Assembly: GCA_011032825.1 (NCBI GenBank)
Contig: JAADJZ010000001.1
Location: 620,001-684,000, forward strand
DNA: 64,000 nucleotides
Source of the DNA: Massariosphaeria phaeospora
Lineage: Eukaryota; Ascomycota; Dothideomycetes; Pleosporales
Direction of reading: 5' to 3'
The notes under the pieces were generated by a model. The model ran no database searches and was not told the DNA's origin. It saw nothing but the letters and a program-made list of their open reading frames with translations. Made by a program: the position numbers and the translations under genes. Numbering within the stretch: position 1 is the first letter of the stretch; every line of letters starts with the position of its first letter. Below are positions 1 through 64,000 of this stretch, in pieces.

Positions 1-1063
1 GTTCAGTTCCTCGCTCGCTGGATGCCGCATGCGGGCCGGAGCGGTGCGGTGCGGTGCGTGGTGGAGACGGGGTGGGGATGGGATGGAGATGGGGGCGGTG
101 TTCATATGTCGGTTTGGGGCGCGGTGTGCTGTGCTGGGGTAGCGGATGTGGTGGGTAAGCTGATGGCGTGGCATGGAGGAAGCGAAGTGGTTGGAAGGGG
201 AAGGGGAAGGCATGTGCAAAGGACAACACTGCGGAGCGGGTTGCGGGTTGGATTAACAATGTGGTGAAGTAGGAAGGTACATAACATATGTATATACGTA
301 CGTGGGCGTTGAGTTTGAAGACGGGACGGCATGGTGGGGGAGTGGAGACGTGTATGTACTCCGTAGCGTGGGCGTTGCGGAGTAGAGTTGAGCTGTCGGC
401 GTGGGGTGCATGCCACCTAGATGCATGCAGACCAACCGATCGACCGAGGCAGTGACATCGACGTGCAGCACCATTAACAACAGCGGTGAATAGCGGTGAG
501 AGAAAGTGTGCCAACGCTCTAGAAATTATCTATTTATGTACCCATATACTCCACTGCAGCTGTGCCTACCAAAGCTAGGGGGAATAATGCGGTGCTGTAA
601 AGCGAAATCTTTTAGCGAACTAGGGGGGAAAAAGTAGTACCTAAATAAAAGTGTTCTACCAAGCAAAGAGTTTCGAGAATTGAAGTGAGCTGAGCTGGAC
701 GAAGCTGGCCCAGAGAAGTCTAGTAGTAGTGTAACAACAAAGTGGCGGTCGATCTATCGATGATGGAAAGTGTGAAAGAAGGGGATAGACAAGAAGGGGA
801 TATCGCTAGACGCTGGATAATAGAAGAAAATGCAGCGGTCAACGCGCGCAAGGGCATGCGTGCGACAAAAGGAAATGTACATGTATCTCCCAACCCAAGT
901 TTTTGACCGGACCTATAACCAAGCCAAACCAGGCCAGACCAGACCCTCCTGAACCTATCCACCGTACCCGCCCGCTCGCTAAATGCACAGTTGTGAAAGG
1001 AAAATGTGGCTTGACCTCGACATCGGTGAAGAGGACAGCATGTGCAGAATGGTCAAAGGTGAC
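1..1063. other. Intergenic region, no supported gene
   Basis: GC-rich at the left edge, becoming mixed. Open frames here are short, occur on both strands and have repetitive composition. The stretch 720-1,060 lies just downstream of the probable small minus-strand gene and is likely its 3' untranslated region. Nothing else is recognised. Confidence 0.5.
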
Positions 1064-1291
1064 TCAGTTCGACACGCTTCCAGCGGGACTCCGCGACTCG
1101 GCGGGTGTTGAGGGGAACGAGAAGTCGACGGGTGAGGGGGGTGGCGCGGGCGTTTCCCCGATTTCTTGCGTCGAGCGCGAGGGATTGTTGGAGGCTTTGA
1201 GGGCGGCGCTGACGTCGTGGCCGAGGGTCGAGTTGCCGGTGAGGATGGAGAGGCGTTGGCGGGGGGAGAGCGGGTTGGCGGAGTGAGGCAT
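1064..1291 (-). CDS. Hypothetical small protein, 75 aa (single exon or first exon)
   Basis: This frame of 75 codons starts at the ATG at 1,291. The start is chosen because the preceding minus-strand sequence is a typical fungal leader, rich in C and A (CCAACAACAACTACCTCCACA before the ATG, shown here as a 21-base region at 1,292-1,312 whose key feature is the absence of G), and is free of upstream ATGs nearby. The product is hydrophilic, begins MPHSANPLSPRQR, has a short possible helix (residues 14-33) and then a Pro/Ser-rich tail. I see no signal peptide, membrane segment or known domain and do not recognise the family. It could be a whole small protein or the first exon of a longer one; no strong donor is obvious before the stop. 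The leader appears to extend upstream to about 2.1 kb with an intron. Confidence 0.4.
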   Translation of the reverse strand: MPHSANPLSPRQRLSILTGNSTLGHDVSAALKASNNPSRSTQEIGETPAPPPSPVDFSFPSTPAESRSPAGSVSN

Positions 1292-1354
1292 TGTGGAGGT
1301 AGTTGTTGTTGGTAGTGTTTGGGATGGTATTGCGATCGAGTTGTGGCGAAAGTG

Positions 1355-2113
1355 AGCTTTCTATGTCGTGGAGGTCGAGACGGAGATTGTGAAGCGTAAA
1401 CGCCGCAGCAATATAAATTTCTCAGGAGCAGAGAAGAATGACTTCTGGGGCGGACTCCGGGGCGAGGGACACAGTAAGGCTAATATACGTGTGTTTGGCG
1501 TCCGGTAGCACAAACACGATATGTGAGCTGAGTCGGACTATGCGATGAGTGGGTGAGACGGAATGCGAGGGCTCGACGACTCGGGACGCAGCTTATGAGC
1601 TGTTCTCGGGGCGACCACGAAACGGCTACTCTTCGCTGGCAGATTTGGAATTGGGCTGGGCTTGGTCGGAGACGGGCGCAAAGGTAGCGGGAAAGGCCTG
1701 GCGGTGGTGAGTCAGGTTTAATATCAAGGGCAGGGCGCGATGGACGGGTAGGGCTGCTGGGGATGCGTTGGCACTCGGGGGCATGATGAGAAGCCCGGAT
1801 TGGAGACGGCTGCATTGGAGGCGGACTTACCTTTTGGGCTGGGCGAGATACGGGGCTGGATCTGGGGCGCGGAGGCGTAGCGGTGCGGGTGTGGTTGGAC
1901 GGTACCTGTGAGGTGCTGGTACCAATTATCCGGCGAGTTGAGGCGCGGGCGTCTCTGAGCTGGGGAAGAGTGCGGAGAGAGGGCGAGGCACGGCGGGCGA
2001 GTGGGCTTTGTGGGCGGCGGCACTGGAGCTAGTACAAGTGGGAAGGAGGAACGGCAGTAAGGTTTGGCGTGGTGTGTTTGGAGTGGTTTGAGCTGGCGAG
2101 TGGTGTTGACCAT
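1355..2113 (-). promoter_or_regulatory. Probable 5' leader with an intron for the small minus-strand gene
   Basis: On the minus strand the stretch from about 2,113 to 1,830 is C-rich and G-poor like a fungal 5' UTR. It runs into a perfect donor (AAAAGGTAAGTCC, near 1,829). A possible acceptor (CGACATAG) lies near 1,362, just before the CA-rich leader of the 75-codon gene. This suggests a leader intron of about 470 nt. Transcript data would decide; the exon ends are inferred. Confidence 0.35.
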
Positions 2114-5100
2114 CCGGGGCCCCGAGGGGAAGAGCGCTCCTTATACGCGGCGGCCGCCATTCACCGCCCTCGGGCCTGACTCGCCCTCGGATAGCAGTGC
2201 TCTCGCCAAAAACAAAGTGCATGATCCCAATCCAATCCAGCGGCCACGGGGCAGCGGCGGGCAAACGCGCTCCTTGCGTTCCAAGGTTGCTGCTCTCTGC
2301 TGCGTTGCACATTGAAGCGGAGCGAGGCCGCTAGCCCCCTTCGGGCCGATGCAGTGAGCACCCCACGCCCACACACCCACGCCCGCTCGGGCATTTCCCT
2401 CCACTGCGGTCTCCACCCTCTCCACCGCCAGGACGAGTGCATATGCACGCCGTTTGAGTTTTGAGACATGTCCAGACTCCATATTCCAGATGCGCCCGGG
2501 GTTGCGACAAACAAGCACGCCGGCTCCTGCCCTCCTGCCCTCCTGCCGCCGCCGGATGGACTCCCGCCGTGTGTGCTCCCACGCCTCCGCCAGCGACGCC
2601 ATATCAAGCACCGGAAGAAGAAAGCAAGCAAGCAAACCAACTGCCCTCTCCTCCCCTACCCTCCCGTCCGCTCCGCTAGACCTTGCCGCCGCTTTCTGAC
2701 GTGGGCAGCCGGGACGCCAGAGAGGCCAGCAGCTGCCAGCAAGACACCGTGTCGTCTTGTCGCCTTGTCGTCTTACACGCAAGGAGGCCTGGCTTGCGCG
2801 CGAGAGAGTGACGAAACGGGCCTCACTGACCGCCTTATGCACGCCGATGCGCTTCCCCACGCGAGGGCTGCTGAGTCGTCCCAGACGCGTGGTTGCGCCC
2901 GGGGAAGTGTGGAAGCTCATCCACTTCCCCACCCCCTTGCCGCACCCGCAAGCCTCGTCTGTCACTCACTTCTGGAACAAGCCTGGACGCTCTCTCAAAC
3001 CGATGACGCCCTCTCGGCTGGTCGAGCATAAGCCGGCAAGAAGCTCGCAAATTGTCTCCTATAAGCAGGCTTATGGCCCGTCACTCTCGCATTCACCCAA
3101 ACCGCTCTGCCAGGTTGCGGGATATGCAAGCAGGCCCAGGCCGAGTTGTGCTCCTTTTCCAGAAGACTCGGCCGCGTCCGTGATCGTCATTCCAGAAGGC
3201 GGCCGAAGGACGCTCGAGCCGGCCGAATCCTTGACGGCAAAGGGTCCCACGAATCGTCCTTGGTCTGTTCACGCTCCCCCGACTTCCCCGTGCTTGATCG
3301 CATCCGGGGGAGCCGGCAGATATCCGGCAGAAAATGACTATAGTCAAACCTTCGCACCCCTTCCGCAATGACATGGAGCTGCCGGCTTGACTTTGTCTGG
3401 CGAAATTGAAGCAGAAAGCAGGCAAAGCTAACGGCGGGTCGGCAGCCTCGCGCAACCGCAAGTTTGACCAGACGAAAACGTCGACGCCCGTCCATCCACA
3501 ACGTCCGCAGCCTCCCAGAGCCTCTTGGACCGCAATCCTGGACCCGGGGATCGATGCTACGTCGCATGGCAACAGCGTCTATGGCCCGCCATTGTGTAGC
3601 CGCTTTGCCGCGATATGGCCCGATTTCCTCGTCGTGCAAGGCCTGCCAAGATCCCTGTCTTATTGTCATCTTCTCGCACTGTCGATTGGGAAGCCCTGGT
3701 CGACGGGTCGCGATTATCCACACCCGCCTCATGGTATGACAAGGCGTCTCTGGCGTCTCGACCGTTGCGACCTTTGGGGCTCCCGCATTCCGACACGGCC
3801 TGGTCTGGGGAAAGCCGCCCCTCCCTGGCATCTCGCATTGAAACATTCCCCGCGATGTGCGGTTTCGTGCAACGTGGCATTCCGACGGGTACTGTCGAGA
3901 TCGATCGGTGGGTGCGAGAATGTTGTGCCAGCTGTGCTGTTGCTGCACGTCGGGTACCCGCGCGTCAAGAAAGGGAGGTGTGGAGGTGACAGGTCGGAGA
4001 GACGAGCACTGCGTCTGCCGGTAGCAGATCCCATTGGTGAGGTCGGCTTTTTCTCTATGCGTCTTGACGTCTGCTTTTCCGATCGAATGCAGTTTTCCTG
4101 TTTCCATCTCACCGATTGTTGCGTCTGCTCACCGCAATTTGCGTGCAAGGAAAAACATCCGCGGAGGGAAAGAATGCTGACAGGTGGATTGCTGATGTGG
4201 GATGGAGAGGCGCAATGGTCCATTCGTCCTTTTGCACCAAGTGAGCATTTGATGAGACTTGTTTTTCATCAAGTCTCAACATCTTTCACACTAATAGTCC
4301 TTCCAGAGACTCGAAAGTCGATACTAAGACGATGGCTTCCATCCAGCTAATCTCTCATGGCCCTTCGATGCCGGTCTTTGACACGGATAATTTACATCAA
4401 AGTATGACTAGGTCTCTAAAACTTTACGATATCGCATGAACCTAGTTGGGAAGCCTGGCATAATTTTCTCACAAGACATTGCGATATTCATTGACAACAG
4501 CCTTCATGTATAACCACTAGAGTAAGCAATGCATTTGCATTGGTACCTGCTTTTCCAGAGGCCTAATCCTCAGATGCTGCAAGATACATTGTCAGTTTCT
4601 ATTACTCTTCTGACGTCATTTTCACTGACTATTATTGTCTGGTGAAAGCGCCAAAAACATAAACTAAAGTACAGAGCTCCTTATACTTCTTTACACATAT
4701 ATCGTAGATTGGTTTTACTTTCTTTGAGTCTTGATATGTTAAGGCTTCCCCGTGTTTTCAAATATTGCTCAAAGCTAGTCGCTGGTCCTTATTCTTATTA
4801 GAGCACTTAGACTCTTTGATAGGTAATACATTTATATGCTAGGCTACATCCTTTCTTTCTTTCCTTCCAAGTCGTGGAGCGTATCTTCTAGCTTTAGATT
4901 TGAACTTTACCTGCGTGGGAATATATCGGTAGAATATTGTCAATCTGAGTGGTTGCTAAGGGGGACTGTTTCACTTGACCGCTGGGTATCTCTTTCACTT
5001 GGAGATTACCTCTGGAATAAGGACCTCGTAGTAAGTTCAAACACGGTTTACAGGGATCGGGACTGAGTGCTAACATTGCTAGGCAATACAATGGTGAGTG

Positions 5101-5408
5101 TACATGAGAGGCTACCTCTTAGCTTCGGATTGCAATGGTAAGATACTTGGACACTCTCACATTACCGCTTGCTTATTTTATTTATTTGGAAAGTTTCCAA
5201 GAAACAGTGGTACTGCTGACTCATTGCTGTGACGCCTCCACCCAACGGGGCTACCTTTTTCCGCTCTTGCAGGGTTTGTTTTATACAGCCCCACCGGAAT
5301 CTCGCACTTAGGACATACCACGATCATCTACGACCGTCCTACAACAGCGGTCTATTAGTGGGTATATGCTGCATAGCTTGCAGTAGGCAGTGCTAAACGC
5401 TAGGCGAC
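2114..5408. other. Intergenic region, no supported gene
   Basis: 2.1-4.3 kb is GC-rich and carries long open frames on both strands that overlap one another (for example 3,187-4,107 minus and 3,406-4,350 plus). They lack recognisable domains and look like chance frames in stop-poor DNA. From 4,350 to 5,400 the sequence is more AT-rich and gene-free up to the start of the next gene. Confidence 0.5.
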
Positions 5409-7937
5409 ATGGACGAAGCTGAAGCTGCTCGTGCAGCTCTACGAGACGTCGCTGTACGGAACTTCGGCGATGACGAGTACGCGATCGAGAATTATTTGTC
5501 AGCGACTACGAAGGCCTTTCAACACTATGAGCAGCAACAAACCGCTCTGGACAAGGTGTTTCAGAACATAGCCAACATTGCCCCGGATTGCGAGATCGCT
5601 CCAATTGAAGAATGTCGAGCTCAGGCGCGAGAGGACACTAGAGAGATTGAGAAGTGGTGGACTGTCCTGGGATCGCTCTTGATTACATATGAAGATCATA
5701 TACGCAAACGATGGTTGAGGAAGAGCATAGCGCAAAGGAAGCAGATTCTTCTGAAAGTCTGGCCGGATATCAACCGCATCCACCGGCCAGACCTCCCCAT
5801 ATACGAAACGACCCACCTGAAACCTGATCCTGATCTGGTTGCAACTCACGGTTGGCCATACATTGATCTGGAAGATCTTTCTAGACCAAAGGCTCTGTTA
5901 ATGTTTCTGAATTCTCGGGGTCGGCACCTTTCGGATAAATTTGCGCATTCTGACCTGGAATTGGCACCCTTGTTCAAACAACGAAAGGAATTTGTCGCCC
6001 TTCGAAGGGATCAGTACTCTATGGCATTCATAGGAAGGGGCAGTGGCGATGGTAATGGGAAATTCGTCTACTGGAATGATCGGTTGGGTCTCACTAGGTC
6101 TATCAATAACGGACTGACTGTGTCAGTTGACCATGGCCTGCAGATTCTACAGATTCAGTCACATATTTTAAAGTTTCTAGCGGGCTGTGGTCTCCGAATT
6201 GTGCGTGATCTGATTGGAAAGATGGCTTTGCCAAAGGAGCTTCTCCAAAGACCGAAACCCTTTCCGCTGTCGCACGACGAAATTTCCGTCTCGACACTCT
6301 CCAACATCAACAGGGACGCGCCTTACCGTCCTCCAGCGGACCTCGATTCAGTACGACTTCAATCGCTCGTATCTGCTCAGAGAGCACAGGCCATCGATTA
6401 CGTATGGGCTCTCAGAGAAGATCCGGGTTTCTTCGCGGATACCGTTCAAGACTACAGAGACCATAGGCCTGAGCTTATTCTCGACCATTTAGGAAGAGAG
6501 CACAGAAACGCAACGGACTTCCCGCTATACAATGAAGCATTGAGACATATGACAACAGACGCATATGCTCTTGTCTTCTTATGGAATAAAATTCAGAGTC
6601 GAATTATTCGGCTTCACAATCTATCAATCGAACACTCGAACGAGATTCATCCGAATAAAAACCTGCCCCAGGACCTTTTTGAATTACTTGTTAATACGCG
6701 ATTCCTCCTCGAGGCCTTGAGTCTGGATCTGATTGACACGATTAAATGTTTGTTTTCGGCGTCGCCTCCGGTCCGATCATTCCATACACGAACTAACTTC
6801 GATGGTCCAAACCCAGACAAGGTCACAATCACAAGACAATTTAAATTCGAAAAAGACGACAAAAGCAGGGATCGGGCTTTGAAACTTCTGTGGATGCTCG
6901 GAAATAAAGGTGTACGAGATCACTTCACGACGCATATCCTTCTGGATGAGCTTGAAGGCTACTTGGAGAATCATCCCCGCGGCAAATCCTTTATCTCCCC
7001 ATTGATAGCAACCTAAATCTCAAGACTTTCCGTGGTAACTGAATGCCTCCACCAACTACATCTCTATATGCCATGGGCCCACAAGGTCGGGGTGGAAGTT
7101 AGAGAGCGTTGGAAGGAACTGATCATCCCCCAGGAGAAAATGCTGCGTACCTTCAACAGAATTAGGACGGCCCGATTTACAGAACGTTCTATATGCACCC
7201 TAGGAAATCCGCAAGATGGCAAGTTCAGATACCCAGCTGAAAAAAGAAGGACACGCGACAGTACCAACACCATGCGAGCGGCTGAGGCCCACTTGGACGC
7301 ATTCTGGGATGCTGCAGATACTCATTGGCTTCGCAACGTCGGAACTACTCCGCACACCCTCGTCAAACATATCTTAGGTGAACGCACCATACAGAGAACG
7401 CCTCCATGGGAGGAGAACCCCAAGCCCCAACAGCCCACCGCTCACGCGCAAGACGCCTACGTCTATCGTCCATTCTCCGCCACCCACTACGACCAGAGCA
7501 AAGACATCACCGGCGCATTCGACAAACTCTCCGTGTCCACCAAAGACAAAGTCAAGATCCGCGGTCTTCCCACTACACCGGACGCTCTTGAGCCCATCCC
7601 CACCCCCGAAGCCGCACCCGAGCAAGGTCCCATCATCGTCGACAAGCGCGCCCAACGCGTCTTCAAAGCCCTCTTCCACTCCCCAAACTCGCCCGACCAA
7701 CCCGGAGAGATCGCCTGGCCCGATTTCCTGCACGCCATGGTATCCACTGGGTTCTCCGCCGAGAAACTTCAGGGTTCCGCTTGGCAGTTCACACCGAGGA
7801 GTCTAGACGTCGAACGTTCGATCCAGTTCCACGAGCCCCATCCAGGCAATAAGTTGCCCTTTACGTGGGCGCGCAGGTATGGGAGGAGGTTGACGAGGGC
7901 GTATGGTTGGGAGGGGGGGCTGTTTGTGAGCCAATAA
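5409..7937 (+). pseudogene. Ipa-like fungal protein, interrupted by one in-frame stop
   Basis: Codons 1-535 (5,409-7,013) and the following frame to 7,937 are in the same phase and separated only by a TAA at 7,014-7,016. Read across it, the product would be 842 residues and shows no loss of coherence on either side of the stop, so a single nonsense change (for example CAA to TAA) is the simplest explanation. The protein is soluble, rich in charged helices and has no signal peptide. Its C-terminal 90 residues contain a WPDFLHAM...GF...GS..QF.P....I.FHEPHP...L....ARR.GRRL.RAYGW pattern, which I associate with large fungal proteins often labelled 'Ipa protein'; their function is unknown. An intron covering the stop is possible but no convincing donor and acceptor pair flanks it. 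The downstream part could also start at an alternative codon, which is less likely. The gene borders the repeat block. Confidence 0.6.
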
Positions 7938-8840
7938 GGGGGAGATATACGAGCTGGATAGAGAAGACAGAAGGGTGGGATGGGCAATGGGGCAGAAATT
8001 TGGAAATGTTGAAGCGTGTGGGTAGTCGGGTAGGCAAAGCTGGCGTGTGAATAGCCGAGTGCGATGGTGTCCAGATACGATGGTGCCCAGATCCCAGGAA
8101 CGCATACCATGAAGTACGTCGTGCAATAGAACGGGCCAGAAGCCGCATTCTACGACTGCAGTTTACTAGTCGTCATGGCAATAGCCCACAATCAATGCTA
8201 ATTAGCTCCGGCCTCTCAGATCAGAGACCTCGACATTGGTGGTAGTAGTTATCGTTATCATGGAAGGCATCAGGGGCTGGCTCTGATGGATCCCTTCTTT
8301 ACGCCACTTTGTTCCTTCAAAAATGCCAGGCGATCCCCACCTAGCACTGCTTCAATCAAGCAGCTATTTAACGCACTTAAACAAGCAGGTCTATACCTAT
8401 ACAGGGTATGAGGTAACCTATAATCACATCGGATTCTCCGTACGTTCGGACCTGAGGGAGGTGTTCAAGTCCAGGGTATCTTGTACGGTCATGTGGATTG
8501 CAGCGTTCTGCATGGATGGAGATGCCATCCAGCCCTTTCCGCCCGTCTCCGTCCATTAACTCTGGGGTTTTCTCCGTGGGCGGCGAGGTAGTCAGCTTCT
8601 TTATGCGTTTAAACCTAATGGAGGTGTGTAAGTCTAGGGATCTTATACAGTTATGTGGATTGCAGCGTTCTACATAGATGGGAATTCGATCCAACCTATT
8701 CCGCCCGTCTCCGCCCGTTAACTCTAGGTTTCCTCTGTGGGGGCTAAGCTCTTATGTTGTCCTATGTTAACCTCAATAGGCTGCGTCTTAGCCTTGATAG
8801 CGGGATATCCAGCGTAGTGCCCATAGAAACATTCCAGAGA
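7938..8840. other. Intergenic region at the edge of the repeat block
   Basis: No coding region is supported. It contains the imperfect tandem repeat described separately (8,451-8,741). GC content falls towards the right, where the first duplicated segment begins. Confidence 0.5.
8451..8741. repeat. Imperfect tandem duplication, two units of about 130 bp, 163 bp apart
   Basis: Unit 1 (8,451-8,581) and unit 2 (8,614-8,741) share the blocks GGAGGTGT..AAGTC.AGGG, TGTGGATTGCAGCGTTCT, CCGCCCGTCTCC and TTAACTCT.GG. Differences are mostly C/T and G/A transitions, with unit 2 the more AT-rich. No protein is encoded. It may be a remnant of a small repeat family. Confidence 0.75.
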
Positions 8841-10482
8841 CTGCCTATGGGCGAATGGAGAATTCTTTCTCAATCCATGTAGATCGCTAGTGGATTGTCC
8901 ACCAACCAATCAGCCTGGGCCCACTACTCTATGAATTCAAGCATGCATGACGGATATCTCAGTCAAGGACAATACGGATCACATTTTGGCTTAATGCTCT
9001 CTCCCCACCTGCTTACAGAAGTGCTATACAAACGTAATCTTTGAAGATATACTGCGCCTTTCAGAGAGAAAGAAATCTTGCTAGAATTCATCCATAAGCT
9101 CGCAATCTCGCATCAGCGCCTTCGATGCAGCCCACGCTGGAGGGTCAAACCAAAGTCCCCCTAGGAACGCAGAGTGCGGCACCGCTGTGGTAAAATACTT
9201 TGCTATACGTATTCTGTTAGCAAACGCAGCACAGAGCGGGTGGCTCACGTACCCATAACGCAATACGCAAACGAGTAGAAACTGGTCAGTGCTTGGTCAT
9301 GTTTCAAACCTTCACTCTCAATCCAACCTGTAGTTGCATCCATCATTGACGTTGCTATTGACGAGCAGATTGCGTCAGTCAACAGCTCAGATTATTTGTA
9401 TGCAAGTGAAAACTTACTATGCTGAGGAAAGGCGTACTGATACAAAGATCGGAATACGTTGAGTAGAAAATGATCGGCGTTCATATACTCTTCGAGACGC
9501 TGCTCATTGTGTATCGGCTGGGTGTCTGTATACCCCCTACTAATTTCCAGTATCATTGGTGGGCACAGGATTATTGCCAGCAGCTTATCAGAATACATAT
9601 ATTCTGTCATGGCACCCGCAGCACATGCGATGTGGGTCGCGGGGCGGGTATCCTTGTCCAGATAACTGGGACCATCGTACTCAGCCGCCCCTGTCCCGTG
9701 CGGCAATTTTGCGACAATCCATTTGGATCCTGCAGAGTCACTAGCAGGTTTGAATGCAGAGCCTTTGCAATAGAAGTAAAGACTGTCGGATGGTTGGTTT
9801 CGGTGTCTCCAGTCCCATCGGCTCAACAAATGGAGGGCTTGTTCTGTCAATAGTTAGAGCGAGTTTAGGAATTAGCAAACGGGGATGCTGCCAACCTGAT
9901 AACTTCGCAAACGAATTTTCTGTAGGTTTCTTGTAGAGTATTTCGTTGGTGTTGTCGAGTTCTTCTATAGGATTTTGGATCCCGTCGTGTACAAAGCTTA
10001 ATGCTTGAGAAATCCTCCCCATCGTGTTTTGGACAAGACTTTCTGTGCCTTTCGGATAACTACTACAAGTGCTTTTATCGATCGAGTATGCTTGAGCCCA
10101 TGAAAAGAATAGGCAGATGACTAGAAGAGAGCGTAGGATGCTTGTTAGCAAAAGCATCGTGATAGGGGGCTGCGCGAACGCAAACGTGTGAAAGAGTAGT
10201 AAATGTAAAGTAAATGAAAAGAGTGTGCATACGAAGTGCTTATGAGCAGGAACAAACTGTCTATCTAAACAAACTGCAACTAGTATACCCTCAGAGGTGA
10301 CATCTTCACAACAACAGGTTACCAACAAGTTACTGCAGTTGCGTGTTGGACTTAGACGGCTGGGGGTAATTGTGCTAGAGAGTAACTTAGAGAATTGTTA
10401 ACGAGCACCCTAGTAAAGGCCATTGAACGAATTAGCGATGCTGCTACTTACGCTACTTACTCTACTTAGCATAACTAAAGGA
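8840..10482. repeat. Duplicated segment, copy 1 (carries secreted-protein gene A)
   Basis: The same segment recurs at 42,403-44,024 and 50,104-51,660. Shared landmarks are the 3' flank (ACGGATATCTCAGTCAAGG at about 8,948), the four-exon gene, and about 330 bp upstream of the gene with the block TGACATCTTC.CAACAACAGG. A mutated version of the far 3' flank (8,845-8,945) is found at 21,570-21,626 and 23,762-23,808 and belongs to copy 2. The upstream end of this copy meets a foldback MITE at 10,483. Confidence 0.85.
9081..10157 (-). CDS. Secreted protein of a three-member family, gene A (303 aa, four exons)
   Basis: Exons on the minus strand are 10,157-9,896, 9,843-9,418, 9,354-9,253 and 9,202-9,081; they join in frame to 303 codons plus stop. 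The introns are 52, 63 and 50 nt, end in CAG, TAG and TAG, and have CTAAC/CTGAC branch sites. The ATG at 10,157 gives a classic signal peptide (MLLLTSILRSLLVICLFFSW, cleavage after AQA). The mature protein begins YSIDKSTC and has Cys at shared positions (STC, FYCK, IACA, ILCP, RDC), with blocks FYSFAY and PQH. The overall order (SID..TC start, YCK, ILCP, a long helix, then FYSFAY...YFTT) resembles deuterolysin-like M35 metalloproteases, but the helix that would hold HExxH reads FLLNVFRSLYQY, so an enzyme is not supported. Secretion is inferred. Host-directed effector activity is a guess from context: rapid divergence and location in repeat-rich DNA. Confidence 0.85.
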
Positions 10483-10684
10483 GTACGCTGGCGAATGGGT
10501 AGGGGGTACCCATCGATGGGTATAGGTTGGGTTATGGGTCGCACAGACCTTGGGTTAAAGTTGGGTTATGGTTACTCTAGCGTAGGTAGGGGTTAAGTTA
10601 GAGTCATCAAAGCGTTGGGTTATAGTTTGGTTAGGGTAATCGAAGCTTTAGGTTAGAGTTGGGTTAAAGGTTACATCTAGGTTA
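10483..10684 (+). repeat. Telomere-like foldback MITE, copy 1 (truncated by insertion)
   Basis: It starts with GTACGCTGGCGAATGGGTAG and continues through GGGTACCCATCGATGGG and many GGGTTA/GGTTAGGG-like words. The first half is nearly identical to the full copy at 38,616-39,009. The right half is missing because a Fot1-like terminal repeat begins at 10,685 after a TA. Confidence 0.75.
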
Positions 10685-10878
10685 ACGTAAACCACCAGTA
10701 ACCCGGCCAAACCAGTAACCCGGCCAAAAAATGCCAAGACTACGAACACTAACCTGCTCTTACTATGCTTACACCTACGAACGCGCAATTACGTAAACAC
10801 AAAGGCAGACTCCTCCTTGCCCTTAAAGCTTTTAGAGCCGGCAAATTCCAAAGCTTCCGCGCAGCTGCACTGTGCACA
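10685..10878 (+). mobile_element. Fot1/pogo-like transposon fragment: terminal repeat plus transposase N-terminus
   Basis: After the target TA (10,683-10,684) the end reads ACGTAAACCA, then a 17-nt motif CCAGTAACCCGGCCAAA twice in tandem (10,695-10,711 and 10,712-10,728). An ATG at about 10,765 opens a frame beginning MLTPTNAQLRKHKGRLLLAL and continuing KAFRAG.F.SFRAAA, the N-terminal helix-turn-helix region of Fot1/pogo transposases. It breaks off at about 10,878, where the repeat of unknown type begins. Confidence 0.7.
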
Positions 10879-13257
10879 GTCTTTTACTGTTATTGGTGTT
10901 TTGCAAAATACCTTGAGGGTGGAACGTGCGTAGGGAGTTAGTAGCGCTAAACCGCCGAGACATCATGGCCATAGCTTTTTTGTATGGAGATCCATGTAAT
11001 GGAGGTTGTAGAGCCCCTAGGTTATTGAATATATTCACCTTTTGCCCTATATCGACGTTAGTAACCGTTATTTTGGTGTTTTATAAGATAGTTAACTGTG
11101 ATAGGCGCCCGGGGCTACTTCGGATGGACGAAAACGGCACCCAACGAGCTTCTCGAGCTTGGCGGCTACCCGTAGCATTCGACGCAGGGAGGAACCCGCT
11201 TACAGCGAAAAAAGCAGGCAAACGCAAGGCGCCTATCAACGAGACCCAGCCAGACAATGGGACACCAAAAAGGCAGGTAGCAGGTCTAGGCAAGTTAGCA
11301 AACAAGGCCCCGCGAGGATGCCCCTCGAGCTAACGCCTAGCAACGATCGCGCTCCCGTCGAGGATCCGGCGCCCACCGGGGCGCCCACCGAGCCGACCGA
11401 GGACGACGATCTCAGCGACGTTTTTAACGACGCTGGTCCTGGATTTGGCGACGTAGAGGGCGCAAATGAGACTGCTGCGGTCGAGGAGATAGCGCCTACT
11501 GTCGAGGAGAGGCCACAGAGCGTGCCTGCGGGCAGAGATTTCGCAGGCAGAGATCTCGCGGCGAGGCAAGAGAGTGTACGGGAGATAGAAGCAAGCCAGC
11601 GAGAGAGGGCTATAAGGTGTTCTAGCAATGACGTCAGCTAGAGATTGTTTGTAGGTCAAGATGAGGCCAGCGATGACGAGCTAGCTAAGTATCGAGTTGC
11701 CGTAGGTGTACGCTGGCGAGCAGGCGTAGGCAACTTAGAAAAGGGCGTTATCAACACTGCGTATAACAGCGACTCTCTGCTGGTTGTAGAGATCGAACAG
11801 TAGAACCTTTGGCAGTAGGTTAACCGTACGCTCGCTGAGCAGCGGAAAAATATGCCTGTAGAGGTTAGCAGTGTAACAGCCACTGTTTATTATGAAAAGA
11901 TGACAAGAAACGATCGCTGGGTGATCTCGCTGCGCAGAGATTGCCCAACGGACTTCCACAAAGTAAAAAAGGCGCTGAGGAGAATACTTGATCGATACTC
12001 ATAGCCACCGAGCCTGGATTTTGAGCTGCTGCTAGTAGCAGCTGCGCTAGCAGCGGATGCTCCTGCGGCAGCTGGTTCTGCACCGGCGCTATCTCAGCGG
12101 CTACGGATTGCCACAAATATACAAGAGCAAGGGCTTGCCAATACGATCGAGGCTAGGGTTGTTAGCAACGGCTATGCGATGGAGATTCGAGATGAGTAGC
12201 AGTGTAGAAATACGAACTGCAGAAACAACAAATATACTTGCTAAGTAGCCAGGAAAGCAAACGGCAGGCCAGATCGCTGGGAAAATCATTTTCCCGTTTC
12301 CGGCAACATCATCGCCATATGGTGTAAAGAGATTGACGGCGGCTACGGCAGCGTAAAATTGCCGTCGGATCATGTACGATCGACGCTTTATTGAGCAAAA
12401 AAGCAGGCAAAAAAGGATCGCGAGCGAAAAAAGCAAAAGGAGGCACCTAACGACGCCGCCGGCGTGGGGCAATCTCTGCAGCAGATGCAAGGAGCAATTA
12501 TGTCTACACAAATGAGTAAGCTAATTCGGCTGCAGAGGGGGCAATACAGCTAGCAACCAACATTGCTAGCTACGCTAAAAGCGCCTGCAAGTGCTACACG
12601 TAGAGCTAGCCCTAAGGCTGTTGATCTTACAGATGTCCTACCTAGCGCAGAGAGGCCTCGTTGGGTAGACCTGGATAAGGCAATTCCTAGGTCGCTTTAT
12701 TACCACGCAAGGAACTTCTTTACGTACTAGGCAGCTAACGATCCAGCTGTCCCAAACGCAGTCAAAGCGACAGTCTATTACCAATTGTTTCGACGGGAGA
12801 GGTAGACTCTCAATTAAATAATAGACGATACGTATGGGTTGACTATGGAGATATAGTGTAGCAACTACAAGGCGCTACTTTCTCTCCTCTCTGCGATAAA
12901 GCGCAAGGCAGCTAAGTAGTGTAAGCAGTATCAAGGCCTTACAGAGAAGCAAAAGCGTAAGGCTCGACAATATAACGCTGCCTACAGAGATAAGACTAAG
13001 TTCGACGCGAAGCAAGGTAATATGCTAGCAGAGTTGAAGAGTTTTGGCGATAGCAAACACAGTAAGCTGAGCAACTATTCAACACTACTACTCTTCCACG
13101 TAATTGCATAAAAACACTGCGCAATTATTGCTAACTTTATCGCAGCTACCTAGTAATTTATATAGACTTTTTGTAATGACGCTAGGTGTCGCTACAGCTA
13201 CCTAAGAGTTGATTTTTGAAGCGTCCGAAGTTACCGTTGCTAACTCTAGATGTCATC
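10879..13257 (+). mobile_element. Repeat of unknown type, copy 1 (degraded)
   Basis: This segment is a mutated copy of 45,292-47,678. It opens with TATTGGTGTTTTGCAAAATA and ends near GATGTCATCTA. The encoded protein is the same as in copy 2 but is broken by a one-base deletion in an A-run near 11,267 and by many TAG/TAA codons, mostly at Trp or Gln positions of the partner. No terminal inverted repeats or target duplication could be identified. See the entry for copy 2 for the protein. Confidence 0.7.
11127..13250 (+). pseudogene. Unknown repeat-encoded protein, broken copy 1
   Basis: Starts at an ATG matching the start in copy 2 (MDEN.{2}QR.SRA) and is colinear with it. It has a frameshift near 11,267 and stops near 11,640, 11,800, 11,818, 12,002 and beyond. 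Conserved blocks include VRWRAG.GNLEKG, TAYNSDSLL, WVISLRRD.PTDFHKV, NHFPVSGNIIAIWCKE and a C-terminal block W.DLDKAIPR..YY.A.NF. A stop at 12,241-12,243 sits at the same position as a stop in copy 2. No function can be assigned. Confidence 0.6.
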
Positions 13258-13271
13258 TAATCTTTACTTAT

Positions 13272-13741
13272 TGTTACGATCAATAATCCGCCAAGCCGCT
13301 AAAAGAAGAAGATGCTCTTACCTTGGCGCTTAAGGTAACAGAGCACGGCTATACCTTGGGTAAGCTTAGCACGTAAGCTAAGAACCTCTCTCAACGACAC
13401 AGCTTCTCTATATACTCTCTCTAATCTTACGCTCTCTATAGCACCTTAAGAGCAAAAAATTAAAGTGCTTTTATTAATCTGCTAGCTCTGTAAAAGCAAG
13501 GAGATTATACAAAGCACACTTACGTATATAGTCAAGACAATAAACTCTTATAGCTTATTGTTTTTAATTTTAATTACTTAGTTAACTTTTACTTTTACTT
13601 TTATACTCTTTGCAGAACGAAGCTTGCTACTGCTTTAGTATTAAACGCTATACAACTTCTTTAGTTTATTAAACTTACTTAATCTCTAAAAACTAACTTA
13701 AGCTTAATAAACAACTTTTCTAAGTTCGCTTAGCCTTTACA
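13272..13741 (+). repeat. 5' LTR of retrotransposon A
   Basis: 470 bp, starts TGTTACGATCAATAATC and ends TTCGCTTAGCCTTTACA. Same length as the 3' LTR; homologous to the LTRs of element B. Confidence 0.88.
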
Positions 13742-16700
13742 TATTAAAGACTTCTAAGATAAGTAATACTTTAATAACTACTTCTCTTTATACTCGCACT
13801 AGCGGTATAAAAGTAGCGAAGCTTAACTTTTACTATAAAGATTGCTTAAAGCTAGAAAACTAGTTACTCTAGTTTAACTTTTTTTTTAAGTTTAAAAATG
13901 ACTACGTTAACAACGTTAACAAGACATCTCTAATAGCTTTTTACATAAAAAAAACAGCTTTTAAGTAAGTTTAACTTTACTTAAAGAAGTACTTAAATAG
14001 CAACAACAACAAAAACATAATTACACGCATGTTCAAAAATCGCGCTGTGTTTAAAAACAAATTGCAACAATTTTACGCAATCGCTAACAAACCTGCTATT
14101 GCAAAAAAAACTATTTAACAAATGCGCTAAACTAAGTTAGCTAGAAACTACGCTAACTTGTTTTAACAGTACTCTATTTAAACTAACTAGAACAACAAAG
14201 CACTTATGCGCATGTACAAGCAAAGGCTAAAAAACAATATTAAAGCAGAACTAATGCGCTTTAGAGCAGCTACAGACACTTTAAACAACCTAATTAAAAA
14301 ATTAATTTGCTTTAACAATAAGTTGTACAAACTTGCAATTAAAACGCGAGCTAAAGCAAAGTTTTACGTACTAAAAAGCAATAGAAGTTATATACTTAAC
14401 ACTAGCTAGCGTTAAGTACAAACTTAACACTTACGCTTAACAAGTGTATACAACTTAGCTTAAAAATATAAACTAATGCACCTTAACAACTTTAACAAAA
14501 GCAAACTAATTAATAAACAATTAAAGTATAGCAAGAAAACAAGGACTTGCTATAATTGTAGCAAGCTAAGCTACATCTCTAGCAACTATTACTAAAGAAA
14601 CAAAGTTGTTTAACAGTTAAACGTACTATCTAATGCTACAAATAGTATTAATAAAAAATAAAAAGTAATTACTTTTATAGATGTTAAGAGCTAAAGAGAA
14701 CAGTTGCCTAAAGAAACAAGTTTAGCTAAAAGAAAATTGCTTTGCAACGATACTAACTTTTTAATAAACAAAAAATACGAGTTACTAGACGAGCAACTAA
14801 ACCTACCAAATACTACAAAACATAAAAACTAGATTATTAAAAAAAAACAAGTACGAAAAATCTATTAATCTAACATTTTACTTTAAGACAATGTACTTGA
14901 TTACAACGAAGCAGTGTAAAAATATTTTAACAAGCTTAACTAATAGCTTACAAAAAAAAACAAACAAGGAATTTATTAAAAGCTCAAAAAAACAAAACGC
15001 TCTAAAGAAAACATTTTACTTTTAAATCTAAACAAATTAGCTACTAAAGAACACTAGCACGATAAAGCTGCAAAATTTTTTTGACAAAGCTTTAAAAGCA
15101 ACTGCAAGAACGCGAACTTCTACAAACTACAGTACTACTTAAACTACTAGAATCTAGAACACACAAAAATGTTATAGATAGTGTGCTTTTACAACTACTA
15201 TCTTACTTACTACTTAAACAAGCAAAGCACGAAATAGTTCTTTAAAAAAAAAAGCTAATTTTGCTTTTAAAAGTAGTTTAACTGCAAAAACAACACTTGC
15301 AAATACTATTTATAAAACAAACGCGACATACTGCACTTTTTTAAAAAAAACAACTTAGCAAAACTGCTTGCATTGCAAATGCTTGTAAACAACAACTGCA
15401 ATTAAGCTTAATAGCAAACTTGCTTACACTCTAACTGCGCACAGCATTAGACTTTTAAAAAAGCTAACAAATTTAGTACAAAGTTTTTTTTAAGCTAGCA
15501 ACGCTTAACTCTAAAGTTAAACAGATTAACGTAATTAATTTAGCAAAACAAATTAAGCTTTTAGTAAAGCTTAATAGTTACTTAATAAAAGCTTTAATTA
15601 ACACAAAAGCACAGAATAACTTTGTTTTTGCTTAAGCAGTATTTGTAGCTAGCTTACAACTATTAAAGAAACAACAGCTTTATTTACTTGCTAGTGCTAA
15701 CGAATAGCTTATACAAGCGCAACTAATAGTTATACACAAAATACATAATGTACCGTTGCACATTAAATAATACTAAAAAAAGTTAGTTTTTAACGTCTTT
15801 AGACTAGCTATTTACGACATTATTTTAAGACTTTTTTAGTTAAAAAAGCATAATTTCTAGATTAACTAAAGAAAGAATACGCTTTTACTAGAGTGTTGCA
15901 AAAACAGCGCTTCTAACACTATGCCTGCGCATTAGCAAAGTTTAATAGCAAATAAAAAAACAATTAACGTAATTGCATCGACAAAAGACAGCTTTAAAAA
16001 ACAAAAGTTCAACTTAATAAATACCAACTCAAAGCCTTTAAATTAACAAGTTAGAGTAAAAAAAAAAATTAGCGCACTTTTAAGAATACTCTACGAGTAT
16101 AAAGAGTTTAGATATTTCTTTTAAAAAGTAGTAGATGCAAAAGTATTACTAAAACACAAACTTTAAAACTACAAAATTGTTTTATAAAAAAAAAAGCAAC
16201 TAACTTTTAGCTTAATTTATAGACTATTAAAAAAAGAGTTAAGCACACTTTGCAATTACATTAAAAATAACTTAAAAAAAAGTTATATACAACTATTACA
16301 GTTACTTGCAAAATACTTAATTATTTTTGTACTAAAAAAAACAGTGTATTACAACTATGCGTTAACTTTTAAAAGCTTAACAACATTACAGTTAAGAATT
16401 AATACTTTTTACTAAATATTATAGAATTACAGAATTAATTATTTTACGCAAAAGTCTTTACAGCGCTTAACTTACAAAATAGTTACTACTTTATTAAAAT
16501 TAAAAAGAGTAAAAAATAGAAGACAGCGTTTTAAACGAGATATAAACATTACAAATACACTATTATGCTATTTAAGCTTACAAATGCTTTAGCAACTTTT
16601 TAAAAGCTTACTAACAACGTGTTAAAAATGCATTTAAATATCTTTGTTGTTGCCTATCTAGACAACATTTTTATCTATTTTAAAACTTAAAAAAACTATG

Positions 16701-19364
16701 TTAAACATGTTAAAACAGTACTAAAGTGCTTTAACAAGTTTAACTTTTAACTTAAACTAAAAAAGTGCGAATTTTACAAGCGCAAAGTTGCATTTTTTAG
16801 ATACGTAGTAAAAGCAAACAGAGTACGCATAAGCAAAAACAAGATTAAAGTAGTTAAAAAATAGCTACAACTTAAGAACGTTAAGGAAATACAATTTTTC
16901 TTAAAGTTTCTAAACTTTAATTAACAGTTTATTAAAGATTACTTAAAAATTGCTATACTTTTAACAAAGCTTACGCGAAAGAATACAGCCTTTGCATAAA
17001 GCAAAAAAGCAAAAAAAGCTTTTTAACAGCTTAAAAACGCAAGCATTAGTTTACTATGCTTTTAGATATTCTAAGCAAAACAACTTTTACGCTTTAAAAC
17101 TAATGCGTTAGATTTTGCGCTAGAACAATGTGCTAGTTAATTGCACAAAGACAAATAGCACTCTATTGCTTATTACTTACGCAAGTTTTTAAAATTTAAA
17201 AAACAATACAACGTGCACGACAAAAAGCTGCTAGCTATTGTTGCATACTTACAGCATTAAAGAGTATACGCAAAAAGCTACTTAAAACTCACAATATTTA
17301 CAAATTACAAAAACTTAGTTAATTTTACAACTACTAAAGTACTTAACTAAAAGTAAGTTAGATAGTTAGAAATGCTAAAATAGTACAAGTTTAAAATTGT
17401 GTACACTCTAAAAAAAGATAACAGCAAAGCTAACGCTTTTAGCCGAAAACATAATATTGCTAAAACAAAAGAAATTATCAACACCGCAATACTTAAGGTT
17501 AACTAAAACAAATTACTAAAACTAGCTAGAACGCTAAACGTGCTCTTAAAAACTACAATTACAGTTTTAAAAAAATTGCAAAAAGCAATTATACAACAAC
17601 ATTACAATAACTTAGTTTACAGTTACTTTAAAATTACACGAACAATAAAACTTATTAAGCAAAACTACAAGTTTAGCAGAATAAAAAATAAAGTTACTAC
17701 AATTGTTAAAAAATGTGCAAACTATTAGAAAAACAAACATAGTACCTACGCTTTTTACGAAGAAATGCAAGCTTTAGAGCTACTAAATAAGCTTTAGATT
17801 AACATTTTTATAAATTTCGTAACAAAATTGCTTTTGTTAAAAAACTTTGCTATAAAAATAGCTTACAACGCTATTATAGTTATAGTTAACTAATTTACTA
17901 AGTACGTAAAAATAATACTTTTTAAGAACACGTACACTGCACAACAACTAGAATTTATTTTTTTAAATTAACTTATTAGATACTATAAAATACCTAAATT
18001 AATTATTAGTAACAAAAACAAGCTCTTTACATTAAACTATTAGACAACTCTGTTAGCTGCAATTAAAACGAAACGCAAGCTATTAACAGCGTACTATCTA
18101 CAAACAAATAGATAAACAAAAAAAACAAATTAAACTATAAAAACATATCTAAGAATATACAGCAACAAACAACAAACTAATTAAGTAAAACTTCTACTAA
18201 TAGCATAGTTAGCATATAACAACAAGTTGTTTAAATTTACAAAACAAATACTGTACTACGCGAATTACAAAAAACACTTACATTTTTTTAAAAAAACGCT
18301 TTTAAGCGCAAAAGCTAAAACTGCTATAAAAGTAGTAAAAGAGCTTAAAAAAGTACATAAGCTACTACAAAGTAAACTTAAAATAGCGCAACGCTAAAGC
18401 ATTTTATATGTTAACTAAAAACAAAAAATAGCACTTTAGCTAAAGAGAAAGGATAGAGTTTATCTTTTTACAAAAAATTTGCGCACTAAACAACTAAGCA
18501 AGAGTCTAGACAACGTTAAAGTTAAACTATTTTTAATATTAAAGCAACAAAGCTTAGTTAATTACAAATTAAACTTGCCTAAAAACGCAAAGATTTACTT
18601 AGTATTTTACATATTTTTGTTAGAACTAGCTAACTTACAAACGCTACTCTAGCGAACCTTTCGCTATAAAACTAAAAAAAAAAACAAATTTAAAGTTAAA
18701 AAGATTATTGCACACTAAGTTGTAAATAACTAGAAAAAATACCTAGTTAAATAGTTAAGCTACCTAGATAGCGAGAATACATAAAAACTAAACACAAACT
18801 TTACAAACTGCTACTAGATCTTAGCATAGTATTGTTAAAACTAGTTAGGTACAACAAAACGTTGCTTTTTTACACTTTGTTACTAAAGCTATCTAACGCA
18901 CTCTAAGTAAAAAAAAACATTGCTAGACTATTAAAAAAACTCGCAGTCGCTTTTTGCTATTTTAGCAACGAGATGCTTGCTTTTTTAACTGCAATTGCTT
19001 TTGCTGCACGCTTTGCATTTTCACGCAGCGCTTACTTAACTTTTGCTGCTTTTTTTTTTACTACTTTTAGCTAAGCCTAAAAACGCTCGCGCTCTTAACA
19101 AATAAGCACTTATTTATTTTCTAAAATCTAAATGTTATAGTTTTTAAGATTTTAACAATTACACTTATTACACTGTTTTAAACAAACATGCACTTTGCAA
19201 ACTAAGCTCGCAAAACAACAGCTTTAGCAAGCAACAAGCATAATGTTTTTAAACAAGTTAATAAATATTGCAAAGTTAAGACGTTGTGTAGTACTGTTAG
19301 AAAAAAAAGCTTTTAGCATAGCAAAAAAAAGCTTCGAGAACGAAGCATAGAAAGAGAGAAATAG

Positions 19365-19834
19365 TATTACAATCAATAATCTGCTAAGCTGCTAAAAAAA
19401 GAAAATGCTTTTACTTTAGCGCTTAAAGTAACAGAGCATAGCTATACTTTAAGTAAGCTTAGCACGTAAGCTAAAAACTTCTCTTAACAATACAGCTTCT
19501 TTATATGCTCTTTCTAATTTTACGCTCTTTGTAGCACCTTAAGAGCAAAAGATTAAAGTGCTTTTATTAATCTGCTAGCTTTGTAAGAGCAAGGAGATTA
19601 TACAAAGCACACTTACGTATATAGTTAAAACAATAAACTCTTATAGCTTATCGTTTTTAATTTTAATTACCTAGTTAACTTTTACTTTGACTTTTATACT
19701 CTTTGCAGAACGAAGCTTGCTACTGCCTTAGTATTAAACGCTATACAACTTCTTTAGTCTATCGAACTTACTTAATTCCTAAGAACCAACCTAAGCTTGA
19801 TAAACAACTTTTTCAAGTTCGCTTAGCCTTTACA
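19365..19834 (+). repeat. 3' LTR of retrotransposon A
   Basis: 470 bp, begins TATTACAATCAATAATC (TG changed to TA) after a purine tract and ends TTCGCTTAGCCTTTACA. Confidence 0.88.
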
Positions 19835-21569
19835 CTTTCTTTCTAGCACGTACTACTTTAGCTGCTTTTTTTGCTACACGCTTTTTCTTTGCTTGCTGCT
19901 TTCAAAGTAGCTTAGCAGTAGCTAGAAACTCTTTCTTGTTCGCCTTTGCAAGTTGCTTTTTATGCTTTTTTTATTGTTTTACTACTTTCTATGCACATGC
20001 TTTTCTAATCTTTTGCAAAAACTAGAAAATAGCACTACTATAGTACTTCTTGCGCTGCTGTAGGTTAAAAAGCTTGCTGCGCTTCTTTTGCTTTTTCTTA
20101 GTAGTAAGCGCTTTTTTTAGCCTATTGTTTTTATAGTGTAGTAGCTCGTTTTGCACTTAAAGTTAGTAAAGCGTTTGAAAAAGCAACTTTGCTTTTTCTA
20201 TAGCGTTATTCTTTACTGCAAAGCGTAAAAAACGCTTTATTTTACGCTAGTTACTATTCTTTAGTGCTAAAAATTGTAATTTACTATTTCTCTACTTTCT
20301 ATTTTTTTTTTGAAACTAATTGAGTATAACCTCTAGTTCTATAGGCTATATACTAGTAGCTTCAAAGAACTTAAAAATAATTTCTATTGTAAAAGAAAAC
20401 TCCTACGCTTTCTAGAATAGTAAAAAGAAGTTTCTTTTCTTAACTGCAAAAAGCTCTTAGGTTTTTTAAAAGTAATTAGTAAGCTCTTTAGAGTAGGCGC
20501 TAGAATAAAGTTTAAAGTAAACAACGTTAAGTAGCTAAAGCGTATAAGTACTATAAAGTAGAAATATAGCAAAGAGTATACAATAAAAGTTGCAGTAGTT
20601 GATAAAATCTTGTGTAAAGTAACTGCTATAGCTGTTAAGTATAAAAAAACGCTAGTTTTGTTTTTTGCGCGCTTTTTTCTTTGTGTAGCAGTTGAAAACC
20701 TGCTTAAGCTATGCTAATTCAACGTTATTATTCGTCTAGCTAAACAAGAATAAAGTAATAAAAACGTTGTGCTTTTTGCTTTAACGTTAGCTACCTAGCT
20801 TAATTGCAGTAACTCTAATAACGCTTAGAAAATAAAACTAAGCAGTAGCGCGCTTCTATTAGCGCAAATAGCTACTAGAAAAGTTATCTACTTACAAAAG
20901 CTATTTTAGAGTAATGCTTGTACTTTTTTCTTTTTCTATTGCCGTTAAGTAAACACTTGTTTTGAGCAACTTGTTACACTAATTATAAAGCTTTTTTTAT
21001 TTATATTGTAGCAGTAACGCGGTTGTATATTGTACTACTTTATTTTAAAATGCAGCAAGTTGAAATACAGCGCGTACTTAACGTTTAAATTAGCGTTGTA
21101 AAGAAAAAAGTCTATTTTAAAAGTTTATTTAGAGATTAGATAACTGCTTTGTTAGTAGAGAAAGCGCGTTACCTAAGCGTTGCTTACAAGCTTAGTAGCT
21201 ATTGTAGTTGCAAAATTTTGTATTATATCTTTTGTAGAAAGAAGCTTTTTTTTTGTAAAGTTTTTAACATAGCTTACAAGCTCTAATTCTTGTTGTAAGC
21301 TAAAAGCTTGTTAGTTGATAATCTTAGCTGCTTACAGTTTTTAACGACTTTAGTATTTTCAAAATAGTATAAACCTTTGTATACTAAACTAATTAGCAAT
21401 TTCTTAGTACGTAAATTTTTTTTTTGTTTAAGCAATTTAATTGCTGTAAGCGCAACCTCTATAGCTGTTGCAGTAGTTAAAATGCAACGCGTTAGATTTA
21501 GTAGTTTATTTGGTATTTTAGTATTTGGCGAATGTTACGCGACTTCGAACGCTACGCGCACTAATACAA
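19835..21569 (-). mobile_element. pogo-type transposon C1, mutated, left end missing
   Basis: Colinear with 40,285-42,021 of the better preserved pogo element K: C-terminal coiled-coil coding region first, then the DDE region, then the N-terminus and right terminal repeat. About 390 bp expected at the left are absent where LTR retrotransposon A abuts. The right end (21,553-21,569) carries the 17-nt-period motif (CGCGTAGCGTTCGAAGT then CGCGTAACATTCGCC, minus strand) and is followed by TA and the mutated flank of the duplicated segment. Confidence 0.75.
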
Positions 21570-21626
21570 TAAGCGAATAGAAAATTCTTTTTTAATCTAT
21601 GTAAAACGCTAGTAGATTGTCTACTA
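21570..21626. repeat. Mutated 3' flank of duplicated segment copy 2, first piece
   Basis: GCGAATAGAAAATTCTTTT... corresponds to GCGAATGGAGAATTCTTTC at about 8,850. The differences are almost all G-to-A and C-to-T. The piece is cut at a TA by pogo C2 and continues at 23,762. Confidence 0.75.
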
Positions 21627-23761
21627 TAGTACTCGTGCGCGCAATAAGCTAGTACAACTAATAAGCTACTTTAACTAAAATTAGCACTTGCAAAAACGAA
21701 GCTGTAGAGCTATATATTAATTTAACTATTATAAAATTTTCTAGTGTAGTACTATATAGAAGCTTGCGTATTTTTTGCACTATTTAAATTTTTGTAGTAC
21801 TTTGATTTAGCGGCTTTGCGTAGTAGTTTTGAGTAGAAGCTGTAGTAGTAGAAATGTAGTATTAACACTACTTGTAGTACCTATAGTACAACGCTTTTTT
21901 GTAGATTTTGCTATAGCGCTAGGTAAAACTACTTGCTTACTTTTTTTTAGTATATCGCGAGATTTTTGTAAAGTTGCAGCGTTGCGTTGCTACTTTTTAA
22001 GCGCGCGCGCAGTAGCTAGCTTTGCAGCTTTTGCTTTTTGCTTTTTATTACGCTGCTTTTTTGTAATTTGTCGTAGCGCTTTTGCTTTTTTTACTATTTT
22101 TGTTTTATATAGTGTAGCAGCAGCTTTAAGCTCTTTTGCCTAAGTTTTTTAGAGTTTTTGCTACTTTTTTTCGCGCTGTTTAACTATTTTGCGCACTTAA
22201 GCTTTTTAGATTTTGCGAGGACTTTATAGTATAGCGCTGCTATAGTACTTCTCGCGCTGCTGCAAGTTAAAAACTTTACTTTTTTTCTTATACTCTCGTT
22301 TTGTAGTAAGTACCGCGCAAAAGCTATTGTTTTTGTAGTAGAGTAGCTTGTTTTGAACTTGTAGAAAGTGTAATGTACTAGCAAAGCGTTTAACTTTACT
22401 TTTCGTTTTATTTGCAACTGCAGTGTCTAGAATTTTTTGTATATTATTTTAACTATTTTTATTACTAAGCTTTTGCAGTTTTGTATTTTTATTTTAATCT
22501 AAAGTAGTAGTGTTAAAGCGTTTGAGTATAACTTTTGCATTTATTAGCTACACGCTCGTAGCCTTAAAACTCTTTTATATAGTTTTTCTCTTTATTGTAG
22601 TTCCCTACGCTAACTAAAATATTAGAAAAAGTTGCTTTTTTTAACGCTAACAAGCTTTTGCAATTAGTGTAGGTAGTAGTAAAGTTCTTGCAAGTAGTAG
22701 TTTAAAAGAAAAAAAAAACAATACTACATCAAGCAGCTGTAAAGTGTAAGTAAAAAAAAAAAAATAGCTAGTAAGATTTTATTAGCGTTGCAAAATTTTA
22801 TAAACTTGCGCGTAAAGTAGCTACCGTAGCTGTTAACGAAAAAAAAGCGCTATTGCTAAGCGCTTTTTGCTTTGTGTAGCGCTTAAATAGCTAGTTAAGC
22901 TAAGCTAATCTAATATCGTTGTTTGTTTATTCTAAAGTTAAGTTCGCTATAAATACTTAGTGTTTTCTAGCTTTAACGTTGTTAACCTAGCTTAATTGCA
23001 AGCTAGCTTTTTTTTCGTAGATAAAAGCAAGCAGCAGCGCTTTACTATTAGCGCAAACATAAGCTAAAAGCGTAATCTATTTTCTATTACTATCTTGTAT
23101 AGCTGCTGTACGCAATTTTGCCTACTAAACTGCTTTAAAAAAAACGCGTTTTAAGCGTGTAGTAATTCTAACAAAAAAGATTTTTTTAATTTATATTATA
23201 GGTATTGCGCGCTTTAACGCTGTACTTATGCATTTTCTTGTGTAGTAGTTAAAAGTATAAGTTGTATTTCTTATGTAAGTTAGCTTAGTAACGATTGCAA
23301 TTAATTTTAGCGCTTTATTTAGTAGTAAGCTCGTTAGCGTAGCGATGCAAAAAGCGCGAAACCTACGCATACAAAGCTTTATGTTTTGCAACTGCGCTAG
23401 CGAAATTTTGTACTATTTCTTTTGTAGGTAGCAAGCTTTGCTTTGTGCATTTTTCTATGTACTATACAAGCTTTGCTTTTTGTTGTAAGTTAAGTAATTG
23501 CTGTTTTTCTAATGCAGCTGCATAGAACTGCGTTTTGCTTTTGTGCCTTCGCAATAGTGTTGTGCAATTAACATTAAACTATTTTGCAACTTTGCGATAC
23601 GAGAAAGATGCGCTAGCTTTACCTAATTTAATTGCTTTAATTGCAGCTTTAATTGAGTTTATATTAGTAGAGTTGTAACGCGTTAAAGTTAAAACAAAAT
23701 ACATGTTTTGATATTAAAGTAGCTTATTAGTTGTACTAGCTTATCGCGCGCATAGGCACTA
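21627..23761 (-). mobile_element. pogo-type transposon C2, full length, mutated
   Basis: 2,135 bp between TA duplications (21,625-21,626 and 23,762-23,763). The terminal repeats read TAGTACTCGTGCGCGC... and its inverse, and include AATAAGCTAGTACAACT followed 17 nt later by AATAAGCTACTTT. The interior is a minus-strand transposase related to element K, riddled with stops. The ancestral target is preserved at about 8,896, which lacks the insertion. Confidence 0.75.
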
Positions 23762-23808
23762 TAACTAATTAGCTTAAGCTTACTACTCTATAAATTTAAG
23801 TATGTATA
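23762..23808. repeat. Mutated 3' flank of duplicated segment copy 2, second piece
   Basis: TAACTAATTAGCTTAAGCTT and CTCTATAAATTTAAG correspond to 8,902-8,940 (CCAATCAGCCTGGGCCCAC and CTCTATGAATTCAAG). The segment resumes only at 42,403, after the 18.6-kb nest. Confidence 0.75.
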
Positions 23809-24119
23809 ATGTACTTTACAAGTTCGTACATTACACGAGTTCGTGCATTACTTTTGCTAAACTTTTACTAAACTCTACTTTCTTACGTAATGCTTTAACA
23901 ACAATACTAAATAGAACTTTCTAAAAAACGTTAGATACAGCTTGCTCTTTAAGCTTTTAAATAAAATGCAATACTCTTTTAGCAACGCGCTGTAGCTATT
24001 TACAACGTTGATTAATTAATACTAAGCTACTAATACGTAGAATAGACTCTACAAGTAAATTACTAGCTTAAGTTAAAGAATCTAACAAAGACTAAAGAAA
24101 GCGTAGTTGTTAAGCATAT

Positions 24120-24447
24120 TAGAGTAGTAAATAGGTATAAGTTGAGTTAAAGTTGAGTTAGCTTACGTAAAACTCTAGTGCTAACTTAACTTATACCTAC
24201 GCTAAAACGTTTTAGCGTAGGTATAGGTTAAGTTAGCACAAACTTCTACAATTCTATATTTTAATATATTTTCTCTTTATAATTATAACAGCTAGTTATA
24301 ATAGGTTTATTAACCTAAAAGTAGTACCTATAACTTAACTTTAACCTACGCTTTAATTACTCTAACTTAATTTTAACTTTAAGTCTGTGCGACTCTAACT
24401 CAACCTATACTCAACAATAAGTACTTTCTACTCATTCGCTAGCGTAG
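24120..24447 (-). repeat. Telomere-like foldback MITE, copy 3, inside Fot1-like E
   Basis: 328 bp flanked by an exact 7-bp duplication AGCATAT (24,113-24,119 and 24,448-24,454). It ends in ...CATTCGCTAGCGTAG, the inverse of the start of copy 2. The interior has AACTTAACTT-type words that are mutated forms of AACCCAACCC, and a palindrome around AAAACGTTTT at 24,205-24,214. Confidence 0.8.
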
Positions 24448-24869
24448 AGCATATACTTAACTTTATTTCGCGCGAATTCTTTTCTAGACTCGTAGCTATA
24501 GCTAATATAGCTAATTTTTTACGCGCAAAGCGCAATCTAGGCTTAGTTAGTTTAAACTAGCCTAGTACGTAGGTTATACACTGCTTTAAGCTTACAATAA
24601 AGTTTAATCGCAAGTACAATTATAAAAAAGCGCTTTGCGAGAATTTTGAAGTTACTATGCTTGTGCACGCAGCAATTGAAAACGCTTAGCAATTGCAAAA
24701 CAACATACTTACTACTACAAAGATAAAGTTATTGCAACAGCAACAAAAGCAATTATTACAAGATTTCTTAGTGTAGCTACTTTGTATAGCATAGCCAATA
24801 GTTCGTACTATTTATATTTAGCTAGAAAATTAATTTTCTAGTTGCAAATGTTAACTTTAGGTAGAAGTA

Positions 24870-25341
24870 TGTTACGATCAATAATGCGCTAAGCTACTAA
24901 ACAAGAAAATGCTTTTACTTTAGCGTCTAAGGTAACAAAGTATAGTTATACTTTAAGTAAGCTTAGCACGTAAGCTAAGAACTTCTCTTAACAACATAGT
25001 TTTTTTATATACTTTCTTTAATTTTACGCTTTTTGTAGCACCTTAAGAGCAGAAAATTAAAGTGCTTTTACTAATTTATTAGCTCTACGAGAGTAAGAAA
25101 ATTATACAAAGCACGCTTACGTATATAGCTTAAACAATAAACCTTTATAACTTATTGTTTTTAATTTTACAATCTAAAAGTTAACTTTTACTTTAACTTT
25201 TATACTTTTTGCAGAAAAAAGCTTGCTACTGCTTTAGTATTAAACGCTATACAAATCTCTTTAGTTTATTAAACTTACTTATTCTCTAAGAACTAACTTA
25301 AGTTTAATAAACAACTTTTTTAAGTTCGCTTAGCCTTTACA
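24870..25341 (+). repeat. 5' LTR of retrotransposon B
   Basis: 472 bp, TGTTACGATCAATAATG to TTCGCTTAGCCTTTACA. Confidence 0.88.
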
Positions 25342-27811
25342 TATTAAAGACTTTTAAAATAAATAACACTTTAATAACTACTTTTCTTTATACTCGCACT
25401 AGCGGTACGAAAGTAGCGAAGCTTAACTTTTACTATAAAAATCGCTTAAAGCTAAAGAACTAGTTACTCTAGTTCGACTTTTTCTTTAAATTCGAAGATA
25501 ACTAAGTTAACGACATTAACAAGGCATTTCTAATAGCTTTTTACATAAAAAAAATAGCTCTTAAGTAAGTTTAACTTTACTTAAAAAAGTACTTAAATAG
25601 TAACAACAACAAAGATATAATTACACGCATGTTCAAAAATCGCGCTGTGTTTAAAAACAAACTGCAACAATTCTACGCAATCGCTAACAAACTTACTATC
25701 GCAAAAAAAACTATTTAACAAATGCGCTAGACTAAGTTAGTAGAAAACTACGCTAACTTATTTTAATAGTACTCTATCTAGACTAACTAGAACGACAAAG
25801 CACTTATGCGCATGTACAAGCAAAAGCTAAAAAATAACGTTAAAACAAAACTAATACGCTCTAGAGCAGCTACAGACATTTTACGCAATTTAATTATAAA
25901 ATTAATTTGCTTTAACAATAAGTTGTACGAACTCGCAATTGAAATGCAAGTTAAAGTAAAGTTTTACGTACTAAAGAGCAACAAGAGTTATACACTTAAT
26001 ACTAGCTAGCGTTAAATACAAATACAACACCTACGCTTAATAAGCATAAACAACTTAGCTTAAAAATACAAACTTATGCACTTTAACAACTTCAACAAAA
26101 GCAAACTAATTAACAAACAATTAAAGTATAGCAAAGAAACAAAAACTTGCTATAATTGTAGCAAACTAAGCTACATCTTTAGCAACTACTATTAAAAAAA
26201 CAAAGTTGTTTAACAGTTAAACGTACTGTTCAATGCTACGAGTAGTATTAATAAAAAATAAAAAGTAATTACTTTTATAAATGTTAAGAATTAGAGAGAA
26301 TAGTTACTTAAAAAAACAAGTTTAGCTAAAAAAAAGTTAATATGTAACAACCTTAAATTAGCGAACGAAAAATACGAGTTATTTAACGAATAGCTATAAA
26401 TTCTAATCTATAAGAATTTAGTATAGCATTATTTTAACAAGCCTAAACAAGAGCTTACAAAGAAAAACAAACGAGAAATTTATTAAAAGCTTAAAAAAAC
26501 AAAACGCTTTAAAGAAGACATTTTACTTTTAGATCTAAACAAATCGGCTACTAAAGAACACTAGCACGATAAAGTAGCAAGAAAATTTTAACAATGCTTT
26601 AAAAGAAAACGCAACGATGCGAACTTCTACAAACCGTAGTACTACTTAAACTACTAGAATTCAAAGCACGCGAAGATGTTATAGACAGTGTGCTTTTACA
26701 ACTACTATTTTAGTTATTACTTTAATAAACAAAGCACAAAATAGTTTTCTAAAAGAAAAAGCTAATTCTGCTTTTAAAAATAGTTTGACTGCAAAAACAA
26801 CACTTGCGAATACTACTTATAAAACAAACGCAACATACTACACTTTTAAAAAAAAAAAAACTTAGCAAAACTACTTATAATAAAAATGCTTGTAAACGGC
26901 AACTGTACTTAAGCTTAGTAGTAAACTTGCTTACACTCTAACTACGCACAGCATTAAACTTTTAAAAAAGCTAACAAATTTAATATAGATTCTTTTTTAA
27001 GCTAGCAACGCTTAACTTCGAAGTTAAATAAATTAACGTAATTAACTTAGTAAAACAAATTAAGCTTTTAGTAAAGCTTAATAGTTATTTAATAAAAGCC
27101 TTAATTGACACAAGAGCCTAGAATAACTTTGTTTTCGCTTAAGCAGTATTTGTAGCTAAACTATACTTACTAAAAAAACAACAGCTCTATTTACTTGCTA
27201 GTGCCAACGAATAGCTTATACGCGCACAACTAGTAGTTACACATAAAATAAGTAACGTACTATTGCACATTAAATAATACTAAAAGAAGTTAGCTTTTAA
27301 CGTCTTTGGCCTAGCTATTTACAACATTATTTTAAAACTTTTTTAGTTAAAAAAGCACAATTCTTAGATTAACTAAAGAAAAAATACGCTTTCGCTAGAG
27401 TGTTGTAGAAACAGCGTTTCTAACACTATGCCTACGCATTAGCAAAGTTTAATAGTAAATAAAAAAACAATTAACATAATTGCATTGACAAAGAACAGCT
27501 TTTAGACACAAAAGTTTAACTTAATAGATACTAACTTAAAACTTTTAGATTAACAAGTTAAAGTAAAAAAAAAAATTAGCGTACTTTTAAGAATACTCTA
27601 CAAGTATAAAAAGTTTAAATATTTCTTTTAAAAAGTAGTAGATGCAAAAGCACTACTAAAACACAAGCTTTAAAACTACAAAATTATTTTACAAAAAAAA
27701 AAGCAACTAACTTTTAGCTTAATTTACAAATTATTAGAAAAAAAGTTAAGCACACTTCGCAATTACATTAAAAATAACTTAAAAAAAAGTTACATACAAC
27801 TATTACAGTTA

Positions 27812-29659
27812 ACGTAATCTACTACCGAAAGCGACAAACTACCGAAAGCGACAAAATCTGCCAAGGCTGCTACTCCTCTCATTATCTTGTTATGCCTCAA
27901 CTAAACAACGCGTTATTACAGCAAAACGAAGGAAGGCTTTAGATTGCCCTTGCAGCCTTTTAAGCTGGCCAATTCTGAAGCTATCGAGCTGCTGCTGCTG
28001 CTTTTAACGTTAATTACTATACTCTCTCTAAACGCGCCAAAGGAACTCTATTTTGCCTTGAATCACCTGCCAACGGCTATAAGCTTACAGCGACTGAAGA
28101 GCAAACGATCGTCCGATATATACTTAACCTCGATTCGCGAGGATTCGCGCCCCGGCTGTGTGAGGTGGCAGATATGGCTAATAAAGTGCTAGGTGTGCGC
28201 GGTAGGGAGCCAGTTGGCAAACACTAGGCTAAGAGATTCGTAACGCGTTCAGATTAGCTTAAGATAGCGTTCAATCGAGCCAAGGATAGGCAGAGAATAC
28301 TCCAAAAGGATCCAGAGATAATTGGCGCGTGGTTCAAGCTGGTGGAGGACACCAAAGCCAAGTACGGCGTCCACGACGACGACGTGCACAACTTTGACGA
28401 GACTAGCTTCCAGATGGGCGTAATTGGCTCCATGAAGGTCGTTACAAGCTCTCAAAGACGTACTCGACCTAATCTTATCCAGCCAGGCGATCGAGAGTGG
28501 GTAACAGTCATCTAGAGCATTTGCGCCGCAGGGTACGCGATCCCGCCGTTTATTATCTACAAAGGGCGCGTTTACATCTCAGCATGGTACGAGGAGGACT
28601 CTATACCTAGCAATTAGAAGCTCTCAGTCTCTAAGAACGGCTGAACAAACAACGCTCTTGGTCTTGAGTAGTTGAAGCACTTTGACGCGCATACAAAGGC
28701 GCGTCAGGTAGGAAAGTATCAGCTGCTCATTTTGGACGGCCATGAGAGCCACCAATCTCAGAATTTCAAAGACTATTGCCTTGAGAACAAGATCCTTACG
28801 CTCTGCATGCCGGCCCATTCATCTTATATCCTTCAGCCGCTGGATGTGGTCTGCTTTTCGCCGCTGAAGCTAAAGTACTCTCAACGCATTTGGGACTTGG
28901 CGCGCCGGCGCGTTTTCTATATCAACAAAGAAGGCTTCCTGCCAGCCTTCAGAGGCGCGTTTTTCGAGGTGTTTACAACAGAGAACTGCAAGAAAGCTTT
29001 TAAGGCCTTAAGGCTAGTCTCTATCAACGCGCAGGTAGTCCTTGATTGTCTTGAAGTACGGCTGTGTACCCTACTACTACCTTCCGCACTAGAAACGCCG
29101 TGGCAGTTAAAGACTCTAAGCAATACGCTTGAATTTGGATCGCAATCAAAGCTAGTACGCGATTCTATTACTAGATCGCTAACTTCAGCGCAGAGCGGCT
29201 TCTTCTAGCTTGTAAAAGGAGCTAAATTAATGCTGCATCAGAACGCGCTTAAGGACTACCGTATCAAGGAGCTTAAAGATCAATTAGCAGAGACAACCAA
29301 GCGGAAATCGCGCAAACAGAAGCGAATTCAGACAGGTAGTACGATAGAGTATAGTAACGAATTAGCGTAGGTAGCTGCTAAAGCGTCTACAGCGCCTTAG
29401 CTATCAAAGAAAGCGCGTAGTAGAGAGAGTTAAGAAAAAGCACAACTAGCTCTACGGCGCTGTAAAAATTGTGGTGATACAAGGCACAATGCCCGAACCT
29501 GCCAAAAGAATACAGAAAAAGCTTTTAAATTAGATGCTAGCACGACGTACGCAGGCTTCTTGTTTAATAGCAATGAAATTAAAAATGCGTAACATAAGTT
29601 GGTGCTGCCAAGCTTTTTGTCGCTCTTAGTGGTTTGTCGCTTTCGGTAGTAGATTACGT
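27812..29659 (+). mobile_element. Fot1/pogo-like transposon F (1,848 bp) inside retrotransposon B
   Basis: Flanked by TA (27,810-27,811 and 29,660-29,661); the uninterrupted target is preserved in retrotransposon A near 16,310. The ends read ACGTAATCTA followed by CTACCGAAAGCGACAAA twice (27,822-27,838 and 27,839-27,855); the right end has the inverse with the second unit diverged. It is far less mutated than its host, so it is the younger insertion. Confidence 0.9.
27892..29592 (+). pseudogene. Fot1/pogo (DDE_1) transposase with C-terminal zinc knuckle, in-frame stops only
   Basis: From the ATG at 27,892 to the TAA at 29,590-29,592 is 567 codons in one frame, with no net frameshift. In order: N-terminal helix-turn-helix (AL.AF.AGQF.SYRAAA), CENP-B-type HTH (ATEEQTIVRYILNLDSRGFAPR), then DDE: NFDE near 28,395, ILDGHESH near 28,731 and LQPLDV near 28,835. 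At about residue 523 a CCHC knuckle (CKNCGDTRHNARTC; C-x2-C-x4-H-x4-C) closes the protein. The internal stops fall almost all at expected Trp codons (for example NG.TNN and LE.LKHF), i.e. TGG to TAG or TGA. It is non-functional as it stands. A truncated second copy lies at 44,146-45,291. Confidence 0.88.
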
Positions 29660-32600
29660 TACTTGCAGAATACTTAATTATTTTTGTACTAAAGAAAAAC
29701 AGCGTACTACGAATATGCGTTAACTATTAAAAACTCAACAACATTACAGTTAAAAATTAATACTCTTTACTAAATATTATAGAATTACGAGATTAATTAT
29801 TTTACGTAAAAGTCTTTACAGCGCTTAACCTACAAGATAGTTACTACTTTATTAAAATTAAAAAAAGTAAAAAATAAAAGACAGCGTTTTAAACGAGATA
29901 CAAATACTACAAATACACTATTATACTATTTAAGCTTACAAATGCTTTAGCAACTTTTTAAAAGCTTATTAACAACGTGTTAAAAATGCACTTAGATATC
30001 TTTGTTGTTGCTTATCTAGACAACATTTTTATCTATTTTAAAACTTAAAAAAACTATGTTAAACATGTTAAAATAGTACTAAAGTGCTTTAACTAGTTTA
30101 AATTTTAACTTAAACTAGAAAAGTGCGAATTTTACAAGCGCAAAGTTGCATTTTTTAAATACATAGTAAAAGCAAACAGAGTACGCATAAGCGAAGACAA
30201 AATTAAAGTAGTTAAAAAATAGCTACAACTTAAGAACGTTAAAAAAATACAATTTTTTTTAAAGTTTCTAAACTTTAATTGCTAGTTTATTAAGAATTAC
30301 TTGAAAATTGCTATACTTTTAACAAAGCTTACGCGAAAGAATACAGCTTTTGCATAAAGCAAAAAAGCAAAAAAAAACTTTTTAATAGCTTAAAAACGCA
30401 AGTATTAGTTTACTATGCTTTTAAATATTTTAAGCAAAACAACTTTTACGCTTTAAAACTAACGCGTTAGATTTTGCGCTAGAAAAATGTGCTAGTTAAT
30501 TGCACAAAGGCAAATAGCACTTTATTGCTTACTATTTACGCAAGTTTTTAGAACTTAAAGAACAATACAACGTATACAACAAAAAGCTGCTAGCTATTGT
30601 TGCATGCTTATAGCATTAAAGAGTATACGCAAAAAGCTACTTAAAACTTACAATATTTACAAATTACAAAAACTTAGTTAATTTCACAACTACTAAAGTA
30701 CTTAACTGAAAATAAGTTAGATAGTTAAAAATGCTAGGCTAGTACAAGTTTAAGATCGTGTACACACTAAAAAAAAATAATAGCAAAGCTAACGCTCTTA
30801 GCTAACAACATAATATTGCTAAAACAAAGAAAATAATCAACACCGCAATACTTAAAGTTAACTAAAACAAATTACTAAAACTAGCTAGAACGCTAAACGT
30901 ACTTTTAAAAACTGCAATTACAGTTTTAAAAAAATTGCAAAAAGCAATTATATAACAACATTACAATAACCTAGTTTACAGTTACTTTAAAATTACAAGA
31001 ACAATAAAACTTATTAAATAAAACTACAAGTTTAGCGGAATAAAAGAAAAAGTTACTGCAATTGTTAAGAAATGTGTAGACTATTAGAAAAACAAGCATA
31101 GTACTTACGCACAATACAAAGAAATGCAAGCTCTAAAGCTACTAAATAAGCTTTAGACTAATATCTTTATAAATTTTGTAACAAAATTGCTTTTGTTAAA
31201 AAACTTTGCTATAAAAATAGCTTACAACGCTATTATAGTTATAGTCAACTAATTTACTAAGTACGTAAAAATAGTAGTTTTTAAGAACACGTATACTGCG
31301 CAGCAACTAGAATTTATTTTTTTAGATCAACTTATCTAATACTATAAAATACTTAAATTGATTATTAGTAACAAAAACAAGCTTTTTATATTAAACTATT
31401 AGACAACTTTGTTAGCTGCAATTAAAACAAAACGCAAGCTATTAACAGCGTATTATTTACAAATAAATAAGCAAATAGAAAGAACAAATTAAACTATAAA
31501 AACATATCTAAAGATATACAGCAACAAACGACAAACTAATTAAATAAAGTTTCTACTAATAGCATAGTTAGCGCATAACAACAAGTTGTTAAAGTTTACA
31601 AAACAAATACTTTACTACGCAAATTACAAAAAACATTTATATTTTTTAAAAAAAACAGTTTTAAGCGCGAAAGCTAAGACTGCAATAAGAGTAGTAAAGA
31701 AACTTAAAGAAACTTATAAGTTACTACAAAGTAAACTTAAAATAGCGCAACGCTAAAGCATTTTATATGTTAACTAAAAACAAAAAATAGCACTTTAGCT
31801 AAAGAAAAAAGATAGAGTTTATCTTTTTACAAAGAATTTGCGCACAAAACGACTAAGCAAAAGTCTAAACAACGTTAAAGCTAAACTATTTTTAATATTA
31901 AAGCAACAAAGCTTATTTAATTACAAATTAAACTTGCTTAAAAATGCAAAAGTTTACTTAGTATTCTATATATTCTTGTTGAAACTAGCTAACTTACAAA
32001 CGCTACTCTAACGAACTTTTCGCTACAAAACCTAAAAAAAAAACGAATTTAAAGTTAAAAAAATTATTGCACACTAAGTTATAGACAACTAAAAAAAATA
32101 CTTAGTTAAATAGTTAAGCTACCTAGACAGCGAAAATACATAAAAACTAAATACAAATTTTACAAACTGCTACTAGATTCTAGCATAGTATTGTTAAAAC
32201 TAGTTAGGTACAATAGAACGTTGCTTTTCTATACTTTGTTGCTAAAGCTATTTAACGCACTTTAAGTAAAAAAAGACATTGCTAGACTATTAGAAAAACT
32301 TGCAGTTGCTTTTTGCTACTTTAGCAACGAGATACTTGCTTTTTTAACTGCAATAGCTTTTGCTGCACGCTTTGCATTTTTACGCAGCGCTTGCTTAACT
32401 TTTACTACTTTTTTTTTTACTACTTTTAGCTAAGCTTAAAAACGCTCGCGCTTTTGACAAATAAGCACTTATTTATTTTTTAAAATCTAAATATTACAGT
32501 TCTTAAGATTTTAACAATTATACTTATTACACTGTCTTAAACAAACATGCACTTTGCAAACTAAACTTGCAAAATAATAGCTTTAGCAAGCAACAAGCAT

Positions 32601-32723
32601 AATGTTTTTAAACAAGTTAATAAATATTGCAAAGTTAAAACGTTGTGTAGTACTGTTAGAAGAAAAAGCTTTTAGCATAGCAAAAAAAAGCTTCGAGAAC
32701 AAAGCATAAGAAAAGGAAAATAG

Positions 32724-33630
32724 TGTTACAATTAATAATTCGCTAAGCTGCTAAACAAGAAAATGCTTTTACTTTAGCATTTAAAGTAATAGAGCACGGT
32801 TATATCTCGAGTAAGCTTAGAACGTAAGCTAAGAACTTTTCTTAACAATATAGCTTCTTTATAATGTACTTTATAAGTTCGCCGAACACACAAGTTCGCC
32901 GGACACTTGTTTTTACTAAAGAAAATCAATAATCTAAGGCTTAATAACTTTAGATCTACTTTATAGAATTCTCTAAGAATTTCACTACTAAGCTGCATCT
33001 ATATAAACTTTAAGATCTTAAGGTTACTAAGCTTTAGCCTTAGTATTTAAAAAGCTATTAAAGAAAGCCTAAATTATAGGAATTATTTTAGCGTATTTTT
33101 TGTATCTCTAGAATTAGACTAGGTAGAGCTTAGTAATATTAGAATTGAAAAGTTAATGTATACAGAAATAACATATTAAATTTTTAGAAAATTCTATTAA
33201 GTAGATCTAGAGTTATTAAGCCTTAGATTATTAATTTTCTTTAGTAAAAACAAGTGTTCGGCGAACCTATGTGTCCGGCGAACTTATAAAGTACGTTATA
33301 CTTTTTCTAATCTTACGCTCTCTATAGCACCTTAAGAGTAGAAAATTAAAGTGCTTTTACTAATTTATTGGCTCTACAAGAGCAAGGAGATTATACAAAG
33401 CACGCTTACGTATATAGCTCAAACGATAAACCTTTATAGCTTATTATCTTCAATTTTACAATCTACAAGTTAACTTTTACTTTAACTTTTATACTCTTTG
33501 TAGAACGAAGCTTGCTACTACTTTAGTATTAAACGCTATACAAACCTTTTTAGTCTATTGAACTTACTTATTCTCCAAGAACCAACCTAAGCTTAATAAA
33601 CAACTTTTTTAAGTTCGCTTAGCTTTTACA
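32724..33630 (+). repeat. 3' LTR of retrotransposon B, split by a MITE
   Basis: The LTR parts are 32,724-32,863 and 33,297-33,630. Starts TGTTACAATTAATAATT and ends TTCGCTTAGCTTTTACA. Confidence 0.85.
32864..33296. repeat. Non-coding MITE with long terminal inverted repeats (433 bp)
   Basis: Flanked by TA on both sides. The ends ATGTACTTTATAAGTTCGCC and ACGTACTTTATAAGTTCGCC (inverse of the right end) stay paired for at least 120 bp. Within each end a motif AAGTTCGCCGAACACAC is repeated after exactly 17 nt. It has no coding capacity. Its ends resemble those of Fot1-like E (ATGTACTTTACAAG), so it may be mobilised by a relative of that element. Confidence 0.88.
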
Positions 33631-36219
33631 AAGTGCTAGTGCAGCTTCTATAAACGCTAAAATAGCTGCAGCAACGCTTTTAAGCTATTTTAACTTAGAG
33701 TTGCTTAAGAAAAAACGTAAAGCTTTGCGCTTGCCTATTTAGGTAGTTGTAAATAGTTTTTTAGTATTTTAAGCATCAATTTGAGCAGCGCGCGCAGCTA
33801 ACTTGCTAGTTTTTTTTTTCTTGCGTACTACTTTCTACTTTTCTTGCGCTACACGTTGTATTTTTTTTTTACTTTTGAAGTAGCTTAGCAGCAGCTTGAA
33901 GCTCTTTCTAGTTAGCTTTTGCTGCAATTTTAGCTTTTTCTTGTTGTTGCTTTTTAACTTTACGCGTACGTGCTTTTTTTATCTTGCGCGGCAACTAGAA
34001 AGTAGTACTACTATAGTAGCTCTTTTTACGGCGCAAGTTAAAAGCTTTGCTAAGCTGCTTGTACTTTTATTTAAAAGTTGCTGCTTTTCTTAGGCCTTTA
34101 TTTTCGTGCTAAAGTAGCTCGTTTTGCACTTGCAGTTAGTGTAGCGTTTGAAAAAGCAACTTTAACTTTTTTGTAGCAGTATTCTTTACTGCAAAGCGTA
34201 CAAAACAGTTAATTTAACGCTAGTTGCTTAGCTTAACAGCTAAAAGAGCTGCTTTACTTTTATTTTGTTCTTAGAGTTAGCTTAGCTCAAAGCGTTTGAG
34301 TATAGCTTCGTAGTTTATAAGCTATATACTAGTAGCTTTAAAGAACTTAAAAATAGTTCTAGTTGTAAAGAAAAACACCTACGCTCTCTAGAATAGTAGA
34401 AAGAAGTTTCTTTTTCTAACTAAAATAAGCTTTTAGGTTATGTAAAAGTAGCGAGTAAACTCTTTAGTGTAGCAGTTAAAAAGAGATTTAAAGTAAACAA
34501 CGTTAAGTAGCTAAAGCGTATAAGTACTATAAAGCAGAAATATAGCAAGCAGTATATAGTAAGCTTAATAGTAGTTAAAAAAGTCTATTGTAAAGTAACT
34601 GCTATAGCCGTTGAGTATAAAGAAGCGCTAGTTACGCTTGCGCTGCGCTTTTTTCTTCGTGCAGTAGTTAAAAACCTGCTTTAACTAGGTTAACCTAATG
34701 TCGTTATTCGTTTAACTAATTAGAAATAAAGTAACAAAAACGTTGTGCTTTTTCGCTTTAACGTTAGCTACTTATAAAGCTTGCAATAAGCTATTCGCTA
34801 ACTAGTAAATAATAGCAAGCAACAGAGCACTTCTATTGCTACAAATAGTTGCTAAAATAGTTACCTACTTACGTAAGCTATTTTGTAGCGTCGCTTGCAC
34901 TTTTTTTTTCTTCTACTACTAGCAACTAAAAACGCGTTTTAAGCGTTTTGTTATACTAATTATAAAGCTTTTCTTGTTTATATTGTAGCTATAGCACTGC
35001 TGTATATCGTACTATTGTATTTTCTAATGTAATAGATTAAAGTATAGCTTATACTTATGTTTTAAATTAGCTTTGTAGCGTATAGCGTCTATTCTAAAAG
35101 TTTATTTGCAAACGAGATAATTACTATGTTAGCTAACAAAACGTCGTACCTAGGCCTCGCTTACAAACTTAGTAGCAATCTGCGATGCAAAATTTAGTAT
35201 TATTTTTTTTGTAGAAAGCAGCGCTTTTTTTGTAAAGTTCTTAATGTACTATACGAGTGCAGCTTTTTGTTGTAAGTTAAGCTTTTGTTAAAAGTATTTC
35301 TAATTAGTTTAGAACTTTTAACGACTTTAGTGTTTTCGCGCTAGTATAACTCTGCTAATGTTAAACTAATTAGCAATTTTAGTGTACGTAAAAAAAAAAT
35401 TGTTGTTAAGCAATTCAATTGCTGCAAAAGCAGCGTTAATTAGTTCTATATTAGTAGAGTTGCAACGCGTTGAAGTTGAAATAGTGTCTAGTGTTTTGGT
35501 GTTTCGCAATTGCTGCGCGTTTTCAATTGCTAAGTATACAAGCATAGTATCTAAAGCTAGTTTCGCCTAGTAGCTAATATAAAAGCTAAGTACGGTATCT
35601 AGAATAAAAACACGTATAACTTTAACGAGTTAGGCTTTATAATAGACTAGATATTAACTAAAGTAGTTATTACAGCTTTAGAAAAGCGAGGATAGCTAAA
35701 GGCAATACAACAAGGCAATAGAAAGTAAACAATAGTTATCCAAAGCGTTAACGCAACAAAGTAAGCTATTTTACTTTTTATTATTTTTAAAAGCTGCTAT
35801 TACCTCTTTGCCTAGTATAAAGAAAAGAATCTACTTTAAAACTAGGTTATTGCAGTTTCTAAAAACGGCTAGACAATAAATAAGCTTAGCTTGTAGTAGT
35901 TAAAGCACTTTGATAAGTATACAAAGAAAAAAGTTGTAAGCGCTTATTAGCTCTTTATTATTAACAGCTATAAAAGCTACGACTCGCTTGATTTCTAGCA
36001 ATACTACAAAAAAAACAAGATTATTACTATTTGCATGCTTTCGCACTTATCGCACTTTCTATAGCTTTTTAATGTAAGTTGTTTTGCTTCTTTGAAAAAA
36101 GCGTACAAGCGCTAAGCTAAAGATTTTATACGCAATTAAATTACTTATATTACAAAACTTAAGTTTTTACTATACTTTATACGCGCTTATATTAGTGTAG
36201 TTCGAAATACCGCATACAC

Positions 36220-38608
36220 TTCGTAAAAAGTTTAAGCTAATTAACAAATTTTTAAGCTATAGAAGTAGCATTTAGTAATACTTAAATTAGTACTATACAA
36301 AATGTTTTGCTTATATTAGCGCTATACAAACTATATTTAGCTTTTATTATTATTGTTTTCTACTCAAACGTAAAGCTTAAATTTAGTATTAAGTTTGCTA
36401 GTAGCTACGTAGCAAATCTAGGCGCTACATTTTCTTCGCTTGCTTATGCGTTATACGAACTTAATGTTTGCTAGTATAAGCAAATTTCTACGTAAAACGC
36501 TTACGCCGTTTAAACAAAGCATAAATTTGCTAAATACAAAAAAAGCAAAAGTTGCTAATAAGCAAAGTAAGCAATTTACCTAAAATTTAACTAAGTTGCT
36601 AGCGCTAGCGCAGCGCAAACTGTTAAGCGAGATTTTTAGCAATACTCAAAGCTAGCTATTTGCTACTGCTAAATCTAGTTTATTTATACTCGAATACAAT
36701 AACAACGAGCTGCTAAGCGAGCTGCTAAGCAATCTAGCGCTTAAGTTTAAGTTAGCAAAGAATATAAAAAAAGCGCTAAATATAAAGTTGCATAAATTGC
36801 AGGCGCTACAAAAACTACTTTTTAAGTGCTACTATTTTAAGCAAAGCTTACTTAGGCGTTTGAGCTAAAAAACTACTTATTAGTGTTACTATATAAAAGC
36901 TTTGTTAACGTTAACGTAGACGTACAATAGAAAGCTTTATTTAGTAACTTAAATAAAAACAGTATACCTAAAGCTAACGATAGCGAGCTTAACTAGCTAC
37001 TTTTATAAGTAAGCTGCGCTAGGCTATAGCAATAGGCAAATTAAGTAGTAAAAAATCTCGCACTTTGCTAAGTAAGTATTTGAAGTATATGCGCTACTAT
37101 ATACCTAGCAAAGCAAAACAAGCAAAATAAAGCTGTAAAAGTAATCTAAAGAGATAATACAACAAGCTTTAAGCGCGTTAAAGTGTTAGCAAAGAAAAGT
37201 TTTAAAGCAACTAGCTACAAAACTTACATTAACTTTAACTTAGTTTTAACAAAGAATACACTACCTAGAAGTGCTTTTTAGCGAACTTAGCTTTGCGTAG
37301 GTATAGTAGTTTAAATTCGCCTACAAATCGCTACCTAGATACAAAAAAAAAACTTTAATTAAGCAATATAAGTAGAAGTTGCAAGTAATAGTTTTGTTAT
37401 AAGCATTAGAAATCGTTAGCAGTGTTAAAACGCTAGCTGCTAGAACAAAAGTTACGTTTGCTAGATACTTTAAAGCAACGTTAAAAAATTTGAAAACTAC
37501 TACTTAGCTAATAGCTATATTATCGCGATGTAAGTACGAAAGTGTTAAAATAGCTAATCTACAACGCAAGCGCTGTTGGATATTATAAAATTAGCGCTTT
37601 TTAAGTACAAAAACAATTAGGCTTTTAAAAATAAGCAAAAACGTACAAGCTTTTAATTAATAAAAACTAGTAGCGTTGCTAGCAGTAATAACAGCAGTAG
37701 CGAAAAAAGTAGCAAAAAAAAAAGCTTTAAAGCTTTGCAGCGAAAAGTTTTAAAAGCATAGCTACAAAATTTAGCAGCTAAATCTGCTAGTTAGTTTCTT
37801 TACGCACTAGCGCTATAGGTTTTTCTAGCGCTGCAGCTACTTGTTAATCTAAACGTGCTAGTTCAAAATTGTATACTATTAAGTAGCTAGCTGCTAATTG
37901 CCTACGGCGTATTACAAAAGATTTAAATACACACAAAGTACTTTTTAGAGTAGTAAAAGCTTTGCGATTCTAGCGCCTTTAAGCTAGTTAAATAGATTAA
38001 AAAGAAAGTATTTACTAAAGGCTAGTACAACGTTAACTAGATAATAAATAGCAGCTTCGAAACAGGCCTAACGTACGAGATTTAAACAAACTACTTTTGC
38101 AAAAAGCTAGCTTATTTCTTTTTGCTTTAGAACGTAGCTTTAAAATAGCGCTATTAATACACTAAACTTACAGCAGCTAATTAAGAAATAGTTAAAAAGT
38201 GTAACAATAAAATAATACGCAAAAGAAAAAAGTAGTAAGCGAAAAATAAAGCAACAGCGAGCAGGCAACAAATAGAGCAAAAAAATTAAAAAAATTAGCT
38301 AGGCGCTAAGTAACGGCGAAGTAAGCTTCTTTGCATTTAAAACTACGTTTAGTAGCAGCGCTGTATTACAGCGCGATTTCTAGCTTTTAGCAAGCACTTG
38401 CAAATAGCCTATAGCAAAAAAGTGCAAAGTAAGCTATTAAAAACACGTCGCTGCAAAAGTTAAGCAAGTTACTTTTAGTACTTACAAAACAACGCAACTA
38501 CATTGTATTTTTATTTAACAATTAACGAGCTAACTATTTGTATAGGTTTAAGTCGCGCTTGTATTTTTTTATAATTAAATTATTGCGTTGTAGTGTTATT
38601 GCGTTGCT
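36220..38608. other. AT-rich mutated repeat DNA, not assigned
   Basis: No open frame is supported on either strand. The sequence is rich in GCTA, TTAG and GCAA words, with almost no CC or GG, like the neighbouring mutated transposons. Plus-strand readings through many stops suggest Lys-rich coding remnants and, near 38,410-38,450, a possible zinc-knuckle remnant (KCKVSY.KHVAAK). The element type cannot be recognised. Confidence 0.4.
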
Positions 38609-38615
38609 GTAGTAG

Positions 38616-39009
38616 TTACGCTAGCGAATGGGTAGGGGGTACCCATCGATGGGTATAGGTTGGGTTATGGGTCGCACAGACCTTGGGTTAAAGTTGGGTT
38701 AGAGTTAACCTAGCGTGGGTAGGGGTTAAGTTAGGGTGGTCAAAGCTCTGGGTTGGGGGTTAGGTTAGGGTTACCTAAATAGTTAAGAAACTGTGATAAG
38801 TAAATGTGATAAATATACATAGAAAACTTAATATTAATATAGGTTGTAAATATTATGTAAGACCCAACCACAACCCTAAGCTTTGACCACTCTAACCCAA
38901 CCTCTACCCAAGCTGCTTAGTAACTAGCGCGGGTTAAGGCTAGGGTTGGGTTGAGGTCTGACGTAAGCTAACCCAACTCTAACCCAACCTCTACCCATTT
39001 ACCAGCCTA
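38616..39009 (+). repeat. Telomere-like foldback MITE, copy 2, complete
   Basis: 394 bp flanked by an exact 7-bp duplication GTAGTAG (38,609-38,615 and 39,010-39,016). The imperfect terminal repeats are TTACGCTAGCGAATGGGTAG and, inverted, TAGGCTGGTAAATGGGTAGA. The left half is full of GGGTTA/GGTTAGGG words and the right half of TAACCC/AACCCAACC words, so the whole element can fold back, with an AT-rich loop at about 38,790-38,870. Confidence 0.85.
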
Positions 39010-39892
39010 GTAGTAGTAGAAGCAATATTTTAACTATAACAAGTACTAACGCTTTTTTCTATGCTTCTTTATCAAACACGTACTAGCAATGCCTAAACAA
39101 AGCCTTTGCTAACTTATAGCAACAGCGCTCTACAGCGTAATCTAGGTAATAGCTGTAATTATTTAAAATAGTAGCGTCTCTGTTGTTTTTACGCAGCTAA
39201 CTCTTTAACTTTTTAAAAAATTGCTTAATTAGGTTATAATCTAGCGAGTATAGCAGCAAGTACTCTAAAACAACGCTTCGATCTTGGCAAAGCTAACGTA
39301 CGCGATCTAATCGATAGATTAAAGCGTTGTCTATTACTATAATAGATCTCGGCGCTAGGTACGCCTAGCAATGTAGCAACACCTAATGCTCTAGGAAATT
39401 CTCAAATATCTCGGCGGTAATAGCCTCTTGAAAGATTGTATAGGTAAGGTAGCTATCAATCGTTATCGCTAGCAATAGACTCTATCTCTTAGAGCGTTTG
39501 ACGGCGTAGCTTAACTAGCAAGGCTAATTGATAGGTGCCTATCTACGCTTCTTATCTCCTGTACGCTCGTTGGCAGCAGACTTATCTAAACAAACGACTT
39601 GATCGGCTCTCTAACCTTAGAGGCGAGCTCTAAATAGTGCCCGCAGAGGCTCGCTGCGCTTGCGGGCTGTTTTTTCAGCTACCTTGTAACTCCAGCGGAT
39701 AGATTTCAAGAACCTCTTGATAGTGGCGTTTGAGGTCTCTACACCAAAATTGTCATACAGAAACTCTCTCATCTTATCGATATAAAGCTTAGTTCGGCTG
39801 TGGATAAAGTCGAGCAGGCCGTCCTTGTGGATTTAAAGGAGATGGCTCTTTCTCCCGCGTTTGACAGTAACTGGAGGATACAGCTGCCCCTA

Positions 39893-42021
39893 CCGTGCCC
39901 GTGCGCGCGGCGCCCGGAGTCGCGCGGCGCCCAAGGAACACCATGCTCACTACTTCAAAGATAAGGTTATTGCAGCAGCCACAATAGCTATTATCACGAT
40001 ATTTTTTAGTAGAGCGACTGTATACATGCTCGCGATTAACTTATACTAATTATATTTACGTGGAAGCCTAATAGCGCGGCCGTAGGAGTTGACTTTGGGT
40101 AGAGCCTCTGGTGCAGCTTCTAGGGGCTCCGCAACAGCTGCAGAGCCGCCACCGCGTCTCTGTCGCTTAGGCTTTGGTAGAAAAAGACCTAAGGCTTTGC
40201 GCTTGCTCTTCTAAGTAGTTTGAGGTGCTCTCTTGGTGTTTTGGGCTGCGATCTGAGCAGCGCGCGCGGCCTCTTTCTCAGCCTGCTCCCTGGCACGCAC
40301 TACCTTGGCCTCCTCTCTCGCTACACGCCTCTCCTCTACCTGCTGCTCTCGGAGTAGCTTAGCAGCAGCTAGGAGCTCCTTCCTGTTCGCCTTTGCAAGC
40401 TGCTCCTCATGCTCTTCTTGTTGTTTCACTGCCTCCTGTGCACGTGCCTCTCTAATCTTTCGCGGAAACCAGAAGACAGCACTACTATGGTACTCCTCTC
40501 GCTGCTGTAGGTTGAGAGGCTTGCCGCGCTTCTTTTGCTTCTTCTTAGTAGTAAGCGCTTCTCTCAGCCCATCGTTCTCATAGTGTAGTAGCTCGTTTTG
40601 CACTTGAAGTTGGTGGAGCGTTTGAGAGAGCAACTTTGCTTCTCCTGTAGCGTTATTCTTTACTGCAAAGCGTAGGAAACGCTCTATCTTACGCCAGTTA
40701 CTGTCCTTAAGTGCTAAGAACTGTAATTCACCGTTTCCTTGCTCTCTATTCTCTTTTTCCTAGAACTAATTGAGTATAACCTCTGGCTCTATAGGCCATA
40801 TACTAGTAGCTTCAAAGAACTTAAGAATAATCTCTGTCGTAAGGGAGAACTCCTACGCTCTCTAGAATAGTAGGAAGAAGTTTCCCTTCTTAACTGCGAG
40901 GAGCTCTTAGGTCCTCTGAAAGTAATTGGTGAGCTCCTTAGAGTAGGCGCTAGAAAGAGGTTTAAAGCAAACAACGTTAAGTAGCTGAAGCGTATGAGTA
41001 CTATAAAGCAGAAATACAGCGAGGAGTATACGATAGGAGTTGCAGTAGTTGATAAAATCCTGTGTAAAGTGACTGCCATAGCCGTCAAGTATAAAGAGAC
41101 GCTAGTCTTTTCCTTTGCGCGCTTTTTTCTTCGTGTAGCGGTTGAAAACCTGCTTAAGCTATGCTAATCCAACGTTATTGTTCGTCCAGCCAGACGGGGA
41201 TGAGGTGATAAAGACGTTGTGCTTTTCTGCTTCGACGTCGGCTACCTAGCTTAACTGCAGTGACCTTAATAACGCTTGGAAAATAAAACCAGGCGGCAAA
41301 GCGCTCCTATCGGCGCAAACAGCTGCTAGGAGGGTTATCCACTTACGAGAGCCATCTTGGAGTAATGCTCGCACTTCTTTCTTCTTCTATTGCTGTTGAG
41401 TAAACACTCGTTTTGAGCGACCTGTTACACTAATTATAAAGCCCTTTTTATCTATATTGTAGCAGTGACGCAGCTGTACGTTGTACTGCTTCATCTTAGC
41501 ATGCAGCAAGTCGAAATACAGCGCGTACTTGACGTTTGAATCAGCGTTGTAGCGAAGAGAGTCTATCCCAGAGGACTATTTAGAGATCAGATCATTGCTT
41601 TGTCGGTGGAAAAAGCGCGTTACCCAAGCGTCGCTCACTGGCTCTGTAGCTATCTAGGATGCAAAATTTTGTATTATCTCTCTCGTAGGAGGCAGCTCTC
41701 TCTTTGTAAAGTCTTCAATATAGCTCACGAGTCCTATTTCTTGTTGTAGGCTGAGCTTTTGTTGGTTGATTCTCTGGGCTTTCTGCGTACTCTGACGGCC
41801 TTGGTGTCTTCGGGACAGTGTAGTTCTGTTTACGTTGAACTTATTAGCTATTGCTTGGTATGTGAATTTTTCTTCTGGTTTAAGCGATTTAATCGCTGCA
41901 AGCGCGGCCTCCATAGCTGTTGTGGTAGTTGAGATGCGACGCGTCAAAGTTGGTGGCTTGTCTGGTGTTTTGGTGTTCCCCGGGCGCCGCGCAACTCCGG
42001 GCGCCGCGCGCACGGGCACGG
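39893..42021 (-). mobile_element. pogo-type transposon K (2,129 bp)
   Basis: Flanked by TA (39,891-39,892 and 42,022-42,023). The terminal inverted repeats are about 50 bp, start CCGTGCCCGTG, and contain CGCGCGGCGCCCGGAGT (39,904-39,920) with the unit CGCGCGGCGCCC starting again 17 nt later at 39,921. It is the best preserved member of the family that includes C1, C2 and D. Confidence 0.9.
40211..41914 (-). pseudogene. pogo/Fot1 transposase (DDE_1) of element K, degraded
   Basis: The ATG at 41,914 opens MEAALAAIKSLKPEEKFTY, followed by a Psq-type HTH (YQAIANKFNVNRTTLSRRHQG) and a CENP-B-type region with ELPPTREII. The DDE region shows NIDKKGF, RLFILDGYGSH (near 41,080) and LQLLNVVCFKPL. The C-terminus (40,633-40,211) is an open stretch of 140 residues: a long Glu/Ala/Arg coiled coil preceded by REEYHSSAVFWFPRKIREAR. 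Stops at Trp codons and a few other changes break the middle. Confidence 0.82.
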
Positions 42022-42402
42022 TATTGCTCAACGCTAAGTCGGATTTTGCTCACACAAAGACGCCCAACGCCTAGCTCTTGAGCAATCTCGCTGTTGTTAT
42101 GGCCAGCTTCAAGGCGCCATAAAACGCGCTGAAGCAACTTATGCTCTAACCTATGGCCAGTCGGCACAGGCAAACGATTTGAGGCCGCCGCAGGCATCTC
42201 ATAAAGCAAACACTGACGATAGTAGGTGGATTGTAGATGAAGAGTCAATAAGATCATCAAGCGCCTGCAAAACTAGGCGGGCGAAAATGCCTCGCCGGAA
42301 GCACCGGATCCGAACCCCTATCGGGTATAGTCACCCCTTTTGACCTCCTACCCCGCGCCCCTTACTACTTTTGGGGTGTATGCGGTATTTCGGACTGCAC
42401 AA

Positions 42403-44024
42403 TAACGGATATCTTAGTCAAGGACAATACAGATTACATTTTAGCTTAATGCTCTCTCTCTACCTGCTTACAGAAGTGCTATACAAATACACTAGAGGAA
42501 TTGAAACTGCAACGTAATCTTTGAAGATACACTGCGTCTTCTAGAGAAAAGAGAAACATGCTAGGATTCATCCATATCATCGCAATCTGTGATGCGTCGA
42601 AACTGGCTTTCTTGGGGTCGGAGCCGCCCTACCTACATGTCCTGTCGACGAGTAGGCGCAGTGGAAGCTAACTGGGTGACGCGGAAGCTCACGCCGTGAC
42701 GAGAGTGGTGCATGTTGTTTTTGGGGGCGCTCATAAGTTCCCGCCTGGCGGGCATTCTGCCAGAAACTGCTTCGCTTCACCCAACGCTCGAGGGTCATAC
42801 CAAACTCCCTCTACGAACGCAGAGCCCGGCACTTTTGTGGTAAATAACCGTGCTATACGTATTGTGTTAGCAAGCGCAGCACAGGGCGGGTGGCTTACGT
42901 ACCCAAAGTGTGATACGCAAACGAGTAGAAATTTACTAGTGCTCTGTTTAGGTCTAAAGCTACACAGTCGGTCCATCCTGTAAGTGCATCCGCACCTGTC
43001 GTTGCTGTCGACGAGCAGATTGCGTTAGCCAACAACTCAGATTATTCGTATGCATGTGAGGACTTACTATGCTGAGGAAAGGTGTAATGATACATCAATC
43101 GGAATACGTTGAGTACGAGATGATCGGCGTTCAGGTATCCGTGGAGAGTCTGCCCATTGTTTATCGGCTGGGTGTCTTGATACCCCCGAGTTATTTCCAG
43201 TATCATTCGTGGGCACAGGATTATTCCTAGGAACTTATCACTAAAGACAGATGTTACCATGTCACCCTCAGCACAGGCAATGTCGTGCGTCGCGCGGGAA
43301 CCCTGTGGCCCATAACTAGGACCATTGTACTGAACCCTCTCCCCATGGCCGGACCCTCTTGTGAAAACCCATTTGGTTCCTGCCCCGGCGTTATCGGCAG
43401 GTTTAAATACATCGGCTTTGCAATAGATAATGAAGCTGTCCATTTGTTGGTTGTGATGGATCCAGTTGTATTTTTGTAACATATGTTGGGCATTTCCTGT
43501 CAATAGTTAGAGCGAGTTCAGGAATTAGCAAACGGGTATGCTGCCAACCTGATAGAATCCTAAACAAATCGGCTGTAGGCGTCTTGTAGAGAATTTGGTT
43601 GGTATCGTCGAGTTTTTCTTTAGGCTCTTGGTTCGGGTTGCTTGCCACGTCTAATGCGTCAGCGATCCGCAGCATCGTCTGTGAAATCAAATGAGCTGTT
43701 GTGTCATAATATCTGTTTCGACAAGTGTACGCATCAATCGAGAAAGCTTGAGTCCATGAACTGAATAAGTAGATAACGGCAAGAGAGCGTAACATGCTTG
43801 TTAGCAAAAGCATCGTGATAGGGAGCTGCGCGAACGCAAACGTATAAAAGAGTAGTAAATGTAAAGTGAATAAAAAGAGTGTGCATATGAAGTGCTTATA
43901 AGCAGGAACAGACTGTTTGTCTAAACAAACTGCAACTAGTATACCCTCAAAGGTGACATCTTCGCAACAACAGGTTACCAACAAGTTACTGCAGTTGCGT
44001 GTTGGACTTAGACGGCTGGGGGTA
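42403..44024. repeat. Duplicated segment, copy 2 (main part, carries gene B)
   Basis: Starts at AACGGATATCTTAGTCAAGG and runs through gene B and its upstream DNA to GACGGCTGGGGGTA, where a pogo terminal repeat interrupts it. The DNA upstream of the ATG is nearly identical to copy 1 over about 200 bp. The rest of its 3' flank lies at 21,570-21,626 and 23,762-23,808, beyond the nest. Confidence 0.85.
42731..43813 (-). CDS. Secreted protein of a three-member family, gene B (305 aa, four exons)
   Basis: Exons on the minus strand are 43,813-43,549, 43,496-43,068, 43,004-42,903 and 42,852-42,731; they give 305 codons plus stop. The introns are 52, 63 and 50 nt, at the same positions and phases as in genes A and C. 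The signal peptide is MLLLTSMLRSLAVIYLFSSW, then TQA. The mature start FSIDAYTC, IIYCKAD, IACAEG, ILCPRM and FYSFAY are shared with the paralogues; extra Cys are at TDC and AEC. The helix before PQH reads HLVLNVFRLMYH, again without HExxH. The reading frame extends upstream of the ATG, but that extension lies in the conserved promoter DNA and would hide the signal peptide, so the ATG at 43,813 is preferred. The open frame is intact although transposons around it are destroyed. Confidence 0.85.
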
Positions 44025-44145
44025 CCGTGTCCGTGCGCGTGATGTGCCACCCTCATCAAAAACAACAGAAGTTCAACACGCGATAATTCTACCAATATGG
44101 CTCTAATAGACGACGCACTTGCAAAGATAGAATTTTTAAGACTTA
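44025..44145 (+). mobile_element. pogo-type transposon fragment H: terminal repeat and transposase start
   Basis: After TA (44,023-44,024) it begins CCGTGTCCGTGCGCG, like the end of element K. An ATG at 44,097 opens MALIDDALAKIEFLRL, comparable in position to the transposase start of K. It is cut at a TA by Fot1-like fragment I after 49 nt of coding sequence. Confidence 0.65.
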
Positions 44146-45291
44146 ACGTAAACGATCACCGAGTGGCCGATATCACCGAGTGGCCGGAAATCTCTTGGCA
44201 CAACCAACTCATCTCAAAGAACATCAAATTAATCGCTATCGAACAAGGAACCTGCGTACGTCGTGCTAGCGCCAGATTCAGAAGCTTCTTCTGTATCCTT
44301 TTGGCAGGTTCGGGCATTGTGCCCTGTATCACCACAGTTTCTACAGCGCCGTAGAGCTGGTTGTGCCCTTTCTTGACCCTCTCTACCACGCGCTTTCTTT
44401 GATAGCTAAGGCGCTGTATACGCTTCAGCAGCTACCTGCGCTAATCCGTTACTGTACTCTATCGTACTACCTGTCTGAATTCGCTTCCGTTTGCGCGATT
44501 TCCGCTTGGTTATCTCTGCTAATTGATCTTCAAGCTCCTTGATACGGTGGTCCTTGAGCGCGTTCTAATGCAGCATTAATTCAGCTCCTTTTACAAGCCA
44601 GGAGAAGCCACTCTGCGCTGAAGTAGGCGATCTAGTAATAGAATCGCGTACTAGCTTTGATTGCGATCCAAATTCGAGTGTATTGCTTGGAGTCTTTGAC
44701 TGCCACGGCGTCTCTAGTGTGAGTGGTGGTGGTGGGGTACACAGCCGTACTTCAAGACGATCAAGGACTACCTGCGCATTGATAGGAACTAGCTTTAAGG
44801 CCTCAAAGGCTTTCTTGCAGTTCTTTGCTGTAAACACCTCAAAAAACGCGTCTCTAAAGGCTAGCAGGAAGCTTTTCTTGTTAATATAGAAGACGCGCCG
44901 GCGCGCCAAGTCCTAAACGCGTTGGGAGTACTTTAGCTTCAGCGGCGAGAAGCAAACCACATCTAGCGGCTAGAGGATATAGAATGAATAGGCCGGCATG
45001 CAAAGCGTAAGGATCTTGTTCTCAAGGCAATAGTCCTTGAAATTCTAAGATTGGTGGCTCTCATGGCCGTCTAGAATAAGCAGCCGATACCTCTCTACCT
45101 AACGCGCCTTTGTATGCGCGTCAAAATGCTTTAACTACTCAAGACCAAGAGCGTTGTTTGTCCAGCCGTTCTTAGAGACTAAGAGCTTCTAATTGCTAGG
45201 TATAGAGTTCTCCTCGGACTACGCTAAGATGTAGACGCGCCCTTTGTAGATGATAAAAGGCGAGATCGCGTACCCTGCGGCGCAGATGCTC
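44146..45291 (-). mobile_element. Fot1/pogo-like transposon fragment I (same family as F)
   Basis: The right (3') end after TA (44,144-44,145) reads ACGTAAACGA, then TCACCGAGTGGCCGATA / TCACCGAGTGGCCGGAA with 17-nt period. The minus strand encodes the C-terminal half of the F-type transposase, including the zinc knuckle region (about 44,300-44,360) and an open stretch at 44,909-44,565. It stops abruptly at about 45,291, inside the region equivalent to 28,510 of element F, where the repeat of unknown type starts. Confidence 0.8.
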
Positions 45292-47678
45292 TGGATATTG
45301 GTGTTTTCCAAAACACCTTGCGGGTGGAACGTGCGCAGGGAGCAGGTAACGCCGAACCGCCGATACATCTTGGTCATAGCTTTTTTGTATGGGGAACCAT
45401 GTTTTGGAGGTCGTAGAGCACCTAGGTCATCAAATCTAGCCTATATCAACGTTAGTAACCGCTTTTTTGGTGTTTTGTGTGATAACTAGCTGTGATAGGC
45501 GCCCGGCGCTACTTTGGATGGACGAAAACAGCAGCCAGCGGGGCTCACGAGCCAGGCGGCCACCTGTGGCATTCGACGCAGGGAGGAACCCGCCCATAGC
45601 GAAAAAAGCAGGCAAACGCAAGGCGCCTATCAGCGAGACCCAGCCAGACAATGGGACACCAAAAAAGGCAGGCAGTAAGTCTAGCCAAGTCAGCAAACGA
45701 GCTCCCGCGAGGATGCCTCTCGAACCTACGTCCGCCAACGATCGCGCCCCGGTCGCAGCGAGCGCGCCCCCAGTGCCCATTGAGGCGCCCATCAAGGCGC
45801 CCATCGAGGCGCCCATCGAGACAACTGAGGACGACGAGCTGAGCGACGTTTTTGACGACGCCAGTTACGATTTTGGCGACGCAGAGGGCGCAAACGAGAC
45901 AGCTGCGGTCGAGGAGATAGCGCCCGTTGTTGAGGAGCGATCGCAGCGCGCGCAGGCGGATCCTAGCAGGCGAGAGAGTGTACAGGAGATGGAGGCAAGC
46001 CAGCGAGGGAGGGCTATAAGGCGTTCTGGCAATGACGTCAGTGAGAGTTTGTTTGTAGGCCAAGATGAGGCCAGCGACGACGAGCCGCTTGAACACCGAG
46101 TTCAGGTGGGTGTACGCTGGCGAGCGGGCCTAGGCAACCTTGAAAAGGGCATTATAAACACTGCGTACAACAGCGACTCCCTGTTGGTAATACAGCTCGA
46201 GTCGGATGACCTTTGGCAGTGGGTTAACCGTACGCTTGCTGAGCAGCGGAGAAAAGTGCCTGTAGAGGTTAGCAGTGTAACTGCTACTGTATATCATGAG
46301 AAGATGAGCAAGGCGGATCGCTGGGTGATCTCGCTGCGCCGGGATGAGCCAACAGATTTCCACAAAGTACGGAGAGCGCTGAGGAGGATACTAAGTCGCT
46401 ACTCCTGGCCACCAAACCTAGATTTTGACCTGCTACTAGTTGCCGCGGAGTCGCTGCTGATGGGTCCTACGCCTGGCGCTGCTGCTGCGGGTCCATCTCA
46501 GCGTCCACGGATTGCGACAAATATACAAGAGCAAGGACTTGCTAATACGATTGAGGCTGGGATAGTTGGCGACGGCCACGCGATGGAGATAAGAGATGAG
46601 TGGCAGTGTAAAAGTACGCTCTACGACAACCATAAATATACCTGCTAGGTGGCAGGGAGGGCGGATGGGAGGCTAGATCGATGGGAGAACCATTTTCCGG
46701 TTTCCGGCAACATTATCGCCATATGGTGTAAAGAGAGCGACGCCGGCCACGGCAGCGTCAAATTGCCGTCAGATCATGTACGATCGACGCTGTACAGAGC
46801 AAAAGATCAGGCGCAAAAGGATCGCGAGCGAAAAAGGCAGAAAGAGGCGCCTGGCGACGCTGCGGTTGTGGGGCAAAATCTGCAGCAGATGCAGGCGGCG
46901 ATAATGTCTACACAAATAAGTGAGCTTATTCGACTGCAGGCAGCGCAGTACAGTACACAGCAACCGCAGCAATTGACGCCACAGAGACCACCTACTGTAG
47001 CGCCTTAGTTACGATACAAACCTGCCGCGGATATGAACGTAGACCTCACTAATCTAGCACCTAGTGCGCTTGCTGCGACGTGGACTGATCTAGATAAAGC
47101 AATCCCTAGACGATTTTACTACTATGCAAAGAACTTTGTCACCTAGTGAGCAGATAATAATACTGCTACACCAAACGCAGCTAAACAGGCAATCTATCAC
47201 CGGATTTTTCGACAGGAGAGGTAGACTATCAACCAAGTAATGGATAACTCTGATTATGGGATGTCTATGGATATATAGACGTACAACTACAAGGCGCCTA
47301 TTGCTCTACTCTCTGCAATAAAGCGTAAGGTAGCTATCTAGAGCAATTAATATAATGGCCTTACAGATGATCAAGAGCGTAAGGCGCTGCGCTACGACGC
47401 TACCTACCTAGAGGAGAATAAAGTTAACGTTGAGGCAACCCACGATACACTAGATGAACTAGAAAGTTTCAATAATAGCCGTCACGGTAAGTATCGCTAC
47501 AACACTACCACGTCGCCACATTATTGCGTAAAAATACTGCGCGATTGTTGCTAACAGTATCGCAGCAAGCTAGTAACTTGTATGATATTTTCCAATGGCG
47601 GTAGGTGTTGTTATAGCGACCTAGGGGTTGATTTTTGAGGCCCCCGGAGTTACCGCTGCTATCCCCGGATGTCGCCAC
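45292..47678 (+). mobile_element. Repeat of unknown type, copy 2 (better preserved)
   Basis: About 2.4 kb, also present at 10,879-13,257. The left end carries an 18-bp palindrome GGTGTTTTCCAAAACACC (45,299-45,316). The right end is GGGGTTGATTTTTGAGGC... to GATGTCGCCAC. No terminal inverted repeats and no target duplication are visible. In both copies the left end interrupts or abuts a Fot1-like transposase gene. The encoded protein is described separately. Confidence 0.7.
45518..47008 (+). pseudogene. Unknown repeat-encoded protein, copy 2, open except for one TAG
   Basis: The ATG at 45,518 opens 376 codons to a TAG at 46,646-46,648, after which the same frame continues to 47,008; further colinear coding sense with stops runs to about 47,640. 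The N-terminus is basic (KKAGKRKAP). Then come a Pro/Ala/Ile repeat (EAPIKAPIEAPIE), an acidic stretch (EDDELSDVFDD), a globular region (VRWRAGLGNLEKG, TAYNSDSLL, WQWVNRTLAEQRR, WVISLRRDEPTDFHKV) and NHFPVSGNIIAIWCKE. A basic and Gln-rich tail follows. The profile suggests a nuclear, DNA-binding protein, but I do not recognise the family. A stop occurs at the same place in copy 1 (TAA), so it is either an old shared nonsense change or part of an unrecognised intron. Confidence 0.6.
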
Positions 47679-47682
47679 AGGT

Positions 47683-48714
47683 TCAACTATCCAAGATATA
47701 GCCACAATGTTTGAAGAACCCCTCCACCTGACCTATCTCGCCATAGCAGCACTGTTGTACGGCAAGCTCTAGCGCGTAGGCAAAGCTGTCAAACAGCTCC
47801 GTCTCTTTCTGATGCCGCTTGAGCCAGGACTTCAACACCTTGAAGGATTGCTCAATCGGATTGAAATCTGGCGAGTATGGCGGCAGGAACTCTAGCTGCA
47901 CGCCTGCCTTATGGCACAGCGCCGCGATACTCGCTGCTCGATGGATAGAGGCGTTATCAAGTATAATAACTAACCGCGGCAGTGGAAAAGGGTTACAGTG
48001 CGGGAGCACGTGATTGCGCAGGAAATCCTCGAATATATCGCTTGTTATTCCACCTTGAAACACCGTGTGGGTGAGGTAACCGTCAACAGTTAACGCCGGC
48101 AGCAAGCTCTATCTCTCAGAGCGTTTCATTAAGTAGGCGACGTCAACTGGCGTATTGATAGGAGACCACCCATACTTCCTATCGCCAGTTCTCTCGTTGG
48201 CAGCAGACTCGTCAATACAGACGATCTGATCAGCTCGCTAGGTTTGAAGCCGGCATCTAAACACGGCGCGTAGAGGCTCGCTCCTCTCACGGGCGTGTTT
48301 CGTCGCCCTCTTTCTGCTCCACCTGGCTCTCTCGAGGGCTCGATACACTGTAGCGGGAGATGCCCGCGTATCGTACTCGTCGTACAAAAACGCCTGCATC
48401 TCCTCCAGATAGGCACTCGGCTTCTCATCCAAAAACGCAAGGAGGCCATCTATATGACCTTGCAACAACAAAGGGAGGCGACCAATCCGTACAAACTGTG
48501 GGGCGTACGGCTCGCCAAACACCTCAAGGTTGAGTCTGTATTTTCGAATACTGTTATCACTGACGCCTAGTTCCCTTTGTATGTCGCAGTTCCTGTAGCC
48601 AGCCTCAATCCGGTTAACTACCCTCTGCAGAAGGTCTGCCTCGAGCTGTTTGCCACCTCCTCTCTCCATTTTGATCACCTGAACAGGTATGGGGCGTAGC
48701 CTCACGAAATACAC
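47683..48714 (-). pseudogene. Tc1/mariner transposase J, DD34E, two in-frame TAG stops
   Basis: 344 codons in one frame, no frameshift. N-terminal HTH domains are at residues 25-60 (LLQRVVNRIEAGYRNCDIQ, ELGVSDNSIRKYR). The catalytic core is CIDESAANERTGDRKYGW (first Asp), IILDNASIH (second Asp) and YSPDFNPIEQSF with the Glu exactly 34 residues after the second Asp. The only breaks are two TAG codons (about 48,236-48,238 and 48,106-48,108), each where Trp is expected (RLQT.RADQ and KRSER.SLL), i.e. TGG to TAG. The translation start may be the internal Met of MERGGGKQLEAD. No clear terminal repeats were found. It is the least damaged transposase in the window. Confidence 0.85.
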
Positions 48715-48799
48715 GAGATTTGAATGACTTTGGGACGATATTGATTGAAAAACAGGAGAGATATCATTGATTCATTTTGCCTCATACAAAATTGGCTTG

Positions 48800-50103
48800 T
48801 GGCCGATGTTTAGCCTATCTAGCGCACGGACCTACCTCAAGGTCTTTTGAAAACCACAATATTACCGCCTCTAGGTCAAGTAGAAGCAAGCTAGCACTTT
48901 AAAAGCCTTCTTAGATATTGCTTTTAGTAATAGCATCTTTAAAAGCACCAATAAAGCACGGCAGGAACTTGAGTTTGGTAATGTAGTTAATCCTGTTGCG
49001 CATCAGGTTCTCGGCTTGGCGCCCATACGCCTTCTTCAACGGCAAGAAACAACCTACATCAAGAGGCTGCAAGAGGTGCGACAAGTAAGAAAGTATGCAA
49101 AGAGTAATAATCTTGTTCTCCTTGCAGTACTGCTAGAACTTAAGCAAGTCGTAGCTCTCGTAGCTGTTAATAATAAGCAGACGATAGTTTTCTACAGTCC
49201 TCTTCTTTGTGTAAGCGTCAAAGTGCTTTAGCTACTCTAGACTAAGCTTGTTTGTCGTCTAGCCATTCTCAGAGACTGCAATAACCTAGTCGCGAGGTAG
49301 GTTATCCTTCTTGTACTAGGCAAAGAGGTAGTTCTTGCCTTAGAAAATAACAAAGAGTGGAATTGCTTACTTAGTTGCGTTGATACCTTGGATTACCGTA
49401 GTCCACTTGCGATTGCCCTGCTAAACGCTCTTCGGCCGTCCTCAACGCTTAGAGCCTGTAACTACTGCTCCAGTTGATATCATGCCTATTATAAAGCCAG
49501 ACTCGTTAAAGTTGTAAGTGTCTTTGTTAAGGATACTGTACTTGGCCTTTGTATTCTCTACAAGTTGGAACTAGCTTTGTATAACCTTAGGATTCTCGCA
49601 GAGAGCTCGCTTGTAGTCGTACTTGCGATTAAACTTAACTTAAAGCTTAAGGCGACGTTTGACGAAGGTTGAAGCCTAGTTGACGCCCACTGGTGGTTGG
49701 CCACGCTCCTTGCGCAGTAGATCAGCCATATCCTTCACAGCAGCGAGCCGTGGCGGAAATCCTCGCGCGTCAAGATCAAGTATATGCTGAACAATCACCT
49801 CCTCCTCTGTTGGACGAAGATTTGCTAAGTTAGGCGCGCAATCGCGTTGAAACTGCTTTCTAGCGCGTCGATCGCTAAATGTTGTTTGAGAGACGTTGTA
49901 GATAGCTGCAGCGCGTCGTTGAGAGAGAGTCGCGTCTTGTTTAATAGCCTGAAGCGCAAGCTGTATACGTGCTTCTTTTGAATTCAAGTCGCTCATGTTG
50001 TTGTTAAGCTATCGCTATTCTACTGTTCGCGACAGTACGTTTTGGTGGGGTCTTGGCAGAGTGACCGACTCGCCCGTGTGACCGACTCGCCCGTGGGGTA
50101 CGT
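48800..50103 (-). mobile_element. Fot1-like transposon G relic
   Basis: The right end (minus-strand start) next to TA (50,104-50,105) reads ACGTACCCCA, then CACGGGCGAGTCGGTCA twice with 17-nt period (50,061-50,077 and 50,078-50,094 on the plus strand). The transposase starts with MSDLNSKEARIQLALQAIKQ and a Psq-type HTH (AAAIYNVSQTTFSDRRA), open from 49,996 to 49,676. It then continues through many stops as a DDE_1 core (NFNESGF, SENG.TTNKLSLE, LQPLDVGCFLPL) to about 48,845. The left end is not defined; it abuts Tc1 element J. It inserted into duplicated segment copy 3. Confidence 0.78.
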
Positions 50104-51660
50104 TATAGATTACATTTTGGCTTAATGCTTTTTTTTTACCTGCTTACAGAAGTGCTATACAAATACACTAGAGAAATCAAAACTACAACGTAATCTTTGA
50201 AAATACACTGCGTTTTCTAGAGAAAAGAGAAACATACTACGGTATATCCATACGGTCACATGCTGGCACCGCCGCTACAGCTGCACTGTCGAAATAATTC
50301 CCCCAGAAGAACGCAGAGCCTGGTTGCATTGTTGTAAAATACAGTGCTATACGTATCGTGTTAGCAAGCGCAGCACAAAGCGGGTGGCTTACGTACCCAT
50401 AACTTTATACGCAAACGAGTAGAAATTGGTTAGTGCTTGCGCCAAACGCATCTCTACAACCTCGTTCCAACCTTCATTTGCGGCTATGAATGACGTTGCT
50501 ATCGACGAGCAGATTGCGTCAGCCAACAACTCAGACTATTCGTATGCAAGTAGAGACTTACTATGCTGAGGAAAGGCAACCCGATACAAAATTCGGAATA
50601 CGTTGAGTACGAAATGATCCTTCTTAAAGTAGTCTTCGAGATGCTGGTTATTGTTTATCGGCTTGTTGTCGTTATACCCCTGGCTGATTTCTTTCATCAT
50701 TGGCGGGCACAAGATTATTGCCAAATACTTTTTACTATAGATATATTGTAGCATGTCACCCGTAGCACAGGCGAGGTGAGACGGCCGGTGGGGGCTAGTC
50801 TTTGCCTTATAACTAGGACCGTTGAATTTCGCCACATTTGGATTATTCTTGTTCGATTTTGATGAAATCCATTGGTTTCCTGCATCGTCATTGATAGGTT
50901 TAAATGCATTGGCTTTGCAAAAGAAGTAAAGGTTGTCGACTTGTTTGTTATCATGTTGCCAGTTCCATCGCCCTAGCAAATTGTCGGCGTTTTCTGTCAA
51001 TAGTTAGAGCGAGTTCAGGAATTAGCAAACGGGTATGCTGCCAACCTGATAGAGTCAGAAACGAAGCTTCTGTAGGCGTCTTGTAGGTTACTTCGTTGGT
51101 ATTGTCGAAATATTCTATAGGCTTTTGGATCCCGTCGCTTACAAAGCGTAATGCTTGAGAGATCTGCTCCATCGTGTTTCCAACAAGAGCATTCGTGGCT
51201 AAGACAACGTCTTCGGCTTCTTCACACGTGACTTTATCAATCGAGAAAGCTTGAGCCCATAAACAGAAGAGGCAGATGACGGCAAGAGAGCGTAACATGC
51301 TTGTTGGCAAAAGCATCGCGATAGAAGGCTGCGCAAACGCAAACGTGTAGAAGAGTAGTGAATGTGAAGTGGAAGAAAAGATTGTGCATACGAAGTGCTA
51401 GTCAGACTGTTTATCTAAACGAACTGAAACTAGTATAGCCTCAGAGGTGACATCTTCGCAACAACAGGTTACCAACAAAGTACTGCAGTTCCGTGTTGGA
51501 CTCAGACGGCTGAGGGTCAATGTGCTAGAGGGTAACCCAGGGAGTTGTGAATGGGCAAACAAAGCAATGGCTAGCACCCCAGTGAAGGCCATCGGACTAT
51601 TACCGATGCTGCTACTTACGCCAGTCGCTCCACTCAGCATAGCTAGCTATTCAAAACCTT
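50104..51660. repeat. Duplicated segment, copy 3 (carries gene C)
   Basis: Begins within the shared 3' flank (AGATTACATTTTGGCTTAATG) just after the TA where Fot1-like G inserted. It runs through gene C and its upstream DNA to about 51,660 (CTCAGCATAGCTAGC), slightly further upstream than in copies 1 and 2. Confidence 0.85.
50237..51316 (-). CDS. Secreted protein of a three-member family, gene C (304 aa, four exons)
   Basis: Exons on the minus strand are 51,316-51,046, 50,993-50,562, 50,498-50,397 and 50,346-50,237; they give 304 codons plus stop. Intron sizes and phases are identical to genes A and B, and intron 1 (52 nt) is identical in sequence to that of gene B. The signal peptide is MLLPTSMLRSLAVICLFCLW, then AQA; the mature start is FSIDKVTCEEAED. 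Shared blocks are YFFCKAN, LACATG, ILCPPM, FYSFAY and PQH; the helix before PQH reads HFVLNVFRILYR. The C-terminus is the most divergent part (FFWGNYFDSAA). Secreted by prediction; function unknown, possibly an effector-like protein. Confidence 0.85.
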
Positions 51661-52116
51661 TCGAGCACCTATCTGTATAAGGTAGAGCTCTTCAGAGTTT
51701 ATTCTCCAAGATTTGACAATTCACCTCCGTTTGGAGAGGAGTTTTCATCCAGACTAAGATAGCGTTATATTTTAATAGTGGGGGTGGATGTTGCGAACTG
51801 GGTACTAGCGATTGCTTAACTGGGGTGCCCGTTAATATTTCACGGTAACTCACCCAGCCCAACACCTAGCCAGGGATCTGCATCCAGAGAACGGAATGGA
51901 GTGAAGTCGTTACAGGAGACATAAAGATGCTCCGTGGAGTAGAATCTAATCAGTAAGTTAATCGATAGACAAACAGGTGGATGTTCTCTAGCTCACTTCT
52001 ACCCCGCATACGTCATATTATTATTAAATAGCCAAGCCTATAACATCTTCGGTTCCTCTATCCTCCTTTATCCTCTTCACACACACACACATACTCACCA
52101 CATACACAAACCCAAA
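51661..52116. other. Boundary between repeat block and housekeeping DNA
   Basis: No gene is supported. GC content rises to the level seen in the rest of the right arm. A short CA microsatellite lies at about 52,079-52,092. Confidence 0.5.
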
Positions 52117-52674
52117 ATGTCTATAATGGCTCCAACACTCAGATACTGTCCCGCTGGCAGCGCCTATGTAACCCCAAAGCGCACCGGCCCTCAAAACCTC
52201 GCAATGCGGGCCGCAGTGGGACGGGCGGCAGCCCAACACCAACACCAATATCGGCTTCTTTTTACAGTGTCGTACCCGACCTCGCGCCCATCCCACCCCA
52301 CCCCGCGCTCGTTGTATCTCGCCGTCATGGCCGGGACAACCGTCGGGTCGTCACTCGCAGGCGGCTGTTCTGGCATGGGTGTTTTGGCGGCGACAGAGGG
52401 GCGTGGGAGATGTTGGGGAGAGTTACAAGTACGCTCGAGTTATGTTGAGAGCGGCGGGTTGGGAATAGCGGAGCGGGAGCGGGATGCGAGACACGGGTAC
52501 TCCGTACGAGCTCCCTTCGAAAGGTGGAGGCGACTTCGCGAGAGAGGTAGTAAGCCTGGAACGGATGTAGACGAGAGGAAGAAAGGGGATTTGGGCCCGC
52601 CGACCAGACACATGCGCAGGACCATAGAACACGCGTGGGGGAATTGTATATATGTATACACGTCAACAACTTAG
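52117..52674 (+). CDS. Possible small protein, 185 aa, low confidence
   Basis: The ATG at 52,117 is preceded by a CA-rich, G-free leader (CACATACACAAACCCAAA), which looks like a genuine fungal start. The product has no recognisable domain, is rich in Arg and Gly, and overlaps open frames on the other strand. It could be a real orphan gene, the first exon of a spliced gene, or a chance frame downstream of the coiled-coil gene that converges on it. Confidence 0.25.
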   Translation: MSIMAPTLRYCPAGSAYVTPKRTGPQNLAMRAAVGRAAAQHQHQYRLLFTVSYPTSRPSHPTPRSLYLAVMAGTTVGSSLAGGCSGMGVLAATEGRGRCWGELQVRSSYVESGGLGIAERERDARHGYSVRAPFERWRRLRERGSKPGTDVDERKKGDLGPPTRHMRRTIEHAWGNCIYVYTSTT

Positions 52675-53072
52675 CACTAACACCAAGACGAGAAGAAAGC
52701 ACATACAATCAAAAGTATTCGTTCAAGAAAAAGCGCCTGACAAGAGAGCCGGCCAACTACAAGCTAACAATTTCAAAACTCCATACGTAATCCCCAATTT
52801 CGCCCCCAGCATTTCCCGCCTAGAAAAGTCCATCATGCCAAACTCCCAACACCGCCAGCGAGTCCGTCCAAGTGCGCAGAAACCCCAATCCCAATCCCAA
52901 TCCATTGCGCCTGTCCCTTCCATCGTAAGCCGCGTCCTCAACGACGATCGAAAAGAGTAATGTCCGCAGGCAGAAACACACACAGGGGGGGGATATGGAG
53001 CAAACAGCCAAGCGAAGAAGAAGAAGACCCAAGAACACAGTCCAAGCAAAGCACAACACAACAGGCGTAGGC

Positions 53073-56000
53073 TTACCCGACCGTGCTCTCATCCTCAGCC
53101 GCCCTTCGGAAGTAGTCCGCATCCAGTTCGCTGTCGTTGCCGAAAGGCGCGGTAGCGAGATCAGTCCCAACGCCCGAGTCGCTGGGAGGTGCATACAAGC
53201 GCATGCCCTTCTTCATTTCGTCCTTGACCGCCTCGACGGCGGCGTTGACTTCCGAGTCGGTGGGAAGGGGCGCGGCGCTGGAGGCGGAGACGTCGGAGGC
53301 CGTCACTTCGGAAGCGGTGATGTCTGAAGGTGCAGCAGTGGTAGTGAGCGTCGCCGTAGGCTCGTCGTCTTCGGCGTCGGAGTGCTCAGAATGAGAGCCT
53401 TCTTCGCTACCCTCGTCGATTGTCTGCGCCCCAATGGCCGAATGTGCCGTTGATCCGTATGAAGTCCTTCGATCGATGTCGCTCCCGGTCATGTACGACG
53501 AGCCGGAACCGTACGTGTACTCGCTGCCGGCTCCGCCATAGCTGGATCGTCCGTCGTACCCGGGAGTCTCGCCTTCTGCATAACTATCGGCGTAAGACCT
53601 TGTCCCGAGGCTATGACGGCGTTCAGTGCCAGTCTCACTCTGCATGTCATCGTCGAGGTCTTCTTCAATGATGGAATGGTCGTCCTGGGTACTGAGAAGT
53701 ACGACACCTCGCTCGGCTTCCGTTTCATCCTCTTCACTCAAGGGGGCATTCTCTTTGTTCGCGACAGCAGCACTCGGGCGTCCGCCCCAGGAGCTCTTGC
53801 GCAAGTAATTCGTCTTGACAGAATGGCTACGCTTAAGACCACCTCCATTACCAAATCCACCTCCAGGAGCTTGATAGGGCTGAGCACCCGTCGGTGTATT
53901 CCCACTGATCTGGCTGAGGGAGAGGATACGACGGTTTGCCGGGTTCTGCGGTGGACCATTTTGGCGGATGGCAGGACGTGGCTTGAGAGCAAGCGAAAGA
54001 GCGCTGGCTGCTGCGCTGGGGGGAGGCATCGAGTTGCTGGCATCAGCCGAAACATCTGCGGTACGCTTCTTCGTCTTAGTAGGACTCTTCGTGCCGCCTT
54101 TTGCGATCATGAGGGCTCGGGAATGGTCCATGATGCCGTTCAGAATGCGGCGTTCTAGCGCATCGGCTTTGGCGTCCATCATATGTAATTCCTCCCGTCG
54201 AATCTCCAGAGCAGTGTGAAGAGAAGAAACTTCGCCGGTGAGACGGACTTTCTGATTGGCGAGATTCTCACGTTCGGCCTGTAATGCGGCGACGATATTC
54301 AACAGCGAATTCTTCTCTTCTTTAAGCTCCAGGATCGTTTGGTTCTTCTCCTCTCTCAGCTCAGCCATGACACGATCCTTCTCTTCCTTGACTTCTTGAA
54401 TGGCATGCTCTTTCTCCGCCTTGAGACTCTCAATATCGGCCTCCAGCTGCTCTTTCTGAGTGGTCCTTCGCTCAACGATCAGAGCGACTTCCTCCGCCTC
54501 TCGCTCCTTGGTTTCATTGCCATCGGTAATAAGTTGAGTTTGCTTTGCCACAAATTCAGTAACTTCAGCGGCAGTAGCCATGACTTGTTTGTGGATGTCG
54601 TCAAGTCGTTCGAGATGGGTAGCAGCTTTGTCAGCTTCGTCGACATGACCAAGAAGCTTGTCGAGTTTCTCTCGGACTGGACCATCGTCATACTGAGGCG
54701 CCGGCTCGATCGCAGGAGGAGGAGCGGGAAGCAGTGCAGGCAAGCTAGAGAAATGGTTCCGGAGCTCTTCCGCACGGCTCTTGGCTTCCTCATGCATGAG
54801 ACGTACTTGTTCGTCCGCGGCCTCTTTCGCCTTCTGCGAGTGCTCATGGTGTGATTTGACAAACGCCTCGATTTCGCGGAGAGTGACCATGAACTTGGGA
54901 TGGTACTCAGTGACGTTATCCTGGAGGCTATTGAGAAGACCACTCAGACTGCGCTCAATGTTTGTGATTTCGTCCCGCGTGTGAGAGTGCTCTGACTTGT
55001 CCTCGAGCTTTTGCTCCTCAACCTTCGCCAGGGTGTCATCAAGCTTTCCCAGAACGGTTCCAGAGTCCGACGACCATTTTTGTGTTGCATCGTCGACCCT
55101 GTCATTCATGCCGGTTATGGAGGCACCAAGCGTGTCGATGGTCAGACGAAGCTCATCGGCCATAGTTTTGGTCCCTTCGAGAATCTTCTCCTGCTCTTCT
55201 GCCTTCTCTCTCATGACGCGGGCTTGCTCGTCGGCGAGCAACTGAGCGTCATCGTACTTGGCCATGAGAACATTAAAGCGATCGTCAATCTTCTCCACCA
55301 CGTTGGCGATGATGGCGTCTCTCGCCTCGTCGTGCTTCTCGAGACCCAGAGCGGATTGCTCAGCCTGGTCATTGTGCAAGCCTTCGATAGAACCGTGTGC
55401 ACGTTCGAATTCGCGAGAAACGGTTTCCATGAGCTCTTTGACGTCTGCTGTGACATTGAAGTTGGCCCCAACCGAGTCTTCGAGACTCTTGAACGACTCT
55501 TTCAGGTTCTCAATGGGACCACCTTCAGTCAGGTTCGTCTTGATTTCGTCTTTGACCTCTTCCAGCGTAGTCTTAACTTCAATCATAATGTCGACCATGT
55601 CCTCAGCTTCCTTACGGCGATCATCGGATGACCCCGCTGTGATCTGAATGTCGCGCTCATACTGCTCCTTCAACTTATCGTGACTCTCGCGGAAGTCATG
55701 GACGAGGCCAATGAGCTGCTCCACATCGGCCTTGGAAGGCAGTTCATCGGGGTTGGGTATTTTCATCTCGTCTAGTTTAGCCTTGACATCATCGACGAGC
55801 AGTGTGAGAGCATCCACATCAGCGCGGGTGGCTTTTGGGTCAGCTTCCTCATCGGGCTTGCTCGCTATCATCTCGTCTAAAGCGGTCTTGATGTCATCAC
55901 AGATCACCTGAACGACGGTCACGTCGCCCTTCGTCGCACCATCCTCTTCGATTTTCTTAGCAAGGCTTTCGAGTGCTTCTGATGTTGTTCGGACAACAAG

Positions 56001-59000
56001 CTCGACGTCGTCCAGGTCCTCCTTGGTGATTGTAGTCGCTGCATCTGGGAATCCCAATCCCTCGATCTTGGCCTTCATATTGCCAAGTAGAGTCTCAATG
56101 GCGTCGGTGTCCTCTTTAGTGGCTATTCCCTCGAGAATAGGAGCCATCTGTTCGCGTTCTTGTATCTGGAGGATGGACCCTTGTAGTTCTTTGAGTAACA
56201 CTTCAATTCCGAGAAGATCATCCTTAATGGCGGATTCAGTAGCCGAGGCAGTTTCGGACGCTGACACTGACGTTGGGGCCGGATGTTGAATGTTCGCGTC
56301 GATTGTTTCGACTTTGATTTGTAGCTGAGCCAGCATGACTTCCATCTTCTCGAGATCATTTCTCTGCAAAGATTCACTGACCATCTCGCGACTAGCGGGC
56401 TGGGCTTGATCCGGATCTTCTGCAAGGACGACTTCATTACCAGCTAAAGTGGCCTCCTCTTCTATGTGAGACTCCGCACCCCCCCTCTTCAGCTTTTCGA
56501 TGTCTTCGCGTAGGCTCGCGATGCCATCTTTCAGCGTGTCCAGAATCTCATATGACACCGTCATGTCTACCGGCTTATCAACCATCCTTACGACGTCATT
56601 GCGAAGGCCGTCAAGATTGTCGTTCAAAGCATCCACTAGCTCGTTAGCAGTCGATTGCTGACGCTCAGGGTTGTCGAGCTTCTTCTCTAGATGGGAGCGT
56701 AGATCATCTAAACCGAGTCGAACAGCTTCCAGGACCTCTTCAGCGTCGGCGCGCACGTGCTGTCGAGTCAACCCTTCTGACTGCCTTACTTGCTCTAGCT
56801 CGCCCCGGAGAGCTTCTAAGAGTTCTTCGTTGACACCCATCGATTGTGAACTTGTCTTGATATTTTCGAAACCAGCCTTAAGTGCCTCGAGAAGCTCGCC
56901 CTGACTTGGGGAGCTCGAGACTGGGACCAAGGTATTTCCGAGAGACTCCTTTAGACTGTCGATCGTCTCTTGGACGGTGGTGATGCTGTCCTTGGAAGCG
57001 TTTTCGTGAGACGAACGCAGTCCATCAATGAGTTCTCGGACGGCGTCGATAATGTCATCTTTGTCGGAACCGCCTGAACGCACCAAGCTACCGCCCAGCG
57101 TCTCTCGTAAATGCTCAAATTCATCTTTGATCGTGGTGACAAGCTCGTCGTTAGAGCTTGACGAGGCCAGGTTGTCGACAAGCCTGGTGTGAAGTCCATC
57201 GAAGCCGTGATGTAGCTTTTCTAGGATCTCATCCTTGTGGTGAGCGGTATCACCAAGTATTTCGTCCTTCAGCTGGTCAAATTCTTGTTTCATCGCCTCG
57301 TTGATCTCATCATTTGTGTCTAGGTCGATACCGCGCGTCACGACCTGGGACTTCATGCCTTCGAATCCAGCGTTGAGAGCGTTCATGATATCCTCTTTAT
57401 GTGCGGCAGCGGGAAGGAACTGTGAGCTTAGTTGTTCATGTAGGTGTTCGAACTCCGACTTGATGAAGTTCGACAAATCCGCCTGGCTCCATGCTAGGTC
57501 TTCCCGGGGTCCTTCGGCAACATAGCCATGAACGTCAACCCGTAGCTGCTCGAGCTCAGAGCGAATACTATCGACAATCTCATCTTTGTGTGTGACATCC
57601 TGAGTTTTATCGACATAGCTCTCGATCTGCCCACGAAGACTATCCAACCCGTCCCGCAGAGCATCCAAGACTTGTTCAGTGTCACGACCATTTGCCGATG
57701 AGTATGATTTAAACTCGGAGTGCATCTCATCGACCAAGGACTGTAACCGTTGCATGACTGGATCGCTTGGTGGCTCCATTAATGACCGAGAAGTGTCTAG
57801 AGCAGATCTGAGCGCCTCTTGGAGAGTTTGAGGGTCTAGGTCGATTGTCATTCCACCACTGTCCCAATTACTTGCGACGCCCTCCTTCACGGCTTCCAGG
57901 ATCTTTTCGTAAGACAGGCCATCGGAGGACGACTGATGGGGTACCATCGCTGGTTTGAAGTCTTCCAGGCATTCACGGACAGCCATCAAGACTTCTTCCC
58001 GAATTTCATGAGCTTCGTTGATCGGAGGAGGAAGTTTGACGTGCTGAATGGATTCCTGAACAATATGCTCAATCTCTTCCTTCGTTGCCCCACTAGAACC
58101 GTGGTAATCTTGAAGTCCTTCTCGAAGACATTGCAGTATATCATCGCGCTCCAGCCCAAATCCTGTGATTTCGAAGTTCGGCGTAGGGATCCCCTCGTAA
58201 GCCTCGCGAACAGCGGCCACTATGGCCTCCTTGTCCAGTGGTGCGCCTTGCGCTGTGTATCGGTCCAAGCCGCGTTCCGCCAACGCATGCTTGACAACAT
58301 CATAAACCTCGTTGCTGTCTACTGTGTTTCGGGTGACGGTGGAGGATATGGATTGGCGCCTCCTCTCGCGCATCACCTTATCCATGTGCTCCTTGACGTT
58401 GGAAATACCTTGCTGGACAATCTGAGCGATTTCTTGACTCGGATGGGCGGACTCGATAGTGGGCTGGGCGGCATTTCCATTCTCTGCTTCCTCAATTTTC
58501 CGTGCAAGCTCACGTCCCATACCCAAGACTTCTCCGCGCAAATCTTGAATGAGTGACTTGGTGCCCATTGTAACGCATCCTGACTCTGCAACGCTATCCT
58601 TGATCTTTCGCAGGTACTTGAGCATCTCTTCGCTGACGAAGTCGGCTGCTTTCGGGCTGGCGTATGGTTTGGCTTCATTGGCCGCATTAGCGAGGGGAAA
58701 ATTGTCAGTCATTGCTCGGGTTAATGGACCGGTTCCTGGCGACGGTCGAAACGATACTGATCCAGGGGGAGCTGATGCTACAAGCGCATGGCTCGCAGAT
58801 CCTTGCTTGACGAATTCCACCAATTCGGTCACCTTCTTCGCGGTCTCTCCAGTGGCCTTGTCTACGAGCTTCTGGAGATTAGCAATCAAGCGTTCCTGCC
58901 CGTCTTTGGTTACCATCTCTCGAATAATCTTCTCGAGCATCGCAACACTTGCAGCACCCTCTACCGAATACGGGTTGGGACTTCCGATTCTCTCATCCAG

Positions 59001-59873
59001 CATAAAACTGCTCGGCGACGAGATTCGCGGTAGAGTGAACTGCTTAGTCGGAGTCATGTGCGGATCCTTCAGGCCTATGTTGCTTCCAGAACGAGGCATG
59101 TCTCCAGAGGTTCCAGAGGATTGGACGTGGCTCATCGTAACTACAAGATCCTTTAGCGACTTTCGGATGTCTTCGTCTCGCTGGCTAGTAGCGTCCTTCA
59201 AGCTGACTAGATCGGTGGCATTGTCCTTACTTCTTCGGCTCAACTGTGTCATGTCCTTCTGCAAATGAGACACTATCTGTGTTATGCTGTGTAGTTGACC
59301 GGAGATGGCATCGAACGAGGGATCTTGCTGCTGGGTGGGCCGTGACGAAGAGTTTGTGACGTTGGCCAGAGGAGGGTCGAAGATATTCGGGGGTACGGTC
59401 ATGTTTTGCAGTGCCAACATGGTAGCAGACGGCGGTGTGTTCTCGCCGAGGATGGCCTTCTGGGTTGAGCGGGCCGATGGCCGTAGAGCTGGCGTGTCCT
59501 TTAGGATAGGTGTGTCTCTGAATATATCGCGGGTGGAAGGTGTCGGCGTCGCTCCTCGAGTGGGGCTCCCGTCTCCCGGAAAGTAATCCCTGTCTGCATC
59601 TCGCGCCGCTGTCCCAGACCTCGAGGTTGGACGTTCTGGCGAGCGCTCAGGCGACCGGACGTTATCGAGGAAGCTCTTGAGATCCCGTACACTGGTAGTT
59701 TGTAAGGACTGCATGCGCTTGTGTGTTGCTCCCTTGATCAATGATCGCTCGGGCGACTTTTGTGGCAAGGGGTTGACTGTGTACGAGCTCGCCGGCATGC
59801 TTTCCCGCGCCTTCTCTTCCAGTGCTCTGGCGGCATTTGCGATAGCTACCGATGTGTTTGGACGCGTGGCCAT
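53073..59873 (-). CDS. Giant repeat-rich coiled-coil protein (about 2,266 aa)
   Basis: One uninterrupted frame. The start is placed at the ATG at 59,873 (MATRPNTSVAIANAARALEE), because an intron acceptor (CTTGCTTTTGCAG) lies just upstream at about 59,941 and the further 155 codons of open frame read like leader and intron. Residues 1-230 are low-complexity, Pro/Ser-rich (SPERSPERP). From about 510 to 1,120 there is an array of degenerate units of the form E-I/L-L-x-A-L-K/R-x-G-F/L-x-x-L-R/K. About 1,200-1,390 holds a second array of about 40-residue units (D.LT.LVDD.KAKLDEM). From 1,425 to 1,890 is a long coiled coil (EEKDRVMAELREEKNQ). The tail is basic then acidic and includes a KEN motif (ANKENAP, about residue 2,040). 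No ATPase or motor motifs are seen. The composition suggests a structural protein of chromatin, spindle or cell cortex; this is inference. It shares its upstream region with RPN6. Confidence 0.85.
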   Translation of the reverse strand: MATRPNTSVAIANAARALEEKARESMPASSYTVNPLPQKSPERSLIKGATHKRMQSLQTTSVRDLKSFLDNVRSPERSPERPTSRSGTAARDADRDYFPGDGSPTRGATPTPSTRDIFRDTPILKDTPALRPSARSTQKAILGENTPPSATMLALQNMTVPPNIFDPPLANVTNSSSRPTQQQDPSFDAISGQLHSITQIVSHLQKDMTQLSRRSKDNATDLVSLKDATSQRDEDIRKSLKDLVVTMSHVQSSGTSGDMPRSGSNIGLKDPHMTPTKQFTLPRISSPSSFMLDERIGSPNPYSVEGAASVAMLEKIIREMVTKDGQERLIANLQKLVDKATGETAKKVTELVEFVKQGSASHALVASAPPGSVSFRPSPGTGPLTRAMTDNFPLANAANEAKPYASPKAADFVSEEMLKYLRKIKDSVAESGCVTMGTKSLIQDLRGEVLGMGRELARKIEEAENGNAAQPTIESAHPSQEIAQIVQQGISNVKEHMDKVMRERRRQSISSTVTRNTVDSNEVYDVVKHALAERGLDRYTAQGAPLDKEAIVAAVREAYEGIPTPNFEITGFGLERDDILQCLREGLQDYHGSSGATKEEIEHIVQESIQHVKLPPPINEAHEIREEVLMAVRECLEDFKPAMVPHQSSSDGLSYEKILEAVKEGVASNWDSGGMTIDLDPQTLQEALRSALDTSRSLMEPPSDPVMQRLQSLVDEMHSEFKSYSSANGRDTEQVLDALRDGLDSLRGQIESYVDKTQDVTHKDEIVDSIRSELEQLRVDVHGYVAEGPREDLAWSQADLSNFIKSEFEHLHEQLSSQFLPAAAHKEDIMNALNAGFEGMKSQVVTRGIDLDTNDEINEAMKQEFDQLKDEILGDTAHHKDEILEKLHHGFDGLHTRLVDNLASSSSNDELVTTIKDEFEHLRETLGGSLVRSGGSDKDDIIDAVRELIDGLRSSHENASKDSITTVQETIDSLKESLGNTLVPVSSSPSQGELLEALKAGFENIKTSSQSMGVNEELLEALRGELEQVRQSEGLTRQHVRADAEEVLEAVRLGLDDLRSHLEKKLDNPERQQSTANELVDALNDNLDGLRNDVVRMVDKPVDMTVSYEILDTLKDGIASLREDIEKLKRGGAESHIEEEATLAGNEVVLAEDPDQAQPASREMVSESLQRNDLEKMEVMLAQLQIKVETIDANIQHPAPTSVSASETASATESAIKDDLLGIEVLLKELQGSILQIQEREQMAPILEGIATKEDTDAIETLLGNMKAKIEGLGFPDAATTITKEDLDDVELVVRTTSEALESLAKKIEEDGATKGDVTVVQVICDDIKTALDEMIASKPDEEADPKATRADVDALTLLVDDVKAKLDEMKIPNPDELPSKADVEQLIGLVHDFRESHDKLKEQYERDIQITAGSSDDRRKEAEDMVDIMIEVKTTLEEVKDEIKTNLTEGGPIENLKESFKSLEDSVGANFNVTADVKELMETVSREFERAHGSIEGLHNDQAEQSALGLEKHDEARDAIIANVVEKIDDRFNVLMAKYDDAQLLADEQARVMREKAEEQEKILEGTKTMADELRLTIDTLGASITGMNDRVDDATQKWSSDSGTVLGKLDDTLAKVEEQKLEDKSEHSHTRDEITNIERSLSGLLNSLQDNVTEYHPKFMVTLREIEAFVKSHHEHSQKAKEAADEQVRLMHEEAKSRAEELRNHFSSLPALLPAPPPAIEPAPQYDDGPVREKLDKLLGHVDEADKAATHLERLDDIHKQVMATAAEVTEFVAKQTQLITDGNETKEREAEEVALIVERRTTQKEQLEADIESLKAEKEHAIQEVKEEKDRVMAELREEKNQTILELKEEKNSLLNIVAALQAERENLANQKVRLTGEVSSLHTALEIRREELHMMDAKADALERRILNGIMDHSRALMIAKGGTKSPTKTKKRTADVSADASNSMPPPSAAASALSLALKPRPAIRQNGPPQNPANRRILSLSQISGNTPTGAQPYQAPGGGFGNGGGLKRSHSVKTNYLRKSSWGGRPSAAVANKENAPLSEEDETEAERGVVLLSTQDDHSIIEEDLDDDMQSETGTERRHSLGTRSYADSYAEGETPGYDGRSSYGGAGSEYTYGSGSSYMTGSDIDRRTSYGSTAHSAIGAQTIDEGSEEGSHSEHSDAEDDEPTATLTTTAAPSDITASEVTASDVSASSAAPLPTDSEVNAAVEAVKDEMKKGMRLYAPPSDSGVGTDLATAPFGNDSELDADYFRRAAEDESTVG

Positions 59874-60913
59874 GCTGGGAGAGCCCGGGTTCAGCGGAAG
59901 CGGAGGAGGCGCGCGCACTGGGTCTGAGCTGTCCCACCTGCAAAAGCAAGGTAAGTAGGATGCTATTTCAAGCAATGGCGCGAATTGGGAGGCTGAGAAG
60001 AAACATACATGGGGATCGAAAACGAATGAGGATGCCGCACCAACTCTCGATCGCGAGAGCTGTCCCTCTCGCTCGAGGAGGACATTGTGCAGATGTGAGG
60101 TGATGGAAGGCAATAGCGGCAGTAGGCGGGCAATGCGCGTCGACGTCAAGTGCGCGCGGAACTCGTCGAGCCTCGCGAAGCTGCAGCGGGCCAGCGCGTG
60201 GGGTATACAGGAGGTTCGTGAGACGGGGAGCGCGAGGTTGTGGGAGTGCGGATGCGCAGTGGTGGGATGGAAGGCGGCTGCTGTGTTGATATTGATATTG
60301 ATATGTTTACAGGCTAACGTTAGCCAAGCGCGGGCCACGCAACTGCCTCATTGGCCCGCCCATCGCCAGCACATCGCCTGGTCGCCCCAGCAGCACAGCC
60401 AAACAACACGCTGGACATACTGTGATAGGGAAGATGGGGCTCACGCTGCAGCGCATTGACACGACATGCGTTTGCTTTCTGTAGGTAATGCGCGCGTAGA
60501 GCTTCGATGGGCTGTCAATCGCCACGACCACTTCGGCTGGGAGTATAAACACGGTTGCTATGCCTACCATCTCTGACAGCAAGTCGAGCAGCGACGGCAC
60601 CCGCAACACGCACATTGAACGCACCACACTGTCATGCAAACGCTCATCTTCAGATGGAGATGATGCGCATGCAGACTCTATCTTCCAGAATGTTGATGGC
60701 CGAGGTGGGTGCGCCGACGCGGTGCCAAGAGATCGGTCCTACGTTTCGCCGCCCCGCCTGCGCGCGCTCTCACCGCGAGCTTGAGCTTTGGGCTTTCCCA
60801 GCGCCCACGTCAACGACCCTCAACGCCCCCATCCAGCGACTTTGCCGCACCCTCGCACCTGATCAATACCATCACCTCCCAACTGCAGCCCTCTCCAACT
60901 TGCTCAACCCACC
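59874..60913. promoter_or_regulatory. Shared upstream region of the coiled-coil gene and RPN6
   Basis: About 1.04 kb between the two divergent start codons. On the minus strand TTGCTTTTGCAG at about 59,941 is a good acceptor, so the coiled-coil gene probably has a leader intron. On the plus strand the last 80 nt before the RPN6 ATG are C-rich and G-poor (CCATCACCTCCCAACTGCAG), as in fungal leaders. Short upstream frames (for example from 60,560) are not supported as genes. Confidence 0.5.
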
Positions 60914-62242
60914 ATGGCTTCCGTTGCGGACGGCGGCAAGCGGATAGCGGAGGCGCAGAAGCTGGCGAAGTCGGACCCCTCCAAGGCCGAGCAGATGTAC
61001 AAGCAGGTGCTGTCGACAAACCCAGGATCCAATGAAGGCGCTATCAAAAACTACGAGTCGGCTCTGGTTGGCCTGGGACAGCTGTTCCGGGACCAGAAGC
61101 GGGTAGACGCACTCGCCGAACTCGTCAGGCAAACGCGATCAGTGCTGTCATCCTTCGCCAAAGCAAAAACCGCAAAGCTGGGTGAGTCGCAGCCACGTTC
61201 TGGCAATGGAGCGTAAACTAACCATGGCCGTGCAGTGCGCCAGCTACTCGACCTCTTCACCACAATACCCAACACCACCGATATCCAGATCACCGTCACC
61301 AAGTCGTGCATAGAATGGGCCGTGTCGGAGCGGAGGGGCTTTCTGCGCCAAAACTTGGAGACCCGCCTGGTGTCTCTGTATATGTTGAAGCAGTCGTACT
61401 ACGAAGCCCTCACCCTGATCAACAGCCTGCTCAAGGAGCTCAAGCGATTGGACGACAAGCTGGTTCTGGTCGAGGTGCAGCTACTGGAGTCAAGAGTCTA
61501 TCATGCACTGGGCAACATACCGAAGGGCCGAGCCGCTCTCACCTCCGCACGAACGTCGGCCGCGTCAGTGTACACCCCGCCCCTCCTCCAGGCGGGGCTC
61601 GACATGCAGAGCGGCATGCTCCATGCCGAAGATGCGGATTTCAACACGGCCTTTTCCTACTTTATCGAGGCCATGGAGGGGTACCACTCGCAGGATGAGG
61701 CGCAGAAGGCCACGTCGGCCCTGCAGTACATGCTGCTATGCAAGATCATGCTCAACCTGGGCGACGACGTGACCTCGCTTATGACTTCGAAGCACGCTAT
61801 CAAATACGCCGGGAAGCGCTTGGATGCGATGAAGGCCGTAGCTCGCGCGCACACGAACCGCAGTCTGGAAGAGTACGAGACGGCCTTGACTGACTACCGC
61901 CAGGAGCTGGGGAGCGACCGCTTCATCACCAGCCATCTCCGGCGCTTGTACGACAACATGCTGGAGCAGAATCTCATCAAGGTGATTGAGCCGTTTAGCA
62001 GGGTCGAGATCGCCCATGTAGCCAAGATGGTCGGCCTGGACACGGTGCAGGTGGAGCGCAAGCTCTCGCAGATGATCCTGGACAAGGTTATCATCGGAGT
62101 TCTGGATCAAGGGGCAGGCTGTCTGATCGTCTACGATGAGTCTGAGCGCGACCAGGGCTACGATGCGGCCCTGCAGACCATCGAGAAGTTGAGCAACGTG
62201 GTGGACGTGCTGTACACAAACCAGGCGTCGCTACTCGAATGA
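60914..62242 (+). CDS. RPN6: 26S proteasome regulatory (lid) subunit Rpn6, 424 aa, one intron
   Basis: Exon 1 is 60,914-61,181 and exon 2 is 61,236-62,242; the 54-nt intron starts GTGAGT, has a CTAAC branch site and ends GCAG. The ATG is in a strong context (CACCATGG). The product matches the Rpn6/PSMD11 family over its length: an N-terminal helical-repeat region (residues 1-300; AEQMYKQVL, LLDLFTTIPNT, LETRLVSLYMLKQSYYEAL) followed by a C-terminal PCI domain with VEIAHVAKMVGLDTVQVERK and the conserved end DQGAGCLIVYDE and VVDVLYTNQASLLE. In other fungi and animals this subunit bridges the lid and the base of the 19S particle and stabilises the 26S proteasome. The length agrees with fungal homologues of about 420-430 residues. 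It is a housekeeping gene and marks the end of the accessory block. Confidence 0.98.
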
Positions 62243-64000
62243 GGTAATGGTACACGGGGAGGGACGGTAAAAGGAGGCCGGTTTAGGACGCGGCTCATTC
62301 AGTCTACCATGGCCAGCCATGTACTATATATCAGCATAGACGGCCTGGCCCAACTCGTTGGAGCAAAGCAGGACGGCGGCCTATGAGAAGCCTCCACCGA
62401 GTACGTCCTGGACCAATACCACTTCAATCTGCTCACAGTGCCTCCGATGCGCAACCTTCTCACCGCTTCGTCTCCCCGCCAGCATAAGCTGCGGAGCCCC
62501 TCCAAGTATATTGACCAACATAAGCATGCAAGTATACTCGCCGCATACACAGCTAGGTACCGCGGCGCGAGTGACGCGCGCCAGTGGTGGGCGACTGTCG
62601 ACGGTCGACTGTCGATATTAAACTGCGTGGGTGTCCCGTTCGAGGAGGGGGGCAGGTTACAGGTGCACAGCAGGTGCAGGCTGACCACGCAGCAATAGCT
62701 AGGTAGCCTCGGGCCTTTTTGATATTGCAGCGCCCCGCGGCCCATGCAGGCCCGTCTCCACCGGCTTCGCAGTCTCTACAGTTCAGCTCAGCTCGACCTA
62801 CCCGTGGACTTGCGTGCGTCGCCAGGTTCCAAGGTTGGCCCTGATCCCGTGCCCCGGCATGCGGCATGCGGCTCCCGGAGTCGGCCTTCGCGCCTCCCGC
62901 GCGGCGCTTCGTAACTCCCACGCCGCCGTGAGGTCGAAGGCGTCCCGCTCGCTACACCTCGCACACCAAAACACAACACCCCTGGGCGAGTGAATTGTCC
63001 GCCCTCAACACCACGCCACCCTCGCGAGCGTGCCTACCTCCCCACCTGCCGGCGAGATAAAAATAAGCAGTCGACGGCGCCGCAGAACGCCGCCGGGCAC
63101 TAATCTCGGGCCCAAAGAGGCTAACCCGCTCTCCGCGAGGCTTGTCCCTCCCGATACCCTCAGTGCCTCAGCAGATCGCAGGCCTTCTCCGCGTCGGGCC
63201 TCGCAGACGGCCAATCCACTGCCTTCAACGCGCGATGCAGCTAACACTCTCGGCCCCCGACAGGTCAGCGTGCGTCGCAGTTGAAACGGCAGCTTATCAC
63301 TTCCCACCTCGTCATCCCGGACCCGCAACCATCGTGACCGCCAAGAACCACGAGAGTTCGTCATCCGTGATCGCCTTGCCCCTGCCGTCCTCATGCTCTA
63401 GCGAGCAGTTGCTGTCCCGCCAGAGTCAAGAGTCTAATCCGCGCGTATGCGGCCTGGTGGCACGGGCCTGCACGGCTGTCAGCTCCGTTCTAAGGTCGGC
63501 AGCCCAACGCAGCGGACACTAGCTCGAGCATGAGAACGACAGCGAGGCCGGCGAGCTGCCATCGACTGCTGGATTCCTAGGCTCAATTCTGGGTCCAGCA
63601 CCAGCTCTGGTTCGGAAGAGGGCCTCCACGTATGGCCGGCAGCCGCTCCTTTTCGTGGCCCATGTTCTTGGTCTCTCCTTTAGTCAAGTCCGTATGTCTG
63701 CTGTGTTGGCCTTGCTTCTGCCTGCTGCTGCTCCGCACTCATAGAGCAGTTTGAGGCTACTCAATCCCGCATGCTTTGTCCAGTCCTAGTATCACCCTGT
63801 AGGATTGGTTGGATGCCTCCACGCTGCTGCCGGTAATGCCAGGCACTCGATCCGTACCTTTGCTCTGGGTTGACAGGATGCATCCCTAACCACGTGGGAA
63901 TGTAGGACTGAGTACGCACGCCTATATCGACGGTGGCGTATCCAGGCCATGCTCAATAGCCGCAGCCGCCACAACTGACGCTGGCCTTTGTGGTTCTCGA
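62243..64000. other. Intergenic region, no supported gene
   Basis: GC-rich, with short open frames on both strands that overlap and lack domains. A run GATAAAAATAAG at about 63,055 followed by C-rich sequence could be a promoter or leader of a gene starting beyond the window, but no coding start is supported. Confidence 0.4.

Follow-up and report, generated by a model that had tools for sequence, protein, structure and literature searches.

Why should the introns and promoters of a group of fungal genes be better preserved than the coding sequence between them? The window analysed here, 64,000 nucleotides from Massariosphaeria phaeospora (positions 620001-684000 of contig C1, in a 42-Mb genome of 51 contigs), carries three such genes, A, B and C. 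We conclude that they probably represent a secreted family of ~300 residues that is diversifying under positive selection, with partial, short-tract homogenisation between the copies in addition.

A search of the genome with a single protein gave 10 matches at five places, these being A, B and C and two new genes, D and E (Table 1). A, B and C have exactly the same intron positions and phases, as the earlier note had stated, with introns of 52, 63 and 50 nucleotides in each gene, all in phase 1; D and E have the same three introns, also all in phase 1. Our models of A and C agree in length and sequence with the public proteins P0002 and P0001, and that of B with P0003 once the 81-residue N-terminal extension of the latter is removed. 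P0005 is as long as D, and P0004 matches E apart from 25 extra N-terminal residues. The extension annotated for B is read from a conserved non-coding flank in which, by chance, the frame meets no stop codon (43814-44056, minus strand), and the shared ATG at 43813 is a likelier start for B than the annotated upstream one. The public entries for A, B and C are hypothetical proteins of M. phaeospora (Pleosporales), and in a profile search all five matches at E <= 10, from 3268 candidates, came from this species. The family thus appears species-restricted as judged from this search, which is word-based and of limited reach, so that distant relatives may escape it.

Table 1. Positions of the five family members and associated features (window coordinates, except where a contig is named).
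Feature	Position	Strand	Length	Basis or remark
Gene A	9081..10157	minus	303 aa	splice model and public protein
Gene A exons	9896-10157, 9418-9843, 9253-9354, 9081-9202	minus	262/426/102/122	
Gene A introns	9844-9895, 9355-9417, 9203-9252	minus		
Conserved 5' flank of A	10158..10368	minus		homologous to B over ~211 bp, to C over ~320 bp
Gene B	42731..43813	minus	305 aa	splice model
Gene B exons	43549-43813, 43068-43496, 42903-43004, 42731-42852	minus	265/429/102/122	
Gene B introns	43497-43548, 43005-43067, 42853-42902	minus		
Conserved 5' flank of B	43814..44024	minus		
Conserved 3' flank of B	42428..42576	minus		88.6-89% identity to its counterpart in C; the insert lies between it and B
Dispersed insert at 3' end of B	42582..42740	not assigned		overlaps gene B
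Gene C	50237..51316	minus	304 aa	splice model and public protein
Gene C exons	51046-51316, 50562-50993, 50397-50498, 50237-50346	minus	271/432/102/110	
Gene C introns	50994-51045, 50499-50561, 50347-50396	minus		
Conserved 5' flank of C	51317..51645	minus		329 bp in common with A
Gene D	C45:230048..228968	minus	301 aa	genome search with a single protein
Gene E	C51:403668..404746	plus	298 aa	genome search with a single protein

The dispersed insert at the 3' end of B supplies the last dozen or so codons of that gene, and one further copy of it was found (C23:1645304-1645465, 87%). Between A and B, window positions 13001-39000 are AT-rich (GC ~0.23-0.37 per kb, save for 0.49 at 28001-29000) and resemble the remains of RIP acting on repeats. 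A repeat of ~2.4 kb stands beside A (10891-13254) and beside B (45296-47673), the two copies being 75% identical; it has 13 matches in the genome, itself counted, some of them near contig ends, and Pfam gives no match for its 393-residue ORF. Between B and C, at 47683-48714 on the minus strand, are remnants of a DDE transposase (DDE_3, HTH_33), and a 2421-residue ORF with no Pfam match over the cut-off occupies 53073-60338, also on the minus strand. Downstream of D is a short inverted-repeat element (C45:228481-228649 and 228766-228937) of which the genome has at least tens of copies. The possibility of telomere-like repeats upstream of A was considered and rejected, the motif GGGTTAK not being enriched in the window (11 occurrences against 10.8 expected).

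The contrast between fast exons and slow introns in A, B and C is confirmed, and it reaches D and E too. For B and C the introns differ at 0/52, 7/63 and 3/50 positions (10/165 overall) and exon 3 at 40 of 102 without gaps, both as previously counted by eye, while the A/B and A/C introns each differ at 15/165. The upstream identity of about 90 percent or more claimed in the same place holds, over the first 200 bp 5' of the ATG, for A/B (12/200 differ, 94% identity) and is somewhat high for A/C and B/C (20/191 and 24/191, ~87-90%). Nonsynonymous divergence exceeds intron divergence with P = 2e-9 (AB), 2e-7 (AC) and 6e-15 (BC), values that are not independent since the pairs have sequences in common. 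In the three-way alignment the tempo switches at the splice sites, and some exon blocks, for example that encoding FYSFAY, are identical at every codon position. Divergence is greater at codon positions 1 and 2 than at position 3 in AB (105, 93 and 75 of 303) and BC (115, 99 and 89 of 298); in AC and DE the third position is as divergent as the other two. The kind of change differs as well, transversions being frequent in the exons and transitions in the introns (P 0.006 for AB, 0.0008 for AC, 0.002 for BC); in BC there are 115 transitions and 166 transversions in the exons, against 9 and 1 in the introns. RIP was rejected as the driver of exon change because of this richness in transversions. 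Even at codons for identical residues, synonymous sites differ more (28/101 in AB, 38/113 in AC, 26/91 in BC) than do the introns (P <= 1e-4).

The best control comes from D and E, whose duplication includes an extended piece of non-coding DNA as old as the exons, against which exon acceleration can be measured directly. Their common segment extends for ~3.5 kb, from -1719 to +1796 relative to the ATG in D coordinates, and includes a stretch of ~260 bp found in D alone. Divergence is low over 1.7 kb upstream and ~0.47 kb on the 3' side; in the upstream part, where there is no ORF over 100 codons, 103/1682 sites differ (1684 when the end positions are included). Nonsynonymous divergence (142.5/689, dN 0.242) is about four times that of the flank (Fisher P 3e-23). 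Two stretches of this flank, whose K values are 0.045 and 0.083, match D and E alone in the genome; K is 0.13-0.34 for the exons and 0.11-0.20 for the introns. The D/E introns, at 23/174, are more divergent than the flank (P 0.001) and similar to the D/E synonymous sites (20/123; P 0.5), from which it follows that these introns are not specially frozen and that it is the flank that is more conserved; the conservation of introns 2 and 3 (K 0.199 and 0.120) does not in fact exceed that of exon 3 (K 0.132). Transitions in the flank have a RIP-like character, 36 of the 77 that can be classified being at YpA, compared with 197 of 812 CpN sites (P 1e-5).

Is selection needed to explain the speed of the exons? 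Pairwise NG86 dN/dS values lie close to 1 (AB 1.09, AC 0.74, BC 0.96, DE 0.93), every interval spanning 1, and between the A/B/C and D/E groups the values are 0.53-0.85. Site models over 319 codons give an omega of 1.08 under M0, and favour a class of selected codons, by 2dlnL 72.2 for M2a vs M1a and 71.7 for M8 vs M8a; under M2a this class takes in 31% of codons, at omega 4.0. When two- and three-base changes are permitted the support falls to 2dlnL 25.4 (P 3e-6), with a selected omega of 2.9. With gap-near codons removed (224 codons) 2dlnL is 57.1 under single-hit models and 21.4 with multi-base changes, and for the mature part alone (208 codons, treated in the same way, multi-base changes permitted) it is 18.0 (P 1e-4). 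These codon models are our own implementation, applied to five sequences of one genome on the assumption of no recombination. Forty-three sites have a posterior above 0.9, these posteriors being naive rather than Bayes empirical Bayes; all are in alignment columns 29-314, and none of the 43 is in columns 1-28, the putative signal peptide, a cut that was chosen after the sites had been seen. The results favour positive selection in the mature protein, affecting roughly one codon in three. The strong diversifying selection proposed in the earlier note is thus favoured by the site models and by the D/E flank contrast; the pairwise dN/dS of A, B and C (0.74-1.09) is on average about 1, and not higher.

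The synonymous changes are themselves unevenly distributed. Among codons for the same residue, synonymous divergence per site is 0.129 (AB), 0.255 (AC), 0.096 (BC) and 0.090 (DE) where neither neighbour is replaced, rising to 0.385, 0.574, 0.646 and 0.387 where both are. Codons without replaced neighbours are near the intron or flank level in AB, BC and DE, and higher in AC. Of 150 simulations under single-hit M2a, this gradient was matched in 9 (AB), 2 (AC), 0 (BC) and 0 (DE), and with multi-base changes in 6, 1, 0 and 0. The clustering of synonymous changes beside replaced codons is therefore beyond what selection on independent sites gives. In a permutation test it is weaker in AB and borderline in DE (P 0.15 AB, 0.0016 AC, 0.0002 BC, 0.065 DE), and with gap-near codons left out the contrast between no and two replaced neighbours is weaker in AC (P 0.04 AB, 0.11 AC, 0.0006 BC, 0.02 DE).

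The relationships of A, B and C also change from region to region. In the 5' flank it is mostly C that stands apart from the other two (21/35), and in the introns (10/20) and the 3' flank (14/25) mostly A; the odd one out is mostly B in exon 1 (37/80) and C in exons 3-4 (40/82), exon counts that may be biased by unequal selection. The variation is significant overall (chi2 41.7, 10 df, P 9e-6) and for the non-coding regions alone (chi2 13.3, 4 df, P 0.01). Runs of the same odd one out inside exons are not significant (at lag 1, 116 against 106.6 expected, sd 8.4), so that the exons show no clear conversion tract. The mosaic suggests, and does not prove, short-tract exchange, and taken with the synonymous clustering it points to some homogenisation between the copies.

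In the scheme that we consider most probable, replacements in the mature protein reach fixation at several times the rate of change in nearby non-coding DNA, and the introns and proximal promoter, like the putative signal peptide and a number of structural residues, stay near the background level. Short-tract recombination, presumably gene conversion, would partly homogenise the copies, resetting the introns and flanks as well as coding blocks in which the residues are unchanged. A tract that erased selected replacements would be lost, leaving the synonymous sites beside replaced codons old and divergent. We put forward this last element, resetting on a scale of tens of bases from which selected patches escape, more tentatively than the combination of selection and partial homogenisation itself.

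Could homogenisation instead be the main cause, with the exons showing the true age of the duplications, introns and flanks overwritten by gene conversion, and selection only modest? The excess of exon synonymous divergence over the introns would be expected on this account, as would the synonymous clustering, the regional mosaic and the excess of the D/E introns over their flank. D and E are, however, on separate contigs, and conversion would have had to skip the gene body alone within the low-divergence flanks on its two sides; a class with omega above 1 is, moreover, still required when multi-nucleotide changes are permitted. We regard homogenisation as unlikely to be the main cause. The earlier note had named recent conversion of introns but not exons as one finding that would overturn its selection reading; the clustering and the mosaic do point to some homogenisation, and by this the reading is qualified, not refuted.

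Functional conservation of the introns and promoters, through splicing, regulation or an intronic RNA, with exons near neutral, is very improbable. Between the A/B/C and D/E groups the introns are indeed more similar than four-fold sites (pairs AD and CD), but removal of the splice-site bases leaves intron divergence almost unchanged (14/138 in AB, 15/138 in AC, 9/138 in BC), there are no Rfam matches in window positions 8000-52500, the low D/E divergence spans 1.7 kb in which no ORF exceeds 100 codons, and neutral exons are not expected to give an omega > 1 class. Least credible of all is clustered multi-nucleotide mutation that mimics selection in the exons, for although two-base changes strongly improve the M2a likelihood (lnL -4303.5 to -4287.2) and lower the selected omega, selection persists when they are permitted, introns would have been hit as well, adjacent-base differences are not singled out from those at other short lags, and the clustered synonymous changes (two replaced neighbours, gap-near codons excluded) are mostly transitions, 18 against 6 transversions as summed over four non-independent pairs.

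What the proteins do is less easily read. The N-termini of all five look by eye, in the alignment, like signal peptides, and the proteins are thus predicted to be secreted. All five share the four cysteines of the mature part, which in protein C are C31, C116, C166 and C186. Searches of the five proteins found no domain, structure or motif that assigns an activity: no Pfam match over the cut-off, no sequence relatives in the PDB (the weak matches being a reductoisomerase and a designed coiled coil) and no usable match from Foldseek or VIA, the two AlphaFold predictions having pLDDT values of 37.7 and 51.0. By eye, the order of helices and strands is like that of M35/aspzincin (PF14521) and Asp f 2/PRA1 (PF13933), and a stretch ALTNFYSFAY resembles the M35 NADSY..A, the same stretches being paired by hhalign. 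Profile comparison with these two families is not significant, however (probability 1.6-1.7% and 0.2%), and HExxH is absent from all five proteins; the idea of a degenerate M35 protease was set aside on these grounds. Protein C does have HRxxH, at residue 159, though this lies elsewhere in the protein. A strong match between A4 and A5 was discounted as circular, since one protein in A5 itself belongs to the A4 family. When a secreted protein diversifies under selection, an outside partner is usually the reason, and for these proteins the driver may be a host, a competitor or some other organism. Restriction to one species in the word-based search and the lack of a known domain agree with candidate secreted effectors, and the host-interaction role suggested in the earlier note would be one such case.

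Exon-accelerated secreted families are known elsewhere, and A-E resemble them both in exon divergence that exceeds that of introns and flanks and in selection on the mature protein. In the phospholipase A2 genes of snake venoms, introns and UTRs are more conserved than exons, and dN is near or above dS; those, in contrast to A-E, are animal venom enzymes of known activity. A fungal precedent is in families 8 and 30 of the Blumeria graminis CSEPs, for which the relevant section of Pedersen et al. (2012, PMC3582587) describes the same exon versus non-coding contrast and diversifying selection, with homology that stops among repeats no more than ~1 kb from the exons. As presented there, the CSEPs have an intron at a common position, a link to ribonucleases and an obligate plant pathogen as their source, whereas A-E have three introns, ~300 residues and no recognised fold; the synonymous clustering seen in A-E is absent from that section. 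For the Hessian fly SSSGPs, the relevant part of Chen et al. (2010, PMC2955719) describes conserved promoter, UTR, signal peptide and intron together with a diversifying mature coding region, and proposes positive selection plus concerted homogenisation. The SSSGPs described there are small insect proteins encoded in a tandem cluster, and their signal-peptide coding sequence is highly conserved, whereas in A-E it is only spared high-posterior sites. What is new in A-E, compared with these precedents, is the flank reference of the same age and the synonymous-neighbour signature.

Non-coding DNA that is more conserved than exons is a strong sign of diversifying selection, to which the usual objection is that the introns have been homogenised. 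In A-E we have such a family in a fungus that is not known to us as a pathogen, and the synonymous clustering offers a testable signature of the interplay between selection and gene conversion. If homogenisation is indeed turned back wherever it would erase selected replacements, synonymous sites would be a local record of forbidden conversion, and the difference in synonymous divergence between sheltered and exposed sites would map the selected patches of the protein without an outgroup.
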